Source of the DNA: Brevinematales bacterium
GTDB lineage: Bacteria; Spirochaetota; Brevinematia; Brevinematales; Thermospiraceae
NCBI GenBank assembly: GCA_013177995.1
Contig: JABLXN010000001.1
Location: forward strand, 1-64,000
Direction: 5' to 3'
Length of the DNA: 64,000 nt
This document shows, piece after piece, positions 1-64,000 of this stretch (its first letter is position 1; each line of letters begins with the position of its first letter). Position numbers and translations under genes: made by a program. The notes beneath the pieces are model-generated. The model was given only the letters and a program-made list of their open reading frames with translations. It did not search any database and was not told the origin of the DNA.

Positions 1-3000
1 CCGTCGTTGTGCTCGGGGCTTTCACCGTCTTGTTCTCCGTGAGATTGCGCTTCTGTTCAGCGGTAAGCGGCACTCTTGTGATATCCACCGAGAACTCCTT
101 GCCCACAGAACCACCAGGGAAGACCACCATCGTATTGGTGTCCTCATAGCACTCCACCACCTGTGCCTCATCCTCACCACCCATCAGTGGAGCGTTGCGC
201 ATCGCTATAACCGGAAGTCTTACCGTTTGATTGGCAGGAACATCTACATGAGTCCGAATGGTCCGATAATAAGGAGCAGAAAATTCAAGTACATATGTTC
301 CCTGAGGAACATGGGTTAATCTATAACTTCCCGAACCAAGTTGAATGGTCTGCGACAGCGGATTTCCCGTATCATCCAATCCTATACTCACCCCATCTGT
401 GCCATACATCTTCACATAGACCAATTTTGTCCCGGGGAAAACACTCCCACATACAATCCCCCATGTAGAATTGGTAATCACTATTCTGGTTTTCCTTTCA
501 TCTAAGGAGAAAGTCTGATAATCCGAAACATTGGTACCCCCAACTCCCGTGGACACCAGATCCACAATACTTCGAACAGGCACACTGCCCGTATTACTCA
601 AGGTATAGGAGAAGTGGATTTTAAGATCCTCGTTTTCCTGACTCCCTATACCCGCTCCCGGGAGATACTCAAGGAGAAATTGATTAGAATTAGTTTGTAA
701 CCTCGTCACCGTTGCCCTGGTATTTGTAATAACAATATTGGAAAACAACAAAAGAGTATTGGTTTCAAAGGTCAATAACACTCTCCTCACCTCACTCTTG
801 AACGTTCTGTTCATCAAGCGATAGGTGAGAATCCCCTCATTCTCCACAATATAAAGCGCATTATCCCCCACAAAATATCCCTCCACAGCCACAGGAGGAT
901 AACTTACAGGGAAAGTGCTATAATCCTCTCCTAAAAGAGAGGGCAAAATGGCCGTATGATTAGGTAAGTGTGTGGCTCGAACCATAATGCGCAAATTCGT
1001 GGGCGCTCGATACGTATTGCTAAAGGTAAAAGTCACTGCATCCCACCTGTTAGAAGATAACCCGGAAGCATATCTTACCCTGATAAGATGATTTCCTGCT
1101 TCATAACTTGCATTGCCCAAACCACTTATAACATCATGAATATCAACAAATCCTTCCGGAAGAAGAATTTCCACATTGGAGATGACATTGGCAGTTTGAG
1201 CGGTATTCGAGACAAAAATGGTCAGATTAGAGACAAAGGTATCAATATAAATCGTCGCACTTCCTAACCAGTGCCTTCCCTTGGGTAACGGCATCACCAT
1301 CCTTATCTCATTGGTTCGACCCGATATCACCGGCAAAGGAAGATAACCCCAGGGATCTTCTACCCATACCAAGACACTATTTGTCGTATATCCCACTTCA
1401 AAATTATCCAGAACATCATTCTGGAGAATATCATATTCTCCAGCAGCAAGGAGGTTTCCACCCGTCTTATAATCAACAACGATATTCGTAGGATCTCCAC
1501 TTATAAACCCCACATTTACTTTACGACTGAGCGTCTGCACCCGATTGGTAAAGAACCCCGGCAAAGATATTCGCAATCTCTCTATTGGCTTATCCGAGGT
1601 CACATCATTCACTACCTGGACAACTACCCGGTTGCTATGGGTTGTCGTATCAAGGTCGTTGTCATTTTCTCTATCATTGACATACACCGCATATACCGGC
1701 ATAGAAGACACCACAAGATTACTCTCACCTCTTGCCACAGCATTCGTAACAAAACTTCTCACATTGACCTTAAAGCCCTTTATCCCCGGCATGATCATGG
1801 TATTTGACAACCAGAGCACAAGAGTATCTTTTTGACCTGCAGCAAGAGGGGTACCGTATCCTAAAGTCAGTACCCCGTTCGCATAAGATCGAGAAGTAGC
1901 CATGGTATTGGAGACTCTTGTGTGCGAAAAACCATTGGTAAACTCCGGCGGGAGAAGAATAGTTACTTCATCCACCGCACTTGTTGACTTGCCGGCATTG
2001 GAGAGCACAAAAGAAAGAGCAAAGTATTTCCTGTCAAAATAAATTATCCCCGGTAAAAGCGAAACCTCTACGACAGGAGAGGGAGCCACATAATACACGG
2101 AGAGACTCCTTCCAGGCTGGAGAGAAACAGGTTTAAATTTATCATCTGTGGTATTGTAAGCGGCCTCTACCTGCCAGGTTACATTGGTATTACTATAGAA
2201 CACGCTATCATGAAGCTGAACCCATATTTCATCACTTTCCGTAGGATAGAGTGGTGCATTTCGATAATCAAGCCACATCGCCCCGTTTGAAAAAGCTCGA
2301 TTCACCCCGGCCCGCATATTCGTAAAAGTGAGAGCATTTGTCAAAAGAAGCCCTCCCGCTGAAGGCACAGGAATCTTCACCATCCTTATGAGGTTCCCTG
2401 TATCACTGTTGTTATACAAGTAGAACCGAAGACCGTTATTCGTTTCCGTCGTCCAGATCGCATTCGTCTGAGAAAGAGAAATAGCATTGGTCACTTCCAG
2501 ATAAGCGGCGGCCCTATAACCAGGCTGAATGATAGAGAGAGCGAGACTTCTCGAAGGATACGTCCCTGCCAGTACCGGTTTGGTATATCCCAAAGTATTA
2601 TCAGCATACACCTCCCAGATGATATTGGTTTCCTGACCAGGATCTATGGTATCCCATCCCCAGAAACGTACTTCATCATATCCCTCCACCGGTAAAAGAG
2701 AAGGATAATATATCCACAGCGCTCCATTGGTATTGGTCACTAAGGCCCCCCGTAGCGAGGCAAGCCCTGTGACATTCGTTATAAACGAAGGAAGAACGAT
2801 TTTCACCCACCGAATATCATTCCCCTCTCCTCCCACATTGGTAAAACCAAACACATACAGATTGGTGATAAAATCCTGTCCCACTGTATTTGGAGTACTC
2901 CAGGCCCACATTTCGGCAAAAGGATGAACAAAACTTACCTTATTGGTATATCCCTCCCGAACAACAGCCATATTCGTGAAGGAAGCATTATTTGTGTACC

Positions 3001-6000
3001 ATACCCGAACCGTAACAGAAAAATTCGTATCCCCTGCCGTCCACGTATCATACCCACGAATCACCACCCATTCCCCATTGTTTGGCATAAGCCCATAGGG
3101 ATAGTCTATCCGCACACAACTTCCATTGACACTTGAATTCCCCGTCGTAGAAAGAACCTGGAGACTACTAAAGAATGCCGAAGGATATTCAATCTCTACG
3201 GCTGAAATCAAGCGCCCTCCATTTTCAAAGCCATTCTCTATTCGATTGGAGTATATGGCTGAAGAGGCTGGAGAAGAAACTTCTCCTGGCAACACAAAGA
3301 ATCGAACCGGATCTACAAGAGTGATCACATTGGTACGAGAAAGTAAAGAGGAAACCGCATAATAATTTGTCCACTTCGGAGAACCATCGATATTGGTAGA
3401 ATTATTGGCCGCATGAACAACTATCCAGTTTGTGGCCACGACATTGGTGGTGAGTGCCACATACAGATAAAAATCATCCATGCCACCCGGTGGAATATTC
3501 GTATTAGAAAGTTTGTAGTTCACTTCCACCACGTTAGTACCACCAAGGGTGATAAACCGAAGCGCTGCGCCTGGTGAAGTTACACCCAAAAAAGCATTGC
3601 TGACCATAAAAATCTGGTTGGAGACTACTGGAGGCAAAACTATACGCAATCTTTCAAGCCTATTACTTCCCCATCCATTATTCTTCACTCTCAAACAAAT
3701 GATATTGGTGTTGGTTTTCCCGCTATAATTCCGATAAAGCACCGTGGGAAGAACCGCATATTCATAAAAGGTCGGAGGTGGAATAATGGAAACCATTTGT
3801 GTTCCCTCTGGCAATACCGCAATGGTGTTTGACCACATCCTTTGATTGGAAACAGAGGCCCGAAGAGGAAACTCCGCTTCTGTTTCTACCCTGTCCCACA
3901 AGGTCATGGTAATGGTATCACTTCTCCCTCCATAAAACTGGTTTCCATAATCCAACACAACCCGATAATACCCGGGTGCATGAAACTCAAAACCAGAGAA
4001 AACACCCCCAAGCAGGGAAGACACTGAGGTCACGTTCGTAATCATATTGGTAGGAACCAGGAAGAACACTCGCTTGATAAGATTTTCTACAGAACCATGG
4101 TTTGAAACAATATACGTAATAGTGGCCTGATTGGTGGCCGCATCAATAAACCCACCAGGAATCACCACGCCACCAGAAGCCTTTGGCCTTGGATAAAGAA
4201 AACGCAATTCCGTATTATCAGCCCCATCATTTTCAGCCAACACATAATTCGTCGTATTCCGGGCCTCCAGACGGATGATAACATTGGTGGGAGAAGCAAT
4301 ATCATCCATGAGATAACAGCTTATCATATCATTGCTTCCTGACCAGAGAGCCACCGTATTGGTATAGGCAACTTCCATCACCCAATTGCTGCCACTGTTG
4401 GTTTTATAAAGGCTGATTTGATTAGAACTTACTATCATTGAAGAGGGATACATCACATTGGTAATACCGTAAGGAAAAGTTATCCTCACCCGGAATATGG
4501 TGTTATCTTTTTCACCCGTATTTCGGAGGCTTAGTTGAAGATAGAAAGGGGAATTCTCATCCACATAGTGATGATGATTATAGGAAGCATCGGCTACTCC
4601 ATCTTCATTCAATGGCGTTACAATGGACGCCTTGAGTTCAGCGGGCGGAGTGTAGAACAAGTAACTCCAGCCACTGGACACATCCTCTTTGACCTCTGTC
4701 CAGCCATCTCCATTTCCGTTATCCACATAGGCTATATTCGTTGCCCGGATAATCACATTTGTGAGAGACTTTACATTATCATACCCTGTAAAACGAACAA
4801 TCTCCGTATAATCTTTTGGGATATTGGTATTCTGGCTATAGTAATCCACCAGAATCCATAAATACCCTTCAGTATTTGTGATATTCCCATTGGTGATATT
4901 CTTCGTCACTGTCACCGTTGCCGGTCGCCCGGATACCACAGAGGCAATGTTTGTGATCACCTTATCCACACGAATGAGAAGGCGACGGATGGAGTTCCCA
5001 GGATTTTCAGCACGATTTTTGACCACAAAACTATACTCCTGCGAAGAGAGGATATTTTTTACCTCACGAGGAGTCTGATATGCCTCTGCTTTTGGTGGTT
5101 TTTTGCGAACAAGAAAGTGTTGTGTAGGATAGGAAATACTTATCCCATTGGTTACTGGCTTTGTCCCCGGAAGAGCAGAATAACTCACCACCATAATCCG
5201 GTTAGACATTTCGTTGGTACCCGGAGCAGGGATATCAAGGTTGGTTGTGGTAAGATTTAAAAAACTCACCGTATCATTTCCACTTCCTGCGGCAAGTACA
5301 CGATTGTCATTCGAATAGAGAAGGGATATCTTTCTCTGGGCTGAATCATAAAAGATGGAAGAGCACACGGCACTTTTTATAGAAGAAGAGTCCACCAGAA
5401 ATCCTGGAGGTAAGAAAATATCCACATGGGCAATATCGGCATTGTTATCCACCATTTCATTGGTATCTTTGGCCGCTATATCCACAAACCATGTCTTGGA
5501 TTCTCCTTCGTACACAAAATTTGGTCGAACAGAAGCAATACCAACCGGATCATTAGCCGTTCGGAAACAAAGCGTATTGCTATCAAAGAAAGCCCCTCCC
5601 CAATCTGCCACATCCCCCGCCATGGCTTTTGCAGGACCTGTTGTGGCAACTCGTCCCCACGTGGTATCAGGATATTTTTCATTATTGACATACACTTCAA
5701 AAGTCTTGCCCACCACATCACCGGCTGAAGAGGTGAAGAAATTACTCACCACAACCACTATCATGTACTGGTGAGTGACATTTATATCTCCCCCAAAGAA
5801 ATCAGGATGAAAAACCTCCGCTGTGGCGCCTGCAGCAAACCGAATTTTGAGAAGCCTGCCATTCTCCTTAAGCGATAACGCAGCGCTTCCCGCGGAAGGA
5901 TTCATGTCCCCAAACGTCTTCGCAAAGGTTTTATACACCGTCTTATTCGTATGCATCCAGAAAACCGCTACCGTATTGGTAAACGCCGCCCAATTGGTAT

Positions 6001-7087
6001 GAGAAAAGGCTTCTGGCAATCGAATAAATAACTCCTGTACTCCCGCCTCTGTAGTGGTACTAAACCATGGTTTGATCGCTATAGTAAGGACATTCGTTGA
6101 TCCTGCCTTTGTCATAACAGGACTAATCTCGGCAATGTTACTGGCCGAAATAGTCCGAATGGTAAAATTGTCCACATTCAAAAGAAGCCTTTCCGCGTCA
6201 CCACGGTTATTAGCCAATCCAAACACGACCATCAATTCATTAGAAAAAATAACAGGCACCTTTGCTACAAGGTAAAAAGTGTTCAGATACGTGGTTGTTG
6301 TTCCATCCCAGTTCTGTTGAGAAACCCCATTGGGATTTGGATTGATATACAATGAAGCATATTTACCATCCATGGTAACACGAATCTTGATATGATTGTT
6401 ATTGTTGGAGTAGTTATTCAATGTCCCGCCTGGTTCGACGGTATTTGTCCCCCACCGATCATCATAACACCAGTTCATAATCCCCCGAAGATCCGATGTA
6501 GCAACTCCATCTGGCCTCACAACAGCACTGAAATCAATCACATTACTGGGAGAACCACTTTCATTCAGAGACCACAGACTTCTCGGCTGGGTGTTTGCTT
6601 CTCCTGCCAGTTTTGGATGATACACCTCGGAGAAAAAGAGGTAGTTTGCATATTTATTGGAAATACCACTCACCAGAGGATCATACTGAACTATCCCTAC
6701 ATTAAAGGCTGCTTTTTTCCGGCCAGATTCCTCATAAATACCTTCATCACTATCCAGAGAAAGAAGAGTTCTTGTAAATTCAAAACCAAAAGGACGTTCT
6801 TCCGTAGCAGAGAAACGTACATTGGTATAACGGGCAAAAAATCCAAAGAGTTCGGCATAATATTCGGTAGTAAGACCATCCCCTGAAAATTGAAGCAGTC
6901 CTCCCGAAGGAGCAATGGTCATATTGTGGGCTTCGTTATGAATACCCGCCTGCAGAGAATACAAAAATTTATATTGCCAGAAACCGTTCGAAGAAGCAAA
7001 ATCATCGTAGTAAACATATCCCCATACTTTACTTACTACAATTATGGCTAAAAGCCACCCTCTTATCCCTCTTTTCCTCGTCCACAT
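1..7087 (-). CDS. Giant secreted modular surface protein (3' end outside window)
   Basis: One open minus-strand frame runs from an ATG at 7087 to the window edge, at least 2362 codons. I translated stretches at both ends and through the middle and found the same frame open everywhere. The start follows AGAGGG. The N-terminus (MWTRKRGIRGWLLAIIVV) looks like a signal peptide. Residues about 20-300 form a non-repeated head. After that, degenerate modules of about 130-165 residues recur. Each has a core like 'IRRVRIxxPxGxTNV' and a tail like 'YxxPLxAGxxDxI'; cores lie near 5430, 4985, 4495, 4075, 3655, 3200, 2815, 2390, 1965, 1580, 1180 and 790. Around 240-470 a carboxypeptidase-regulatory/PEGA-like fold appears (GSGSYRLTHVPQGTYVLEF). 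No catalytic motif was recognised. A cell-surface or exported structural or adhesive role is inference. It diverges from the 7356 gene. Confidence 0.8.
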   Translation of the reverse strand, partial: MWTRKRGIRGWLLAIIVVSKVWGYVYYDDFASSNGFWQYKFLYSLQAGIHNEAHNMTIAPSGGLLQFSGDGLTTEYYAELFGFFARYTNVRFSATEERPFGFEFTRTLLSLDSDEGIYEESGRKKAAFNVGIVQYDPLVSGISNKYANYLFFSEVYHPKLAGEANTQPRSLWSLNESGSPSNVIDFSAVVRPDGVATSDLRGIMNWCYDDRWGTNTVEPGGTLNNYSNNNNHIKIRVTMDGKYASLYINPNPNGVSQQNWDGTTTTYLNTFYLVAKVPVIFSNELMVVFGLANNRGDAERLLLNVDNFTIRTISASNIAEISPVMTKAGSTNVLTIAIKPWFSTTTEAGVQELFIRLPEAFSHTNWAAFTNTVAVFWMHTNKTVYKTFAKTFGDMNPSAGSAALSLKENGRLLKIRFAAGATAEVFHPDFFGGDINVTHQYMIVVVVSNFFTSSAGDVVGKTFEVYVNNEKYPDTTWGRVATTGPAKAMAGDVADWGGAFFDSNTLCFRTANDPVGIASVRPNFVYEGESKTWFVDIAAKDTNEMVDNNADIAHVDIFLPPGFLVDSSSIKSAVCSSIFYDSAQRKISLLYSNDNRVLAAGSGNDTVSFLNLTTTNLDIPAPGTNEMSNRIMVVSYSALPGTKPVTNGISISYPTQHFLVRKKPPKAEAYQTPREVKNILSSQEYSFVVKNRAENPGNSIRRLLIRVDKVITNIASVVSGRPATVTVTKNITNGNITNTEGYLWILVDYYSQNTNIPKDYTEIVRFTGYDNVKSLTNVIIRATNIAYVDNGNGDGWTEVKEDVSSGWSYLFYTPPAELKASIVTPLNEDGVADASYNHHHYVDENSPFYLQLSLRNTGEKDNTIFRVRITFPYGITNVMYPSSMIVSSNQISLYKTNSGSNWVMEVAYTNTVALWSGSNDMISCYLMDDIASPTNVIIRLEARNTTNYVLAENDGADNTELRFLYPRPKASGGVVIPGGFIDAATNQATITYIVSNHGSVENLIKRVFFLVPTNMITNVTSVSSLLGGVFSGFEFHAPGYYRVVLDYGNQFYGGRSDTITMTLWDRVETEAEFPLRASVSNQRMWSNTIAVLPEGTQMVSIIPPPTFYEYAVLPTVLYRNYSGKTNTNIICLRVKNNGWGSNRLERLRIVLPPVVSNQIFMVSNAFLGVTSPGAALRFITLGGTNVVEVNYKLSNTNIPPGGMDDFYLYVALTTNVVATNWIVVHAANNSTNIDGSPKWTNYYAVSSLLSRTNVITLVDPVRFFVLPGEVSSPASSAIYSNRIENGFENGGRLISAVEIEYPSAFFSSLQVLSTTGNSSVNGSCVRIDYPYGLMPNNGEWVVIRGYDTWTAGDTNFSVTVRVWYTNNASFTNMAVVREGYTNKVSFVHPFAEMWAWSTPNTVGQDFITNLYVFGFTNVGGEGNDIRWVKIVLPSFITNVTGLASLRGALVTNTNGALWIYYPSLLPVEGYDEVRFWGWDTIDPGQETNIIWEVYADNTLGYTKPVLAGTYPSRSLALSIIQPGYRAAAYLEVTNAISLSQTNAIWTTETNNGLRFYLYNNSDTGNLIRMVKIPVPSAGGLLLTNALTFTNMRAGVNRAFSNGAMWLDYRNAPLYPTESDEIWVQLHDSVFYSNTNVTWQVEAAYNTTDDKFKPVSLQPGRSLSVYYVAPSPVVEVSLLPGIIYFDRKYFALSFVLSNAGKSTSAVDEVTILLPPEFTNGFSHTRVSNTMATSRSYANGVLTLGYGTPLAAGQKDTLVLWLSNTMIMPGIKGFKVNVRSFVTNAVARGESNLVVSSMPVYAVYVNDRENDNDLDTTTHSNRVVVQVVNDVTSDKPIERLRISLPGFFTNRVQTLSRKVNVGFISGDPTNIVVDYKTGGNLLAAGEYDILQNDVLDNFEVGYTTNSVLVWVEDPWGYLPLPVISGRTNEIRMVMPLPKGRHWLGSATIYIDTFVSNLTIFVSNTAQTANVISNVEILLPEGFVDIHDVISGLGNASYEAGNHLIRVRYASGLSSNRWDAVTFTFSNTYRAPTNLRIMVRATHLPNHTAILPSLLGEDYSTFPVSYPPVAVEGYFVGDNALYIVENEGILTYRLMNRTFKSEVRRVLLTFETNTLLLFSNIVITNTRATVTRLQTNSNQFLLEYLPGAGIGSQENEDLKIHFSYTLSNTGSVPVRSIVDLVSTGVGGTNVSDYQTFSLDERKTRIVITNSTWGIVCGSVFPGTKLVYVKMYGTDGVSIGLDDTGNPLSQTIQLGSGSYRLTHVPQGTYVLEFSAPYYRTIRTHVDVPANQTVRLPVIAMRNAPLMGGEDEAQVVECYEDTNTMVVFPGGSVGKEFSVDITRVPLTAEQKRNLTENKTVKAPSTTT

Positions 7088-7355
7088 AGCAACCCTCTTT
7101 TTTTATATAAAAATTTCTCTTTTTCCCTACCATTGTCTTTTATCAATCCTTTTAGAGAGATTTTGCCTCTCAATAATATATATCTCTTTCTCACTCCAAA
7201 ATGGAAATTTTTTGAAAAATTTTTTAAAAAAACTCCCTGCTCATCTATCTTCTGGAGCCTCATCCTCATACCCTCTCCATCTTTTTTTCTTAAATCTATA
7301 AATTTCTTTGCCCTCTCTATCCGATAATAACACAAAAGATCCCAAGGAGGTTACC
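7088..7355. promoter_or_regulatory. Divergent intergenic region
   Basis: This AT-rich stretch separates the giant minus-strand gene from the plus-strand HAMP gene and must carry both promoters. A TCCGATAA at 7320-7327 resembles a sigma28 -10 (GCCGATAA). The nearest TAAA-type -35 (TAAATTTC, 7299-7306) is two bases too far away, so this is only suggestive. No convincing sigma70 pair was found for the minus-strand gene. Confidence 0.3.
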
Positions 7356-7862
7356 GTGAAAGAGACAAAGAATAAGAAAATGCGCTGGAGATATTTTATC
7401 GACAAGCCATTTCAGATTCGGTTCATTGCGAGGTTTTCTTTCCTTATCGTCTTAGGTCTTGTGGCTTCTCTTCTTTTTATGGGGGTATTTTACAGGCAAA
7501 GATATTCCAAAAACCTTTTCTATCAGGTCAAAAACGTAGAAGAATTCAAGGAAAAGGCGAAAACCAACCCTGAACTCCCATACTATGAAGTGTTCGATAT
7601 GAGCAAAGCCTACAATGAATTTGAAATTCAGATGTGGCCCATGATCTGGCTGAGTGTGGTGTACCTCATTCTCATTGCTGTTTTCGGGCTTTTTATTTCT
7701 CACAAGATGGCAGGTCCTATCTATCGTATAAAGAAAACCTTAGACGAAGCAGCTGATGGCAAGATTGATATCAAGACGCTTGAATTTCGCCTTCGAAAGC
7801 AGGATGAACTTCATGACCTTGTCAAAAGCCTCAATCGCTTTTTGAATAAACTCAACAAATAA
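7356..7862 (+). CDS. Small membrane protein with HAMP domain
   Basis: The GTG at 7356 is chosen because AAGGAGG (7344-7350) sits five bases upstream. The in-frame ATG at 7308 has no ribosome-binding site and would add 16 residues of poor context. The 168-residue product has a membrane segment near residues 25-45, a periplasmic loop of about 55 residues, and a second membrane segment near 98-118. A HAMP-like linker follows (SHKMAGPIYRIKKTLDEAADGKID), and the protein then ends. HAMP linkers normally pass signals to kinase, cyclase or chemoreceptor domains, and none is present here. It may act as a stand-alone subunit, but the partner is unknown. A hairpin terminator follows at 7891. Confidence 0.75.
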   Translation: MKETKNKKMRWRYFIDKPFQIRFIARFSFLIVLGLVASLLFMGVFYRQRYSKNLFYQVKNVEEFKEKAKTNPELPYYEVFDMSKAYNEFEIQMWPMIWLSVVYLILIAVFGLFISHKMAGPIYRIKKTLDEAADGKIDIKTLEFRLRKQDELHDLVKSLNRFLNKLNK

Positions 7863-7890
7863 AACCATTCCTCTTCTCATTGCAAACAAG

Positions 7891-7934
7891 GCCTGTCCCG
7901 AAGCTTCACAAGAAGCTCAAAGGACAGGCTTTTT
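7891..7934 (+). terminator. Rho-independent terminator after the HAMP gene
   Basis: GCCTGTCC (7891-7898) pairs with GGACAGGC (7922-7929) and is followed by five T. The stem encloses a 23-nt loop that can itself fold (GAAGCTT with AGAAGCTC). It lies 28 nt past the stop codon at 7862. Confidence 0.75.
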
Positions 7935-8081
7935 ATCAAAACAAACCAACTGAGAGGTTTTTTCTCTAACTAAAAACCCAAGAGAAATTCCTTGCACAAA
8001 CACCCCTTGATTCCCACTTTTCGCTTTATTCGGCCAAAAACAACTCATATTCGTAATATTCGTACAAGGGACTCTAAAGGC

Positions 8082-8112
8082 AAAAAAAGCTGTCCAGGGT
8101 TGCTGGACAGCT
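8082..8112 (-). terminator. Terminator of the AT-rich RND operon
   Basis: On the minus strand AGCTGTCCAG (8112-8103) pairs with CTGGACAGCT (8097-8088) across a 5-nt loop. A run of T follows (complement of the A run 8082-8088). It sits 9 nt beyond the stop codon at 8121. Confidence 0.85.
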
Positions 8113-8120
8113 TTCTATAT

Positions 8121-9569
8121 TTAAAAACTTGAACTCACTTCAAGATAGAACATATCATATTCTTTATAGGAGGTGAGGGTAGCCTTCCCTTTTCCATCTA
8201 TCCCACAGATTCCCGCTTTAAAATCAAGTCCCATAATTGGAGAATACACAATCTCAAAATTTCCCATTATAGCACTATTATCTATAAAACTTTTTATTAT
8301 ATCATTATCCTTAAATTTGTCGATAAAATTATCAGTATTTGCTATTCCAAATAGTTTGAATTTTAACTTATCATCAAAGAAGCCCTTTTCAATATTGAAA
8401 GTGAAATAATCCTGAAGTTTTTCTTCCTTGTATCCCCTTTCCATAAACAGTCCATGAGCTATCTGGAAGTTGATATACCATCCACCATCAAAGTTCTTAT
8501 CAAGCCCAATAATCCACTTTACATATGGTTCTTTGAGAATAACTTCTTCATTTGTAATATTTGTGACAATCGTAGTGGGAGGAAAAGGGATAGGTGTTTT
8601 AACTGTAGTATAGGTGGTTGTTTTTACTTCATCCGGAATAAAAATAGCAAGCTCACATCTATTGACAAATATACCCCAGTCTTTTTCAAGATCGAATCCT
8701 ATTTCAGTTTCTTTATGATAAGCCATTTTATAGCTTTTTGATAAAACTGTAACATTTGTTTCTGACATTGATGGAAAATTTATAGCGTTGCTATTTTCAA
8801 GATAGATTTCACTTATATACGGTATGTCGTTTTGTCTTCTTGCAACATTAATTGAAAAATCAAAGCCAAAAACCTTTCCAAAGATTTTTCCAGCTAATGT
8901 CGAATTGGTAAGATTAAATTCAGGATATTTCACCTCGCCAGTCCAATTCTCATCAATATCAACAGAAGTAACACTTTCGGAAATTTTTTCTTTGATTCGT
9001 GAAGTAAGTTTTTCCTCAATAAATCTTACGGGAAGAATCGACTGTCCCTGGTAAGGTTCCCACACAAATTGAACTCCATAATCATTAAGGAAAGGAAAGT
9101 AGTAAGTGAAATTAAAGGCAAATAGAGGAATTTTCCTGCCAAGATCAGTTATTTTTGATAAATCCTGAGGATTTAACACATCTGTGGGATTAACCTTATC
9201 AGCCTTCCCCCAGCTTATTCTTTGTTTTCCAACTACAAAATCAAGTCCATCGAAAACAAAATTATTAGCAGAAACATAGGCTTCATCAAGATAAATGGTA
9301 AGTGGATAAAGATAGCTTGAATTTTCAAGCATATCCTTTGAAGAAGTTTCTGATAGAGGATATGGAGTATAATTTATCCCAAATGAACCAAAGAAGTTGA
9401 TATCTTCGGACAACTTTGTATTTGCTTTAAAAAATGCTTCATTTTCATTATATAGATAACTGAAGTTGGATAGAGATATTCCAATAAAACTTGATATTTC
9501 AACATTTAGATCTGTTTCCGCATAGATGAAAGAAGAGATTAACAAGAATAAAAAAATTATCCTTTTCAT
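8121..9569 (-). CDS. Outer-membrane beta-barrel protein, DUF1302-like
   Basis: The ATG at 9569 is preferred over the GTG at 9575 because AGGAGG overlaps that GTG and is five bases from the ATG. The 482-residue product starts with a signal peptide (MKRIIFLFLLISSFIYA). The rest is rich in alternating aromatic/polar strands and ends in an aromatic residue (LEVSSSF), as outer-membrane barrels do. 'GKQRISWGKADKVNPTDVLN' near residue 115 is the pattern I associate with DUF1302-type porin-like proteins that accompany RND exporters. It is last in the TetR-RND-LolA-like operon, 11 nt after the LolA-like gene. A role as the outer-membrane partner of the exporter is inferred from context. Confidence 0.75.
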   Translation of the reverse strand: MKRIIFLFLLISSFIYAETDLNVEISSFIGISLSNFSYLYNENEAFFKANTKLSEDINFFGSFGINYTPYPLSETSSKDMLENSSYLYPLTIYLDEAYVSANNFVFDGLDFVVGKQRISWGKADKVNPTDVLNPQDLSKITDLGRKIPLFAFNFTYYFPFLNDYGVQFVWEPYQGQSILPVRFIEEKLTSRIKEKISESVTSVDIDENWTGEVKYPEFNLTNSTLAGKIFGKVFGFDFSINVARRQNDIPYISEIYLENSNAINFPSMSETNVTVLSKSYKMAYHKETEIGFDLEKDWGIFVNRCELAIFIPDEVKTTTYTTVKTPIPFPPTTIVTNITNEEVILKEPYVKWIIGLDKNFDGGWYINFQIAHGLFMERGYKEEKLQDYFTFNIEKGFFDDKLKFKLFGIANTDNFIDKFKDNDIIKSFIDNSAIMGNFEIVYSPIMGLDFKAGICGIDGKGKATLTSYKEYDMFYLEVSSSF

Positions 9570-9580
9570 AGACACCTCCT

Positions 9581-10309
9581 TTAGTTGGAAGAGTTTTTTA
9601 AGAATCTTTCAGTAAAAATACCTTTTCCCTCAAGCCCACTATCAAAAATTATTTCTTTTATTTTTATTTCTGTGAAGTGATTTTTTGTGAGGTCTTCCAT
9701 TTTTATATGGGTTAAAGCCCAATAATTACCTTTTTTTTCTGCGGCAATGATTGTTAATACTTTTTTGAGTTCATTATTTGAATACATTTCAAGTTTTTTT
9801 GGTAGAAAATTCTGTTTTTCTACTTCCATAATTATCTTGTTATATGAAGAATCTGAATCGGGTTTCTTTGTCAATTCAAGTTGAATGATTTTATCATCCT
9901 CTTTTATAACCTTACTATCAAAATCCTTTGAATATTCATAACTACCAATTTCTCTGTATGAAAAATCAGTCCCCTGAAAGTTTTGGTTTTTCATACTTCC
10001 CTCAATTCTTCGTGTTTTTTTGTAAGCAGGTAAGTAGATATACATTTCTTGTTCAGACAAAACGAGTATACCAATGTCTTTAACATTTGATGGGCTTACA
10101 AATTTAACGACTCTTCTGCTTTTTCCTGCACTCCATATCTTCATTACTCTTGTTTCTTTAACAGTCCCTTTTTCACCAAGAATAACCTCACAGGTTGCCA
10201 TTTGATCTGAAAATCCAGTAAGTGATTTTTCGACCCTCTCAAGAACTTCCTGTCCCGTAAGTGAAAATAAATTTCCCGCAATCACAAGAAAAAAGAAATA
10301 TTTCTTCAT
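9581..10309 (-). CDS. LolA-like outer membrane lipoprotein-sorting protein
   Basis: The 242-residue product has a signal peptide (MKKYFFFLVIAGNLFSLTG). After it come the features of the LolA-like family encoded next to MMPL exporters (COG2834-type): 'MKIWSAGKSRRVVKFVSPSNVKDIG', then 'EMYIYLPAYKKTRRIEGS' and 'FQGTDFSYREIG'. These proteins fold as a half-barrel that can bind lipid. Here it would work in the periplasm between the RND pump (9 nt upstream) and the beta-barrel protein (11 nt downstream). The substrate is not known. Its base composition is as AT-rich as the rest of the operon. Confidence 0.8.
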   Translation of the reverse strand: MKKYFFFLVIAGNLFSLTGQEVLERVEKSLTGFSDQMATCEVILGEKGTVKETRVMKIWSAGKSRRVVKFVSPSNVKDIGILVLSEQEMYIYLPAYKKTRRIEGSMKNQNFQGTDFSYREIGSYEYSKDFDSKVIKEDDKIIQLELTKKPDSDSSYNKIIMEVEKQNFLPKKLEMYSNNELKKVLTIIAAEKKGNYWALTHIKMEDLTKNHFTEIKIKEIIFDSGLEGKGIFTERFLKNSSN

Positions 10310-10318
10310 AACCTCCTC

Positions 10319-12877
10319 CTAAACCTTCAATATTTTCTTCCTGAAATAAAAAGTAAGTGCTGGTAAGATTGTCAACGCTGATAAAGCACTTACTATCATT
10401 GTAATAAACATCAACATTCCAAAACTCCTGAGTGGCATAATTCCAGAGAAATTCAAAACGGCAAATCCAAATCCAACAGAAAAAGAATTAAAAATGATGC
10501 CTTTTCCTGTGGTTGAAAAAGTATGGTAAAAGGCTTCTTCATAATCTTTTCCCATTTTTACTTCATAAGTATATCTTGAGAGAAAATGAATCGTGTAATC
10601 TATACCAGCACCTACAGCAATAGCTGCTATAGTGGTAGTAATAAAATCCATATTAATCTTAAACAGTCCCATTATTCCAAAATTAACAATCAAAGTAAAT
10701 AATATTGGAATAAGTGAAAATATTCCTTCTAGTAATGACTTAAAGGTGATTATATTCAATATAACAACTATGAGGATAATTATAAAGAGACTTATAAGTT
10801 GATTTCTCAATAAAGTTTGTTCAACATCAGTAAAAAGTTTCATAAGACCTGCAACACCATAATCATCGAATATTTTTATATCATTACCTGGGACTATAAA
10901 TTTATCCCATAGTAAAGGTGAGAAAGCTATTTTTATATCATTTTTTGAAAGTTTATCTTCAGGAATTGAAAATTCATTTATGAATTTTTGGGAAATTCCG
11001 TTTAAAAATTTATTTTTCGAGGTGTAATCTGTAAATTTTAAGTCATCAATAACTATATTTTTGTTTAAAAAGTCATTTATTTCTGTTTCTGAAACATTTA
11101 AGTTTGCACGAATAAGCCTGTTTTTAAGCATAATCTTTAAAAGAGATAAAACTTCTTCTTTTGAGTCTTTTATATCTTTTGTAGAAATGGAACTGTATCT
11201 TTTAAGCAAATTTTCTGCCTCATTTACAATTTTATATCTTACAGAGGATTCTATGGAAGGTAGAAGAAAAGATATAAGAGTTTCATCTTTATCCTCTGTA
11301 ATAAGCCTTTTTATGCTTTCGTTGCCCTCAATAAAGAACCACAAATTTTCAATTTCATAGTCTGTATCTGGAATCATAGGTATTTCTGTCATACCTTCAT
11401 TGAGAGAGGAGATTATATTTACTATCGAGGCTGGTTTTGTTTTACCTCCAGAAATGTATCTTAAATTTTCTTCTATTATTTGAAGAGTTCTCAAATAATT
11501 TGCTGAAATTTGTCCTTTTGAATATAGTTTTAATTCAAAGACACCGTCAAAAATTTTGCTAATTCTATCTGTTACTATAGCTGGCTCGGATTTTTTATCA
11601 AAGTAAGACATATAGTCTACTTTTATCTGGACTTTGGTGATAAAATAGGTAGCCACAAGCCCAAATATTAAGAAAGTAATAACGACCCATTTCTTATTTT
11701 TAAAGATAAACTTTGAGGCTTCATAAAACAATTTACGTTCAGTTTCTTCATTGATATTCCCAATATTTCCTTTTGTTTTCGGAAATATTTTAAGTAAAGC
11801 TGGAATAAAACTTATAGTTATTAAAAACGAGAATATTACTCCTATAGCTGAAATTATACCGAAATCCCTTGCTGAAAGCATATCGTTAGAGACAGCAATC
11901 GACATAAATCCACCAAATGTCGTCAAAGCACTCATAAGTATAGGAATAAAAGTTCTTTCATGAACTTTCAAAAGGGCTTCTTCTGTTTGCATGGATAACT
12001 TTTTTTCGTGGTATTCGTTAATAAAATGTATACCATAAGCATTCCCCACGGCTATAAGCACAACAGGAATTGCTACCCCAAAGGTGGTAAGAGGTAAACC
12101 AAGATATCCCATTACACCTATTGCTGAAGCTGTGGCAAGTAAAACAGTTATAAGAGGTAATAAAGTTGCTTTTATACTTCGGAAAGAAATGAATAGCACC
12201 ACAAAAACTACCAGAGAGACAAGCGGAATAAGAAATCTTAAATCTTTAACTACAAGATCAGAGATTGAATTGAGAAGCATGGGGGTTCCGCCATAATAAA
12301 CCTGCCAGTTAAGATTATTTTCTTTAAGAAAAGAGTCCGTCACTTTCCTCAACTTTTTTGCTAAAAAATCTGCTTTTGTGTCTGGAGAAGGTTGAACTAT
12401 TAAAAGAGTTGATAATCCATCTTTTGATAGTAAACTTCCATTGTATGCTTCTTTACTTAAAATATAACTTTTAAGTTTATTATAATCAATATGTTCAAGA
12501 TCTTCTGGGATAAGTTTTGAAACTTTCATTTCATCTTCTTTCCCCTGAATATCCTCAATCTCTGTAAGACTTATAACATTTACAACACCTTTTTCTTCTT
12601 TCATTTTTAATGAAATGTCTCTGATATATTTCAGGTTTTCTTTTGAAATTACTTCATTGTCGAGAGTAAACATGATTATTATAGGATTGTTGCTTTCAAA
12701 TCTTTCGTTGATATAGTAATTGAGTCTTCCTATTTTGCTTTTCTTTGAAAACCAGTGCAATAAATCATTATCAAGATATATTCTTGAAATCCCGAGTGAA
12801 AAAACTATTACCCCTATTATTGTAACAACTAAAGTTTTAAAAGGCTTGTAGACTGTAAAATTAAAAAATCTTTTCAT
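10319..12877 (-). CDS. RND-superfamily exporter (MMPL type)
   Basis: The 852-residue inner-membrane protein has the RND layout. There is one N-terminal membrane segment (about 14-33), a large periplasmic loop, and a five-helix bundle from about 210 (FLIPLVSLVVFVVLFISF, then the GVAIPVVLIAVGNAYGIHF helix). A second half repeats this: a helix near 392, a loop, and a bundle from about 690 with 'TTIAAIAVGAGIDYTIHFLSRY'. The paired 'VGNAYGIHF' and 'VGAGIDYTIHF' helices are typical of COG1033/MMPL exporters. The start overlaps the tetR stop by 17 nt, suggesting coupled translation. It probably moves a lipid or other hydrophobic substrate; the substrate cannot be read from sequence. Confidence 0.88.
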   Translation of the reverse strand: MKRFFNFTVYKPFKTLVVTIIGVIVFSLGISRIYLDNDLLHWFSKKSKIGRLNYYINERFESNNPIIIMFTLDNEVISKENLKYIRDISLKMKEEKGVVNVISLTEIEDIQGKEDEMKVSKLIPEDLEHIDYNKLKSYILSKEAYNGSLLSKDGLSTLLIVQPSPDTKADFLAKKLRKVTDSFLKENNLNWQVYYGGTPMLLNSISDLVVKDLRFLIPLVSLVVFVVLFISFRSIKATLLPLITVLLATASAIGVMGYLGLPLTTFGVAIPVVLIAVGNAYGIHFINEYHEKKLSMQTEEALLKVHERTFIPILMSALTTFGGFMSIAVSNDMLSARDFGIISAIGVIFSFLITISFIPALLKIFPKTKGNIGNINEETERKLFYEASKFIFKNKKWVVITFLIFGLVATYFITKVQIKVDYMSYFDKKSEPAIVTDRISKIFDGVFELKLYSKGQISANYLRTLQIIEENLRYISGGKTKPASIVNIISSLNEGMTEIPMIPDTDYEIENLWFFIEGNESIKRLITEDKDETLISFLLPSIESSVRYKIVNEAENLLKRYSSISTKDIKDSKEEVLSLLKIMLKNRLIRANLNVSETEINDFLNKNIVIDDLKFTDYTSKNKFLNGISQKFINEFSIPEDKLSKNDIKIAFSPLLWDKFIVPGNDIKIFDDYGVAGLMKLFTDVEQTLLRNQLISLFIIILIVVILNIITFKSLLEGIFSLIPILFTLIVNFGIMGLFKINMDFITTTIAAIAVGAGIDYTIHFLSRYTYEVKMGKDYEEAFYHTFSTTGKGIIFNSFSVGFGFAVLNFSGIMPLRSFGMLMFITMIVSALSALTILPALTFYFRKKILKV

Positions 12878-13481
12878 TCTTTCCCCCTTCGTCTGTAATA
12901 AGTAGATATATTATTCTTGACACTCTATCTATATATCTTTTCTTAATAATCTCACCTGCTTCTTCATCAATCTTACCTCCCAGCTTGTCTTTGAGACTTA
13001 AATATCCTATGATCAAATTCGTAACAAGAATTTGTTCAACAAGAGTTATATCAAAATTTATACTTTCCCTCCTCATCTTTTTTATCATAGTCTCAACCTT
13101 TTCAAAAACAAGTCCGACTGTATCTATGATATTTGTTCCCCATCTTGAAGATATATTTAAACTTTCTCTCTGGTAAATTCTTATTAACATATCGTTTTTA
13201 TCAATATAATTTATCCCTTCTTCGACAAAAAAATGTATAATTTCTTCAAGGTCTTTAAAATCAGAAAGGTTAATATCTTCAATAATTGAAGTAAATTCAT
13301 TGATGCTTTTTCTTATAATACTTGACAATAACTCTTCTTTACTTGAGAAATAATAATATATCATTGCCTTGTTGATTTCTGCATTTCTTGCAATTTCATC
13401 AACAGAAGTAGCGTCAAATCCCTTTTCTGCAAAAAGTTTTATCGCCGATTCAAGAATTCTATCCTTTGGTTTTAAATCCAT
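12861..13481 (-). CDS. TetR-family transcriptional regulator
   Basis: The 206-residue protein begins with a TetR helix-turn-helix: 'RILESAIKLFAEKGFDATSV' then 'IARNAEINKAMIYYYFSSKEELL' (residues 8-51). The remainder is a helical ligand/dimer domain without recognisable specificity. It is the first gene of the RND operon. Its promoter (13530-13558) is followed at once by two 16-bp operator-like boxes (13495-13527), so autoregulation and repression of the exporter operon are likely. The start ATG has GGGGAGAG eight bases upstream. Like the exporter genes, it is AT-rich compared with the flanking ilvD. Confidence 0.88.
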   Translation of the reverse strand: MDLKPKDRILESAIKLFAEKGFDATSVDEIARNAEINKAMIYYYFSSKEELLSSIIRKSINEFTSIIEDINLSDFKDLEEIIHFFVEEGINYIDKNDMLIRIYQRESLNISSRWGTNIIDTVGLVFEKVETMIKKMRRESINFDITLVEQILVTNLIIGYLSLKDKLGGKIDEEAGEIIKKRYIDRVSRIIYLLITDEGGKNEKIF

Positions 13482-13494
13482 TTCTCTCCCCTTT

Positions 13495-13527
13495 AACCGA
13501 CCGATTAGTTAAACTAACCATTCAGTT
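13495..13527 (-). promoter_or_regulatory. Tandem TetR operator-like boxes
   Basis: AACCGACCGATTAGTT (13495-13510) and AACTAACCATTCAGTT (13512-13527) are separated by one A. Each is an imperfect palindrome and the pair also forms a larger inverted repeat around TTAGTT-A-AACTAA. They lie between the -10 box and the tetR start, where a bound repressor would block transcription. Confidence 0.75.
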
Positions 13528-13529
13528 AA

Positions 13530-13558
13530 ATAATAAAGACAAGGTTCTAAAAAGTCAA
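13530..13558 (-). promoter_or_regulatory. Sigma70-type promoter of tetR-RND operon
   Basis: On the minus strand, -35 TTGACT (13558-13553), a 17-nt spacer, and -10 TATTAT (13535-13530). The operator boxes start two bases downstream of the -10. Confidence 0.85.
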
Positions 13559-13842
13559 GTCTCCGAACATAATTTTGAAAATATTTTGCTAAACACTTTC
13601 TGTAAATCTTGTCAATTCGCCCAACTACCTCCTTTTCCCACTATTTTCAAGTATGCATAGGCATTGAATACCCTGGACAAACATCCTTAATTTCCACTTT
13701 CCCCGTTTTTGGAAATTTTTCTACGAACCTTTTCATTTTTCCATGCTACCAAAATGTGGAAAAAAAGAATATCCTGCATTACAATACTTCTGAATAGCCT
13801 CTTTCAGGGCTTATTCAAAACCTGTAAAAATGGAGGAAAGTT
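13559..13842 (+). promoter_or_regulatory. Upstream region of ilvD
   Basis: This intergenic stretch holds no gene I can support. TGGAAA (13757-13762), a 17-nt spacer and TACAAT (13780-13785) form a plausible promoter for ilvD. A small stem (GAATAGCC with GGCTTATTC, about 13792-13817) lies in the predicted leader but is not followed by a T run. I see no T-box or leader peptide. Confidence 0.45.
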
Positions 13843-15516
13843 ATGCAAAGCGATGCGGTCAAAAAGGGATTTCAGAGGGCCCCCCATCGTTCCCTTTTCC
13901 GGGCCATGGGGTTTGATGACTGGGAACTTGAGCGTCCTCTCATTGGCATAGCCAATTCATTCAATGAAGCCATTCCCGGCCACATTCATCTCAACAAGAT
14001 TGCCGATGCTGTAAAACGAGGTATCTATGCCGCAGGTGGTATGCCTATCGAATTCAATACCATCGGAGTATGTGATGGTATTGCCATGGGGCACAGGGGA
14101 ATGAAATACTCCCTTCCTTCCCGAGAGCTTATCGCTGATTCTATAGAGATTATGGCAGAGGCCTATCAATTCGATGGCATTGTCTTTATTGCCTCATGTG
14201 ATAAAATTATCCCAGGGATGCTCATTGCTGCCATGCGTCTGAATCTTCCAGCCATCTTTGTGAGTGGTGGTCCCATGCTTCCCGGTATGCTTGTGAATCA
14301 AAACAAAGTAGACCTCAGTACTGTTTTTGAAGCCACTGGTAAATACGCCAAAAAAGAGATCTCCGATGAAGAACTCTACGACCTTGAATGCCGGGCCTGT
14401 CCAGGAGACGGTTCCTGCGCCGGAATGTTCACAGCCAACACCATGAGTAATCTCTCCGAAGCCCTTGGTATTTCTCTTCCTTTCAATGGAAGTGCCCCGG
14501 CTGTATTTGCCGATCGTATCCGTATTGCCAAAAAATCAGGTCTGAAAATCGTGGAATTGGTCAAGAAGAACATCAGGGCTAGGGATATCATGACGCGCAA
14601 GGCCTTTGAAAATGCTATTGCCGTTGACATGGCTCTCGGTGGCTCAACGAACACCACCCTTCATCTTCCGGCTATTGCGTATTATGGGGAAGTGGATCTT
14701 GAACTCAAAGACTTTGCTCCCTTTACCGAAAAGGTTCCCCATCTCACCACGATTTCTCCTGCAGGACCTCATCACATCCTTGATCTGTACCGTGCCGGTG
14801 GTGTTCCTGCTGTTCTCGCTGAACTTTCCAAGAAAAACCTCATTCACCTTGATACCATGACAGTCAACGGAAAGACATTGGGAGAGACTCTCAAAGAATA
14901 CAAGGCCGGTATCAAAGATCCCACAGTTATTCGTCCTATTGACAAGCCCGTCCACGAAACAGGCGGACTTGCGGTTCTCACGGGCAATTTAGCCCCAGAG
15001 GGTTGTATTGTCAAACAGGCCGCCGTGGCCCCTGAAATGCTTCATCACAAAGGACCAGCTCGCGTGTTCAATAGTGAGGAAGAGGCGGTAGAAGCCCTCC
15101 TGAAAGGCAAAATCAAAAAGGGCGATGTGATTGTGATTCGTTATGAAGGACCAAAGGGAGGACCGGGAATGAGAGAGATGTTAGCCCCAACCTCCACCGT
15201 CGCCGGCCTCGGCCTTGACAAGGAGGTGGCTCTCATCACCGATGGGCGATTTAGCGGTGCCACCCGTGGGGCTTCCATAGGACATATTTCCCCGGAAGCT
15301 GCTGCTGGTGGACTTATTGGACTTGTAGAAGAAGGAGACATGATAGAAATCGATATCCCCAACAAAAAAATTAACCTCCTGGTCGATGAAAAGGAAATAG
15401 AAAAACGCAAAGCCAATTTCAAACCCCTTCCTCCCAAAATCACCAAAGGATATCTTGTTCGTTATGCCCAGCACGTCACCTCCGCCAACAAGGGAGGAGT
15501 TTTCGAAAAACGATAA
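13843..15516 (+). CDS. ilvD: Dihydroxy-acid dehydratase
   Basis: The 557-residue enzyme dehydrates 2,3-dihydroxy acids to 2-keto acids in isoleucine and valine synthesis, in the cytoplasm. Family signatures are '[20 protein letters not shown]' (75-94), 'SCDKIIPGM' (118-126) and '[15 protein letters not shown]' (187-201). The Fe-S/Mg site residues Cys77, Cys119 and Cys192 are visible. Residues 44-47 read IPGH, as in E. coli-type enzymes, rather than the TPCN seen in the other class. The length is normal. GGAGG lies seven bases before the ATG. It is monocistronic, bounded by a strong terminator at 15538; no other ilv/leu gene is nearby. Confidence 0.96.
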
Positions 15517-15537
15517 AAAAACCTTTTCTTTTGAAAA

Positions 15538-15569
15538 ACACCCCCGGGATAACCCCGGGGGTGTTTTTT
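15538..15569 (+). terminator. Terminator of ilvD
   Basis: ACACCCCCGGG (15538-15548) pairs perfectly with CCCGGGGGTGT (15554-15564) across a 5-nt loop and is followed by a T run. Confidence 0.95.
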
Positions 15570-15713
15570 CTGGTATCCATCAAAGATCTTGTTTTTGGTT
15601 CAGGAAAAACGCTTATCCAGAGATAGTATGACACACGAAGGCTATGACCTTATTTCAGCTAAAGAAGGGCGTTTGCTGAAACATGGTGAGAGCTCTCTTC
15701 CATGGTCTCAAAC

Positions 15714-15742
15714 TTGAAAAATGTCTGTAGTTATGATATAGT
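15714..15742 (+). promoter_or_regulatory. Promoter of uvrA
   Basis: TTGAAA (15714-15719), a 17-nt spacer and TATAGT (15737-15742). It lies downstream of an in-frame ATG at 15702, which shows that the longer open frame is not the gene start. Confidence 0.85.
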
Positions 15743-15773
15743 AATCACCTACCACACACAGAGAGGAGACCTC

Positions 15774-18608
15774 ATGTTAGACAAGATTATCGTCAAAGGA
15801 GCCCAGGAACATAACCTGAAAAATATCGACGTCGAAATTCCCAGAAATAAACTCGTCGTTATCACCGGTGTCTCAGGAAGCGGCAAGTCTTCCCTTGCCT
15901 TTGATACTATCTATGCTGAAGGAGAAAGACGATACCTTGAATCTCTCTCCACCTATGCCCGCCAGTTTTTAGGAGAAATGAAAAAACCCAAGGTGGAATC
16001 CATCGAAGGGCTTTCTCCCGCTATCTCTATTCAGCAACAATCGGTACATGCCAATCCCCGTTCGATTGTGGGTACAGTCACAGAAATCTACGACTATTTT
16101 CGACTTCTCTGGGGAACTATTGGAACACCAACTTGTCCGGAGTGTGGAGAGGAACTCACGGCTACCACGGTGGATGAGATTGTCAATGCTATTCTTGCCA
16201 TGCCTGAAGGAACAAAGATAATGATCCTTTCCCCTGTGATCCAGGGAAAGAAAGGCACCCATCAGGAGCTTCTTGAGGAACTCAAAGGAGAAGGGTTTGT
16301 TCGAGTACGCATAGACGGAGAGATAAAAAATCTTGAAGAGCCAATCGCCTTAGACAAAAACAGAAAACACTCTATTGATATTGTGATTGACAGGGCTATT
16401 GTGTCTCAAGAAAAAAGGGGACGTCTTGCTGAATCCGTCGAACTCGCTCTCAAAAAAAGTGGGGGACTTGTTATCATCCTCTCTGTAGAATCTTCAGAAG
16501 AAAAACTTTTCTCCGAAAATTTTTATTGTCCCGTTCACCAGGTGAGTTTTGGCAAGATTGAACCCCGAATGTTTTCGTTCAATGCCCCCTACGGAGCCTG
16601 CCCCGAATGTGGCGGCTTAGGAGAAAAAATGGAATTCTCGCCAGATCTTTTAGTTATTCCCCATCTTTCTCTTGCCCATGGAGCTATCAGGACTCATCCT
16701 CCCTCACAACAAACATGGATGAGTATGTGGCGATCCCTTGCCCAGAAGTATGGTTTTGACATTCATACCCCTTTTCAGGAACTTCCTTCCCATATCCAGA
16801 ACATCCTTCTCTACGGAGACAGTGGAGAGGTGGAAATCCATTACCAGTCTTATCGAATGGATGTACGAAGCACCACCGTCTATGAGGGCATCATCCCCAA
16901 CCTGAAACGACGATACTTCGAGACCAGTTCCCCAGAGATGAGAGAATGGTTTGAACACTATATGACATCCGTTCCCTGCCCCGTCTGTCAGGGAAAACGT
17001 TTGCGAAAGGAAAGTTTGGCGGTCAAGGTAGCCGGCCACAGCATTATGGATGTCACAGCGATGACCATCGCGAAAGCCCAGGAGTTTTTCCGTGCTCTCC
17101 CTGCCAAGCTTTCTCCCCATCAGATGATGATAGCGGAACGTGTTCTCAAAGAGATTGACAAGAGACTCTCCTTTCTTGTCGATGTTGGTGTGGATTATCT
17201 TTCGCTGGATCGAAAGGTGAGCACTCTCTCAGGGGGAGAGTTTCAACGAACACGACTCGCTACCCAGATTGGTTCCAGTCTCATGGGAGTACTGTATGTG
17301 CTTGATGAACCCACCATTGGTCTTCACTCCAGAGATACCGATAAACTCATCCGTACCCTTGAAAAACTCCGCGATACAGGCAATACCGTGATAGTGGTAG
17401 AGCATGACGAAGAGATGATTGCCAGAGCCGACTGGGTTATCGATATTGGACCAGGAGCGGGTATCTATGGGGGACAGGTTGTTGCCGAAGGAACACCCAA
17501 CGAGATACGACGTCATCCCACTTCTCTCACTGGCCTCTATCTCTCCGGCAGACGATGCGTACCAATGCCTGAGAGGCCACGAACAGGTACAGGAGAAGCC
17601 ATCACTGTCCATGGGGCGCGAGAACACAACCTGCAAAACATCACCGTTTCCTTCCCCTTGGGGAAGTTTGTCGTTGTCACAGGAGTAAGCGGTTCAGGAA
17701 AATCAACGCTTGTAAACGATATTCTTTTCAAGGCTCTCAACAAAATAATCAACGGAAGCCGTGAAGAACCAGGGGCTCATGATAAAATCACCGGCGTAGA
17801 AGCCATCGACAAGATTATTGATATTGATCAGAGTCCTATAGGACGTACCCCTCGAAGTAATCCGGCGACCTATACAGGGCTTTTTACCCTCATTCGTGAC
17901 TTGTTTGCTGCCCTTCCCGAATCCCGTATGCGTGGCTATGCCCCGGGGAGGTTTAGTTTCAACGTCAAGGGTGGTCGATGTGAAGCCTGTCAGGGAGATG
18001 GAGTCAAAAAGATTGAAATGCACTTTCTTCCCGATGTGTATGTTCCCTGTGAGGTCTGTCAGGGGAAACGCTACAACCGGGAAACCCTTCAGGTCTTCTT
18101 CAAGGGCAAGAACATTGCCGATGTGCTGGATATGACAGTTGATGAAGCCCTTGCCTTTTTTGAGGCCATTCCTCCCATCAAACGAAAACTGGAAATCCTG
18201 CGGGATGTGGGACTCGGATATATTCACTTAGGCCAGCCGGCCACAACCCTCTCCGGCGGAGAAGCCCAGCGCATCAAACTCGCTAAAGAACTCTCCAGAA
18301 TAAGTACCGGACAAACCCTCTATATCCTCGATGAACCCACGGTGGGACTCCATTTTGATGATGTACGCAAGCTCCTTGAGGTGCTTCAGAAACTTGTGGA
18401 ACGTGGAAACACCGTAGTTGTCATTGAACACAATATGGACGTTATCAAGGTAGCCGACTGGATTATCGACCTTGGACCAGAAGGGGGAAGCGGAGGAGGA
18501 AGAGTGATCTTTGAAGGCACCCCACAGGATATTCTCCATTGTGCTGAAAGTTATACAGGTCTCTATCTCAAAAAATACCTTGAGGATATGAAACGATGTA
18601 TCGAATAG
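15774..18608 (+). CDS. uvrA: Excinuclease ABC subunit A
   Basis: The 944-residue DNA-damage recognition ATPase of nucleotide excision repair, close to the 940 residues of E. coli UvrA. The two ATPase modules show Walker [10 protein letters not shown] (32-40) and GVSGSGKST (about 637-645), and ABC signatures LSGGE near 485 and 826. Zinc-binding pairs are CPECGEEL (about 121) with 'CPVHQVSFG', plus 'CPVCQGKR', and 'CEACQGDGV' (about 738) with 'CEVCQGKRY'. The start at 15774 follows GAGAGGAG and the promoter at 15714. The last 13 nt overlap the next gene, which suggests that the exported propeller gene is co-transcribed. UvrB and UvrC are not in the window. Confidence 0.97.
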
Positions 18609-19798
18609 GTCTCTGGCTTTTGTGTGCTCCCCTTTTCATGTGGGGAGTGGTGATCACAAGTTCTCCCAGCGGGGCAGAGGTGAGACAGGGGGGTATTCTC
18701 TTGGGAAAAACACCCCTCTCTCTTTCGGGGATATCCGGCATGATAGAAATCTCCCTTTCCGGCCACAAAACCGTTACCCAGATGATAAAAGACCAGAGAG
18801 AAATTTTTGTCCGAATGCTCCCAACCAACTCGCTTTTTGTCTTTTGGAAACAGGAAAAGGTTGGTTCCATGCCAAAGGATGTCATTTTCACTCCAGATGG
18901 GCGATACCTTCTCATTACCTTTATGGGTGAACAGGGCATAGGCTACTACGACATGCAAAACCAGAAGCTTTCTATGGTAAGAATCCCCCAGTATCATCGT
19001 TATGTGGGCTATGTAGAAGGGGTCTTTTCACCAGATGGGCAGGAATTCTGGTTCACCCAGGTGGATAAGAGGGGCAAGGTCTTTGTTCTATCCCTTTCCA
19101 ACTGGAGTATTTTGCGTGAAATTGATGTCAAAGGAAGCATGCCAAAGGTAGGCGAGTTCACCCCCGATGGGAAATACTACTATGTCACCTGCTGGGACTC
19201 TGCCACAGTTACGGTGATAGATCGAAAGACCTACACTCTCCAGAGAATCATTCGGACCACAGGCTATCAACCACGAGGCCTTGGATTTTCACCAGATGGA
19301 CGATATCTCTATGTGCTTTTTTACGGCTCGGGAGAAATCATCAAATACGACATCTCTCAAAACGATAGGGTGGTCAAGGTCATCCGTACAGGGGGATCAA
19401 ATGGGCGTTTCCGTTATCATCCAGCAAGAAACTGGGTCTACATCAACAATCTCAGAAAATCACAGTTTTACATCCTTGACCTGACCACAGATACGCTCTC
19501 ACCACCTTACTCCTGTGGAACCCATCCATCCAACCTCAAACTCTCTCCAGATTGCCGTTATATGATTATCACCTGTCGGGGAAAAGACCATCCAAAAGGA
19601 TCGGACTATCGTAGCCCTGAGGACGGTACCGTCGAACTCTATGATATCCGGGGTGATGTCCCGAAACTCCTTGAGACTATCCGTGGAGGGAATCAACCCA
19701 TTGGTATTGCCATCTCTCCGGATGGAAAGATGGTGGTGATCTCAAACTTCATGGATGGAACAGTGGACTTTTATCTCATAGAAACAGAGAGGTTGTGA
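18596..19798 (+). CDS. Exported PEGA plus YVTN beta-propeller protein (paralogue 1)
   Basis: The 400-residue product has a signal peptide (first about 20 residues) and a PEGA-like domain (about 22-78, '[20 protein letters not shown]'). A linker 'VRMLPTNS' follows, then YVTN-type propeller blades that repeat 'F(T/S)PDGRYLY' (near 100, 140, 186, 227 and 385). It is a clear paralogue of the protein at 52286-53509: same domain order, same 'LLPTN' linker, and matching segments such as '[14 protein letters not shown]' and 'GGSNGRFR'. It begins inside the end of uvrA (13-nt overlap) and ends in the start of the phosphoesterase gene. It probably binds a ligand or partner in the periplasm; no catalytic residues are evident. 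Confidence 0.82.
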
Positions 19799-20523
19799 TG
19801 CGAATAGCCATTGTGAGTGATATTCACGCCAATTTAGCCTCCCTTCAGGCCTTTGAAAAACTCTCTCTTGACTATGATGAACTGTATTGTTTGGGAGACG
19901 TGGTGGGATATGGCCCTTTTCCAGAAGCCTGCGTCTCATGGATACAGCAACACGCCTCTCTTGTGATTCAAGGAAATCATGAAAGGGCCCTTTTTGATAG
20001 CCACGAAAGGCATCTCATGAACCCCATGGCAAGAGACCAGATTCTCTGGACAAAACGACATCTCTCTTCGGAATCCTTAGGCATCATATCTCTCTGGCCA
20101 ATAGATACCAAGAAATCCCCCTTCTGGATATGCCATGGAAGCCCGGATGATCCTGATCGCTACATCACCGGTCCTAAAGAAGTCTCTCTTGCCCTGTATG
20201 CCTTAGAGGAGGCGGGCCTTTTTATCGCCCTCTTTGGTCATACCCATTATCCAGGCCTTGTCGATGAAGAAGGAAACTTCTGGTATGAAATAGAGAAACC
20301 TTTCCTCTTGCAAAAAGGAAAGCGCTATCTCGTGAATCCCGGAAGTATTGGACAGCCACGAGATGGTGACCCAAGAGCCTCTTGCTGTCTTCTCACCTCA
20401 CGTCGCCAGGGATGGGAGGTGCAATTCATTCGCTATGAGTATGATATTGCCTCAACCATAGAGAGCATGCTCTCCCTCGGCATACGCCAGGAATTAGCCT
20501 ACCGACTTCTCGCAGGAAGATAA
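19798..20523 (+). CDS. Calcineurin-like metallophosphoesterase (YfcE/MJ0936-like)
   Basis: The 241-residue protein has the metal-binding motifs in order: 'SDIH' (7-10), 'GDVVGYGP' (33-40), 'GNHE' (59-62), a lone His in 'CHGSP' (about 113) and 'GHTH' (about 161-164). Such enzymes hydrolyse phosphodiesters or phosphomonoesters with Mn/Fe; the substrate is unknown. The ATG at 19798 overlaps the TGA of the propeller gene (TGATG), which is preferred over the GTG three bases upstream. The gene closes the uvrA-propeller-phosphoesterase run; the next gene has its own promoter. Confidence 0.85.
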   Translation: MRIAIVSDIHANLASLQAFEKLSLDYDELYCLGDVVGYGPFPEACVSWIQQHASLVIQGNHERALFDSHERHLMNPMARDQILWTKRHLSSESLGIISLWPIDTKKSPFWICHGSPDDPDRYITGPKEVSLALYALEEAGLFIALFGHTHYPGLVDEEGNFWYEIEKPFLLQKGKRYLVNPGSIGQPRDGDPRASCCLLTSRRQGWEVQFIRYEYDIASTIESMLSLGIRQELAYRLLAGR

Positions 20524-20578
20524 AAAGTCCGTCTCAAGAACAAAATTCTCTCCCTTTTTGCTCCTCTCTCATTTCCAT

Positions 20579-20607
20579 TTGAAAAAAATACCCTTTTGTG
20601 CTATACT
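20579..20607 (+). promoter_or_regulatory. Promoter of the SH3 protein gene
   Basis: TTGAAA (20579-20584), 17-nt spacer, TATACT (20602-20607). It overlaps an upstream in-frame ATG (20598), which is therefore not the start. Confidence 0.85.
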
Positions 20608-20636
20608 CTACCTCAAGGAAACGACAAGGAGTACCA

Positions 20637-21446
20637 ATGAAAAACTATCTCTGGGTCCTTTTTTTGATAGGCAGTGTGGGTTTTTCAGCCGAAAGGGATT
20701 ATCTCTCTCCTGATGTGGGGTTTGTTGGTATCGCCTCGTGGAAGGCTATCCTCTACGATACCCCTCAGGGACAAAAACGTCGCGAACTCTCCGCCCTCCA
20801 GTCAGTCGAGGTTATTGCTCGAACCAACACCTCCCCAAAAGAGGCGTGGTACCAGATCAAGGTTCGCCTCGCCACAAAAGACGACGAACGTATCGAAATA
20901 GGCTGGATAAGATCTAAAGACCTCTTCAGCGAAAAGGATCTTCAACCCGTGAGGAAAATACCGGAGTGGTTTCTCTTTGTCGAATATCCAGAGAATGAAT
21001 TCCTTGTCTGCCACGTTCTCCCCAATGGATCCATTCGAGGATACGAGAACAACCAGACCTATAACGAACAACTCAGGGTATACAAAAACGTCTTTTTCTT
21101 GGGGCAAACCATGCTCTATTACGACAGAACCAATGCCCTTGTCCCATGGGCTATACGCTTTGATCTCATCACCAATCAGGCCCTTTTTCCACGAGAAAAT
21201 GATCTCTCTTCTTCTTTCCTGAAAGAGTGTGAACTCACCGGTGATCGGGTAAATCTTCGCCTTCTCCCCTCTACCAATGCCACCATCCTCACCCAGCTCT
21301 CCAGAGGAAGCGTTGTGTATCTTCTCTGGCGAGTGGGAACAAAACAAAGAATTGCCGGAAAAAGTGGTTATTGGGCACGGGTTATTGTCCCTGGGAAAAA
21401 ACGCCTCGATGGGTATCTTTTTGATGCCTATCTGAAAGAAAAATAA
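20637..21446 (+). CDS. Exported SH3b-domain protein
   Basis: The start at 20637 follows AAGGAG and lies downstream of the promoter at 20579. The 269-residue product has a signal peptide (MKNYLWVLFLIGSVGFSA). Two SH3b-like regions are visible: one near 25-100 ('VGIASWKAILYDTPQGQKRRELSALQSVEVIART'), another near 205-265 ('DRVNLRLLPSTNATILTQLSRGSVVYLLWRVG'). Bacterial SH3b domains often bind cell-wall peptides, but a role in the spirochaete envelope is inference. No catalytic domain is fused to it. It is monocistronic, followed by the interspersed element. Confidence 0.75.
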   Translation: MKNYLWVLFLIGSVGFSAERDYLSPDVGFVGIASWKAILYDTPQGQKRRELSALQSVEVIARTNTSPKEAWYQIKVRLATKDDERIEIGWIRSKDLFSEKDLQPVRKIPEWFLFVEYPENEFLVCHVLPNGSIRGYENNQTYNEQLRVYKNVFFLGQTMLYYDRTNALVPWAIRFDLITNQALFPRENDLSSSFLKECELTGDRVNLRLLPSTNATILTQLSRGSVVYLLWRVGTKQRIAGKSGYWARVIVPGKKRLDGYLFDAYLKEK

Positions 21447-21532
21447 CTTTTTTCCCTCCAGGTGAGACTTTTTCCTTCTCAAATTCTTTGCTCAAACCAA
21501 CACACTCCCCCCTCTTCCCTTTTTTGCAAAGA

Positions 21533-21732
21533 GAGACCTTTGCACGAATGTGCGAAGGTCTCAAGAAAGTAATAAAAAAACAAAAATGGCATAAAAATAT
21601 TCCTTGATGTAATAAATAAACTTGCTTTTTTGAATAAAACAGACACATAATCCCCTGTAAACAGAAAAAGCAGGGAAGAGGGGCATAGCCCCTGACCCAG
21701 AGAGGGAAAGAAAGCACACGTGCAGGGGTTTC
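21533..21732 (+). repeat. Interspersed hairpin element, copy A
   Basis: It starts with GAGACCTTTGCA (21533-21544), loop CGAATG, TGCGAAGGTCTC (21551-21562). An AT-rich stretch follows, then the conserved inner hairpin AGGGGC-ATA-GCCCCT (about 21679-21693), and it ends in CACACGTGCAGGGGTTTC. The ends are imperfect inverted repeats of each other. Homologous copies are at 38423-38646 and, inverted, at 50488-50704. The right end is 8 nt from the phoH -35 box. It encodes no supported protein. The flank 21447-21532 holds nothing recognisable. Confidence 0.85.
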
Positions 21733-21739
21733 AAGAAAA

Positions 21740-21768
21740 TTGCATTTTCCCCAAAAACATGCTACCAT
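21740..21768 (+). promoter_or_regulatory. Promoter of phoH, apparently leaderless
   Basis: TTGCAT (21740-21745), 17-nt spacer, TACCAT (21763-21768). The phoH ATG begins 6 nt after the -10, about where transcription should start, and no Shine-Dalgarno sequence lies before it. Confidence 0.65.
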
Positions 21769-21773
21769 AAGAC

Positions 21774-23096
21774 ATGGCAAAAAAGAAGAAAACGTTTATC
21801 CTTGATACCAACGTTGTGCTCTATGACCCTCGTGCTATCTTTTCTTTTCAGGAACATGAGGTCGTTATCCCCATCACTCTTTTGGAAGAAGTGGACAATT
21901 TCAAAAAGGGCAATGAAATTATCCACTTCAATGCCAGAGAATTCAGCCGTGAACTGGACAATCTTTTCAAGGATGTCCCTTTCAACAAACCCGCCAAACT
22001 GCCTTCCGGAGGAACCGTTCGTATCGATACCCATGTCCATCTTGATGATTCCATTCGCAAACTCTTCTGGGAAGATAAACCCGATCACCGCATCCTTGCC
22101 TGTGCCTATTATCTTGCCCAGGAAAAAGACCCATCCACAGTGATTATTGTGTCCAAAGATATCAACCTGCGCATGAAAGCAAGGGCCATTGGCCTCCTTG
22201 CCGAGGACTATGAAACAGGGAAAATCAAAAGTATCGAGGAACTCTATACAGGGAAACGTATTATTGAGAACGTTGATGAGACGCTTCTCTACACCCTTCA
22301 GAAAGAAAAAATACTTCCCCCTGAGTTTTTCTCCGTCAATCCCCCACCCATGCCAAATGAATTCTTCGTCCTCCGCAATCACCAGAAAAGTATCCTGGCC
22401 ACCTATTCCCCTTTTCTTCCAGGATGGCAACTCATTGAGAAGCACACCTGTTATGGGATTGCTCCCCGCAACGCTGAACAGGCCTTTGCTCTTCACGCCT
22501 TGACCGACCCAAATATCCAGCTGGTCACCCTTGCGGGCAAAGCCGGTACGGGAAAAACCCTCATGGCTTTAGCCGGGGCTCTCGCCTCATTTGGCATATA
22601 CAAACAGATCCTTTTAGCCAGGCCTATTATTCCCCTCTCCAATCGGGATATGGGGTTTCTGCCAGGCTCTATCGAAGAAAAACTCGATCCCTATATGCAA
22701 CCCCTCTATGATAACCTCGCTGTCATTCAGCACCAATTCAACGAAGGAAGCCACGAACTCGCCACCATCTCCAAAATGCTTGATAACGAAACCCTGAAGA
22801 TCACCCCTCTCGCCTACATTCGTGGCCGAAGCCTCTCCAAGCTCTACTTCATTGTTGATGAGGCCCAGAATCTCACCCCCCATGAGGTGAAAACCATCAT
22901 CACTCGCGCGGGGGAGGGAACCAAGATTGTCTTCACCGGTGATCCCTATCAGATCGACACCCCCTATCTTGATTCTCGAAGTAATGGACTTTCCTTTCTC
23001 ATCGATAGAATGAAAGGGGTATCGCTGTATGCCCATATTACCTTAGAGAAGGGTGAACGGTCCCTTCTTGCTGAAGTTGCCTCCAACCTGCTATAG
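21774..23096 (+). CDS. phoH: PhoH-family ATPase with N-terminal PIN domain (YlaK-like)
   Basis: The 440-residue cytoplasmic protein joins a PIN ribonuclease-like domain (residues 1-130) to a PhoH ATPase. The PIN part shows 'FILDTNVVLYDP', then 'EEVDNF', and 'IVSKDINLRMKA' with its acidic residues. The ATPase shows Walker A 'GKAGTGKTLM' near 254, Walker B 'FIVDEAQN' near 358, and 'FTGDPYQID'. This PIN-PhoH arrangement is widespread and is linked to RNA metabolism. The start is fixed by the family N-terminus, yet no ribosome-binding site precedes it; see the promoter entry. It is monocistronic. Confidence 0.9.
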   Translation: MAKKKKTFILDTNVVLYDPRAIFSFQEHEVVIPITLLEEVDNFKKGNEIIHFNAREFSRELDNLFKDVPFNKPAKLPSGGTVRIDTHVHLDDSIRKLFWEDKPDHRILACAYYLAQEKDPSTVIIVSKDINLRMKARAIGLLAEDYETGKIKSIEELYTGKRIIENVDETLLYTLQKEKILPPEFFSVNPPPMPNEFFVLRNHQKSILATYSPFLPGWQLIEKHTCYGIAPRNAEQAFALHALTDPNIQLVTLAGKAGTGKTLMALAGALASFGIYKQILLARPIIPLSNRDMGFLPGSIEEKLDPYMQPLYDNLAVIQHQFNEGSHELATISKMLDNETLKITPLAYIRGRSLSKLYFIVDEAQNLTPHEVKTIITRAGEGTKIVFTGDPYQIDTPYLDSRSNGLSFLIDRMKGVSLYAHITLEKGERSLLAEVASNLL

Positions 23097-23138
23097 GACT
23101 TTCGTTTTCTCTTCCCAGGACTTCTCCCCCATTTTTAT

Positions 23139-23167
23139 TTGACAGATAGTCCAAAGTATGTTATAAT
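23139..23167 (+). promoter_or_regulatory. Consensus promoter of rpsB-tsf
   Basis: TTGACA (23139-23144), exactly 17 nt, TATAAT (23162-23167): both hexamers match the sigma70 consensus, as expected for a highly expressed ribosomal operon. Confidence 0.95.
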
Positions 23168-23204
23168 CTTACACTAAAACTCCCAAAGAAAGAAAGGAGA
23201 GAGT

Positions 23205-24008
23205 ATGGCGAGTCTCATTTACCAGGAAAAAGAACTCATGAACGCCTTGCTTGAAGCAGGAGTGCATTTTGGCCATCAGACCAAGCGCTGGAATCCCAAG
23301 ATGAAGCCATTTATCTACACCAAACGAAATGGCATCTACATCATAGACCTGCGCCACACGATGGACATGCTTCAAAAGGCTTACCAGGCTGCCAAAGAGT
23401 TGGCTGCCAACGATGGTGTGATGCTGTTTGTAGGGACCAAGAAGCAGGCCCAAACCTCAATTCTTGAGGAAGCCACCCGCTGTAACATGCCTTACGTCAC
23501 CAAACGCTGGCTTGGAGGCACCCTTACCAACTTCAGCACCATCAAAAAGTCTATCGACAAGATGAAGAAACTCGAGGCAAAACTCGAGGCTGATCGTGCC
23601 AAGATGACCAAAAAAGAAGCCATTGATATTGAACGCACCATTGCCAAAATGAAGGGCTTCTATGAGGGCATCCGTGATATGAAAAGACTGCCCGATGCTT
23701 TGTGGGTGGTGGATGTGAAGCGAGAAATCAACGCTGTTCTTGAAGCCAGGTCCTTGGGTATCAAGGTCTTTGGTATTGCCGACACCAACTGTGATCCTGA
23801 TCTCCTGGATTATCCTGTTCCTGCAAACGATGATGCTATTCGTTCTGTGAAACTTATCACCTCGCTTATCGCTGATGCTATCATCGAAGGATCCACGATG
23901 GCTGCCAAGCAGGAAAGCCACATTGTCGAAGAAGAAGAGGAAGAAACAGAGGCTGTCAACGTCGAAGATGAATACGCCGATGTTGATGAAGACACTCTTG
24001 TAAAATAA
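23205..24008 (+). CDS. rpsB: 30S ribosomal protein S2
   Basis: The 267-residue product has the S2 signatures 'LLEAGVHFGHQTKRWNPKM', 'RNGIYIIDLRHT', 'FVGTKKQAQ' and 'VTKRWLGGTLTNF'. It helps bind S1 and mRNA on the small subunit. The C-terminus carries an acidic extension (EEEEEETEAVNVEDEYADVDED). AAGGAGAG precedes the ATG. It forms the usual operon with tsf (11-nt gap), driven by the consensus promoter at 23139. Confidence 0.98.
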   Translation: MASLIYQEKELMNALLEAGVHFGHQTKRWNPKMKPFIYTKRNGIYIIDLRHTMDMLQKAYQAAKELAANDGVMLFVGTKKQAQTSILEEATRCNMPYVTKRWLGGTLTNFSTIKKSIDKMKKLEAKLEADRAKMTKKEAIDIERTIAKMKGFYEGIRDMKRLPDALWVVDVKREINAVLEARSLGIKVFGIADTNCDPDLLDYPVPANDDAIRSVKLITSLIADAIIEGSTMAAKQESHIVEEEEEETEAVNVEDEYADVDEDTLVK

Positions 24009-24019
24009 GGAGCTACGAT

Positions 24020-24838
24020 ATGGAAATTTCCGCTGCTATGATAAAAGAAGTCCGGGAGAAAACCGGTGCTGGTATCGTGGATTGCAAACAGGCTCTGACC
24101 GAAACCAATGGAGATATTGCCAAGGCTGTAGAGATCCTCAAGAAGAAGGGTCTTGCCAAGGCAAGCAAGAAAGAGGGCCGTACCGCTGTTGAAGGTATTG
24201 TTATGGTCAAAACTGAGGGCAAAAAAGGCCTTCTTTTCCGCCTCAATTGTGAAACCGACTTCGTAGGCAAAACACCTGAGTTTAAGGCTTTTGCAGAAAA
24301 GATCATGGACCTTGTTTTTGCCAAATCATACCCATCGTCTGATACTCTCCCTGAGGATGTGGAACAGCTTCGCAAAGAAGCTATCGCTAACTTTGGGGAA
24401 AACATTCTCGTGGCCTGGAAATGGATTGAGGCAAAGGGAACACTCTATCCCTATGTTCACCTCAACAAAGTGGCCTCTATCACTGATTTTGGCAATCTCT
24501 CTGACAATGCCGAGGTCCAGGATGTAGCCAAAAAAATTGCCATGCAGATTACCTCTATGAATCCTATCTGTGTGTCTGTAGATACCCTGCCTGCCGATGT
24601 CCGTGCTGAAATGCAGAAAACCTTTGAGGAAGAAGCCCGGGCTACTGGCAAACCTGAAAAGGTGATAGAAAATATCGTCAAAGGAAAGTTTGAGAAGTAC
24701 TACGCTGAGGTTGTTCTCATGGAACAGCCCTTCATCTTTGATGAAGAGAAAAAGGTGAAAGACCTTTTCACTGAACTCAAGAAATCCACCGGTGTGGATC
24801 TCACTGTTCACCAGTTTATTCGCCTCTCTCTCCAGTAG
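24020..24838 (+). CDS. tsf: Translation elongation factor Ts
   Basis: The 272-residue guanine-nucleotide exchange factor for EF-Tu. It begins with the UBA-like domain ('VREKTGAGIVDCKQALTETNGDI', residues 8-34) and carries the 'CETDFVGKTPEF' motif (about 76-87) that contacts EF-Tu. The length is usual for the family. AGGAG precedes the start. Transcription from rpsB should stop at the hairpin 24848-24883. Confidence 0.97.
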   Translation: MEISAAMIKEVREKTGAGIVDCKQALTETNGDIAKAVEILKKKGLAKASKKEGRTAVEGIVMVKTEGKKGLLFRLNCETDFVGKTPEFKAFAEKIMDLVFAKSYPSSDTLPEDVEQLRKEAIANFGENILVAWKWIEAKGTLYPYVHLNKVASITDFGNLSDNAEVQDVAKKIAMQITSMNPICVSVDTLPADVRAEMQKTFEEEARATGKPEKVIENIVKGKFEKYYAEVVLMEQPFIFDEEKKVKDLFTELKKSTGVDLTVHQFIRLSLQ

Positions 24839-24847
24839 ATAAACGAG

Positions 24848-24883
24848 ACGGCTGTTCTGATGAAAAGGGACAGCCGTTTTTTT
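24848..24883 (+). terminator. Terminator of rpsB-tsf
   Basis: ACGGCTGT (24848-24855) pairs with ACAGCCGT (24870-24877), followed by seven T. A TATAAT at 24883-24888 directly after it could be the -10 for pyrH, with a weak ATGAAA -35 (24860-24865) lying in the terminator loop. Confidence 0.85.
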
Positions 24884-24929
24884 ATAATCATGGGGTGCGA
24901 TACAGAAAATCCTTGAGAAGGGGTTATCT

Positions 24930-25652
24930 ATGGCCTTACCAAAATACAAAAGGGTTCTTTTGAAGATCAGTGGAGAGGTATTGGGTGGAAAAACGGGTGG
25001 ACTTGACTATGAGGCTATCAACAATGTCGCTTCCCAGATTGCCAGTGCAGCTCAAACGGGCTGCGAACTAGCCCTTGTGGTTGGTGGAGGCAATATCATT
25101 CGTGGGGTTGATGCCCAGAATTTTGGGGTGGCAAGAACCACAGCCGATTATATGGGGATGTTAGCCACGGTTATCAACTCCCTTGCCCTCCAGGCAGTTC
25201 TTGAAGACCGCTATAATCTCCAGACACGGGTTCAGTCAGCTATCAAGGTTTCTTCGGTGGCAGAGGACTTTATCCGACGTCGTGCCATCCGCCACCTTGA
25301 AAAATCCCGTATTGTCATCTTTGCCGCCGGGACAGGCAACCCCTACTTTTCCACCGATACCGCGGCTGTGCTTCGAGCTATCGAGATCCAGGCTAACCTG
25401 ATGATCAAAGCCACCAAGGTAGATGGCGTCTATGACAAAGACCCCAAAAAATATGCCGACGCCAAACGTTTTGAGGATATCTCCTACCGTGAAGTATTAG
25501 AGAGACGACTCCAGGTCATGGACAGCACCGCTATTGCCCTCTGTATGGACAATAACCTTCCCATCATGGTGCTCAATATCTTTGAACCAGGCCATATTGT
25601 GGATGCCATCATGGGAAAACCTGTAGGTACCCTGATCCACGCAGGAGAATAA
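24930..25652 (+). CDS. pyrH: Uridylate kinase (UMP kinase)
   Basis: The 240-residue amino-acid-kinase-fold enzyme phosphorylates UMP to UDP. Visible motifs are '[13 protein letters not shown]' (9-21), '[13 protein letters not shown]' (47-59), '[19 protein letters not shown]' (about 131-149) and '[17 protein letters not shown]'. The length matches bacterial PyrH. It follows rpsB-tsf, a common bacterial order (frr is absent), and precedes rsmD by 2 nt, so pyrH-rsmD-tsaB look co-transcribed. Confidence 0.97.
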
Positions 25653-25654
25653 CC

Positions 25655-26194
25655 ATGCACATCACCACAGGAACACTCAAAGGGAAAACCCTTCTCACAC
25701 CTACCAAGGGCATCAGACCCACGGCAGAACGAGTAAGACAGGCCCTCATGAATTCCTTAGGACCCAGGTTAGAGGGAGCATACTTTCTCGACCTCTTCTG
25801 TGGAACAGGTTCTGTAGGGATTGAAGCCCTCAGCCAGGGAGCAGGGTTTGTCTGTTTTGTGGAAAAAGCCGAACGAAACTATATCTTTCTCAAACAAAAC
25901 CTCACCACACTGGGTATTGACAAAAGCCTCTACAAAACCATCAAAACCAATATCTTCACCATGAAGCCAGAACAGTTTGAAATGACCTTTGATATTGTTT
26001 TTGCTGATCCCTTCTATGAGGACATCAAGGATGGCTTTCCGCTCATTCACCGTCTTGTGTGGAGTGTTCTCAAACCTGATGGCATCTTCATCTGTGAACA
26101 CGGAACCAGAGACGATCTTTCCCACTTCCCCGGCTATCAGGAAACCAAATCCTACGGGGATAGCCAGCTCTCCTTTTTTGTGAGGAAAGCGTGA
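25655..26194 (+). CDS. rsmD: 16S rRNA (guanine966-N2)-methyltransferase
   Basis: The 179-residue SAM-dependent methyltransferase of the RsmD family. The N-terminal 'GTLKGKTLLTP...GIRPTAERVRQALMN' and SAM loop 'LDLFCGTGSVGIEALSQGA' (45-63) are clear. The catalytic motif reads DPFY (118-121) where most family members have DPPY; Phe in the second variable position is unusual, though the essential Asp and aromatic residue remain. It overlaps tsaB by 4 nt (GTGA). Confidence 0.92.
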   Translation: MHITTGTLKGKTLLTPTKGIRPTAERVRQALMNSLGPRLEGAYFLDLFCGTGSVGIEALSQGAGFVCFVEKAERNYIFLKQNLTTLGIDKSLYKTIKTNIFTMKPEQFEMTFDIVFADPFYEDIKDGFPLIHRLVWSVLKPDGIFICEHGTRDDLSHFPGYQETKSYGDSQLSFFVRKA

Positions 26195-26889
26195 AGGTTC
26201 TCTCCTTTGACACCTCTCACCCAAGGCGAACCGTACTCAATCTCACATGGGAGAAAGAAAACGCTTCCCTTCTTTTGGATATCAGTTCCAGTCAGCAGGA
26301 CAAGCTTCTTGCCAGCATTGACCACCTTCTCACCACTATAGGCGCCTCCATAGACAAACTGGACGACATCGTGGTAGGAATCGGCCCTGGTTCATTCACA
26401 GGCCTTCGGATAGGGCTTTCCCTTGCCAAGGGTTTTGCCTGGGCAAAATCCATCCCGCTTCATGCCGTCTCCTCACTTGAAGCCCTCGCCCTTTCTTTCC
26501 CCTGGGAATGTCTTCCCGAAGCTACGGTTGTAGCCACCACTGATGCCCGGATGAAAAAACTCTACGCTTGTATCTACCAGGCAAAAAAGAAAATCCTTCC
26601 CGAAACAGATATCTCTCCCGAAGAATTGATACAGATGCTTTCTTCCTACGGGGGACCCTTCTGGTTTGTTGGAGATAACCCTTATCTCTCCCTTTTTAGA
26701 GAAAAACTTTCTCATACAACGCTCTCTTCTCAGAACCTCTGGATACAACCAGAAGTTCTGAGAGATCACGGTCTTTCTACACCCGCCCTCTCCCACGATG
26801 AGATACTTGCCCTTGAGCCACTCTATCTACGAAAAAGCGAAGCCGAAAACAAAAAAAACTCTACCACACCTTCCGACGAAGCTCGATAG
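26191..26889 (+). CDS. tsaB: tRNA threonylcarbamoyladenosine biosynthesis protein TsaB
   Basis: The 232-residue ASKHA-fold protein partners TsaD and TsaE in making t6A in tRNA. It begins 'VLSFDTSHPRRTVLNL', has 'DDIVVGIGPGSFTGLRIGLSLAKGFAWA' (about 58-85) and 'SSLEALA', all typical. The GTG start overlaps the rsmD stop. The last 29 nt overlap the convergent DUF362 gene on the other strand, so no terminator separates them. Confidence 0.92.
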   Translation: MKVLSFDTSHPRRTVLNLTWEKENASLLLDISSSQQDKLLASIDHLLTTIGASIDKLDDIVVGIGPGSFTGLRIGLSLAKGFAWAKSIPLHAVSSLEALALSFPWECLPEATVVATTDARMKKLYACIYQAKKKILPETDISPEELIQMLSSYGGPFWFVGDNPYLSLFREKLSHTTLSSQNLWIQPEVLRDHGLSTPALSHDEILALEPLYLRKSEAENKKNSTTPSDEAR

Positions 26890-27985
26890 CCTCCACCGGG
26901 CATATCTCATGACAACAGAAACATCGAATACAGCGTTGATAATTGATAGAAACAAACTTCTTGCCTTTTTTTTCCTTCCAGGAAAGTGCCTCAGCTGAAC
27001 ATATCTGAAGACATCGACCACATCGAATACATTTCTCATGAAGAAACACAGGCCTTGGAACAAGAAGATTTCTAGCGAGCACAAAAAGCCAGGGAAATCT
27101 CTCCCGAATAAATCCCGTATCCGAAACCTCTTTTACCAGCACAAAATGGTCAGGTTTCACCTCTTCCCAGTTCACTCCCTCAAGACGAATACTTTCTCTA
27201 TAACCCTTCTCCCTATCTTCGACGGCCTGTCTCAGGATAGGAATCTGATCCAGTTGATAACCAATCAATTCCGCGGCTACTACATCAAGAGACAGGGTAT
27301 CCAGAGAAGCCAAAAGAAGTCCTACCTCTTTGGGATCACCTCCCTGGGGTCCCTCTCCCTCCATGGCCACAATCGCATCCATGAGACTCATCACAGGGTT
27401 TACCATTTCGTAGAGATCCACTATCATGCGTGCAAATCGTTCCCTCTCGGGAAACTGAAGATGAAAACGAGACTTCTGAAGTCCCTGAACAAGCCCAAAA
27501 AGATTTTTGATAGCCCCAGTATAAAACATCTGCGTATGTGTCTTCAGCTTTGGAAGAGAAATCACCATATCATTTTCTACAAACGCCCTCACTACCTCAA
27601 AGCGTCTCACCAGCTTTCCCTTGGGATTTTCCACAACCACCGTCTCTTTGAAATTGGCAGGCCTTACCCCATAACGACGAAGAACCTCATCAAGCCCTGT
27701 TTTTTTCATCACCGAGATCATATCCTCAATCGCTGGAGAATCCCCCACCTCAACATCAAACCCACCGTCCTTGAGCACGCGTATCACCGCTTCCACCACC
27801 ACGGGGTGAGTCGTCACAGCCTTTTCCGGCGCCTGTGAAGCAAGGAGATTGGGCTTCACCAGTACCCTTTTTCCTCTCTGTGAAAGAATCTTCAAAAAAT
27901 TTCCTTGAGCAAAGAGATCCTCTACAGCCTGAAAGACCGCCTTTGTCTCGTAGGACAGGACCCTTTTTCCATACACCTGTGACAT
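26861..27985 (-). CDS. DUF362 protein with two 4Fe-4S clusters
   Basis: The 374-residue protein has the DUF362 core ('VLVKPNLLASQAPEKAVTTHPVVVEAVI' near 42-70, 'VGDSPAI', 'ISLPKLKTHTQMFYTGAIKNLFGLVQG'). A C-terminal ferredoxin domain has two CxxCxxCxxxC motifs ('CIRCGRCLQIC' and 'CIRCFCCHEIC', about 318-365). Proteins of this type are iron-sulphur redox proteins of unknown substrate. It is the last gene of the aroF-tyrA-cmk-ispH operon, 8 nt after ispH; a redox link to the 4Fe-4S enzyme IspH is possible but speculative. Its 3' end overlaps tsaB. Confidence 0.88.
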   Translation of the reverse strand: MSQVYGKRVLSYETKAVFQAVEDLFAQGNFLKILSQRGKRVLVKPNLLASQAPEKAVTTHPVVVEAVIRVLKDGGFDVEVGDSPAIEDMISVMKKTGLDEVLRRYGVRPANFKETVVVENPKGKLVRRFEVVRAFVENDMVISLPKLKTHTQMFYTGAIKNLFGLVQGLQKSRFHLQFPERERFARMIVDLYEMVNPVMSLMDAIVAMEGEGPQGGDPKEVGLLLASLDTLSLDVVAAELIGYQLDQIPILRQAVEDREKGYRESIRLEGVNWEEVKPDHFVLVKEVSDTGFIRERFPWLFVLARNLLVPRPVFLHEKCIRCGRCLQICSAEALSWKEKKGKKFVSINYQRCIRCFCCHEICPVEAIELRRKVW

Positions 27986-27993
27986 ACGCGCTC

Positions 27994-28830
27994 CTACAAA
28001 TTCTCTAAAAAGTGAACCGCTTCCTGAATAACCTCATCAGGGGTAGAGGCCCCAGCGGTAACTCCCACCACCCGATACTTTTTGATTTCTTCTACAGGCA
28101 ATTCGGAAGCCCTTTCCACAAGATAAGAAGGCTTCAACACCTGACAGATCTCATAGAGCCGACGGGTATTTGAGCTTTTTTTACCCCCAAGAACCACCAC
28201 AGCCTCCACCTGGGCCGCCAGTTCTTTAGCCGCCCGTTGTCTTCGCCGGGTAGAAGGACAGATCGTATTATACACAAAAATCTCCTGCCCCTCCTTGATG
28301 AAAGAACAAGCAATACGGGCAAACTTCTCCTCTTCAAGCGTCGTTTGAGAAAGAATCACCGCCTTTTGAGGAAAATCAAAATCCTCTGGATTGAACGTTC
28401 GATAGTCAAGGACCTTCACCAGCCCATTGAGATCGGCCGTAGCCGCTATAACCTCAGGATGTTCTGGTTCCCCCACAAGATACACAGAAACATCGGGCAA
28501 ACGCTTTCTCTCCTGCAATATAATCTTTGAAATATGCCTCACAAAAGCACAGGTGCCATCCACAATCTCTCGCCCCTCTGCCCGGGCCTCATCAATACAG
28601 GACTGGGGGAGTCCATGAGCACGCACAATTCCCACCCCCTCCTTCACCTCTTGCGGGCTTTCAACAAATTCTACCCCGCGCCCTTTATAACGCTCAATTA
28701 CCACCGGATTATGAATAATCTCCCCAATAGAGTACACTTTTTTTCCTGTAGCCAGATGTTCATCCAGGAGTTTCAAAGCCCGCCGCACCCCAAAACAAAA
28801 CCCATACTCCTTGGCCAAAACAACCTTCAC
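27994..28830 (-). CDS. ispH: 4-hydroxy-3-methylbut-2-enyl diphosphate reductase
   Basis: The 278-residue 4Fe-4S enzyme makes IPP and DMAPP in the last step of the MEP isoprenoid pathway. The three cluster cysteines are visible: Cys12 ('GFCFGVRRA'), Cys94 ('DGTCAFV') and Cys191 ('NTICPSTRRRQ'). His40 ('GEIIHNP'), His72 ('VRAHG') and His124 ('EPEHPEV') are also in place. It overlaps cmk by 4 nt. There is no S1 (rpsA) fusion or neighbour, which often accompanies cmk-ispH elsewhere. Confidence 0.96.
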   Translation of the reverse strand: MKVVLAKEYGFCFGVRRALKLLDEHLATGKKVYSIGEIIHNPVVIERYKGRGVEFVESPQEVKEGVGIVRAHGLPQSCIDEARAEGREIVDGTCAFVRHISKIILQERKRLPDVSVYLVGEPEHPEVIAATADLNGLVKVLDYRTFNPEDFDFPQKAVILSQTTLEEEKFARIACSFIKEGQEIFVYNTICPSTRRRQRAAKELAAQVEAVVVLGGKKSSNTRRLYEICQVLKPSYLVERASELPVEEIKKYRVVGVTAGASTPDEVIQEAVHFLENL

Positions 28831-29483
28831 AATTCCCCCCTTCTTTTCATCACTTCCTGATAGAGCCTTTCTTCCACCTCATCAGGAGAAAGGGAGGTTG
28901 TCTCAATAACCACCGCATCAGGAGGCTTCATCAGGGGTGCGATCTCACGTGTCGTGTCCAGTTTATCACGCCTTTCAATTTCCTTTTTGAGATAGTCTAA
29001 ATCGTGGTACTCGCCCCTCTCGCTGAGTTCCTTCTGTCGCCGCTTTGCCCTTTCCTCCACCGAAGCATCAAGATAAAACTTACAAAAGGCATCGGGAAAC
29101 ACCACCGTCCCTGTATCCCTCCCCTCAAGAACATAATCCCCACAAGAAGCTATCTCTCTCTGAAGTTCAACCAAACGCTCCCGCACCTCTCGAAGCGAAG
29201 AAACCGCCGAAACATGCTTTTCCACCTCTTGAGAACGAATGGCCAAGGAAACATCCTCACCATTCATGATGATGTTTTCCCCTGCAAATTCCAGATGAAT
29301 CTCCGGAAGAATCTTTTGAATTTTTTCTCTCTCTGAAACCTCAATACCTGCACGCAAAAGATAGAGAGTAACGGCCCTGTACATTGCCCCCGTATTGAGA
29401 AAACGAAACCCCAATCGTCTCGCCAACCGTTTGGCCATCGTAGATTTTCCACTACCTGCAGGGCCATCTATCGTGATAATCAT
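28827..29483 (-). CDS. cmk: (d)CMP kinase
   Basis: The 218-residue P-loop kinase phosphorylates CMP and dCMP. It has 'ITIDGPAGSGKSTMAKRLA' (3-21), 'YLNTGAMYRA'-type 'RFLNTGAMYRAVTLY' and 'VLEGRDTGTVVFPDAF' (about 117-132). The latter normally reads GRDIGT or GRDMGT; here a Thr sits in that position. 'KFYLDASVEERAKRR' closes the LID. It overlaps tyrA by 4 nt upstream and ispH by 4 nt downstream. Confidence 0.95.
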   Translation of the reverse strand: MIITIDGPAGSGKSTMAKRLARRLGFRFLNTGAMYRAVTLYLLRAGIEVSEREKIQKILPEIHLEFAGENIIMNGEDVSLAIRSQEVEKHVSAVSSLREVRERLVELQREIASCGDYVLEGRDTGTVVFPDAFCKFYLDASVEERAKRRQKELSERGEYHDLDYLKKEIERRDKLDTTREIAPLMKPPDAVVIETTSLSPDEVEERLYQEVMKRRGEL

Positions 29484-30331
29484 AACGTTTCACGAAACTC
29501 CTTGGCTTTCTGGAGATACTCCTCCAGTTCCTTCTTACGCCCATTACGAATCAGATGAAGAAGCGTATCAATTTCACGAGAAAAATCCATGAGCGAACGT
29601 TCGATATTATCCGCATTTTTGAACACGATATCCACCCACATGGCTGGATTTCCTTGGGCAATCCTGGTAGTATCAAGAAGCCCCTTTCCATAAAGCCCGA
29701 AAAACCTCACCTCAGCCCAGCCATCTTTTTCCAAAAAACAGGACAAAGCCGAAGCAATAAGGTGTGGTACATGACTTGTCGCCGCCACTATCTCATCATG
29801 AAAATCAGCGGAAACAATCACAATCTGGGCCCCAAAAGACTTCCAGAAATCTCTGACAATCTCCAGCACCTCATCTGGATAGTCCCCCACAATGGCGACA
29901 ATTTTCTTTTCAAACAGGTCTGCCCTCGCAAACTCAAGCCCGGACTTCTCGCTTCCTGTCATGGGATGGGTGCCCACAAAAGTGAGCTGGCGACTATTAA
30001 CCTTTTCGACGGCATCAATTACATGGCGTTTGATACTCGCCACATCCATCACAATAACCTCATCCTTGAGAGAAGGCATAAACCTCTCAAAAATAGGGGC
30101 TACCTCCTCCGGGGGAGTGGCGATCACAAAAATATCCAAGCTTTCTATGAGATCAAGATCCATATCGGTAGCATACCCGTCGATCATACCTAAGGCCTTG
30201 GCATTCTGAAGCTTCTCCTTATTTCTCCCGAAACCATACACCTGGCACCCCGGGAGATAGGTTTTCACTGCAAGCCCAAGAGACCCCCCAATAAGTCCAA
30301 GACCATAGATACCTACCCTTTTACACTCCAT
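29480..30331 (-). CDS. tyrA: Prephenate dehydrogenase
   Basis: The 283-residue NAD(P)-dependent enzyme of tyrosine synthesis. It has a Rossmann motif 'YGLGLIGGSLGLAV' (9-22), 'VIATPPEEV' (about 71) and 'FVGTHPMTGSEKSGLEFA' (about 117-134) with the catalytic His. 'ATSHVPHLIASAL' follows in the helical dimer domain. There is no fused chorismate mutase or ACT domain, so feedback control, if any, is elsewhere. It lies 12 nt after aroF. Confidence 0.94.
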   Translation of the reverse strand: MECKRVGIYGLGLIGGSLGLAVKTYLPGCQVYGFGRNKEKLQNAKALGMIDGYATDMDLDLIESLDIFVIATPPEEVAPIFERFMPSLKDEVIVMDVASIKRHVIDAVEKVNSRQLTFVGTHPMTGSEKSGLEFARADLFEKKIVAIVGDYPDEVLEIVRDFWKSFGAQIVIVSADFHDEIVAATSHVPHLIASALSCFLEKDGWAEVRFFGLYGKGLLDTTRIAQGNPAMWVDIVFKNADNIERSLMDFSREIDTLLHLIRNGRKKELEEYLQKAKEFRETL

Positions 30332-30343
30332 GCCTACCTCGTT

Positions 30344-31363
30344 TTACAGATTTTTTCCGGTACCTACCACCGGAGCAATCTTTCGAATCTCATCCATCAA
30401 AAGAGCAAACTTGGCCGGTTTCAGAGACTGCGCCCCATCGGAAACTGCCTTCTCAGGATCATGATGAACCTCAATCTCAAGACCATCAGCCCCGGCCACA
30501 ATAGCAGCGAGTGACATAGGAATCACATACTTCCATACACCAGCGGCATGACTGGGATCAATAACAATCGGAAGGTGTGTCTTTTCTTTTACGACGGGTA
30601 CGGCTAAAATATCAAGGGTATTTCGAGTGGCGGTCTCAAAAGTACGAATACCCCGTTCACAGAGAATCACTGATTTGTTCCCCTCGGACATGATATACTC
30701 TGCCGACATAAGCCACTCTTCGATGGTCTGACTCATGCCCCGTTTCAAAAGAACAGGTGTTCTTGTCTTTCCAACCTCTCGAAGTAGCGCAAAATTCTGG
30801 GCATTTCGTGTCCCGATTTGAAGAATATCCACATATTTTACGCAGGTTTTGACGTCCTGAGTATCCATCACCTCGGAGATAACCGGCATCCCAAACTTAT
30901 CTCCAGCCTTGCGAAGGATCTTGAGGCCTGCCTCTCCTAACCCCTGGAAGGCGTATGGGGATGTTCGTGGTTTGTAAGCCCCTCCCCGAAGAATATTTGC
31001 CCCTGCCTTCTTCACTTCCTCAGCAATGATCATCATCTGTTCTTCACTTTCCACACTACAGGGACCTGCCATAATGGCCAAGTTTCCACCACCAATCTTC
31101 ACCCCACCAACCTCAATAATCGTATCGTAGGGCTGAAAATCCCGACTGGCTAATTTATAGGGTTTGGAGACCTGCAAAACCGCTTCCACACACGCAAGAG
31201 AAGCAATCGGTGTGTTGGCCAATTTCGTCTTGTCCCCAATCACGCCAATAATGGTTTGCGTTTCTCCCTGAGAGACATTGGTCCTCAGGCCATGACTCTC
31301 AATCATTTGAACAATATGGTCGATTTCCTCTTTGGTCGCTGTAGGTTTGAGCACAATAATCAT
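30344..31363 (-). CDS. aroF: 3-deoxy-7-phosphoheptulonate synthase (type I beta)
   Basis: The 339-residue enzyme condenses PEP and erythrose 4-phosphate, the first step to aromatic amino acids. An N-terminal ferredoxin-like domain (1-70, 'MIIVLKPTATKEEIDHIV') is the feedback/regulatory domain of this subclass. The barrel has 'LAIMAGPCSVESEEQM' (about 98-113), 'LRGGAYKPRTSPYAFQGLG' (about 128-146) and 'IGTRNAQNFALLREVG'. It is first in an operon with tyrA, cmk, ispH and the DUF362 gene. GGAGG is seven bases from the ATG and a promoter lies at 31398. Confidence 0.96.
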   Translation of the reverse strand: MIIVLKPTATKEEIDHIVQMIESHGLRTNVSQGETQTIIGVIGDKTKLANTPIASLACVEAVLQVSKPYKLASRDFQPYDTIIEVGGVKIGGGNLAIMAGPCSVESEEQMMIIAEEVKKAGANILRGGAYKPRTSPYAFQGLGEAGLKILRKAGDKFGMPVISEVMDTQDVKTCVKYVDILQIGTRNAQNFALLREVGKTRTPVLLKRGMSQTIEEWLMSAEYIMSEGNKSVILCERGIRTFETATRNTLDILAVPVVKEKTHLPIVIDPSHAAGVWKYVIPMSLAAIVAGADGLEIEVHHDPEKAVSDGAQSLKPAKFALLMDEIRKIAPVVGTGKNL

Positions 31364-31397
31364 CGTTTTTCCTCCGCTTTTCTCTCAGTTTTCCCCG

Positions 31398-31426
31398 TTA
31401 TTATAACGCCTCACGAGAAAAAATAC
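31398..31426 (-). promoter_or_regulatory. Promoter of aroF operon
   Basis: On the minus strand TTGTAT (31426-31421), 17-nt spacer, TATAAT (31403-31398). Confidence 0.8.
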
Positions 31427-31463
31427 AAATAAATGAAAACTTTGCTTTCACGCCCTTTACCCC

Positions 31464-32300
31464 TCAAGCCTTGACATCATGCTTTCTCTCATTCTCAAGA
31501 GCCTTCTCCCACCAGGCCAAGGGAACCCCATATTTTCCAAGGTCCTTCTCTCCGCCTTCATCATGGAAATCACTCCCCGAAACAAGAAGAAGCGAACGAT
31601 ATTCCCCAAGAAGAAACGCACTTATCGATTCACTCACCCGAGGATGGCGATACTCAATACCCACCATTCCTCTTTTCACCCACTCACGAATGTGACGATG
31701 GTTATCCGATTCTACCAAAAACGTGGGGTGAGCAAGAATGGGCCACCCTCCTGCCCAGGAAACCGCCTCTATCACCTCTTCTGGACGAATCTCCCGTCTG
31801 GGAACATAACACCGCCCACGATTATCCAAAAGCCCCTGAAAAGCCTGAGAAGGGGTCGAAAGATAGCCCGCCGCCACTAAAGCCCTTGCCAAATGCATTC
31901 TTCCCAGAGGCTTGTCTTCATAGCGACTGACCAGCTCATCCCATTCAAGATGATACCCCTCTTTGCGCAAAAGATCCACCATAATCCTGGCCCGTTGAAT
32001 CCGGGACTTTCGGTACTCCTCCAAAAGGGGCAAAATCCCTTCATACGAACGAAAAAAATAGGCTAAAATATGCACCTCGCCCACCTCTGAATGATGAGTG
32101 GAAAACTCACACCCCGCGACAAAAAATTTGTCCGGATAATGCGTACTTCCAAAGAGACGGGCCTCTTCCACACCGTTCATGGTATCGTGATCGGTGAGAG
32201 CCCATCCAGCCAACCCTTTTTCCACCACCTTGTGCCACAATTCAGAAGGAGAATACACCCCATCAGAAAACGAAGAATGAATATGACTATCTACAAGCAT
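31464..32300 (-). CDS. PHP-domain phosphoesterase
   Basis: The 278-residue protein starts at the ATG at 32300, because the promoter (32320-32348) lies inside the longer open frame. It begins with the PHP motif 'LVDSHIHSSFSDGVYSPSEL' (HxH at 5-7). Next are 'WALTDHDTMNGV' with the second metal His-Asp-His, 'GCEFST', 'HILAYF', 'PILAHPTF' and 'VSGSDFHDEGG'. This pattern fits the RNase AM/TrpH-type nucleoside 3',5'-bisphosphate or short-oligonucleotide phosphatases (YciV family). The ribosome-binding site (GAGAGG) is unusually close to the start. A solo copy of the 30-nt hairpin lies just upstream of its promoter. Confidence 0.88.
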   Translation of the reverse strand: MLVDSHIHSSFSDGVYSPSELWHKVVEKGLAGWALTDHDTMNGVEEARLFGSTHYPDKFFVAGCEFSTHHSEVGEVHILAYFFRSYEGILPLLEEYRKSRIQRARIMVDLLRKEGYHLEWDELVSRYEDKPLGRMHLARALVAAGYLSTPSQAFQGLLDNRGRCYVPRREIRPEEVIEAVSWAGGWPILAHPTFLVESDNHRHIREWVKRGMVGIEYRHPRVSESISAFLLGEYRSLLLVSGSDFHDEGGEKDLGKYGVPLAWWEKALENERKHDVKA

Positions 32301-32319
32301 ACCTCTCTCACACGAGTAT

Positions 32320-32348
32320 AGTATATCACAAAGAGAAAGGAAATGCAA
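32320..32348 (-). promoter_or_regulatory. Promoter of the PHP gene
   Basis: On the minus strand TTGCAT (32348-32343), 17-nt spacer, TATACT (32325-32320). The solo hairpin at 32353-32382 begins 5 nt upstream of the -35. Confidence 0.85.
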
Positions 32349-32352
32349 TTTT

Positions 32353-32382
32353 GAGACCTTTGCACATTCGTGCAAAAATCTC
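32353..32382 (-). repeat. Solo 30-nt hairpin of the interspersed element
   Basis: GAGACCTTTGCA (32353-32364), loop CATTCG, TGCAAAAATCTC (32371-32382). The arms are complementary apart from two mismatched positions. It matches the first hairpin of elements A to C but nothing of their inner part follows. Confidence 0.8.
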
Positions 32383-32407
32383 ATTTTAGGAATGCAGAAA
32401 AAGACCC

Positions 32408-34153
32408 TTACCCTACCATTACGTCTTCCTGAATGTACCTCACGAAAACCCGCTGAGCCGAAATACCAATCCCATAGAAAAGGGCAAGTGGCCCCACACG
32501 ACCAAAAAACATGGTGAAAATCAGTACCACCTTGGCGGGAGATGAGAGAGACGACGTTATCCCTGTAGAAAGCCCCACCGTCCCAAAAGCAGAAATCACC
32601 TCAAACAAAAGCCTCTCAAACATTCCCCCTTGGAAGACCAGCAGAACCCCAAAAGCAAGGAGAACCCAGAGAAACGACATCACAAAGATAAGATAAGCCT
32701 TGCGAATATTCTCAAAAGGCACATCCCTCTCCCCTACACTCACCCGCAGGGTTTCCCGAAGGACATGATAGGTATTGAGAAAAATCAAAAAAGCCGTTGT
32801 GGTTTTGATACCCCCTCCAGTTGATCCAGGCGAAGCCCCAATAAACATCAGAATCATGGTCAAAAAAAGCGTTATCGGCCGAGCTTTTCCATAATCAATC
32901 GTATTAAAACCGGCTGTTCGCGCTGTCACTGAGCTGAAAAAGGCATTCAAGACTTTCTCAGAAAAAGACAAACCCGCCAATTGTCCGTGGTATTCAAACA
33001 CCAGAATCCCCACCATCCCCACCACAATCAGAAAAACCGTCATACCAAGAACAATACGACTATGAAGCCTGAGATACCCCTCATTTTCCATCATCCTGAT
33101 TTTTTCTTCTTCAGCCGATGACACGTTTTCTTTTCTTTTTCTTTTGTTTTTCATCCGAAGTGAACGACGGAAAAACCACCAGAGATTTCGCATCACCAAA
33201 AAACCCAGCCCCCCAAAGATAATAAGAAAAGCCACCGTCAAAAGAACAAGCGTATTCCCACGAAAGCCTACAAGGCTATCCGAAAAAAGAGAAAACCCGG
33301 CATTACAAAAGGCACTCACCGAATGAAAAAGCCCATAATACAGTGCCTGAAACCAGGGAAACTCCTTTGAAAAAGCGAGAAAAAGAAGCATCGCCCCCAC
33401 AAACTCCCACCACAACGTAAACAACAGAATACTTTTTATCATACGCCTCACTTCGCGAAAGCTTGGTGCCCCAAGAGCACTTGTGAGTGTCGCTCCACTC
33501 TGAAGTGACAGCCCCCTCCCCATCATAAAGGCAAAGGCACCAGCAAACACCATGAGCCCAAGCCCCCCGAACTGAATAAGCCCTAAAATAACCAGTTGCC
33601 CCGCGAGAGAAAAATCCCTCCCCGTATCCAGAACCGTAAGCCCTGTCACACACACCGCAGAAGTAGCCGTAAAAAGAGCATCAAGAAACGAAACCTGGCC
33701 ACGCACCGATTGAGAGAAGGGAAACATCAGAAGCACCGTCCCTATCCAGATGAGAACCACAAAAGAAAAAACGATCACCATATACGGTTGCCATCCCATG
33801 CGGGAAATCCACCTGAGCAGCCCAGAATTCCTGAAAAGCCATATTACCCAGAACGAACTGGTCAAAACCACGAGCAAGTTGTAGGTATCACCATTGGTGA
33901 GAAAACTTTTCTCTATTCCTCCACCCGGTTTTCCATAAATGAGATACACAAACAACGTCCAGAGAAGAAAAACCAGAGAAGAAAAAGCCACATACCGCTC
34001 TTTTTTCACAAGCCCAATGATCTCAAACCCCACCAGACCCCAGGTAAGTCCCTGCCAAAAGAAATGAATACTGGATAATTCCCGCCTCCAGAATGCCCAC
34101 ACAAGAAGTCCACCCCAGCAAGCTACCCAGAACCAACGAAGTAGCCTCACCAT
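32408..34153 (-). CDS. TrkH/KtrB-family potassium transporter subunit
   Basis: The 581-residue inner-membrane protein has four membrane-pore-membrane repeats with filter segments 'TSAVCVTGLT' (about 173), 'HSVSAFCNAGFSLF' (about 277), 'SSVTARTAGFNTI' (about 402) and 'SAFGTVGLSTGI' (about 521). The Gly in each filter is kept. 'GASPGSTGGGIKTTT' is also typical. About 110 extra N-terminal residues with three predicted membrane segments precede the KtrB-like core. A basic loop (RMKNKRKRKENV) lies near 337. No TrkA/KtrA regulatory subunit is in the window. It follows the beta-barrel gene by 2 nt, so they are co-transcribed. Confidence 0.93.
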   Translation of the reverse strand: MVRLLRWFWVACWGGLLVWAFWRRELSSIHFFWQGLTWGLVGFEIIGLVKKERYVAFSSLVFLLWTLFVYLIYGKPGGGIEKSFLTNGDTYNLLVVLTSSFWVIWLFRNSGLLRWISRMGWQPYMVIVFSFVVLIWIGTVLLMFPFSQSVRGQVSFLDALFTATSAVCVTGLTVLDTGRDFSLAGQLVILGLIQFGGLGLMVFAGAFAFMMGRGLSLQSGATLTSALGAPSFREVRRMIKSILLFTLWWEFVGAMLLFLAFSKEFPWFQALYYGLFHSVSAFCNAGFSLFSDSLVGFRGNTLVLLTVAFLIIFGGLGFLVMRNLWWFFRRSLRMKNKRKRKENVSSAEEEKIRMMENEGYLRLHSRIVLGMTVFLIVVGMVGILVFEYHGQLAGLSFSEKVLNAFFSSVTARTAGFNTIDYGKARPITLFLTMILMFIGASPGSTGGGIKTTTAFLIFLNTYHVLRETLRVSVGERDVPFENIRKAYLIFVMSFLWVLLAFGVLLVFQGGMFERLLFEVISAFGTVGLSTGITSSLSSPAKVVLIFTMFFGRVGPLALFYGIGISAQRVFVRYIQEDVMVG

Positions 34154-34155
34154 AC

Positions 34156-34959
34156 CTAAAACCGGGCCTTATACCCAAAGATAAGGGAGCGGTGAAAAGC
34201 GTTTGCCTCAGAAAGATACTCAAACAAAACCTGCAGTTCAAAGTTTTCCGAAGGCATAAAACCCACAAGAAGAGTAGGAAGCACCCTATTCCAGTACTCC
34301 TGAGCAAAATACACATGCTCTACGGTAGCCGAGAGGAAAAAATACCTTCCAAGATGGACACTCACCCCTCCCACAAGGGAGAGAGCCTCCCAGCGACGCA
34401 TCGTGGCCGGCAACAAAGGCACCCTCATACCTATCACAAGATAATCATCACTCCCAAAACCAGGATACTTCCATCCCATCACACTATAAAACCCATAGAG
34501 CATATCCTTTGTACCATTCTCATTCACCACCAAAGAACGCCGTCCATACCCAAACGTATCAAAACCCACTGCCCAATTGAAACGAGAAAGATTCTTGATA
34601 ATCTGGAGTTTCGCATACGCTCCAGGAATGAAAAACTCAGGATTCCCCACCCCAATCACATTCTCTATCCCTTCGGAAATCCCGATATCCAGAACATCAA
34701 AAATCCCCACCTGAAAACGGAACCCAAATCCCCCATTTTCGTACAACACCACTTTTCCCGAAAACGTCCCTCTTCCTAAACTCTCAAAGGTATTCACCGT
34801 GCCTAACATATCAATGGCAAAACCGCCACTGCCTCCGCTAAACACAGGTCGGGAAACCGGTGTGGTACTCCCTCCCCCACTTCCAGGTTCATCAATCACA
34901 AACTCACTCCAGAGCATAGCTGTAAGAAGCATCCCAAGCCCTATCCAACAATAGCGCAT
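34156..34959 (-). CDS. Putative outer-membrane beta-barrel protein, unknown function
   Basis: The ATG at 34959 is chosen because GGGGAG lies seven bases upstream; the longer start would overlap the preceding gene. The 267-residue product begins with a signal peptide (MRYCWIGLGMLLTAMLWS). A Gly/Ser/Pro-rich stretch follows (30-52), then alternating hydrophobic strands ending in an aromatic residue (FGYKARF). 'LVVGFMPSENFELQVLFEYLSEANAF'-like strands near the end suggest a small barrel of the kind found in spirochaetes. I do not recognise the family. It sits between an exported hypothetical gene and the K+ transporter gene. Confidence 0.65.
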   Translation of the reverse strand: MRYCWIGLGMLLTAMLWSEFVIDEPGSGGGSTTPVSRPVFSGGSGGFAIDMLGTVNTFESLGRGTFSGKVVLYENGGFGFRFQVGIFDVLDIGISEGIENVIGVGNPEFFIPGAYAKLQIIKNLSRFNWAVGFDTFGYGRRSLVVNENGTKDMLYGFYSVMGWKYPGFGSDDYLVIGMRVPLLPATMRRWEALSLVGGVSVHLGRYFFLSATVEHVYFAQEYWNRVLPTLLVGFMPSENFELQVLFEYLSEANAFHRSLIFGYKARF

Positions 34960-34961
34960 AT

Positions 34962-35582
34962 CTATTCTCCCCATCGACGTTTTATCTCCTCACGATTTCG
35001 CGCAATACGATACATCAGATTGTCAATCACCTTGTAATAATTGAGATCCCCATCCCGAATCCGGTAAACCATATCCTCCATATACAGAAGATCCGTCTTA
35101 TACCATCGCGTCTCATAGGCCTTCATGGCATTTTCTACCGCCTGATCCCAGTATTCTTTAGCCTTGGTAAAATAAAACTCAGCGATCTCATACCCCTCTA
35201 AGTAGTTTGTTTTGAATTCTTCGTTGAAAAAGTAGATATGCTCCTTCATGTACATATAGCCATAGTCAATATACGACTGCGTCAATAACTGACATATCTG
35301 CATCATGAGAAGATACTGATAATGAAGGTACTGCATCTCATTGGTAATAGGCGCCAAAGCCTTGATCGGATGATCATAGGGCATCACATAGGCCAGTTCT
35401 AAGAAAAAAATATTGCGGCTTATCGAATCCATGTCCTGATAAAGCCACTGATTGAAAAGCCTGAAATAATCCTCTTTGGTGCGAATTTTATTCCGAAGTG
35501 GCTTGAACCCAAAATCGCTACTATCCGTCCATCCCAGGACCAGACCAAGACTCATCAAAAAAACTATTATCAGCCGTTTCAC
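34962..35582 (-). CDS. Exported hypothetical protein
   Basis: The 206-residue product starts with GTG, six bases after AAGGAGAG. It has a signal peptide (MKRLIIVFLMSLGLVLGW). The mature part is helical and rich in Tyr, Trp, Met and acidic residues ('YIDYGYMYMKEHIYFFNEEF', 'MKAYETRWYKTDLLYMEDM'). I do not recognise a family. It stops 2 nt before the start of the beta-barrel gene, which suggests the two proteins function together in the periplasm or outer membrane. Confidence 0.65.
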   Translation of the reverse strand: MKRLIIVFLMSLGLVLGWTDSSDFGFKPLRNKIRTKEDYFRLFNQWLYQDMDSISRNIFFLELAYVMPYDHPIKALAPITNEMQYLHYQYLLMMQICQLLTQSYIDYGYMYMKEHIYFFNEEFKTNYLEGYEIAEFYFTKAKEYWDQAVENAMKAYETRWYKTDLLYMEDMVYRIRDGDLNYYKVIDNLMYRIARNREEIKRRWGE

Positions 35583-35599
35583 CGATACTCTCCTTGGAC

Positions 35600-35635
35600 A
35601 AAAGCCCCCTCTTTCTCACAAGAAAAGGGGCTTTT
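35600..35635 (-). terminator. Terminator after alaS
   Basis: AAAAGCCCC (35600-35608) pairs with GGGGCTTTT (35627-35635) across an 18-nt loop. On the minus strand it lies 27 nt past the alaS stop and ends in four T; it could work on either strand. Confidence 0.65.
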
Positions 35636-35661
35636 CTACGTATCGGCAAAATTTTCGCTTT

Positions 35662-38283
35662 CTATACCCCAAGAAGAGATTTCAGTTCAAGGGAAAGAGA
35701 CTGTATCACCTCATCTATCTTCGCCACATCCTTTCCACCAGCCTGAGCTAAATCCGGTCGTCCTCCTCCCCCACCACCAAGCTGAGAAGCCACCTTCTTC
35801 ACAAGATCATTGGCCTTGATGGTAGAAGTGAGATCTTTGGTCACTCCGCATACCATCTGGACCTTCTCATCCTGCGTCACCCTGAAAAGAAAGATCACAC
35901 CACTTTTCACTTTGGCCTTGAAGGTATCCACAACCCCTAACATCGCCTCCTGATCCACATCAAGACGTGTAATCACCATCGCCGGTTTGTCCTGGGCAAG
36001 AGTGGAGAGGATTCTCTCTACCTCCAACCAGGCCAAGTTCTTTTTATTCTCTGAGATGGCCTTTTCCTGTTCTCTGAGTTGTTCCTGAAGGTCTTTCACC
36101 CGTTCAAGAATCTTCTCCTCCTCCGAAGCAAGAAGAAGAGCAAGTTCTTTAGAGCGATAGAAAAGCGTCTGCAAGAGTTCAAGGGAACGCATACCAGCCA
36201 CCGCTTCAAGCCTTCGTGTCCCCGCGGAAACCGAACTCTCAGAAATAATCTTCACAAGCCCAATATCGCCTGTCCTGTGCACATGCGTTCCTCCACAGAG
36301 TTCCTTGGAATACCCCTCAATTTCAATGACCCGCACCACATCCCCATACTTCTCCTCAAAAATAGCCACGGCATCACTTTTCATGGCCTCTTCCTTAGAC
36401 ATGATACGGCGATGAACAGGGCGATTCTCAAGGATAACCCTATTGACCTCTTCCTCAATCCTTTCAATCTCTTCTTTTGTGAGAGACTGGGGATGGGTAA
36501 AATCAAAACGAAGAGACACAGGAGATACATAAGAACCAGCCTGACGAACATGATCTCCCAAAAGAGAACGAAGGGCTTTGTGAATCAAATGTGTGGCTGT
36601 ATGATGGCGAGCTGTGGCCTGTTTCTTGTCGGCATCCACCCTGAGAAGGCACACATCGCCAACCTGAAGAGTTCCATTCAGCACACGACCATAATGAAGA
36701 ATGGTATTTTCATACACCTTCGTATCCTGAATCACCACCCTCGTAGCTCTGTGTTCAAGAACCCCTTGATCTCCCACCTGACCACCCTTTTCCCCATAAA
36801 AAGGCGTCCGATCAGTAATCAGAATCACATCATCATTTTCCGCCACACTCTCCACAATCTGCCCATTTTTGATGATCTTGGTTACCTTTGCTTCACACTC
36901 GTAGAGATTTTCCCCCACGTATTCGGTAGGCTGCAAGGTCCCCTGCAGAAGCTTGAGATCAAAACCCTCTCCCTTCCAGTGTGCCCTGGCCCTTTGCTTC
37001 TGTTCTTCCATTCGTTTCTGAAAACCTTCCATATCCAGGACAAAACCCTCATCAGCTGCAATCTCCTGAACGAAGTCCAGCGGAAACCCTAAAGAATCAT
37101 AGAGCATAAAAATCTTCTCACCAGAGAGCTTACCCTCTCCTGTGGCTTTCATCTCAGCAATAAAATCATTCAGCCTCTCAAGGCCACGGTTGAGCGTCTT
37201 GAAAAAAGCCTCCTCTTCAGAATGGATAACCTTTTCAGCCATCGCGGCGTGTTCTTTGATCTCTGGATAGGCGTCTCCCATGGCTTCTACCACAGGTTCT
37301 ACCATCTGATAAAAAAACGGCCTGTCAAGTCCCATCATTTTTCCATAACGAATAGCCCGACGAAGAATATGACGAAGCACATACCCCCGTCCCTCATTAG
37401 AAGGGAAAACCCCCTCTGCTAACACAAAGGTAACGGCTCTCGCATGGTCGGCAATCACATTCAGGGGAATACGGTTTTTGCCCTCGTATTTGAGACCAGA
37501 AATTTTGATAGCCTTTTTCATGATCGGTTCAAAGATATCTGTTTCATAGACACTTTTCTTTCCCTGCAAAATCATCAAAAGTCGCTCAAACCCCATTCCC
37601 GTATCAATACCTGTATATTGCAGGGGATGAAGTTTTCCCTCTTTGTCCTGATTGTACTGATTGAACACAAGATTCCAGAACTCAAGAAACCCATCACAGG
37701 GACCTGGTTTTTCCACCTCACAGGGGGGATACTCTATCACACCACGTAAGTCAATATAAATCTCTGAACACGGCCCACAGGCTCCTTCATCACCCGCCGG
37801 TCCCCACCAGTTGTCCTTTTTGCCTAAGCGAACAATACGGTCCTCTGAAAAACCGCCTATCTTCTGCCAGAGTTCAAAAGCCTCATCATCGTCCTGGTAA
37901 ACAGATACCCAGAGTTTTTCCTGGGGAATTTTCACCACTTTCGTGACAAATTCGTAAGCGTACTCAATAGCTTCCTTTTTGAAATAATCCCCAAATGAGA
38001 AATTTCCAAGCATCTCAAAAAAGGTATGGTGACGGGGAGTTTTCCCTACATTTTCAAGGTCACTTCCCTTTCCACCGGCCCGAAGACACTTCTGTACCGT
38101 CGCCGCACAGGGAAAAGGAGGCTCTACCACACGAGAGTAATACTGTTTGAACTGTACCATCCCCGCCGTTGTAAAAAGCAAGGTGGGATCATTGTCCGGG
38201 ATAAGGGAACTGGATGGCACAATCGTATGTCCCTTCGAACGAAAATAGTCCAAAAAAACCTTGCGCAGCTCTCGTGATGTCAT
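35662..38283 (-). CDS. alaS: Alanyl-tRNA synthetase
   Basis: The 873-residue enzyme charges tRNA-Ala. The class II catalytic domain begins 'TSRELRKVFLDYFRSKGHTIVPSSSLIP' and has 'LFTTAGMVQFKQYY', 'RHHTFFEMLGNFSFGDYFK' and 'TGMGFERLL'. The editing domain carries 'ARHHTATHLIHKAL' (HxxxH) and 'CGGTHVHRTGDI'; the C-terminal DHHA1 part ends 'QLGGGGGGRPDLAQAGGKD'. An open frame continues 127 codons upstream through the repeat element, but the promoter at 38317 and GAGGGGAG show the start is one of two adjacent ATGs (38286 or 38283); 38283 has the better spacing. Confidence 0.96.
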   Translation of the reverse strand: MTSRELRKVFLDYFRSKGHTIVPSSSLIPDNDPTLLFTTAGMVQFKQYYSRVVEPPFPCAATVQKCLRAGGKGSDLENVGKTPRHHTFFEMLGNFSFGDYFKKEAIEYAYEFVTKVVKIPQEKLWVSVYQDDDEAFELWQKIGGFSEDRIVRLGKKDNWWGPAGDEGACGPCSEIYIDLRGVIEYPPCEVEKPGPCDGFLEFWNLVFNQYNQDKEGKLHPLQYTGIDTGMGFERLLMILQGKKSVYETDIFEPIMKKAIKISGLKYEGKNRIPLNVIADHARAVTFVLAEGVFPSNEGRGYVLRHILRRAIRYGKMMGLDRPFFYQMVEPVVEAMGDAYPEIKEHAAMAEKVIHSEEEAFFKTLNRGLERLNDFIAEMKATGEGKLSGEKIFMLYDSLGFPLDFVQEIAADEGFVLDMEGFQKRMEEQKQRARAHWKGEGFDLKLLQGTLQPTEYVGENLYECEAKVTKIIKNGQIVESVAENDDVILITDRTPFYGEKGGQVGDQGVLEHRATRVVIQDTKVYENTILHYGRVLNGTLQVGDVCLLRVDADKKQATARHHTATHLIHKALRSLLGDHVRQAGSYVSPVSLRFDFTHPQSLTKEEIERIEEEVNRVILENRPVHRRIMSKEEAMKSDAVAIFEEKYGDVVRVIEIEGYSKELCGGTHVHRTGDIGLVKIISESSVSAGTRRLEAVAGMRSLELLQTLFYRSKELALLLASEEEKILERVKDLQEQLREQEKAISENKKNLAWLEVERILSTLAQDKPAMVITRLDVDQEAMLGVVDTFKAKVKSGVIFLFRVTQDEKVQMVCGVTKDLTSTIKANDLVKKVASQLGGGGGGRPDLAQAGGKDVAKIDEVIQSLSLELKSLLGV

Positions 38284-38316
38284 CATAGACTCCCCTCTTT
38301 TTTCAGATATTGGTGT

Positions 38317-38345
38317 ATTGTAAAAGAAAAAAGAAAAATTCTCAA
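38317..38345 (-). promoter_or_regulatory. Promoter of alaS
   Basis: On the minus strand TTGAGA (38345-38340), 17-nt spacer, TACAAT (38322-38317). The hairpin 38359-38388 lies 13 nt upstream of the -35. Confidence 0.85.
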
Positions 38346-38358
38346 GTTTTTGAATTTC

Positions 38359-38388
38359 GAGCCCTTTGCATGAATGTGCAAAGGGCTC
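38359..38388. repeat. Extra 30-nt hairpin next to element B
   Basis: GAGCCCTTTGCA (38359-38370), loop TGAATG, TGCAAAGGGCTC (38377-38388): a perfect 12-bp stem. At its fifth base pair outward it has C-G/G-C where the other copies have A-T (GAGCCC versus GAGACC), a compensated change. An AT-rich run like that of element B follows, then element B begins at 38423, so this looks like a partial tandem copy. Confidence 0.85.
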
Positions 38389-38422
38389 AAAAAAATAATA
38401 AAAAAACAAAAAGTGGTATAAA

Positions 38423-38646
38423 GAGACCTTTGCACAAATGTGCAAAGGTCTCAAGAAAGTGGTAAAAAAACAAAAAATAGTATAAAAATGTTCCTTAACG
38501 TAATAAATAAAACTATTCCTTTGAACAAAAAAAGACAAATAAGCCCTTGTAAATGGAAAAAGCGAGGTTTCAGGGGCGTAGCCCCTGACCCAGACAGGGG
38601 AAGAAAACACCCGTGCAAGGGTCTCATTCTTATGAATGTGGAACGA
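38423..38646 (+). repeat. Interspersed hairpin element, copy B
   Basis: It starts with GAGACCTTTGCA (38423-38434), loop CAAATG, TGCAAAGGTCTC (38441-38452). About 115 nt of AT-rich sequence follow, then the inner hairpin AGGGGC-GTA-GCCCCT (about 38572-38586), CACCCGTGCAAGGGTCTC ending at 38625, and a short palindrome CATTCTTATGAATG. The conserved block runs on to GGAACGAC (38646). Copy C shares the whole length. The 38284-38700 interval holds no supported protein gene. Confidence 0.87.
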
Positions 38647-38700
38647 CCTCCCACTTTTCTCGACCACAAAATACCCTGAAAAAATCCCTTTCCATTTCTC

Positions 38701-38727
38701 TAAACTCTTTGTCTTTTCTGTCGAAAC
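38701..38727 (+). promoter_or_regulatory. Sigma28 (FliA)-type promoter of flaB
   Basis: TAAACTCT (38701-38708), 11-nt spacer, GTCGAAAC (38720-38727), close in sequence and exact in spacing to the flagellar consensus TAAAGTTT-N11-GCCGATAA. Confidence 0.8.
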
Positions 38728-38775
38728 ATAACAGTGAAGACAAGGATGTCTTCAGAACATATCAAGGAGGATGGT

Positions 38776-39648
38776 ATGATCATCAACCACAACATTAGTT
38801 CCATTTTCTCTCATCGTCAGCTCACCCTGAACAACCTCGAAGCTGACAAGGACATCGAGAAGCTGTCGTCCGGTATGAAAATCAACCGGGCAGGGGATGA
38901 TGCTTCTGGTCTTGCTGTGTCAGAGAAGATGCGCTCCCAGATTCGCGGTCTTCGCCGTGCAAACCAGAACACCCTCGACGCTATCTCGATGATCCAGACA
39001 GCCGAAGGGTGCTTGGAAGAGACAGCCGCTATTCTGCAGCGTCTCAGAGAGCTTGCTGTTCAGGCAGCGAACGGTATCTATGATGCCCAGGATCGTATGA
39101 TGATCCAAGTGGAAGTTTCCCAGATGATTGCGGAAATCGACCGAATTGCTTCCCATGCTCAGTTCAATGGGCTCAACCTTCTCACCGGTCGCTTTGCTCG
39201 TTTCACTGGAGAAAACACCGTGGTAGCTTCGATGTGGTTCCATGTTGGTCCCAATATGGATCAGCGCATTCGCGCCTATATTGGTACCATGAACTCTCAG
39301 GGTCTTGGCCTCAAATCTCCCGTTGGCAATGCCGCTACCGCTTCTTTCATCAGTCTCAGTACCCCTGACAAGGCAAACATGGCCATCGGTATGATTGATG
39401 TGGCTCTTCTCAAGGTGAACAAGCAGCGGGCTGACCTTGGTGCCTACCAGAACCGCCTCGAAAAGACCTCTGCTGGTCTCATGATTGGTTTCGAGAACCT
39501 GCAGGCTGCCGAATCGAGAATCCGCGACACAGACATGGCAGAACAAATGTCTCTCTTCGTCAAGAACCAGATTCTCACCCAGGCCGCCAATGCTATGCTT
39601 GCCCAGGCCAACCAGAAACCTCAGATGGTACTGCAACTTCTCAGGTAA
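38776..39648 (+). CDS. flaB: Flagellin, FlaB type (periplasmic flagellum core)
   Basis: The 290-residue protein matches spirochaetal core flagellins in length and sequence. The N-terminal D0/D1 helices read '[16 protein letters not shown]' and '[22 protein letters not shown]'; '[15 protein letters not shown]' follows. The C-terminal helix reads '[20 protein letters not shown]' and '[13 protein letters not shown]'. The middle variable domain is short ('[20 protein letters not shown]' near 150-170), as in FlaB. There is no signal peptide, fitting export by the flagellar type III system. AGGAGG is five bases from the ATG at 38776; an in-frame ATG at 38734 lies too near the sigma28 promoter. It is monocistronic, with a strong terminator. 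Confidence 0.96.
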
Positions 39649-39660
39649 AAAAGCTCTCAA

Positions 39661-39686
39661 AAGCCTGCCTTCGGGCAGGCTTTTTT
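39661..39686 (+). terminator. Terminator of flaB
   Basis: AAGCCTGCC (39661-39669), TTCG tetraloop, GGCAGGCTT (39674-39682), then a T run to 39686. Confidence 0.95.
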
Positions 39687-39743
39687 CTTTCACAAAAGCT
39701 TTCTCTTATGTGACAGCTCTTCTTTTTCCAGAAGAAGAAAAAA

Positions 39744-39772
39744 TTGCATTTTCAATCCTTTTGCCTTATGAT
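39744..39772 (+). promoter_or_regulatory. Promoter of the Nudix gene
   Basis: TTGCAT (39744-39749), 17-nt spacer, TATGAT (39767-39772). Confidence 0.8.
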
Positions 39773-39792
39773 AGAACCCTAAGGAGAAGCAA

Positions 39793-40224
39793 ATGGAACA
39801 CATCGAGATTCGTGTAGATGGTGTTATCTTCAATGACCATGGCGAAATTCTCCTCGCTCGCCACGAAAAGGACAAAAAAACCTATTGGGTTCTCCCTGGT
39901 GGGCATCTCCAGTTTGGAGAAGGCCTCGAAAATGCCCTCAGACGAGAGTTGAACGAAGAACTCGGTTTTGAAGATGTGGAAGTGAAAGAACTTGTCTTTG
40001 TGGATGAGTTTATCACCTCCTCCCGCCATGTAGTACATATTGGTTTTGATATACGTGTGGTAGAAGAATATCTCAATAACGTCGGTGTGATCACAGAAAA
40101 CGAAAGCATCAAAGAAGTGAGATTCTTCTCCCTTGCAGAAATCGTCAACGCGAGTGATACCTTTTATCCCTCAAAAGAGTTTATCATTCAACTCATCGAA
40201 AACAAAACGGCGGTAATGCTTTGA
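39793..40224 (+). CDS. Nudix hydrolase
   Basis: The 143-residue protein has a complete Nudix box at residues 37-59: Gly37, Glu43, Arg51-Glu52-Leu53, Glu55-Glu56, Gly58, with the normal spacing. Nudix enzymes hydrolyse nucleoside diphosphates linked to another moiety; the substrate is unknown. AAGGAG precedes the ATG. It overlaps the endonuclease IV-like gene (TGATG), suggesting a paired role in nucleotide sanitation and DNA repair, which is inference. Confidence 0.92.
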   Translation: MEHIEIRVDGVIFNDHGEILLARHEKDKKTYWVLPGGHLQFGEGLENALRRELNEELGFEDVEVKELVFVDEFITSSRHVVHIGFDIRVVEEYLNNVGVITENESIKEVRFFSLAEIVNASDTFYPSKEFIIQLIENKTAVML

Positions 40225-41063
40225 TGAATAGACTGGCCATTCTCACACCCGGTATCCCTTATTCTACCAAAAAACCCAAGGGATCCCTCTCTGCCCTTGA
40301 CCGTATCGCCGAATTGGGGCTTGATGGAATCGAACTGGAGTACGTCCAGGGGATACGGGTGGATTATGCCCACATGAAAGCCCTTGGTGAAAAGGCCAAA
40401 AGCCTCGGGCTTGTCCTTACCGCTCATGCCCCTTACTATATCAATCTCTTTTCGCCCGAAAAAGCCAAAATCGACAAAAGTTATCACTATATCTTGGATA
40501 CAGCACGCGCCCTTGATGCGGCTGGTGGATATTCCATTGTATTTCATGCCGCCTTTTACCTCCAGCAACCACCCCACAAGGTATATCCTGTTGTCAAAGA
40601 CCATCTCAAACATATCGCTGATATTGCTCACAAAGAAGCCCTCAAAGTCGATATCCGACCTGAACTCATGGGAAAACCCACCCAGTTCGGTTCTCTTGAT
40701 GAGATTTTAGATATCTGTGCAGAAATTGGTCCCCCTATCAAACCCTGTATTGATTTTGCCCATCTCCACGCAAGAACAGGCAAATTCAACAGTTATGAAG
40801 AATTTGCCAAAGTCTTTGAAAAAGTGAAAGAAACCCTTGGAGAAGAAGCCCTCCAGGACATGCATATCCACTATTCAGGCATACAGTACAGCGCGAAAGG
40901 AGAACAAAAGCACCTCATTCTCCGAAAATCCGATGCCCGTTACAGGGAATTCTGTCGGGCCCTCATTGACTACAACATTGGAGGAGTTCTGGTGATTGAG
41001 AGCCCCAATATTGAAGGAGACACCCTCCTTTTCAAATTGACCTATCAGGCAATGAGTGATTAA
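40224..41063 (+). CDS. Endonuclease IV-like AP endonuclease (xylose-isomerase-like TIM barrel)
   Basis: The 279-residue protein resembles the AP-endonuclease family 2. It has 'GLDGIELEYVQG' (metal Glu near 36-38), 'LTAHAPYYINLFSPEK' (about 72-87), 'YSIVFHAAFY', 'IRPELMGKPTQFGSLDEI', 'CIDFAHLHAR' (about 174-183), and 'DMHIHYSGIQYSAKGEQKH' (about 214-232). These are the His/Glu/Asp ligands of the trinuclear zinc site in Nfo-type enzymes. I start it at the ATG overlapping the Nudix stop. It is shorter at the C-terminus than some Nfo proteins, closer to archaeal/Thermotogales forms. Confidence 0.85.
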   Translation: MNRLAILTPGIPYSTKKPKGSLSALDRIAELGLDGIELEYVQGIRVDYAHMKALGEKAKSLGLVLTAHAPYYINLFSPEKAKIDKSYHYILDTARALDAAGGYSIVFHAAFYLQQPPHKVYPVVKDHLKHIADIAHKEALKVDIRPELMGKPTQFGSLDEILDICAEIGPPIKPCIDFAHLHARTGKFNSYEEFAKVFEKVKETLGEEALQDMHIHYSGIQYSAKGEQKHLILRKSDARYREFCRALIDYNIGGVLVIESPNIEGDTLLFKLTYQAMSD

Positions 41064-41075
41064 TTACCTCTATCT

Positions 41076-41345
41076 TCAAACACCTTTCTTTTCTCCCCTA
41101 TCCCCCTTTTTCACCTCAATGCCCAAAAGGGCAAGAGATCTCACAAATTCCTCACCATCAAAATCCCTTTCAGCTTGAAAAGAAATCCTGTCCCTTTCAA
41201 ACACCACATCCCGCACTCCCCCCATCGCGTCTAACAAAGCCGCCACTTCATGCCGACAAAAACTTCCTTTCACTTCCCAGACATAGCGTTTTGTCCTCAC
41301 CACCACCGAAGAAGAGCGCCTTTTGCCGCAACCGCACCCTCTCAT
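41076..41345 (-). CDS. Small Cys-rich-N-terminus protein with HMA-like fold
   Basis: The 89-residue product overlaps the histidine kinase stop by 4 nt (ATGA), so it belongs to the same operon. The N-terminus is MRGCGCGKRR. The rest (residues 20-80) follows the beta-alpha-beta-beta-alpha-beta pattern of heavy-metal-associated domains ('YVWEVKGSFCRHEVAALLDAM', 'GGVRDVVFERDRISFQAE'). The CxxC metal loop is replaced by FCRHE. It may be a ferredoxin-like ligand-binding or structural domain rather than a metal chaperone. The assignment is by pattern only. Confidence 0.6.
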   Translation of the reverse strand: MRGCGCGKRRSSSVVVRTKRYVWEVKGSFCRHEVAALLDAMGGVRDVVFERDRISFQAERDFDGEEFVRSLALLGIEVKKGDRGEKKGV

Positions 41346-43786
41346 GGTCGTGGAAATACCACCCTCACCCGAAGCCCCCCATCATTCACAAAAGAGACCC
41401 TCCCCCGCAGTTGCTCAGCTAAGATAAAAAGAAGTTTCAACCCCAAAGAACCACTGGACTTTGTTGGCTCAAAAGAAAGTCCAGGTCCATTGTCTGCCAC
41501 TTCCAGAACAAACCCCTCCTCACCAGAGACAAGAGAAATCCGAATAAAAGGATGTTCCTGTCCAGGAACCGCATACTTGAAGGCATTGGTCAATGCCTCA
41601 GAAACCCACAGTCCCAAAGGAATACATACCTCAAGTGGCAAAGAAACATCCTCTGTCTCCACCTCAATATGAAGCGGAGCCGCCATCTCATAAATACTTC
41701 TCACCGCATCGGCAAGATCCATGAGATATTCCCTCACCCTGATAGTGGAAAAGGAATGCGTCTGATAAAGCTTCTCATGGACAATCGCCATAGAGCGAAC
41801 TCTCACCTGACTATCAAGCATCACCCGCTTGATAGACTCTTCTTCTGTCTGATCCGCCTGAAGAGACAAAAGACTTGAAATAATCTGAAGGTTATTCTTC
41901 ACCCGATGGTGAATCTCCTTGAGAAGGACCTCTTTTTCTGCCAAGGCCTCTTCGATCTGTCTCTGCTGCTTTTTGATAGTGGTAATATCCACCATCACGC
42001 CGATGAGCCGAAGCGGTTGCTGGAAGATATCCCTTTCCACCACATGGGCTTTGTTCAGAACCCACCTTTCCTCTCCATTTTTTGCTGGTATCTTATGCTC
42101 AAGAGAAAACTCCTGTCTTTTTCCATTGCAATAGTCAAATATCATTTCGCGAAGGAAAGACGCATCCTCCTTCTCAAACTGAGTGAGCCAATTTTGAAGA
42201 GACGTGGCAAGGGGAAAACCCGTCTTTTTCTCCCAATCCTCTGAGAGAAGAAGTTCATCTCCAGGAATCATCCAATCCCAGAAGATGGCATTGGCTGTCT
42301 CAAGGGCTGTGGTGAGACGCTTCTCAGAAACCTGCAGTTTCTGTTCATACAACCGTCTCTGAGTAACATCAGCAAGCATCACCATCTTCCCCAAAAACCT
42401 ACCATCCGGTGCACACCAATCCTTGCTCTGAACAAAGAGCCATATCTTCTCTCCTTCAGCGGTGTAGAGCATCACCTCTTCTTTCACCACATGAAAACGT
42501 TCATAGGGTTTAATAGCCATCAAAAGGGGAAGTGGAATAGCAAAACCTCCTCCACTCCTTCCCTGCACAAGGGCTTCAATATCCGTTTTTGGTGGCACAC
42601 CTAAAAGACGGGCCCCCTCAGGATTGAGATACACCGCTGTTCCATCCGGCCGTACAATGAGAAGCCCTTCACTGAGAGACTGGACAATCTCCTGAATCAC
42701 CTGCCGGGAGTAGAGAAGACTTTCCTGTTCGGCTTTGAGAGAACGTACGAGTTGTTCCACCGTCGAGACAAAAAACTCCATCTCAGGAAAAGAAGCCTCC
42801 ACAGATTTCTCGTAGGGCTGCCCAGTAAGCATGGCCTTGGTGTACCTGACAAAAAAATCAAAAATACGTTGAAGGGTGGCCGAAAATTTCACCGCAATAA
42901 GAAGAGCAAGACTAAGTCCCATCACAAGAACCATGCCAATAAGTCCTATAAACTGATAGACAAACTGAAGCCAGAGAGAAGCCTCTATCTCCTCGACCAC
43001 AAACCACGGAAGATTTTTGATCCTGATGAAAAGATACGATTTTTTCCTCCCTCCACCCACATCAGAAAGCCACATAACATCTTCAGTTGAATTGACAAAC
43101 TCATGAAAACCAGGAAGATGTCCTACCCCCTCCGAGGTACTCACCCTCAAAGGATCGGTATGAACAATATAATTTCCATAGATATCCACAACCCCCATAG
43201 CCATTCTATAAAGCTGAAGCTGGGTAGAAAAATGGGCCAGTACCGAGGCAAGAGAAAAGACATACACGGCCTGTTTTTCAGGTGTACTATACTCTACAAG
43301 AAGATAGGATTTTCTCTCCCCTGGATAAGACACCACCTCATACCGAAGTTGTGAAAAGACCAGAGCCGATGAAGAAAAAAGCACAGGAAGATCCACCTCC
43401 TCCCACTGCTTTTCTCCAGCAAAAAATACCCGCTTTCCAGAGGAATCATAAAGAGCCACTGCCTGCAATTCTGAAAAATGTTTTCGCATTTTCTCAAACA
43501 TAAGCCGATGACGATCCGTGATCTCCCCACTTGTCAAGGGGAGTTGTTCAAAAGAGGAGACCACCAACCGTCGAAACATGTCTATATCTGTGGACACGAG
43601 ATCTGTGGCTAACAGAGCGCTAGCAGCTACCTGTCTCTGGTATTCAGCCCTCCACCAATGAAAGAAAAGAACCCCTGTAAATACCCCAGAAAATACCGTG
43701 ATCATCACCAAGAGAAGAACCGTTACTAACCGAACCTGTCGGCTCAACGGCCACGATTGCCAGAAGAAAAACCTCCTACCGTTCAC
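41342..43786 (-). CDS. Membrane sensor histidine kinase (PAS, HisKA_2)
   Basis: The 814-residue kinase has a membrane segment near 20-42, a periplasmic Cache-like domain (about 45-270, 'YDSSGKRVFFAGE', 'GVVDIYGNYIVHTDP') and a second membrane segment near 275-300. A linker then leads to PAS domains near 365-480 and 490-610 ('FWDWMIPGDELLLSEDWEKK'). The HisKA_2 motif 'KEIHHRVKNNLQIISSLLSLQ' holds the phospho-acceptor His near 624. The HATPase_c has 'SEALTNAFKYAV' and 'VADNGPGLS'. It overlaps the upstream binding-protein gene by 11 nt. No response regulator is adjacent. The lipoprotein may present a ligand to the Cache domain (inference). Confidence 0.92.
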   Translation of the reverse strand: MNGRRFFFWQSWPLSRQVRLVTVLLLVMITVFSGVFTGVLFFHWWRAEYQRQVAASALLATDLVSTDIDMFRRLVVSSFEQLPLTSGEITDRHRLMFEKMRKHFSELQAVALYDSSGKRVFFAGEKQWEEVDLPVLFSSSALVFSQLRYEVVSYPGERKSYLLVEYSTPEKQAVYVFSLASVLAHFSTQLQLYRMAMGVVDIYGNYIVHTDPLRVSTSEGVGHLPGFHEFVNSTEDVMWLSDVGGGRKKSYLFIRIKNLPWFVVEEIEASLWLQFVYQFIGLIGMVLVMGLSLALLIAVKFSATLQRIFDFFVRYTKAMLTGQPYEKSVEASFPEMEFFVSTVEQLVRSLKAEQESLLYSRQVIQEIVQSLSEGLLIVRPDGTAVYLNPEGARLLGVPPKTDIEALVQGRSGGGFAIPLPLLMAIKPYERFHVVKEEVMLYTAEGEKIWLFVQSKDWCAPDGRFLGKMVMLADVTQRRLYEQKLQVSEKRLTTALETANAIFWDWMIPGDELLLSEDWEKKTGFPLATSLQNWLTQFEKEDASFLREMIFDYCNGKRQEFSLEHKIPAKNGEERWVLNKAHVVERDIFQQPLRLIGVMVDITTIKKQQRQIEEALAEKEVLLKEIHHRVKNNLQIISSLLSLQADQTEEESIKRVMLDSQVRVRSMAIVHEKLYQTHSFSTIRVREYLMDLADAVRSIYEMAAPLHIEVETEDVSLPLEVCIPLGLWVSEALTNAFKYAVPGQEHPFIRISLVSGEEGFVLEVADNGPGLSFEPTKSSGSLGLKLLFILAEQLRGRVSFVNDGGLRVRVVFPRP

Positions 43787-44849
43787 GTCCCACCTTCCAC
43801 TGGTTACTTACCACTTGTATCAGATAAAGTGTTCTGGTAGCATCCCCATACTGATCAAGATACACCGCTGACTGGAGCCCGGCAAAAGTCTTAGGGAAAA
43901 GAGAAAACCATTTCTGACGCAAATGCCCTCGACTCTGCCGATAGAGGTCTACGGCCAACAAAAGACTCTCATATCCATACACAAAACCAAACGAAGGTTC
44001 CTGTTGATAGTTGGCTACAAACCGCTCATAAAGCTGACGATACACCGCATTGGTATGAGAGACCACAAAGTGCTGGACTGCTTTTGTCCCCTCTCCATAT
44101 TTCCCGCTCCACCGGAGAAAATACCTGTCCATAGCCCACCCAGCCACATACACCTGAAGACCAGAGAGCTTCTCTTTCACCTTCTGGACAAGAAGCCCCC
44201 CCTCATCCCCTGGGGTCACTAGCACAAGAGCTTGAGGTTTCCAGAGCAGGATTTTCTTCACCACCTCATCTAAAGAACCCTTCACGGCTGAATGATAGGA
44301 CAGAACTTGACAGAGGAGCCCTCTTCTTTGCCAGAAGTTGGTAAACTCCCCTATCCACGCCCGAGCATACGGCTCATTGGCTTCCGTGTACACCAGAAGA
44401 GGTTTTGACACCCCATCCTCCGCCATGAGATAGAGAATACTTCGTATCTCCTGAAGATTCTCGGGAACAATTCTTGCCATATAATCCCTCTGCCCACTCC
44501 AGAGAGAAGAACTCACCGTCGGTGGAATAATCGGAACCCGCAAGCTATTGGCCACAGGTATCACCTTCATTCCCGTAGCTGAATCAAACGGCCCAAGAAT
44601 CACATCTGGACCATAGGCCGCAATTTCCTGCGAAAGCTTTTCTTCATCAAGGCTATGCACATTGAGAACACGATAGACAATTTTTTGAGAAGGGGAAAGA
44701 TCCGCTATAGCCCAGAGAATACCTTCCCTCCCTTCCACATGCAGGGTTGAGGTAGCCCCTGAAAAATCCCCCACAATCAACACCCTCATTGGTCGAGAAC
44801 ACCCCACCACTGCCACAAGCAAAAAAAGCCGGCGGCTCGCCATATCCAC
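43776..44849 (-). CDS. Periplasmic ligand-binding lipoprotein (LivJ-type)
   Basis: The 357-residue product has a lipobox-like 'LVAVVGCSRP' (Cys at about 17), so it is probably lipid-anchored. The body is a type 1 periplasmic binding fold: 'RVLIVGDFSG', 'YGPDVILGPFDSATGMKVIPVAN', 'RVPIIPPTVSSSLWSG', 'ALVLVTPGDEGGLLVQKVKE' and 'SFGFVYGYESLLLAVDLY'. This fits the LivJ/AmiC group that binds amino acids or amides. There is no ABC permease nearby; instead it is translationally overlapped with a histidine kinase. The GTG start at 44849 follows GGAGG by ten bases. Confidence 0.85.
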   Translation of the reverse strand: MDMASRRLFLLVAVVGCSRPMRVLIVGDFSGATSTLHVEGREGILWAIADLSPSQKIVYRVLNVHSLDEEKLSQEIAAYGPDVILGPFDSATGMKVIPVANSLRVPIIPPTVSSSLWSGQRDYMARIVPENLQEIRSILYLMAEDGVSKPLLVYTEANEPYARAWIGEFTNFWQRRGLLCQVLSYHSAVKGSLDEVVKKILLWKPQALVLVTPGDEGGLLVQKVKEKLSGLQVYVAGWAMDRYFLRWSGKYGEGTKAVQHFVVSHTNAVYRQLYERFVANYQQEPSFGFVYGYESLLLAVDLYRQSRGHLRQKWFSLFPKTFAGLQSAVYLDQYGDATRTLYLIQVVSNQWKVGRER

Positions 44850-44881
44850 TTCATAACCGCCTCCTCTCTTTCTTCACTCAC

Positions 44882-44910
44882 ATTATAGACCAAACCACTT
44901 CTTTTTGCAA
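44882..44910 (-). promoter_or_regulatory. Promoter of the binding protein / kinase operon
   Basis: On the minus strand TTGCAA (44910-44905), 17-nt spacer, TATAAT (44887-44882). It lies between cvpA and the lipoprotein gene, so the sensory operon is transcribed on its own. Confidence 0.88.
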
Positions 44911-44917
44911 ATCTTTT

Positions 44918-45385
44918 CTATCCCAACCGACTAAAAAAGGCTATCACTACCTGAGTCCATCTCCCAAGAAGTATGCCAAAGGGAAATTCCTGACGAATCC
45001 AATCGTGGGGAAGAAAGGGAAGCCTGGCTAAAAGAATAAACACAAGCCCCACAAGAAAACCAAATTGGAAAAGCCCCAGAAGTCCACCAAGAAGCGAATC
45101 AAGCCACTCTAACTCAAGAAACTCCAGCACGTCCTCAAGCCAATACGAAAGCCTCTTCAGAGCAAAATATCCCCCCGTAAATACCACCACAAACACAATC
45201 CAGAACCACACCTGCCGATACCCTTCAGGTAGCCAGGAAACGACAAGTTTTCCTAAAAGAATCCCGCCAGCAAGCCCCACCACAATAGCCAAAAGGGTAA
45301 AAAGCATATTGATAAGCCCCCGGCTAAAACCATACACAAACCCTACCACAAGAAAAACCACGATCAGAAGATCATAATAAGGCAT
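44918..45385 (-). CDS. cvpA: CvpA-family membrane protein
   Basis: The 155-residue protein has four predicted membrane helices and the CvpA start pattern 'YYDLLIVVFLVVGFVYGFSRGLI'. It continues with 'GLAGGILLGKLVVSWLP' and 'LLGGLLGLFQFGFLVGLVFILLA'. Members are linked to colicin V export and, more generally, to envelope maintenance; the reaction is unknown. It lies 69 nt downstream of the DUF2723-like gene with no terminator seen between. Confidence 0.82.
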   Translation of the reverse strand: MPYYDLLIVVFLVVGFVYGFSRGLINMLFTLLAIVVGLAGGILLGKLVVSWLPEGYRQVWFWIVFVVVFTGGYFALKRLSYWLEDVLEFLELEWLDSLLGGLLGLFQFGFLVGLVFILLARLPFLPHDWIRQEFPFGILLGRWTQVVIAFFSRLG

Positions 45386-45454
45386 CTCTTTTACCCTTTA
45401 CGGCTTTTGTTCCCTACCAACCATTTCCCTCTTTCTGCCTCTCTTCTCAAAACC

Positions 45455-47332
45455 CTACGGTTGACTGAGAATCATATCTGCCACACGAAGCTGTTGGGCA
45501 AAGCGTGCCTGAAGCTGAAGACTCGTCTCACAGAGAGACTTAAAACGCCTGAGATACTCCTTGGCGCGGGAAGTATCTCCCGACTGATAGGCCAGAATAC
45601 CAAGATTATAGGCAACCTCAGGAACAGGTTGGCGAGCAAAATCCTCATGTTGCAAGATCCTATCCCCAAAAAGATAAGCCTTTGCTGTCCAGTCTGGCAC
45701 CTGCATGGCTATCTGCCAGGCAAAAAGAAGCATCTGGTAGTCGCTCTCTAACGCAAGAATATCCATGATATCACCAGCCAGCTTTGCATACGGGACATAG
45801 TTCGCTAACTGGGTGCGCTGAATGAGCTGAATCAGGATCATTTGCTTCATCTCCGCAGAAAAACTCTCCGGTTTTTGCAAAAGTTCCCTCGCTTTTGCCT
45901 CAAGATCAAAAGCCTGTGGCAAGCGCATGTCCTTGAGTACCGTATCCAACATATCCGTATACTGTTTCCACTGGAGAAACTCCTGATACGATTGATACGC
46001 AGGATTTACAAACCCTCCCATATCACGTGGTGGGGCTTCCTTGAGTTTGGACTCCGTCCGGAGAGAGAGTGTTCTTCGAAGATATCTCACATTTTCCTCA
46101 AGAAGCGGAAGAAGGGTATTCTTTCTCTCTGGATACCGATAAATCGTCCGAAGGAGAAGTTGATTATAGGTCATGGAGATTCCTATCAAAGTACGAGAGT
46201 TGTGATAATAAGAAAGAAGCTTTCGAAAACGTGGCCAGGCCTCTTCTGAGAGATCCTCGCCAACTTCATTTTCCACAAAAGCCACCAGGGCCCCTATAAT
46301 CGACACACTATCATAACCATAATACATAGCCTCCCTGTAGACTTCCTTGGTCTTTTGCCAGGCATTGGTGATTTCCATGGCAATCTTCTCTCGCACCTCG
46401 GGACGAGTTTCTCGTTGATACATCGTCTGAAGACTACGAATGCGCTCTCGATAGATATCCCCCATCTGCATGTCATAACCAATGGCAATCTCTCTTGTCA
46501 TTCGATCAAGATAGGGGAGATTGGGAATATTTTGCCATCGTATTCTATAACGAGAAAAATAATCCGCTAATGGCAAAGGCGTACTTCTCACAAAGACAAT
46601 CCTCTCTCCCTCAAGTTTCACATATCCCTGCGAAGCAAGACTTTTCGCCTGATCAAGGACATAACCACGATCCACAGGGCGACGGAGCCAGTCGGAAAAG
46701 AGATACTGTGCCTCTCCAACACTCACCGACCCACGAATCGAAAGGTCATCAAGGAGTCTATGAGCAATGGGTTCCACCTTGTACATAATCCCGTACCGAC
46801 GATAGGTATAATCCCCAAGCCTCCAAACCTCTGGTCGTTGCCAGGTGAGATACACAGGGCGCCTCCCCTGCCAGTAAGGAATAAAATAGGGATCAAGATT
46901 CACACGGGGATCGTTGATGTTAGAGATAGGGACATAAAAAGGCTCAAGCCCGGCAAAAATATTGCTATCCACCAGGTCCTTGCGTCGTGCAATAGCCCGT
47001 GGATCACTATAAAGCATAAGACCATAGATCTTTTTGAAAACATTCCCCATCTGGTCATAGGCAGAAAGATCCGGTCTTATCTTTTCTGCATAGATAAAAT
47101 AGAGAGAAGAAAACACCTGGTTATCTCCCCCTTCTGTCATATAGACAGAATCCATTTCAGCAGATGCCATGAGATTTTTGCCATAATCATGGTTGAGATA
47201 GTCTAAATGATGATCAGCGGTTTTATAGTTACTCACATAAGGGAAGAGACCCAACCCCAAGACAAGGATAATCCCTATTCCCCGTAGAAGCTTCTGACGA
47301 AACAATTCCTTTTCTTCAATAAGCATCTGCAT
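45455..47332 (-). CDS. DUF2723-like protein lacking most of its membrane domain
   Basis: The start at 47332 is chosen because GGGAGG is six bases upstream and a terminator hairpin (47356-47385) lies between it and the ferredoxin gene; the longer open frame would run through that hairpin. The 625-residue product has one membrane segment (about 17-33). Then 'NHDYGKNLMASAEMDSVYMTEGGDNQVFSSLYFIYAEKIRPDL' resembles, by memory, the region that follows the membrane helices in DUF2723 (protein O-mannosyltransferase-like) proteins. The remainder is helical, TPR-like near 555-600 ('VAYNLGILAYQSGDTSRAKEYLRRF'). The catalytic multi-helix part is missing, so activity is doubtful. The family call is tentative. 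Confidence 0.6.
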   Translation of the reverse strand: MQMLIEEKELFRQKLLRGIGIILVLGLGLFPYVSNYKTADHHLDYLNHDYGKNLMASAEMDSVYMTEGGDNQVFSSLYFIYAEKIRPDLSAYDQMGNVFKKIYGLMLYSDPRAIARRKDLVDSNIFAGLEPFYVPISNINDPRVNLDPYFIPYWQGRRPVYLTWQRPEVWRLGDYTYRRYGIMYKVEPIAHRLLDDLSIRGSVSVGEAQYLFSDWLRRPVDRGYVLDQAKSLASQGYVKLEGERIVFVRSTPLPLADYFSRYRIRWQNIPNLPYLDRMTREIAIGYDMQMGDIYRERIRSLQTMYQRETRPEVREKIAMEITNAWQKTKEVYREAMYYGYDSVSIIGALVAFVENEVGEDLSEEAWPRFRKLLSYYHNSRTLIGISMTYNQLLLRTIYRYPERKNTLLPLLEENVRYLRRTLSLRTESKLKEAPPRDMGGFVNPAYQSYQEFLQWKQYTDMLDTVLKDMRLPQAFDLEAKARELLQKPESFSAEMKQMILIQLIQRTQLANYVPYAKLAGDIMDILALESDYQMLLFAWQIAMQVPDWTAKAYLFGDRILQHEDFARQPVPEVAYNLGILAYQSGDTSRAKEYLRRFKSLCETSLQLQARFAQQLRVADMILSQP

Positions 47333-47355
47333 ATTCTGCCTCCCACTCACAGGAT

Positions 47356-47385
47356 AAAAATAAAAACGAGGGGGCTTTTGCCCCC
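47356..47385 (-). terminator. Terminator of the ferredoxin operon
   Basis: On the minus strand GGGGGC (47385-47380), AAAA loop, GCCCCC (47375-47370), followed by a T-rich tract (complement of 47356-47366). It lies just past the ferredoxin stop. Confidence 0.85.
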
Positions 47386-47397
47386 AATTACTCACCC

Positions 47398-47568
47398 TTA
47401 TGCCTCGATGGCATCAAACGCACAGGTAGCCGCACACGCGCCACAATCAATACAGCTCCCGGCATCAATCACACGCTTTCCACCCTGTTCGCTGATAGCC
47501 GACACAGGACATGCTGGTTCACAGGCACCACAGTTGGTACACTTACTGGCAATAATCTTATATGCCAT
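47398..47568 (-). CDS. Small 2[4Fe-4S] ferredoxin
   Basis: The 56-residue protein is read directly as [10 protein letters not shown], then two CxxCxxCxxxC(P) cluster motifs with Cys10, 13, 16, 20 and Cys39, 42, 45, 49. It is a clostridial-type low-potential electron carrier. AAAGGAGG lies five bases before the ATG, a very strong ribosome-binding site. In the second motif the last Cys is followed by Ala (ATCAFD) instead of Pro. It is 24 nt after gatA and is closed by the terminator at 47356. It is too short for many gene callers. Confidence 0.95.
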
Positions 47569-47592
47569 TTATGGCCTCCTTTGAAAAATATT

Positions 47593-49023
47593 CTATCTGA
47601 GATGCTCAATGCCGTACGCGACATCAAGCAATTTCTGTTCCCCAAGAGCCGGACCCATAAGTTGCATCCCCAGCGGAAGTCCCTCCTTCGTCCACCCAGA
47701 AGGAAGAGAAAGAGCCGGAATACCGGCAAGGTTAGCTGAAATCGTATAGATATCGGAAAGGTACATAGCAATCGGATCACTCACCTTCTCCCCAATGCCA
47801 AAGGGTGGAGTTGGTGTAGTAGGACCCAAAATCACATCCACCTTCTCAAAAGCCTTCTGAAAATCCTCTTTGATAAGTGTCCGAACCTTGAGAGCCTTGA
47901 GATAATAGGCATCATAGTAGCCGGCCGAAAGCACATAGGTTCCTAACATGATACGACGCTTCACTTCCGGGCCAAAACCCTCTGTTCGTGTTTTGACATA
48001 CATTTCCGAAAGGGTTGAAGCCTGCGCCCGATAGCCATACTTTACCCCATCATAGCGTTCAAGGTTGGAACTTGCCTCGGCTGTCGCCACAACATAATAC
48101 GTGGGAACCGCATACTCACTGTGGGGAAGAGAAATCTCCGCCACCCTGGCTCCAGCCGCCTCAAGTTTTCGAATCATCTCGTCAAGGTTTTCTTTCACCC
48201 GTGGATCCAGCCCCTCGATGATAAATTCCTTTGGCACACCGATCTTCACCCCTTTGAGATTTCCCTCCAGCTTCACCGCTGGTGTATGCTCAAGACTTGT
48301 GGAATCCTTTGGGTCGTGTCCCGCCATGGCTTCATAAACCCAGGCTGCATCCTCAACTGTTTTCGCAAGCGGCCCTATCTGATCAAGCGAAGACGCAAAT
48401 GCCACAAGCCCATAACGAGAAACCGTCCCGTAGGTGGGTTTCAGTCCCACACAGCCACAAAAAGCGGCTGGTTGACGAATAGACCCCCCTGTATCACTGC
48501 CTAAGGCAACAGGAGCAAGCTTTCCCCCCACGGCTGCCGCTGATCCCCCCGACGACCCACCGGGAACCCGCTTGCGATCAAAGGGATTACGGGTGATGCC
48601 ATAGGCCGATGTCTCTGTCGATGAACCCATGGCAAATTCATCCATATTGGTTTTGCCAAGCACTACCATCCCATGCTGACGCACAAGCCTCTCGACTACC
48701 GTAGCATCATAACTGGCTTTGTACCCCTTGAGAATACGAGAACTACAGGTGGTCTCATATCCCTTCACATTGATGTTATCCTTGATAGCAATAGGAATTC
48801 CTGTGAGTTTTGTTGCCTCTCCACGAGCCCATTTTTTATCTGCTTCCTTCGCCATAGCAAGAGCTTCATCAGCCAAAACAGAAACATACGCATGGATAGG
48901 CTCAGGTGATGATTCGTCCTTCTCGATAGCCTCGAGATAAGCCTTGGTAATCTCTTCAGAAGAGACTTCCTTCTTGGCCAACGCCTCACTGAGCTCACGT
49001 ACCGATAAATCACGGATATCCAT
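47593..49023 (-). CDS. gatA: Asp/Glu-tRNA amidotransferase subunit A
   Basis: The 476-residue amidase subunit releases ammonia from glutamine to convert Glu-tRNA(Gln) to Gln-tRNA(Gln). The Ser-cis-Ser-Lys triad is visible: Lys81 ('IPIAIKDNI'), the Ser near 157 ('[13 protein letters not shown]') and Ser181 ('[14 protein letters not shown]'). The length is normal. It follows plsY by 9 nt. GatB and GatC are not in the window, although gatC usually lies just upstream of gatA, so the complex is encoded at more than one locus. Confidence 0.95.
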
Positions 49024-49032
49024 CTCTTCCTC

Positions 49033-49710
49033 CTATTCCTTTACCCCAAAAAGTTGAGCTATATTCTTGCGATGCTTTACGATAACAAGAAGGGCAATAA
49101 TCACTGTGATAATTTTCAATGATAACCTCCCCGGCTCAATTAGCCACACACTCACAGGAAGGGCAACAGCCGCCAAAACCGAAGAAAGCCCCACGCCCTT
49201 CTGAAGGTTTTTGAAAAACCCAAGCTTTCTTTCCTCTCCATTGGTGAGCACAACAACAGCGCGAAAAGTCAATAATACCACCAAAAAGACCCCAAGGGCT
49301 ACAAGAAGCTCCACAGGAGCCAAAAAGGCAAATACCCCTGCCGATGTGGCTACTCCCTTTCCTCCCTTGAAGCCAAGATACACAGGATACAGATGCCCGA
49401 GAATCGCCATCACCCCTATCACGATGAGCATCAGATCCTTTTCAAAAATAAAACCACTGCCCCCAAAAAGAACTTTTTCCACCATAGGATAAAGCAAAAC
49501 CGGAAGCCCCCCTTTCAAAAAGTCCAAAATAAACACCGGAACAAACCCACCCCAGAAACCAAAAACCCGGCTTACATTGGTGGCTCCTATGTTTTTTGAT
49601 CCTACCGTACGAATATCCACTCCCCTGAGAAGCCCATACACCAGCCCAAAAGGAATAGCCCCCACTAAATAGGTGAGAAGAAGATATACCCCATAGACAA
49701 CATACGACAT
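49033..49710 (-). CDS. plsY: Acyl-phosphate:glycerol-3-phosphate acyltransferase
   Basis: The 225-residue inner-membrane enzyme makes lysophosphatidic acid, the first step of phospholipid synthesis. Family motifs are 'GAIPFGLVYG', 'VGSKNIGATNVSRVFG' (about 36-51) and 'GHLYPVYLGFKGGKGVATSAG' (about 105-125), with a glycine-rich active-site loop. About six or seven membrane segments are predicted. It sits between the exbB-like gene and gatA. A charged stretch near 158-172 ('NGEERKLGFFKNLQKG') replaces part of the usual loop. Confidence 0.94.
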   Translation of the reverse strand: MSYVVYGVYLLLTYLVGAIPFGLVYGLLRGVDIRTVGSKNIGATNVSRVFGFWGGFVPVFILDFLKGGLPVLLYPMVEKVLFGGSGFIFEKDLMLIVIGVMAILGHLYPVYLGFKGGKGVATSAGVFAFLAPVELLVALGVFLVVLLTFRAVVVLTNGEERKLGFFKNLQKGVGLSSVLAAVALPVSVWLIEPGRLSLKIITVIIALLVIVKHRKNIAQLFGVKE

Positions 49711-49743
49711 CGCTTTGTCTCCTTTTGTTTTCGTTTCAAAAGA

Positions 49744-50385
49744 TTACCACTTTGGTAGAGAAGACGACGTATCACCCTTGGCACTCTTCAGAAGCTGGAT
49801 CAATTCTGTGGTCGAAATCTCAATATCGGAAATGATATTCTCCACCTGAGCCACAATATAGTTATAAGCCACCTGAGCCGGAATAGCCACAATAAGCCCA
49901 TACGCTGTGGTAATCAGCGCCTGCGCAATACCACCAATCAGTTTGGAAGGGTTATTCATCCCCTGAGTGGAAAGAACCGTACTGGAGATAATCATGCCTA
50001 ACACCGTTCCCAAAAGCCCTAACAGAGTGGCCACACTCGTGACGGTAGCCAGTACAGGAATATTGCGATGAAGCTTGGGAATCTCATACACAGCGGCATC
50101 CTCCATGGCCTTTTCTATCTCTTCCCGGCTTTTGTTGTACTGGGTAAGCCCTGCCCGAATGATATTGGCTGCCAACCCAGGATAATTCTCACAAACCGCA
50201 ATAGCCTCATCAATCCGATGACCTTTGAGTTTCTCTCGCATTTTTTCCTGTATAATCCTCGCATTCTGTCTCACCTGCCTGAAGAAAAGCACACGCTCAA
50301 TAAAAACCGCAAGCCCGATAATCGACACAAGAAGAATAAAATACATGACCGGTCCACCCTGCTGGAAGTACTCAAGGACCACCAT
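49744..50385 (-). CDS. MotA/TolQ/ExbB proton channel family protein
   Basis: The start at 50385 follows AAGGAGG; an upstream continuation is AT-rich noise. A TATACT-like -10 lies at 50426-50431. The 213-residue protein has an N-terminal membrane segment (about 13-32). 'VCENYPGLAANIIRAGL' follows in the cytoplasmic loop, then two helices with 'LATVTSVATLLGLLGTVLGMI' (about 113-133) and 'ALITTAYGLIVAIPAQVAYNYI' (about 153-174), the proton-path core of TolQ/ExbB. No ExbD/TolR partner is encoded next to it. It heads a run with plsY, gatA and ferredoxin. Confidence 0.9.
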   Translation of the reverse strand: MVVLEYFQQGGPVMYFILLVSIIGLAVFIERVLFFRQVRQNARIIQEKMREKLKGHRIDEAIAVCENYPGLAANIIRAGLTQYNKSREEIEKAMEDAAVYEIPKLHRNIPVLATVTSVATLLGLLGTVLGMIISSTVLSTQGMNNPSKLIGGIAQALITTAYGLIVAIPAQVAYNYIVAQVENIISDIEISTTELIQLLKSAKGDTSSSLPKW

Positions 50386-50487
50386 CGGCTCCTCCTTTTT
50401 TGCACTGAAATATTTCTCAAACTGTAGTATAACGACAAAGAAAAAAAATTTCATCTTTTTTTGAGAAAAAAGGAGTTTATCTCTGTT

Positions 50488-50704
50488 GTCGTTCCACATT
50501 CATAAGAATGAGACCCTTGTACGGGTGCTTTCTTGCCCTTTCTAGGTCAGGGGCTACGCCCCTCTTCCCCGTTTTTTCTGTTTACAAGGGCTTATTTGTC
50601 TTTTTTATTCAAAAAAGTAGAATTATTGATTACTGAAAGAAATATTTTTATACTACTTCTTTTATTACTTTTTAGAGACCTTCGCACATTCGTGCAAAGG
50701 TCTC
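50488..50704 (-). repeat. Interspersed hairpin element, copy C (inverted)
   Basis: Read on the minus strand it starts with GAGACCTTTGCA (50704-50693), loop CGAATG, TGCGAAGGTCTC (50686-50675), identical in hairpin to copy A. The AT-rich middle, inner AGGGGC-GTA-GCCCCT hairpin, CACCCGTACAAGGGTCTC, and trailing palindrome and GGAACGAC (to 50488) match copy B. The hairpin edge is 5 nt from the -35 of the promoter at 50710. The gap 50386-50709 holds no protein gene I can support. Confidence 0.87.
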
Positions 50705-50709
50705 TCTAT

Positions 50710-50738
50710 TTGACATTCTCTTCTTTTTCCCATACAAT
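50710..50738 (+). promoter_or_regulatory. Promoter of the exported protein gene
   Basis: TTGACA (50710-50715), 17-nt spacer, TACAAT (50733-50738). Confidence 0.9.
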
Positions 50739-50771
50739 AGAGATATAAACATCCACAAACGGGGGATAGAT

Positions 50772-52253
50772 ATGAAGGTACAGCAAATCGCTCTTTTCGT
50801 CTTTATAGGCATATTCTCCCTCTCTTTTTCTGTAGAGAAAATTCTCTACCTTCCCGCACCAATACCCGGAAAAACCACAACCAATTACCCCCAGGAAGAA
50901 GCCACAGGTTATTTCATCCATGACATCCTCAAGAATAATCTGGCGGCTCTCTCTGAATGGGCTATCACGACTGAGAAACTCACCAACACCAACACGCTTC
51001 TTCTGTATCGTCTCGAAACCACCTATACCCTCTCAGGTCCTCTCAGCCGACCGATGTGTCTTTATACCTACCGTTTATACAACGACAAAAATGATCTTAT
51101 CCTTGAGACAAATACCACCGCCGATATTCGCTATGGCATCTTTGATGCGGTGGATGTCGCTGTTTTTTCCACGGGAAAAGCCCTTGGTGAAGACCTTTCC
51201 CGATATGGTTTTCTCACCCTGACCATTTCCCCGATGGGAGACACCCCTTTCCAGCTCTTCTTGAATAAAACCAAAATCCTCGATCTCACCAATACCACCT
51301 CCTTCTCCTCTCAATATCGCCTCAGTTCAGGAAAGCTCACCACCCTTTCTGTGAAAGAAAAGCCCTCCCTCCAGAACCTGTGGCTTGGGAAAACCCTCTG
51401 GGAGACAAACCTCACTCTTTCTCAAGGAGAGTCGAGGGAGTTTCCGATTTTTCTTCTCTCGACGGTTTCCTTTTCTCCTGTGAAAACAGAACTCTTCCTT
51501 CCCGCGGAAAAGAGTTATACCCTCACCCTTCGTCCGACAAATAGCCCCACCATCTCCACCAATATTACCCTGTCAACAAAAAAGGAAACACAAATTACCC
51601 TTCCTTTGGGGAGCACCTTTCTCTGTGAACTCACCTATACCCCAAAAAATCTCGTCGTAAGTACAGACACCCTTGTTCTCAAGAAAACCTCTCTTGTCTA
51701 TCAGCCCACGGACAAAAAACAAACCCGCCCTCTCTACCTTTCCATAGGACTCAGTGGTCACGTCTCAGCCCCAGAATACTGGCAATATCAAGCCTTTCCT
51801 TTTATTCGGGCCAGTCTTTCTCTTCTCTACCATTTCTCCATGAACCAGCGCATCGGGATAATTCTTGCCCCAGAAACTATGGCTTTCCCGCCCACCTTTC
51901 CTTTCATACCTCAGGAACAGTCTTTAGGCTCCTTCCTTCTCACCTGGGGATGGTATCCCTTCCACAAAAAATACCAAACCTTTCGATTCTGTGTCGAACT
52001 CAGTGCTGGCTGGCAAAAGGGAAAGTTTGTCATGGCGTCAACAAGCCCAACTCCTGTAGCCCCGGAAACTCTACAGGAAGTCTCTGAGACTCTCAATGCC
52101 ATCACCACAGGACCTCTTTTTGAATTGTCTCCATCACTGGAAATCGGGATTTTTTCCCTAGGGTCCTCCCTCTGGATGGCCCCACGTCGTCACCCCACGG
52201 CAGGAGAAATCACCATCAGGGGAATCTCCCTCTTTGTGAAAACCATTCTCTAA
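50772..52253 (+). CDS. Exported hypothetical protein
   Basis: The 493-residue product has a signal peptide (MKVQQIALFVFIGIFSLSFS). Residues about 25-170 contain strands and 'DAVDVAVFSTGKALGEDLSRYG', and may resemble the N-terminal periplasmic part of spirochaete PEGA-type proteins. Residues 170-330 are Thr/Asn/Leu-rich repeats of short beta hairpins ('TLTLRPTNSPTISTNITLST'). The C-terminal 150 residues read like outer-membrane beta strands ('RPLYLSIGLSGHVSAPEYW', 'LFVKTIL'). I do not recognise a family; an outer-membrane-anchored envelope protein is inference. It has its own strong promoter and the stop is 32 nt from the convergent propeller gene. Confidence 0.7.
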   Translation: MKVQQIALFVFIGIFSLSFSVEKILYLPAPIPGKTTTNYPQEEATGYFIHDILKNNLAALSEWAITTEKLTNTNTLLLYRLETTYTLSGPLSRPMCLYTYRLYNDKNDLILETNTTADIRYGIFDAVDVAVFSTGKALGEDLSRYGFLTLTISPMGDTPFQLFLNKTKILDLTNTTSFSSQYRLSSGKLTTLSVKEKPSLQNLWLGKTLWETNLTLSQGESREFPIFLLSTVSFSPVKTELFLPAEKSYTLTLRPTNSPTISTNITLSTKKETQITLPLGSTFLCELTYTPKNLVVSTDTLVLKKTSLVYQPTDKKQTRPLYLSIGLSGHVSAPEYWQYQAFPFIRASLSLLYHFSMNQRIGIILAPETMAFPPTFPFIPQEQSLGSFLLTWGWYPFHKKYQTFRFCVELSAGWQKGKFVMASTSPTPVAPETLQEVSETLNAITTGPLFELSPSLEIGIFSLGSSLWMAPRRHPTAGEITIRGISLFVKTIL

Positions 52254-52285
52254 ACACCCCAGCGAAAAACCCTTTCCCACACCAT

Positions 52286-53509
52286 CTACTCCCGCAGCGA
52301 TTCGTTTGTGTACACCTCCACCGTGTCATCCATAAAATTGCAGATCGCCACAAGACTATGATCAGAAGTAATCGCTATACCAATAGGCTGATTTCCCACC
52401 TCAAACTCTTCCACCAAACGGTAATTCTCATAGCTATCAAAGACCTGAATCCGCCCATTCCTTGGGCTTCGCAGCAGATACCCCCTGGGATTATCCGGAC
52501 CCCGGGTGCTGATATAGATATAGCGTCGTTGTGGAGAAAGCTTCAGATTATTGGGATGAATCCAGGTGGAAACTCTTTTGACAATAGCATCCTCCTCAAG
52601 ATCATACACCACAAAATGATTTTTCCGAAGATTGTTGATAAAAGCTATCCGCCTCTGATAATCCGGGCGAAAACGCCCGTTTGATCCACCCCCATTGAAA
52701 AGAAAAACCACCTCCCTGTGGTTATTCTCTCTATCATACTTGGCTATATGTCCAGACTCGTAGAAAACCACATAGAGATACCTCCCATCCTCCGAAAATC
52801 CCACCCCCCGTGGTGATTTTCCCCGTGTTTTCACCCGCCCAAGATAGGCATAATTACTCACAGAAAAGTAGGTCACATCATGACTCAGCCAATGACTCAC
52901 ATAGTAGTACTGCCCATCAGGGGTAAATTCCCCCACCTTTGTCCAGTTACCATGAGAAGCAAAATTGGTTTTTATGACAAAGGTACGGGTATCCAGGACA
53001 AAAATCCTGCCATCGGTATGCATCTGTGTAAACCAGTACTCACGTCCATCAGGGGTAAACACCCCCTCAACAATTCCCCGATAGGGACGTCTTTCTTCAG
53101 GAATGAAAATATCCCTTATCTCACTTGTGTACCTATCATAAACCTGTATTTTCGGGGCATCAAGAAGAGAAATATACAAATACCTATCATCCGGTGAAAA
53201 AAGGATATCCTTTGGCTGTCTCCCCGTCTTGAAGGCTTTCACAAACCGAAAATGCGAATTGGTTGGCAAAAGCCGTACCCACACCTGCGCAGGAACCGTC
53301 ACCTCTGTCGCCCATGACTTGTACCCTGACTTTTGAAGGACAAGGGTATATGTCCCGGGAAGCACATTTGTCCGAAAAGGGGTCACTCCAACCCTTGTTC
53401 CGGAAAGATACACACTACTTCCCGAAGGAACCGTTTCCACAGAAAGGGGAATACCCCACGCGCTTTCTACTCCCACAAGGCACAATCCCAACAATAGGAA
53501 AACAACCAT
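52286..53509 (-). CDS. Exported PEGA plus YVTN beta-propeller protein (paralogue 2)
   Basis: The 407-residue product has a signal peptide (MVVFLLLGLCLVGVESAWG), a canonical PEGA domain (about 22-78, 'VPSGSSVYLSGTRVGVTPF', 'LPGTYTLVLQKSGYKSW'), and the 'RLLPTNSHF' linker. Propeller blades follow with 'FSPDDRYLYISLLD', 'FTPDGREYWFTQ', 'FTPDGQYYYVSHW' and 'FSEDGRYLYVVFYESGHIAKYD'. It matches the protein at 18596-19798 in domain order and many segments. Its start overlaps the CRP-like stop by one base (TGATG), so it is the last gene of the amidohydrolase / CNBD operon. Confidence 0.83.
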   Translation of the reverse strand: MVVFLLLGLCLVGVESAWGIPLSVETVPSGSSVYLSGTRVGVTPFRTNVLPGTYTLVLQKSGYKSWATEVTVPAQVWVRLLPTNSHFRFVKAFKTGRQPKDILFSPDDRYLYISLLDAPKIQVYDRYTSEIRDIFIPEERRPYRGIVEGVFTPDGREYWFTQMHTDGRIFVLDTRTFVIKTNFASHGNWTKVGEFTPDGQYYYVSHWLSHDVTYFSVSNYAYLGRVKTRGKSPRGVGFSEDGRYLYVVFYESGHIAKYDRENNHREVVFLFNGGGSNGRFRPDYQRRIAFINNLRKNHFVVYDLEEDAIVKRVSTWIHPNNLKLSPQRRYIYISTRGPDNPRGYLLRSPRNGRIQVFDSYENYRLVEEFEVGNQPIGIAITSDHSLVAICNFMDDTVEVYTNESLRE

Positions 53510-54162
53510 CAGTCTTCCTTTTCTTGAAGTTTACGCTTGTTTTTGACAAGGCGATAGATATCAGGAAGATTTTTGACGACGATCTGATCGCCACGCCTCT
53601 CGATTCTTCCCATGTTGTGATAACGCATGATATACTTCTCGCACTCCTTCACATCAATCCCGCACCAGTACGCCACACTTTCTACCGTCACACCCTCTAA
53701 CACAATCGGATCCGGCTTATCATAGGTCGCTGGGACAATCCCTTTGAGTTCACAGAGCATAAGAAGCGTATCCAGAACCTTGGCTTCATCATCCTTGAGA
53801 GAAAGGATCTCCAGTTTTCTCGTGGCATCAAAGATACGTTTACTAAAAATCTTGATGAGAGAAAGGGCCCATTTGGGATTACTCACCAGAAGTTCATAGA
53901 AATTCTGTTTCTGAAGAACCACAAGCCTCACCGGCGTCTCAGCGATGGCGGTAGCATTGCGAGGAGCATTGTCAATGATAGCCATCTCCCCAAAAATAGC
54001 GGGGGGTTCAATAATATCAAGCGTTTTCTCACGATTGTCCTGGATCTTGGTGAGCCTCACCTTGCCCTCTTTGATGATATAAAACTCATCCCCCGGTTCA
54101 TACTCACAGAAAATGATATCACCGCCATTATAACTTCGTTCGAATTTTTCCAGGGCATCCAT
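53509..54162 (-). CDS. Cyclic-nucleotide-binding protein, CRP/FNR-like
   Basis: The 217-residue protein has a cyclic-nucleotide-binding domain (residues 1-115). The phosphate-binding cassette reads 'IFGEMAIIDNAPRNATAIAE' (Gly-Glu and Arg kept), then a dimer helix. The C-terminal part (130-217) has a winged-helix look ('VESVAYWCGIDVKECEKYIM', 'YHNMGRIERRGDQIVV'), as in CRP/FNR regulators. It lies 3 nt after the CNBD-TPR gene; both probably sense a nucleotide. No adenylate or diguanylate cyclase is in the window. Confidence 0.85.
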   Translation of the reverse strand: MDALEKFERSYNGGDIIFCEYEPGDEFYIIKEGKVRLTKIQDNREKTLDIIEPPAIFGEMAIIDNAPRNATAIAETPVRLVVLQKQNFYELLVSNPKWALSLIKIFSKRIFDATRKLEILSLKDDEAKVLDTLLMLCELKGIVPATYDKPDPIVLEGVTVESVAYWCGIDVKECEKYIMRYHNMGRIERRGDQIVVKNLPDIYRLVKNKRKLQEKED

Positions 54163-54165
54163 ACC

Positions 54166-55206
54166 TTACAAACCCTCCATCCGTTTCTTGGCCTGACGGG
54201 AAAAGTCATCAATCGGGGGAAGCATGACGATCTTCTGCAAAATCGCTTTTTCATTGGCCGGCTGTCCAAGGGCCTGGTAAATATCCGCAAGGACAAAAAG
54301 TATCTGTTTCACCGTGGGGGGATCTTTGACTTCCTTGAGAAACTCATTGGCTGTTTGTGCACACTCATTGAACTTTTTCTGCTTGAAAAGAGCAGAAACC
54401 AACAAGAGTTTTCCCTTGAGAACCATCGCCGGATCCACATTGGTTAAATCCTTTTCTAAAAAGGTCCGTGCCATTTTCTCAGCATTGGCATAGTCTCCAC
54501 CATCACAAAACGCCTTGGCCTTGTAGAAGGCATCCATCGCTTCCTTGGTGCCAAGAACGGAGTGGGCATTGGCAAGATTTTGACTAGTATCCTGCACGGT
54601 CACCGTCACACTGTCCACGGTGGTGGTTTCCATGATCTTCTCAAGGGGTTGATAACTCTTCAAAAAGCCTGTCTTGAGAGCATCCTGGCATATCTGAATC
54701 CGGTATTCTGCCTCTTTGGCCAAGTTGGTATTCCCATAATGCTTGAGATAACGCTGATAAACCTGAATAGCCTGGGGATACTTCTTTTGATTGAGATAAT
54801 ACTCCCCTATTTTGAAAAGACCAATATTTGGAGCATAGATCACATTATTGCCTAAATAGTTATTGACCTTGATTCCAAGATTACGAAGCTGACCGGAAAA
54901 TACCCTGAGAAGTTTTTTCATCAGTTCCACATTGGTGGCTACATAGGTCTCAAACTCACTCGCCTTGAACTCAATCGTCACTGCATCAGTAATCGCCTCC
55001 GCTACTTCTCCCCGGGTATGACCGATGATCGCTGACTTCAACCCAAAAAATTCCCCTATCTGTACAGGCTTGTGAAGCTTTTCCCCCGTTTCTGGTTCCG
55101 TGAAGGTGAGCTCCACCTGCCCGGCTTTGAGAATATAGAGGGTATCCCCAATCTCATGGTCAAAATAGATCACCGATCCGGCACGAAAACGCTTCTCTAT
55201 GGGCAT
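54166..55206 (-). CDS. Cyclic-nucleotide-binding domain fused to TPR repeats
   Basis: The start at 55206 follows GGAGGGG; it overlaps the amidohydrolase stop by 10 nt. The 346-residue protein has an N-terminal cyclic-nucleotide-binding domain (1-110, 'GEFFGLKSAIIGHTRGEVAEA') and no DNA-binding domain. Then TPR-like helical pairs run from about 125 to 345 ('IGEYYLNQKKYPQAIQVYQRYLKHY', 'AKAFCDGGDYANAEKMARTFLEKD', 'LVSALFKQKKFNECAQTANEFLKE'). This fusion suggests a nucleotide-controlled scaffold that binds another protein. It pairs with the CRP-like protein just downstream. Confidence 0.85.
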   Translation of the reverse strand: MPIEKRFRAGSVIYFDHEIGDTLYILKAGQVELTFTEPETGEKLHKPVQIGEFFGLKSAIIGHTRGEVAEAITDAVTIEFKASEFETYVATNVELMKKLLRVFSGQLRNLGIKVNNYLGNNVIYAPNIGLFKIGEYYLNQKKYPQAIQVYQRYLKHYGNTNLAKEAEYRIQICQDALKTGFLKSYQPLEKIMETTTVDSVTVTVQDTSQNLANAHSVLGTKEAMDAFYKAKAFCDGGDYANAEKMARTFLEKDLTNVDPAMVLKGKLLLVSALFKQKKFNECAQTANEFLKEVKDPPTVKQILFVLADIYQALGQPANEKAILQKIVMLPPIDDFSRQAKKRMEGL

Positions 55207-56453
55207 ACAGCTGTCCCCTCCGGAAGAGTCAAAGGAAAGAAAGGAAGTTGTTTGGCAAAGCCTAACTTTTTGCAAAGTTCCCTATAGAAGTGTATTGGTT
55301 TACCAATCAGTATTTTTTCTCCACCGGCGATAAAAAGTTGCTGATAATGATTGGGAAAATGAGAGAAAAAGGACAAGAAATGCGTACTTCCATACAGTGG
55401 CACACCCTCCCGTATCACCAACCGGATATCAGAAAGATCTGCTTTTACAAGGCTTTCATAAGGATTGTGGGAATGCCCACCCCGTACTACCGTAAAGTTC
55501 GCCTTTTTCTTCTCCGCTATCTGTCCCTCATCAAAGAGTCTGAGTGCTCTGGCCGCATTCACCGTTACCATCCGAACAAGAATGGCCGGATCAAGCTTTT
55601 CCTGATAGAGTTTCTCATAAAGACTTGACGCGAATTGCATCTCATCAAGAATATGCAGTCCCCCTGACATAGGGGAATCTGTCCCCAAAGCGACATTGAC
55701 CCCGGCTTCAAGTAGGGCCTTGATAGGAGCGGTCGTCTGAAACATATAATAGTTCGAAGAAGGACACCACACAAGATTGGCCTTTTGAGTCGCAAGAGTT
55801 GCGACATCCTTCTCACTCAGGGCTATCCCATGGATGAGAACCGTGTACTCATCCAGGGCTCCCATTTCCATGAGAATATCTACCCCAAGGGTAGCTTCCT
55901 CATCAAAACCCTCTTCTAAATGGGTAATAAAAGGAATATTTCGTTCTCTTGCCTCGTTGTGTTCGATGGTTATCCCTCTCCCCCACCGAAGATCATAGCT
56001 TGAACACTCATGTTCAAGGGTATAGTTTGAAAGAACAAAAACCGGAAGATCATGGATAAGCGGTTCATTCACCACATGGGGCATATGATCCGATACAGTT
56101 ACCACACCAGAAATCAAGTTTTTGTATGCCCCAAGCCAATAAAGATCCTGATTGGAAAGTCGACTCCTCTCTTCATACAGGGGATGACTCTTGAGATCGT
56201 TATCCCATGGATACCAGTTGAGATAGGGGCCCTTCCCTACCCTGGGATAATATGTCCCCAAGAGATGATCATGGGCATTGATAAGCCCGGGAAAAAGGAT
56301 GTCCGTCTTCTCAAGTTGAACCACCATATCCACAGAAGGAATATCCTTCCCCATGTGGAGGATGGTACCTGTTTCACCATCGACAACGATCGCTATATCC
56401 TGCAGAATAAAATCCGGGGTAACAACCGTTCCCCCTTCTATAGCATATCTCAT
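55197..56453 (-). CDS. Amidohydrolase (cytosine deaminase / SsnA-like)
   Basis: The 418-residue protein has the amidohydrolase metal motif 'PGLINAHDHLLGTYYPR' (His61, His63). Then come 'VVTVSDHMPH', 'PFITHLEEGFDEE' (third His), 'YTVLIHGIALSEKDVATLA' (fourth His), 'NLVWCPSSNYYMF' and 'NVALGTDSPMSGGLHILDEM' (Asp). This fits the chlorohydrolase / SsnA / guanine-deaminase subgroup; the substrate is unknown. AAGG lies close to the ATG at 56453. It is the first gene of an operon with the two CNBD proteins and the propeller protein. Confidence 0.82.
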   Translation of the reverse strand: MRYAIEGGTVVTPDFILQDIAIVVDGETGTILHMGKDIPSVDMVVQLEKTDILFPGLINAHDHLLGTYYPRVGKGPYLNWYPWDNDLKSHPLYEERSRLSNQDLYWLGAYKNLISGVVTVSDHMPHVVNEPLIHDLPVFVLSNYTLEHECSSYDLRWGRGITIEHNEARERNIPFITHLEEGFDEEATLGVDILMEMGALDEYTVLIHGIALSEKDVATLATQKANLVWCPSSNYYMFQTTAPIKALLEAGVNVALGTDSPMSGGLHILDEMQFASSLYEKLYQEKLDPAILVRMVTVNAARALRLFDEGQIAEKKKANFTVVRGGHSHNPYESLVKADLSDIRLVIREGVPLYGSTHFLSFFSHFPNHYQQLFIAGGEKILIGKPIHFYRELCKKLGFAKQLPFFPLTLPEGTAVCP

Positions 56454-56536
56454 CCTTACCCCATTACCTTTCTTCTTTAATTTATTGTCGGAAAAAGGAA
56501 AGAAGAACTTGAAAGGTGGAAAAAAGAAGTGTAACA

Positions 56537-56566
56537 GAAAAGGGCTACCAGATGGTAGCCCTTTTC
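56537..56566 (-). terminator. Terminator of glgP
   Basis: GAAAAGGGCTACC (56537-56549), loop AGAT, GGTAGCCCTTTTC (56554-56566): a perfect 13-bp stem 3 nt past the glgP stop. On the minus strand only four T follow inside the stem end. Confidence 0.85.
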
Positions 56567-56568
56567 TT

Positions 56569-59037
56569 CTACTTGAGAATATGGTCTTCGGCTTTCCAGA
56601 TATCCTTGTTGTATTCCATAATCGTACGATCACTGGAGAATTTCCCAATACGCGCCACATTGAGAATAGACTTTCTCGTCCAGCTCACTTGATCAAGATA
56701 AGCCTCAGAGACCTTCTTCTGGCAATCAGCATACAACTGGAAATCAGCAAGACACAGATACGGATCACTGTAGAGAAGATTGTCCACAAGTGGTTTGAAG
56801 AGATTGGGATCTTCACCCTGAGAGAAATACCCGCTGGCAATTAAATCAATGACCCTGCGGATATTGGGATTCGTTTCATAGTAATGGTATGGGTGGTATC
56901 CCTGTTTCTTGAGAGCCTCTACCTCTTCTACCTTGAGACCAAAGATAAAGATGTTCTCCATACCCACTTCTTCGGCAATCTCCACATTGGCCCCATCAAG
57001 GGTTCCAATGGTGAGAGCTCCATTCAGGGCAAACTTCATATTTCCTGTTCCGCTGGCTTCGGTACCCGCTGTTGAAATCTGTTCGGAAAGATCAGCCGCA
57101 GGGAAGATCTTCTCCGCAAGAGAAACCCTGTAATTGGGCAAGAAGACCACTTTCATCTTGCTTCCCACCACGGGATCGCTATTCACCACCTTGGCCACGT
57201 TATTGATAAACTTGATGATAAGCTTGGCCATAAAATAGCCGGGGGCTGCCTTGGCTCCAAAGATAAACGTTCTGGGTACAAAATCCATGGAAGGATTTTC
57301 TTTGATCTCGTTGTACAGGTGAACAATATGAAGCGCATTCAGAAGCTGTCGCTTGTACTCATGGAGACGTTTGACCTGAACATCGAACATGGAGTTGACA
57401 TTGACCTCAACCCCGCATTCCTCGGCAATAATTTTAGCCAAGCGCTTCTTGTTCTCAAGCTTGATAGCCTGCCACTCCTTCTGGAAGGCTTTGTCATCAG
57501 CATACTTCTCAAGACCACGAAGCTTGAAAAGGTCCACCGTCCATTCATCCCCAATCTTTTCGGTAATCAGGGCTGAGAGAGCGGGATTCGACTTGAGAAG
57601 CCATCGTCGTGGGGTAATACCATTGGTCTTGTTATTGAAACGCTCAGGGAACATCTCATAAAAGTCATGGAAAAGTTCCTTTTTGAGAAGCTCTGTGTGG
57701 AGAGCCGCCACCCCGTTAATAGAGTGGCTTCCTACCGTCGCAAGCCATGCCATTCGTACATAGCGCTCACCACTCTCATCAATCAAGGACATACGGCGAA
57801 GTCTGTCCACATCTCCAGGGAAACGTCGGCTGACCTCAGCAAGAAAATCTGCGTTGATCTTGTAGATAATCTGCATGTGACGGGGAAGAAGTTCTTCCAT
57901 CATGGCCACAGGCCACTTTTCGAGGGCTTCTGGCATCAGGGTATGGTTGGTGTAGCCAAACACCTGCTGGGTGATGCTCCACGCCTCATCCCAGGGAAGA
58001 TTCTCTTCATCCACAAGCAGTCTCATAAGCTCAGCCACAGCAATAGCCGGATGCGTATCATTGAGCTGGATAGCCACCTTTTTGGGGAAATCCTTGAAAT
58101 CCTTGTGGTGCTTCTTGTAGCGACGGATAATATCCCAGAGAGAAGCCGCCACAAAAAGATACTGCTGCTTGAGACGAAGAATCTTGCCCGCTACACTATT
58201 GTCATTGGGATAGAGCACCTTGGAGATATTCTCGGAAAGGTTCTTCTCCTCCACGGCATCAATATAATTTCCGGCGTTGAAATCATGGAAGTCAAACTCG
58301 TTCGTAGCACGAGATGTCCAGAGACGAAGGGTGTTCACCACATCGTTCTTGTACCCGGGCACAGGAACATCAAAGGGAATAGCAAGGACATCCTGGGTGT
58401 TTTCCCAGAGATACTTTTCGTTCCCCTTTTCGTCCTTCACCACGCGCACATTCCCATAGAAACGAACACGGAGCTGAAACTCACAGCGTTCAATCTCCCA
58501 GGGATAACCAAGCTTCAACCAATCATCTGGTTCCTCAACCTGGTAGCCATTCACAAATTTCTGGTTGAAGATACCATAATCATAACGGATGCCATACCCA
58601 TATCCAGCCATCCCGAGCGTCGCCATGGAATCCAAGAAACACGCTGCCAAGCGTCCGAGACCACCATTTCCAAGTCCAGCGTCCTTTTCCTCTTCACGAA
58701 GTTCGGCTATATCCAGCCCGAGTTCCTTCATGGCCACCTCGGCTTCTTTCTCAATGCCAAGGTTTACTAAGGCATTTCCCAACGTTCTTCCCATGAGAAA
58801 CTCAAGCGAAAGATAATACACCCTTTTCACATCCTTGTTGTAATAGGTTTGCTGAGTTTTGATCCAGCGATCAAAAAGCATATCCCGCACAGTGTACGCC
58901 AAGCTAAGAAAGTTGTCATAGTCCGTCGCTGTATATTCATCCTTAGCAAGCGAATAGTGCCGATGTCGTAAAAAACTTTCTTTGATCTGTTCCACTAACT
59001 TGCGGTCAATACCCTGAGCGGCTGTCTTTTTCGGCAT
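56569..59037 (-). CDS. glgP: Glycogen/starch phosphorylase
   Basis: The 822-residue enzyme releases glucose 1-phosphate from glycogen. It has the N-terminal '[21 protein letters not shown]', '[22 protein letters not shown]' and '[11 protein letters not shown]'. '[12 protein letters not shown]' follows, then '[20 protein letters not shown]', where the PLP lysine is near residue 668. The start at 59037 follows AAAGGAG; promoter at 59086. It is set apart from the debranching enzyme operon by its own promoter and terminator. It fits local storage-polysaccharide turnover. Confidence 0.97.
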
Positions 59038-59085
59038 ACCACACTCCTTTTCTTTTTGGATTTTGGGTAAAAATAGAGTGCGCAT

Positions 59086-59114
59086 ATTTTAAGGAAAGAA
59101 AAAGAAAATTGCAA
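59086..59114 (-). promoter_or_regulatory. Promoter of glgP
   Basis: On the minus strand TTGCAA (59114-59109), 17-nt spacer, TAAAAT (59091-59086). Confidence 0.8.
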
Positions 59115-59206
59115 ATAAAAGAAAAAAGAGAAGTTTCTTATCCCCCTGTTTTTTCCCTTTCACAGAAATAAAGAGAAATGGCTAAAACAGGATACTCCCC
59201 CTTCCC

Positions 59207-60070
59207 TCACACTCTCACCTCAATCTCCAGATGCCACTTTGCTACCCCATGTGAAGGCACAAGAGAGACCATCCCTCGCCTGAAAGCCCTATCCAAGCGA
59301 TCATAGTATCCTGTCGCCGGTTCAATGGCGACATTGTATTCTCCTTTGAACCCCCCATGATTGTACCATATCCCAAAATAAGGGATTTTCTCACTCTCCC
59401 ATGAAACCCGAAGGGAAACCTCCGGCCATACAAGGGTAGCCGATGAAATCCTTTCCTCTGGAGAGAGATACACCTTAGTACTCTTCTCTCCAAGCCATGA
59501 GTCCGGATAACGAAGGTCATGTCCTCCCACCAATGGCCAGGCCACCGGCTTTTCAAAAGGCCCCACAAAGGTATTTTCATGCACAGGTACCACCTTTGTA
59601 ATCCCTGGAATCTCAAGAGAAAGCCCCTTCATATCCCAGAGAGCATGCCAGGCCCAGAGATATGGCTCTTCCTTCTCTGAAAGGTTGGTAAGGGTGTAGG
59701 ATACAAGACATCGAGAAGCTTCCAGTTTGATCTCTCGTTCAAAAAGAAGGGGAATCGTCTCACATTTCACCCTACCATACAGAGTATTCCCCTCTACCTT
59801 CATCTCCCAGGATGTGGCCCACACCTCCCCATGGTCTGGAAGCCTCTTTCCCTCCCAGAGACAGGGATCTATAGTCGGAAGCATCTCATCCCACCCCGAC
59901 GTATCATAGAGGACAAAATCATCCCCTACCCTCGGTTGCCTGTAGGGACCTTTCGGTTGAAAAAGGAGTTCTTTCTGGACAGGTTTCACAAAAAAAGAAA
60001 TCACCTTGCCACCCACCTCCGGGAGGGCAGCAAGGCGAATGATTTCATTCTCTACAACAAGAGAAGTCAT
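59207..60070 (-). CDS. Aldose 1-epimerase-like sugar-binding enzyme
   Basis: The 287-residue protein has a galactose-mutarotase-like beta-sandwich pattern: 'IIRLAALPEVGGKVISFF' (10-27), 'SGWDEMLPTIDP' (58-69), 'LPDHGEVWATSWEM' (His-Gly-Glu, 77-90), 'YLWAWHALWDM' (about 135-145) and 'FGIWYNHGGFKGEYNVAIEPATGYYD' (catalytic Glu near 255). It overlaps galE by 4 nt (ATGA), so a role in hexose metabolism with GalE is likely. Whether it is a true mutarotase is not certain; the overall similarity to GalM is loose. Confidence 0.75.
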   Translation of the reverse strand: MTSLVVENEIIRLAALPEVGGKVISFFVKPVQKELLFQPKGPYRQPRVGDDFVLYDTSGWDEMLPTIDPCLWEGKRLPDHGEVWATSWEMKVEGNTLYGRVKCETIPLLFEREIKLEASRCLVSYTLTNLSEKEEPYLWAWHALWDMKGLSLEIPGITKVVPVHENTFVGPFEKPVAWPLVGGHDLRYPDSWLGEKSTKVYLSPEERISSATLVWPEVSLRVSWESEKIPYFGIWYNHGGFKGEYNVAIEPATGYYDRLDRAFRRGMVSLVPSHGVAKWHLEIEVRV

Positions 60071-61059
60071 TTCCTATCACCATACCCATCTGGATGATTT
60101 TTGTGCCAGTTCCAGGCTGTTTCAATAATCGTCGCAAGATCAGCATACTTTGGCTTCCATCCCAATTCTGCCTTTGCCCTTTCTGAAGAGGCTACTAAAG
60201 CCGGTGGATCTCCAGGACGGCGGGGTGCCATTTCCTGAGGAATCTTGAGACCTGTGACTTTCTCAGCTGTTTCTATTACCTCTTTTACTGAAAAGCCCAT
60301 GCCATTCCCGAGGTTGTAGGTACCGCTCTCCTTCCCACTTCGGAGACATTGAAGGGCAAGATAGTGTGCCTGGGCCAGATCACAGACATGGATATAATCC
60401 CTGATACACGTCCCATCAGGGGTAGGATAATCATTTCCAAATATCTTAATAGAAGGACGCTTTCCGAGAGCCGCCTGAAGCACAAGCGGGATGAGATGGG
60501 TTTCTGGATGGTGATCCTCCCCAATTTTCCCACTGGGATGAGCCCCACTGGCATTGAAATAGCGAAGGATCACGTACTTCAAACCATGGGCCTGGGCTGT
60601 CCATTTGATGGCCTTTTCTACCGTGAGTTTTGTCTCTCCATAGGGATTGGTAGGAACCGTCGGAAAATCCTCTGTGATAGGACTTTTTTCCACAGCCCCA
60701 TAGGTGGCTGCCGTCGAAGAAAACACTAAATACGGAGTCTTTGCTTCCACCATCGCACTGAGAATATTGAGACTCAGGGCTACATTATTCTGATAATACT
60801 TCATCGGAAGCTGAACAGACTCCCCCACCTCAATATACGCCGCAAAGTTGATCACTCCCTCAATATCATATCGACGAAAGAGTTTTTTCACAAACTCCTC
60901 ATCCCGGAGATCCCCTTTGACCAGTTTTCCTCCCTGCAGAGCCGCCTTGTGCCCCTTTTCCAGGTTGTCCGCCACAATAATATCCTCGCCATGATCAAGG
61001 AGTTCCCAAACAGTGTGGCTTCCAATATACCCGGCCCCACCGCACACTAAAATAGCCAT
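60067..61059 (-). CDS. galE: UDP-glucose 4-epimerase
   Basis: The 330-residue short-chain-reductase-fold enzyme interconverts UDP-glucose and UDP-galactose. It has the NAD motif 'GGAGYIGSH' (7-15), Ser115 in 'VFSSTAATYG', and the YxxxK pair Tyr140/Lys144 ('NPYGETKL'). 'LRYFNASGAHPSGKIGEDH' and 'GTCIRDYIHVCDLA' follow. It lies 3 nt after the DciA-like gene and overlaps the epimerase-like gene. The product may feed surface polysaccharide. Confidence 0.95.
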   Translation of the reverse strand: MAILVCGGAGYIGSHTVWELLDHGEDIIVADNLEKGHKAALQGGKLVKGDLRDEEFVKKLFRRYDIEGVINFAAYIEVGESVQLPMKYYQNNVALSLNILSAMVEAKTPYLVFSSTAATYGAVEKSPITEDFPTVPTNPYGETKLTVEKAIKWTAQAHGLKYVILRYFNASGAHPSGKIGEDHHPETHLIPLVLQAALGKRPSIKIFGNDYPTPDGTCIRDYIHVCDLAQAHYLALQCLRSGKESGTYNLGNGMGFSVKEVIETAEKVTGLKIPQEMAPRRPGDPPALVASSERAKAELGWKPKYADLATIIETAWNWHKNHPDGYGDRK

Positions 61060-61062
61060 GGT

Positions 61063-61572
61063 TTACCTCCACCTTTCGTTTTCTTTCTCTTCTTCTTTTT
61101 CGGCCATCTGCTGCATAGAAAACAGCCTGAGAAAAAAACTTTTCATCGCCTCCTGCAGCTCCCTATCCTCCAGTCTCTTTACCGAAGCCTCTATCTTCTC
61201 TCGAATATCCGCCGGTACCTCAGCAGAGGGATTCTGCGCAGGGGAAACGATGGAGTCCCTGATAGCCGGGGAAGAAGGCAAACTCTTCACCAACTTCCAG
61301 ATAATCCTCTGCACAGGATAGGGAACAATCCTCCCAAGTCTCTCTTTGATCTCCTGTTCATAAAGTTTGAGTTCAGACATCCAGTAGCTATCGTCAACAA
61401 GAACGGTGAGTTCCTCATTGGCATACCGTACCGGAAGCGTATGTTTGGCAGATACCACGCCAACACACTCATCCCACACTTCTCGTATCTCTATCACCAC
61501 ATTTCCATAGGGGAGAGAACGATTGAGAGCCTGTTTAATCACATCGCCAAAAGAGGCAATCCTACCACCCAA
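61063..61572 (-). CDS. DUF721 (DciA-like) protein, TTG start
   Basis: The TTG at 61572 is chosen because AAAGGAGG is five bases upstream; a longer frame to 61623 would overlap the debranching enzyme by 62 nt. The 169-residue protein has the DUF721 pattern 'FGDVIKQALNRSL...VIEIREVWDECVGVVSAKHTLPVRYANEELTVLVDDSYWMSELKL' (about residues 8-75). A charged helical tail follows. DUF721/DciA proteins load or support the replicative helicase in many bacteria. Its place between a glycogen enzyme and galE is unusual. Confidence 0.75.
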   Translation of the reverse strand: MGGRIASFGDVIKQALNRSLPYGNVVIEIREVWDECVGVVSAKHTLPVRYANEELTVLVDDSYWMSELKLYEQEIKERLGRIVPYPVQRIIWKLVKSLPSSPAIRDSIVSPAQNPSAEVPADIREKIEASVKRLEDRELQEAMKSFFLRLFSMQQMAEKEEEKENERWR

Positions 61573-64000
61573 AGAGACCTCCTTTTGTCTTTGGCAGATA
61601 CTTATGGTACTCCTTCTTGTCAATAATAGTTTTGAGATAATCCTTTTCTTTGTGAGCTTTCACCTGGGGATAGATCTTTGGCTCAGCAAAACGAAGTTCA
61701 CCTATCACCTTTTGCATGGAAGGCTGAAGCTCAACAACAGGAGAGAGAAGCGTTTCCCCAACCATAACCCTCTCCCCGCTCACGATGAGAGAGAGAGTCT
61801 CATCCCCCTTGAGAGGAATCTCATAAAGAAGTCTTCTCCCCTTCTCATTGTGAATAAACCGAAGCATCACAGAAGAAAGACCTGTAGCCTTGATGGTATA
61901 CACCATCCCCTTTGTCTCCCGTTTGAAACCAATCTCAAGAGTCCCTTTCCCAAGGGCTACCCGACTTTCAAACCTATTCCACGTTTGAGGAATATGAGGT
62001 TCAAAGACAATGGCATCCTCAATAAGCCTTGGCTTCACCCCGAGATAGTCCTGAAAGGCATTCCGTGCAAATTCTGAAATACTCCACGCCTGGGCATAGG
62101 TTCCGGAGAGCTTGATCTTTCCATCAGGCCCGGGAATAGCATCGATAAGCTCACTCATATTTCCCCGACACCCCATGAACACAATTTGATAGGAGAGATT
62201 GGTTGTCAGGGCATAGGCCAGTTCAGTATAGCCATGTTTCAGCAGAGAGGTAATGGTAAACCCTGCATTCCATCCCCATACCGTCCCATTGTGATAAGCC
62301 GCATCCTTGTGATAATTGGGCTGATTGTCATGATAAGGATGAAAAAACACATCCTTAGGGGAGAGAGAAGCTATCCCGTAGGGGAAAAGAAGTTCTGAAA
62401 TGGTCTTCTTGACCACAAGGGCCTCCTTCTCAGGAGGAAGAAGTGGATCCGAGAAAGGAATAGAAAGAAGCATGAGGGCATTTGGCCTCACTCGCATATC
62501 CTGTGTTCCATCGGCAAGTACCCTATCCGCCACCGACTGGTGATACTCATTCCAGAAGACCCTCACAAAATTGGTCCGAAGATTGTCATACACCGCTTGC
62601 CAGCGTGTAGCCTGTTCCTTGTCATTGACCCTCTTGGCTAATTGAATCCCTACCTGCAGCGCATTCGCCCACAGAGCCTGAATCTCCACAGCCCGATTAC
62701 CCCGGGGAGACCATTCTTTTCCCGGTCCACGAGAGGCATCCATCCAGGTATCCTGATCCCCATGGGTGAGAAAACCCCGATCATCCACATAGTTTTGAAT
62801 AGCCCCATTCAAGGCTACCACAATGGTAGGATAAATAGCCTGAACAAAATCCATATCTCTTGTATAAGCAAGGTACTCATACACCTCCCGGATGAGCCAT
62901 GGCGTACCATCGGTGGTATTGTAGATGATACTTCCCCCCGCCGCCACCCTGTTTGGAACCCGTCCAAACTCCTTGTTGGTGATAACCGTATACGAAAACC
63001 TTGCTTCGGGGAATTCCCTGCGAAGAAGGGTGAGATTCTTTTCCACATCAAGAGGTCTATCAAGCCATTGATTATCAAGCGTGAGAGACACCTTTTCGTT
63101 TTTGACCACAGCCTCTTTTCCAAAGAGTTCCCCAAGACGCCCTTTGATTTCTTTTGCCTTTTCCCCGGGATTGGTCACCTCAAGATAGGGGATACCCCTA
63201 TTCTGGTAGGTAGAGAAGTTCGTGATCACCCCCTTGGCCTCATCAAAATGCCCGCTCACAAGAAGCGTCCCGGGAAGCGCGATAAACGTATCCCGTCCCC
63301 AGTTATCCCGAAACCAGGGAAGACCCGCCCAGATTCCCTTGCCAAATTCTTCCACTAAAAAGACATAACTCCCTGCTATGGACCACGCTACTGCCTGATT
63401 GAAAAGCTCATCATCAGTCCAGAGCATGCTTTTGGTATGCCGGGCAAAAACCTCTTCTTTGTTCTTTGCATAATAGTTCTGGCTAACCCACCGGGATACC
63501 TTTTGCACCGCCTCCTCTTTGGTAAAACCAAAAGCCACATACACATGCATGGTTTTTACTTTCTGCGAGGCATTCACTTTCAGAGCAAGAAGGGACGCCT
63601 TTTGTTTAAGCCAGCTTTCCTCGGCGGAGAAACGCTCCCAGCCATAGGGCACATCAGCACTGATGGCTATATAGGCAGGAATGTCCCCCGCCTTCTCGGC
63701 CCTGAAAACCACAAGAACATTCTTCTCCTGGACAATCTGGACGTTAGAAGATTCATTCAACAGAAGAATTGTCCCCAAAACATCCCCCTCTGGATGACTC
63801 ACCTCAATCCCAAGCCCCAATTGACGGGAGAAGAGAGCAAGCTCCTCAATGGTCCCATCCTTATAGAGTGTTCGGATACCATATATCAAAATCTCAGAAG
63901 AAGAGGCTTCTTTCGTTTTGTTGAGAATTTTCTCCCCACGAAGAGCCGTCAAGTCTCCAAAGAGATTTCTATTCTTGAAGAGATAGCCCTGTCCCTGGCG
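61562..64000 (-). CDS. Glycogen debranching enzyme (GH133-type), 5' end outside window
   Basis: The frame is open to the window edge, so the start is missing; at least 812 residues are present. The C-terminal catalytic domain shows 'GLPWFRDNWGRDTFIALPG', 'SFSTYQ'-like 'ITNFSTYQNRGIPYLEV', 'HGDQDTWMDASRGPG', 'EIQALWANAL' and 'HNGTVWGWNAG', as in amylo-alpha-1,6-glucosidases. The enzyme removes alpha-1,6 branch points so that GlgP can continue. It is followed within the same transcript by the DciA-like gene, galE and the epimerase-like gene, with an 11-nt overlap at its stop. Confidence 0.88.
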   Translation of the reverse strand, partial: RQGQGYLFKNRNLFGDLTALRGEKILNKTKEASSSEILIYGIRTLYKDGTIEELALFSRQLGLGIEVSHPEGDVLGTILLLNESSNVQIVQEKNVLVVFRAEKAGDIPAYIAISADVPYGWERFSAEESWLKQKASLLALKVNASQKVKTMHVYVAFGFTKEEAVQKVSRWVSQNYYAKNKEEVFARHTKSMLWTDDELFNQAVAWSIAGSYVFLVEEFGKGIWAGLPWFRDNWGRDTFIALPGTLLVSGHFDEAKGVITNFSTYQNRGIPYLEVTNPGEKAKEIKGRLGELFGKEAVVKNEKVSLTLDNQWLDRPLDVEKNLTLLRREFPEARFSYTVITNKEFGRVPNRVAAGGSIIYNTTDGTPWLIREVYEYLAYTRDMDFVQAIYPTIVVALNGAIQNYVDDRGFLTHGDQDTWMDASRGPGKEWSPRGNRAVEIQALWANALQVGIQLAKRVNDKEQATRWQAVYDNLRTNFVRVFWNEYHQSVADRVLADGTQDMRVRPNALMLLSIPFSDPLLPPEKEALVVKKTISELLFPYGIASLSPKDVFFHPYHDNQPNYHKDAAYHNGTVWGWNAGFTITSLLKHGYTELAYALTTNLSYQIVFMGCRGNMSELIDAIPGPDGKIKLSGTYAQAWSISEFARNAFQDYLGVKPRLIEDAIVFEPHIPQTWNRFESRVALGKGTLEIGFKRETKGMVYTIKATGLSSVMLRFIHNEKGRRLLYEIPLKGDETLSLIVSGERVMVGETLLSPVVELQPSMQKVIGELRFAEPKIYPQVKAHKEKDYLKTIIDKKEYHKYLPKTKGGLFGW

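Follow-up and report, generated by a model that had tools for sequence, protein, structure and literature searches.

The window analysed here, a stretch of 64,000 nucleotides from a Brevinematales bacterium (genome G000), contains a repeated element of about 200 bp in three full copies, together with a partial copy and a solitary hairpin. All five places had been noted in the initial annotation, and all five are present in the window sequence. The features are:

21533..21732, + strand: full copy A, 200 bp; hairpin 21533-21562; edges without an exact 5-bp repeat
38423..38625, + strand: full copy B, 203 bp; hairpin 38423-38452; edges without an exact 5-bp repeat
50510..50704, - strand: full copy C, 195 bp; hairpin 50675-50704; edges without an exact 5-bp repeat
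38359..38422, + strand: partial copy; hairpin with a compensated A-T to C-G pair, then 34 nt of internal sequence; abuts copy B
32353..32382, - strand: solo hairpin of 30 bp; internal sequence absent up to 300 bp away
32348..32352, no strand: left 5-bp direct repeat ATTTT flanking the solo hairpin
32383..32387, no strand: right 5-bp direct repeat ATTTT flanking the solo hairpin
38626..38647, + strand: one end (22 nt) of a second family; adjoins copy B and lies outside the element
50488..50509, - strand: 22-nt end of that second family, abutting copy C, outside the element

The three full copies are 83-85% identical in pairwise comparison, and their local alignment scores of 117-130 far exceed the maximum of 20 found in 200 single-letter shuffles of one pair. 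A shared length of about 200-225 bp had been proposed; the element is indeed common to the three sites, but 22 nt of that length (38626-38647 and 50488-50509) match one end of another family. The opening hairpin has a stem of 13 bp and a loop of 4 nt, rather than the 12 bp and 6 nt first described. The two additional hairpins both exist, but that at 32353 is imperfect (-7.8 kcal/mol). The partial copy at 38359 is the first 64 nt of the element, ending where the next copy starts, and its base change, at pair 4, is genuinely compensated on both arms.

The element has the ends GAGACCTTTGCACG and CGTGCAAGGGTCTC, terminal inverted repeats that differ by one mismatch. The left end is unusual in that it consists of two ends placed back to back. 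Because the second copy of the end is inverted, the left end folds into the 13-bp hairpin, and the inner arm repeats the right end in direct orientation. The foot of the hairpin is GAGACC/GGTCTC, and both arms end in GAGACC. With up to three mismatches allowed, the pattern GAGACCTTTGCACNNATGTGC is found in the genome 170 times on the forward and 169 times on the reverse strand, a single hairpin being able to match on both; the reversed control gives 1 and 0. The genome thus holds many further copies. In 329 kb of genome stretches we found 136 hairpins, of which 112 have a right end in reach. This sample leans towards good matches, since the places were taken from the top of the pattern lists and from a BLAST list in which 40 of 217 candidates were scored, and three of the 112 are partial copies that have been given the right end of a neighbour (C1 38359, C18 11286 and C45 42538). 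The length is 191-208 bp in 107 of the 112 copies, the other five being 111, 249, 256, 267 and 268 bp, and the copies are therefore too short to contain a transposase gene.

Target-site duplications had been suggested as a thing to look for, and they are found. Among the 107 of 112 copies that are shorter than 230 bp and have flanks of at least 12 nt, exact 5-bp direct repeats flank 59 (shuffle mean 1.8, maximum 7), and at least four of the five positions match in 71 (shuffle mean 10.3). Edge repeats of length 4 occur in 12 copies, above the shuffles (2.3, maximum 7) and far below length 5. The edges of the remaining 36 of the 107 match at no more than three of five positions, which counts against the explanation we favour below. 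The insertion sites are mostly intergenic: of 63 copies with 450-nt flanks, 6 have their junction in a long open frame, compared with 67% and 77% of random places.

How do filled sites compare with empty ones in the sister genome, G001? The comparison drew on 92 copies whose flanks extend to 300 nt; for 36 of them the part of G001 covered gave no match. Where both flanks map, those of 22 out of 25 exact-repeat copies lie within 3 kb of each other in G001. The comparison holds less well base by base; among seven alignments there was one clean read-through, one case (the solo hairpin of the window) with an 8-nt gap at the junction, one fair case and four weak ones. Few of the seven are thus convincing, and this too counts against the main explanation.

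Each of the three full copies in the window sits at a break in synteny with G001; together they make up three of the six breakpoints found in positions 1-58600, and none has an exact repeat. Both observations would be accounted for if ectopic recombination at the copies rearranged the chromosome, each window copy lacking a 5-bp repeat because it is a chimera of two insertions. The wider comparisons lend this idea no significant support. Of 37 copies repeating at least four of five bp, 25 have their flanks together, against 9 of 19 lacking such a repeat (p 0.16), and where both flanks map the proportions are 22/25 for exact repeats and 9/14 for the rest (p 0.11). Intergenic controls gave 11/22, and random places 113/139 in an earlier, smaller run. 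We regard rearrangement through the copies as a tentative suggestion, less likely than not to be correct.

The elements in the window contain no transposase, as had been stated, but a likely parent lies elsewhere in the genome:

G000:C27:24319-25684: likely parent insertion sequence, 1366 bp, outside the window, with an intact IS5-family transposase and matching ends

The inverted ends of this insertion sequence are perfect over 14 bp, and 17 nt are identical between it and the right end of the MITE. Its reading frame of 383 amino acids matches Pfam DDE_Tnp_1 (3.8e-34) and the NCBIfam IS5 model NF033581 (2.1e-84, over the cut-off). It is not itself flanked by an exact 5-bp repeat, four of the five bp matching. 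An internal deletion of this parent copy does not account for the MITE, since the two have nothing but their ends in common. The MITE is thus of the end-only type and perhaps goes back to a relative now lost, which may then have moved it. Matches to DDE_Tnp_1 on C38 and C36 were rejected as parents, since they look like different elements. The ends recur with related enzymes. Among six relatives in the plasmid collection, five have ends of the GAGACC type and two show 5-bp repeats outside; L185, from Rhizobium, has no end of that type. The transposase was found in 29 of 247 genomes of the phylum, G000 included; the loci L152, L156 and L157 have ends of the TTAAGGG type, and at L153 nothing clear was seen when ends were sought. 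A peptide-pattern search of the genome collection matched 51 stretches, none of them a relative by tblastn.

Taken with the copy number, the mostly intergenic sites and the flanks joined in the sister species, the inverted ends, edge repeats and a transposase with matching ends bear out the MITE-like character first proposed. In our view the hairpin element is, with a probability of about 0.9, a non-autonomous miniature transposon that is moved by an IS5-family transposase, with 5-bp duplications, and whose copies have later undergone mutational wear. An IS5-family DDE transposase encoded elsewhere in the genome would recognize the outer ends GAGACCYTTGCACG, excise or copy the MITE and join it to its target by 5-bp staggered cuts, which would generate the duplications. 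The C27 enzyme, whose activity is predicted from sequence, is the candidate by its matching ends and probably moves the MITE; we infer that either it or a lost sister acts upon it.

The initial annotation knew of no named family to which the sequence belongs. Searched as a whole, the element matches nothing in phage and plasmid records. Its exact hairpin pattern is absent from viral contigs and occurs once in the genome collection, in a Thiotrichaceae MAG, with no 5-bp repeat visible by eye. No paper on the element was found by title in the open-licence PMC literature. Nor is the hairpin evident in related genomes: among 60 relatives including G000, 10 of the 59 others have one match on a strand, and with 7/59 in the reversed control these matches are background. 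The match in G001 is palindromic, AAGCCCTTTGCAC..., and the remainder of the element does not accompany it. The ends, by contrast, are not new. In the report on BrickBuilt, a MITE of Porphyromonas gingivalis (PMC4596501), 12-nt ends GAGACCTTTGCA / TGCAAAGGTCTC are given for one copy, BrickBuilt_4, and nearly the same ends for IS5-family elements. There, too, IS5-family insertion sequences are proposed as sources, no transposase remnant is described and one copy has an empty site in other strains. BrickBuilt differs in having 19 copies, compared with 112 in our sample, in its internal 23-nt tandem repeats where our MITE has a hairpin of two back-to-back ends, and in its unclear target duplications where ours has clear 5-bp repeats. 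The same paper describes the ATR element of Neisseria meningitidis (19 per genome), a MITE for which a parent, ISNme1, with IS5-type ends GAGACCTTTGCAAAA, was proposed from the ends. ISAba23, an IS5-like element of an Acinetobacter plasmid, has an end GAGACCTTTGCACGAA that is the same as the opening 16 nt of the left end most frequent among the MITE copies, and its transposase is 35.6% identical to the C27 enzyme. However, it is autonomous, about 1.25 kb in length, and has no 5-bp repeat at the place examined. Since 12-nt ends of this sort are already in print for an IS5-type MITE (PMC4596501), the MITE represents a new family within a known kind, set apart by three less common features: the doubled left end, lone hairpins between 5-bp repeats, and inverted loops.

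Short, high-copy and mostly intergenic hairpins also bring to mind the REP/BIME elements moved by RAYT, a Y1 tyrosine transposase. The hairpin foot of REP elements is tagged GTAG or CGTC. The foot here is GAGACC/GGTCTC with neither tag, Y1_Tnp (PF01797) has no match in the genome (the control was positive in 5 of 14 genomes), and the MITE has 5-bp repeats and DDE-type ends instead. We give this assignment next to no credence.

Hairpins without a right end number 24 in the sample. Twelve are followed by internal-like sequence, several at contig ends; three of the other twelve are preceded by inverted internal sequence and internal sequence lies 13-50 nt from one more (C6 18667), so that eight clean solos are left. 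Exact 5-bp repeats flank six of the eight; that two lack them, in so small a sample, counts against the main explanation. The right-end motif CAAGGG is present in the 3′ arm of four of the eight and, among the 112 copies that have a right end, in none (p 9e-6); with a looser motif the figures are 4/9 and 2/112 (p 2e-4). The exact recombinant stem occurs at three places in the whole genome, all lone hairpins judging by the flanks seen. Deletion between the inner arm and the right end, which are direct repeats, would leave a 30-bp hairpin between the old target duplications, and from these patterns among copies the lone hairpins probably arose in this way, like solo LTRs. They might instead have transposed as minimal elements with the two arms serving as two ends, a reading favoured by the GAGACC at the end of both arms, the repeats around six solos and the four solos without the right-end motif. 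Yet two transposase-bound ends would hardly fit within 30 bp, and both the CAAGGG in the other four, as the deletion model predicts, and the three recombinant stems oppose it; we think it unlikely. That the hairpin of two back-to-back ends is a mobile unit, moved alone by an IS5-type transposase with 5-bp duplications, is in our estimation a long shot; if true, it would be among the smallest transposable elements known. The origin of lone transposon ends is called unclear in an insertion-sequence paper (PMC3004938), and the doubled left end of the MITE offers a simple route to them.

The hairpins have also changed in a distinctive manner. In 104 copies of 185-215 bp with the usual internal start, two with unclassified loops, the loop is inverted in 12, requiring 12 changes on the tree; that tree is poorly resolved, its starred inner branches (8 of 101) forcing only four, which counts against our explanation. 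The flipped copies lie on longer end branches (p 0.009), and 11 of 12 have perfect stems compared with 40 of 90 others (p 0.004). Among 102 hairpins of 30 nt there are eight compensated pairs, in seven copies, where 0.63 would be expected. Among the 63 copies whose right end is exact, three are flipped and five compensated. Such compensation had been taken as evidence for selection on structure, and the hairpin could be a selected RNA or DNA structure such as a terminator or riboregulator, especially as the five window hairpins fold stably (z -5.1 to -7.7) and the sites are mostly intergenic. We consider this very improbable, and the hairpin as a transposase site with mutational wear, rather than a selected RNA or regulator, shares the high confidence of the main reading. 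An Rfam search of the window gave no match at the gathering score, A rather than T follows the hairpin on the element strand, and the compensated pairs are scattered over seven copies in company with recurrent loop inversion. Moreover, among 104 copies the loop of the inner hairpin, whose arms are 6 bp, is never inverted, as would be the case if longer arms were required for inversion.

Loop inversions with compensated stem changes therefore point to template switching and not to selected structure. Template switching, or recombination, between the arms of a hairpin would make them alike and invert the loop, and from the patterns among copies we infer that it acts on settled copies. Homogenization of arms with inversion of the spacer is described as an outcome of template switching in a study of yeast inverted repeats (PMC8604942). 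There it was seen only with arms longer than 9 bp, and the arms were perfect in nine of ten genes, to be set beside the 11 of 12 perfect stems here. The yeast cases are single genes compared across strains, while here there are many copies of a hairpin in one genome. Compensated changes in a repeat hairpin thus need not mean structural selection. With more than 100 copies of one hairpin in a single genome, the MITE provides a record of mutation at short inverted repeats, allowing the numbers of loop flips, arm corrections and deletions to be set against that of ordinary substitutions.

The interspersed hairpin element of the window is a transposon, a MITE whose left end is a hairpin that folds into a 13-bp stem with a 4-nt loop. 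The source genome comprises 57 contigs (2.38 Mb), of which C1 carries the window. The five places named in the initial annotation exist, but the spans drawn there for copies B and C took in 22 nt of another element family. The corrected assignments are:

21533-21732: full MITE copy A, about 200 bp
32353-32382: lone hairpin
38359-38422: partial MITE copy, the hairpin plus 34 nt, followed directly by copy B
38423-38625: full MITE copy B, about 200 bp
50510-50704, reverse strand: full MITE copy C, about 200 bp

The three full copies are 83-85% identical and align far better than shuffled sequence (local scores 117-130, against a maximum of 20 in 200 shuffles). Further copies exist in the genome, where the hairpin pattern matches 170 times forward and 169 times in reverse (one hairpin may match both strands), compared with 1 and 0 for the reversed control. 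We found 136 hairpins in 123 merged stretches (329 kb). A right end lies within reach of 112 of these, including three partial copies that use the end of a neighbour, and the total length is 191-208 bp in 107 of the 112. According to PMC4596501, 10-20 copies are typical of bacteria, and ERIC reaches up to 711 (PMC10969869), so that the copy number is high yet not unheard of. Among irregular copies, that at C18:11286 is a partial left end of hairpin plus 22-23 nt with the hairpin of a full copy directly after, and that at C5:38118 is 268 bp long and, in the right half of its interior, contains a foreign insert as well as a repeated piece.

Outside the source genome the MITE is rare. The exact hairpin pattern gave one match in the genome_contigs collection and none in viral contigs, and searches of phage and plasmid records with copy B found nothing; all of these collections may omit this or very near genomes. 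Among 59 relatives, hairpin matches occurred in 10 genomes, which is the level of the reversed control (7). The same 13-bp stem with a different loop is present in a MAG of the unrelated Thiotrichaceae (L187:128-157), where by eye there is no 5-bp repeat.

Transposition is indicated by the outer edges of the element. Exact 5-bp direct repeats flank 59 of 107 copies, compared with a mean of 1.8 and a maximum of 7 for shuffled pairings; with one mismatch allowed the number rises to 71 (shuffle mean 10.3, maximum 20). Repeat length has a clear peak at 5, and length 4 is also raised (12 copies, shuffle maximum 7). In place of 5 bp, the full copy at C7:44760 lies between 14-nt repeats AAAAGAGAAATATC, and at C36:12995 a 20-nt repeat of the left flank is found after the hairpin. 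Of 63 junctions, 6 fall within open frames of at least 200 codons, whereas random places do so in 67% of cases when drawn from the same stretches and in 77% when drawn from the window. In the sister-species genome G001, where the protein adjoining copy A is 96% identical, 25 copies that have an exact repeat could be mapped on both sides, and the flanks of 22 of these lie less than 3 kb apart. Seven sites were aligned base by base with G001: C57_34281 is gapless through the junction, the lone hairpin at 32353 reads through with an 8-nt gap at the junction, C8_27131 is fair and four others are weak.

A parent transposase with the same ends had been called for, and a likely candidate was found on contig C27:

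C27:24319-25684: likely parent insertion sequence, 1366 bp, 383-aa open frame, perfect inverted ends of 14 nt (GAGACCCTTGCACG)

The encoded protein has a Pfam DDE_Tnp_1 match (3.8e-34) and, over the cut-off, one to NCBIfam NF033581 (IS5 family). No other intact copy was found, and a decayed remnant at C12:73968 adjoins a MITE. At one end the likely parent and the MITE consensus are identical over 17 nt, at the other they agree in 14 of 15 positions, and their interiors have no convincing likeness. Since only the ends are common, simple deletion within the C27 copy does not account for the MITE. Ends of this type occur in five of six relatives from plasmid-collection records, one end of ISAba23 carrying GAGACCTTTGCACGAA, and 5-bp repeats lie outside two of the six (ATATC, ATATA). 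Another DDE_Tnp_1 transposase is present at C38:3780-4283 (456-aa frame), and a fragment beside a MITE at C36:12043-12210 resembles it by eye. According to PMC4596501, prokaryotic MITEs with IS5-type ends are already known: one copy of BrickBuilt in P. gingivalis ends in GAGACCTTTGCA / TGCAAAGGTCTC, and the Neisseria ATR is linked to ISNme1, with ends GAGACCTTTGCAAAA. As far as our searches go, this MITE family and its back-to-back left end are new, as are the proposed way in which solo hairpins arise and the record, within one genome, of flipped loops, both described below.

The left end consists of the end sequence and then the inverse of that sequence, so that the inner arm GTGCRAAGGTCTC repeats the right end GTGCAAGGGTCTC almost exactly in direct orientation. 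Deletion between these two would leave a solo hairpin. Eight hairpins in our sample are solo, lacking internal sequence within 300 bp. Six have an exact 5-bp repeat (C1 32353, C10 26909, C21 5321, where it is a T run, C45 27146, C54 36126 and C8 2049), and C18 5502 and C22 25640 have none. The right-end motif is found in the 3′ arm of four of the eight (C18, C21, C45 and C8), against 0 of 112 right-ended copies (p 9e-6); with a looser motif the counts are 4 of 9 and 2 of 112 (p 2e-4). Both the repeats and the motif are predicted by such a deletion. The exact recombinant stem occurs at three places in the whole genome (C19, C21 and C45), all lone hairpins judging by the flanks seen, and that on C19 sits by eye between GAAAA repeats.

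In 12 of 104 copies the loop, oriented by the right end, reads ATTC rather than GAAT or a close variant. A tree built from the internal sequence, with the hairpin left out, requires 12 changes for these flips, which are unclustered (shuffle mean 11.7); good support is limited to few branches, and the starred ones force no more than four changes. End branches are longer in flipped copies (median 0.094, otherwise 0.035; nominal p 0.009), whose stems are also more often perfect (11 of 12, compared with 40 of 90; nominal p 0.004), and flips are commoner among copies with a changed right end (9 of 41) than an unchanged one (3 of 63, nominal p 0.011). Stem changes are one-sided in 58 cases, 38 of them one common wobble. 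Eight both-sided pairs occur in seven copies, with pairing kept in all, where independence predicts 0.63. Selection on a structure could explain these compensated pairs, which sit in scattered single copies, but is a weaker explanation. Together, loop flips and both-sided changes match the two outcomes of template switching, which according to PMC8604942 are arm homogenisation and spacer inversion, the latter only with arms over 9 bp, mostly perfect. In none of 104 copies is the loop inverted in the inner AGGGGC-GCCCCT hairpin, whose arms are 6 bp long.

The 22-nt end that adjoins copies B and C in the window belongs to a second mobile family:

C54:85544-86913: 1370-bp element, ends GTCGTTCCACAT, 409-aa rve-type transposase
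C3:36218-37377, C7:14551-15710, C18:22825-23792, C21:5365-6333, C11:29817-30565 and C56:52986-53575: same ends without the transposase gene, 590-1160 bp

The transposase matches NCBIfam ISNCY_2 (2.5e-37) and IS481 (4.5e-35), both under cut-off, and some gene-less stretches contain the MITE. Compared with G001, window positions 1-58600 have breakpoints near 15.6, 21.5, 38.4, 39.7, 41.1 and 50.6 kb. Three of the six are the three full MITE sites, all of them lacking an exact repeat; the solo at 32353 is inside a collinear block. Across a wider sample the link between MITE sites and breakpoints is weak: where at least 4 of the 5 bp are repeated, the flanks are together for 25 of 37 copies, and otherwise for 9 of 19 (p 0.16), the controls being 11 of 22 intergenic places and, in a smaller run, 113 of 139 random places. 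Window positions 7862-13751 have no G001 match among the 40 of 53 candidates scored, while both sides are collinear on G001 contig C32; this is a possible island.

Follow-up and report, generated by a model that had tools for sequence, protein, structure and literature searches.

A LivJ-type lipoprotein and the sensor histidine kinase encoded directly downstream of it in a Brevinematales bacterium very likely form a two-part receptor resembling LuxP–LuxQ, in which, by analogy, the loaded lipoprotein would act on the dCache domain of the kinase and set its HisKA_2 activity. The lipoprotein, which is related to amino-acid transport proteins, seems to have parted from its transporter and to serve as a detachable sensor head of the kinase. 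A small third protein encoded after the kinase is a genus-specific addition to the pair. The window, i.e., the whole stretch of DNA analyzed, comprised 64,000 nucleotides (GenBank assembly GCA_013177995.1, contig JABLXN010000001.1, positions 1 to 64,000), and its relevant features were as follows.

44882..44910, minus strand: TTGCAA-17-TATAAT, a promoter-like site within the 68-nt gap 5′ of the trio; weak, as equally common in shuffled sequence
43776..44849, minus strand: lipoprotein gene, LivJ-type (Peripla_BP_6), 357 aa; proposed signalling binding protein from its lipobox, Pfam match, tree position, and cleft residues
43776..43786, minus strand: overlap of the lipoprotein and kinase genes, 11 nt
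41342..43786, minus strand: sensor histidine kinase gene, 814 aa; two membrane helices, dCache, two PAS, HisKA_2, HATPase
42980..43660, minus strand: periplasmic dCache region of the kinase (approximately residues 43–269), from AlphaFold, Foldseek, and co-divergence; proposed docking site
41342..41345, minus strand: overlap of the kinase and small-protein genes, 4 nt (ATGA)
41076..41345, minus strand: gene of the small genus-specific protein, 89 aa; no family match, pN/pS 0.24

Organization and domain content of the trio

All three genes described in the initial annotation were present on the minus strand, and the overlaps of 11 and 4 nt that it reported were exact in the sequence. It had also noted that no ABC transporter or response regulator was near, and this holds: there was no receiver domain within the window and no ABC transporter among the flanking genes scanned. 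Two other genomes of the window genus (G001 and G002) were included in the searches. G001 carried all three genes, overlapping, with identities of 71% for the lipoprotein, 73% for the kinase, and 71% for the small protein, and pN/pS values against G001 were 0.26, 0.25, and 0.24, respectively. As the order and overlaps were repeated in a second species at approximately 71–73% identity and purifying selection acted on all three genes, the arrangement of the trio is not due to chance.

The lipoprotein matched Peripla_BP_6 (2.9e-15) and contained a plausible lipobox (LVAVVGC), which bears out its description as a LivJ-type lipoprotein. Anchoring in the outer membrane, if so, would make contact with the kinase harder.

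The kinase matched PAS_4, PAS_3, HisKA_2 (2.1e-26), and HATPase_c in Pfam, and its HisKA_2 phosphoacceptor motif (EIHHRVKNNLQ) and ATPase boxes were intact. The periplasmic sensor domain is located between two membrane helices. No Cache domain was matched by Pfam in the kinase, and a single-sequence search with the N-terminal sensor half retrieved matches only within the genus. The AlphaFold model of residues 1–355 (mean pLDDT of 80) consisted of a long helix and two lobes in a dCache-like arrangement, and Foldseek retrieved solved dCache sensors of chemoreceptors, cyclases, and kinases (E of approximately 2e-08). By its predicted structure, the N-terminal region is a dCache (tandem Cache) sensor. 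Thus, the Cache-PAS-PAS-HisKA_2 order proposed earlier was recovered, with the PAS and HisKA_2 domains identified by Pfam and the Cache domain by the structural model.

Conservation of the lipoprotein–kinase pair in Spirochaetota

The first search retrieved distant lipoprotein relatives in 20 of 77 genomes outside the genus; one contig scan reaching beyond Spirochaetota returned only a contig of the window genus. A lipoprotein profile of ten sequences (A3) was run against 393 genomes, and the genes around the highest-scoring loci were inspected. For relatives with E < 1e-58, the next gene encoded a histidine kinase in 34 of 45 cases (once with a tandem second copy lying in between), a count that includes the profile seeds, which were mostly kinase-linked; none of the 45 adjoined LivH. 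The ORFs of most kinase-linked pairs overlapped or were at most 26 nt apart, and several of the 11 relatives with no kinase as the next gene corresponded to contig ends or badly framed ORFs. Weaker relatives mostly had LivH at least 27 nt downstream. The score ranking favours kinase-linked proteins and, because of the composition and counting of the seeds, provides no independent evidence; the tree and the cleft-residue analysis are independent of the profile scores. The partner kinases had HisKA_2, HisKA, or hybrid cores. The placement of a binding-protein gene beside a kinase gene is therefore a pairing conserved across genomes: checked for gene order, it was found phylum-wide, and homologues of the two genes do not lie apart as a rule. 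The third gene, for which the same conservation was sought, was absent wherever the pair occurred elsewhere in the phylum.

Adjacency must be read with caution, since neighbouring genes for a solute-binding protein (SBP) and a kinase in Pseudomonas aeruginosa encode proteins that showed no interaction (PMC11113362). Only 11 SBP–kinase couples have been characterised, and the genes are adjacent in 10 of them (PMC11113362). The lipoprotein could instead be an orphan that supplies the LivHMGF system of the genome as a transport binding protein, with the adjacent kinase regulating uptake and sensing independently through its own dCache domain. Its membership in the Peripla_BP_6 family, the presence of a LivH-linked system in the genome, and the fact that SBP and kinase genes lying side by side do not always share a functional link are all in keeping with that explanation. 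However, a separate LivJ is encoded beside LivH, LivM, and LivG/F in the window genome, so the transporter has its own binding protein.

The phylogeny also speaks against a transport role. In a tree of 78 lipoprotein rows, the kinase and transport labels required only two changes, and SH-aLRT support for the branch that comprises all transport rows was 99. The single kinase-linked row inside this branch (L050) was a double-domain protein. The window lipoprotein was placed on the kinase-linked side, off the transport branch.

Changed residues in the ligand cleft

Cleft residues of 38 kinase-linked and 23 transport rows were compared by alignment column using the window numbering. Ser/Thr at 90 and an aromatic residue at 161 were common to both groups. 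A cleft acid at 237 was present in 20 of the 23 transport rows, while an acid anywhere in 235–238 was found in only two of the 38 kinase-linked rows; likewise, Tyr-Tyr at 213–214 occurred in 18 transport rows and one kinase-linked row. The window lipoprotein itself has neither the cleft acid nor Tyr-Tyr, which is a further point against its being a transport protein. One extra residue preceded Tyr161 in 37/38 kinase-linked rows and 1/23 transport rows. Trp at 238 (35 of 38 kinase-linked rows) was considered as a gain in kinase-linked proteins. This idea was dropped because Trp occupies the next column in 17 of the 23 transport rows, so that both groups probably share one Trp whose position is shifted by a single residue.

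In LivJ structures, the acid and Tyr positions touch the amino group and the side of the ligand. From these contacts, we infer that the ligand class of kinase-linked lipoproteins differs from that of transport LivJ. The lipoprotein thus shares with LivJ/HAAT transport proteins the fold, the Peripla_BP_6 profile, Ser/Thr at 90, and the aromatic residue at 161, but differs from them in the missing acid and Tyr-Tyr, the adjoining kinase, and the absence of adjoining LivHMGF genes.

On the kinase side, none of 33 partner kinases matched a rough pattern for the amino-acid dCache signature. This is consistent with, and does not prove, indirect sensing, and it counts against a kinase that senses for an uptake system on its own.

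Co-divergence of lipoprotein and sensor domain

In the 23 pairs for which a species marker was available, pairwise distances of the lipoprotein and the sensor domain were correlated (rho of 0.77; none of 2000 permutations as high). The rho value between the lipoprotein and the species marker GatA in the same genomes was −0.02, with some GatA rows being possibly paralogues, and that between the lipoprotein and the C-terminal catalytic part of the kinase was 0.19. When only the 19 HisKA_2 kinases were used, rho was 0.75 for lipoprotein and sensor and 0.22 for sensor and catalytic core; with two congeners removed from this subset, the lipoprotein–sensor value was 0.64. These correlations and the varied kinase cores indicate that the lipoprotein and the sensor evolve together, apart from the output. 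That this correlation merely reflects the shared history of the species is disfavoured because the GatA distances were uncorrelated. Correlated divergence can also arise when neighbouring genes are inherited together without contact between their products.

The co-divergence with the sensor domain also counts against an orphan binding protein of LivHMGF; together with the separate LivJ, the tree position, the cleft residues, and the kinase pattern, it makes the transport explanation highly improbable.

The two parts also occur as one chain. In PDB 5ERE (Dret_0059 of Desulfohalobium), the lipoprotein profile matched residues 4–320 of the single chain, and a dCache domain was assigned to residues 322–562 in a published analysis (PMC8694187). 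5ERE is thus a natural fusion of lipoprotein-type and dCache domains, in the same order as in the pair (LivJ-like domain, then dCache domain), although the window encodes them as two genes.

Proposed mechanism and relation to known systems

In the two-part receptor that we favour, the lipoprotein would be anchored to a periplasm-facing membrane and would close on its ligand, a small molecule that is probably a carboxylated metabolite other than a standard alpha-amino acid. The closed form would dock on the dCache domain of the kinase and alter its autophosphorylation in one direction or the other, and the HisKA_2 histidine would hand the phosphate on to a response regulator whose gene lies elsewhere. 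Docking on dCache, with the ligand state setting the kinase, is probable by analogy with LuxP–LuxQ, TorT–TorS, and XylFII–LytS; LuxP, TorT, and XylFII contact the sensor domain of their kinases (PMC6321045). The initial annotation had suggested that the lipoprotein hands its ligand to the kinase. The partnership part of that suggestion is well supported, though indirectly, by phylum-wide adjacency, co-divergence with the sensor domain, the lineage separate from transport LivJ, and the fusion; handover is one option among others. The loaded lipoprotein itself may be the signal, as in LuxP–LuxQ and TorT–TorS.

Another option is that the lipoprotein acts by withholding: the apo form would hold the kinase in one state and the ligand would release it, as proposed for systems of the LuxP–LuxQ type. 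In its favour, LuxP, XylFII, and TorT associate with their respective kinases in both apo and holo states (PMC6321045), and we regard this form of control as possible while leaning slightly against it. For the regulator, 22 receiver-domain matches were found in the window genome, and receiver similarity between the partner kinases and these 22 gave no clear candidate.

Receptors in which a binding protein acts on a kinase are already known. LuxP–LuxQ, the AI-2 receptor of Vibrio, is similar in combining a periplasmic binding protein with a kinase whose periplasmic part has a tandem Cache/PAS fold. LuxP belongs to the sugar-type binding proteins and LuxQ is a hybrid kinase, whereas the window pair has a LivJ-type lipoprotein and a HisKA_2 kinase with no receiver. 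In TorT–TorS, XylFII–LytS, and AioX–AioS–AioR, the binding protein also governs a kinase whose gene adjoins its own (PMC6321045, PMC5908839, PMC11113362), but the binding-protein and sensor families are other than those of the window pair, and AioXSR includes an adjacent response regulator, which the window locus does not have. The open-access papers searched contained no description of a spirochaete kinase partnered by a LivJ-type protein, and the transporter-free LivJ-type branch of Spirochaetota is apparently undescribed.

More broadly, and only tentatively, the LivJ-derived lipoproteins found across the phylum could have left transport altogether and now act solely as sensor heads for dCache kinases, encoded by genes of their own and having a remodelled cleft that recognises a non-standard ligand. 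The lipoprotein and the sensor would then be a module used with HisKA, HisKA_2, or hybrid cores, to which the window genus would have added a cytoplasmic third subunit. Few sensor kinases have a known signal, and the use of binding proteins for sensing has received too little recognition. A transporter-free family with a residue signature would allow signalling and transport binding proteins to be separated by sequence, and it would offer dozens of natural pairs for studying the way in which dCache kinases are driven by binding proteins. The pair also bears on nutrient sensing in spirochaetes.

The small third protein and its distribution in the genus

The small protein had been annotated as HMA-like and as possibly acting on the kinase in the cytoplasm, and neither suggestion is proven. 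It had no family match in Pfam, NCBIfam, or PDB, and its profile was negative against the genome's own HMA domains. Its model (mean pLDDT of 79) showed a ferredoxin-like fold, and the best Foldseek similarities included HAH1, CCS, and CheA P2 domains, none of which was significant (for HAH1, TM of 0.66 on the target and E of 0.97). The model has a ferredoxin-like topology like that of HMA metallochaperone domains, whose beta-alpha-beta-beta-alpha-beta fold the protein may share, but it differs from them in profile, in a Foldseek E near 1, and in the metal site, where FCRHE replaces CxxC and one of the two cysteines is retained. HMA membership was rejected on sequence since there was no profile match and CxxC is reduced to one Cys. 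Profile searches of 387 Spirochaetota genomes retrieved no relative above chance level outside the genus; matches at E of 0.003–0.01 were taken as chance.

The small protein might be a metal-binding or regulatory cytoplasmic subunit of an obligate three-protein signalling complex. The ATGA overlap, the purifying selection in two species, and a ferredoxin-like model resembling HAH1 and the CheA P2 domain would suit such a complex, and the protein looks like a real, selected gene in these two species. Nevertheless, it is confined to the genus while the lipoprotein–kinase pair is phylum-wide, its putative metal site is down to one Cys with no significant fold or profile match, and the gene is broken in G002. 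An obligate complex is therefore unlikely, and that the small protein modulates or tunes the kinase is a guess.

In G002, the lipoprotein gene and most of the kinase gene were kept. An element with transposase-like ORFs lay at the 3′ end of the kinase gene between two copies of GGGGATCAGCTTGGTGG (repeat read by eye), and the kinase end and the start of the small gene were missing relative to G001 (deletion read by eye). The small-gene frame had no usual start codon for the full length, and thus, this gene is broken in one of the three species. As the C-terminus of the G002 kinase was cut by the IS-like element, the system may be dispensable in that species.

The pair's kinase in a sister family (L045:5020-9852) was of the HisKA type with its own receiver, and a gene encoding a HAMP-SpoIIE phosphatase came next. 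The same gene order was observed at two further loci (L048 and L122); the phosphatase domains were assigned by a Pfam scan at L045. As the phosphatase gene follows the pair at these three loci, a partner-switching output is suggested for the sister-family pair. A further locus (L165:1420-5550, genome G042) encodes two LivJ-type proteins in tandem, followed by a membrane SpoIIE phosphatase and not by a kinase or transporter, and this phosphatase is possibly under the control of a binding protein.

A single-chain lipoprotein with two Peripla_BP_6 matches was encoded in genome G065 (L050:7259-11312), with a kinase and then a stand-alone receiver protein downstream. In the lipoprotein tree, this double-domain protein was placed inside the transport branch.

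In one congener of the window genome (G002), the kinase gene carried an IS-like element in its 3' end (L032, about 13358-14655), with the 17-base repeat GGGGATCAGCTTGGTGG on both sides of the element, and an additional deletion extended into the start of the small gene. At this site, the C-terminus of the kinase was replaced, and the small gene was left without its start.

A run of seven Ts lies close to the lipoprotein start (window 44826-44860), and the start as used still gave a good lipoprotein signal. Because a well-placed GGAGG precedes an ATG in a different frame slightly upstream, it is uncertain which start is the real one, or whether the sequence contains a one-base error.

A dispersed repeat (window about 38440-38700; also in L054, L072, and L076) lies near several genes of the window genome and translates to fragments such as GSGATPLKPRFF; it seems to have wrongly lengthened the alanyl-tRNA synthetase ORF. 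A second repeated leader, MKVNSLRMGSSLCPIIGQGG, was observed at ORF beginnings in L056, L059, and L060.
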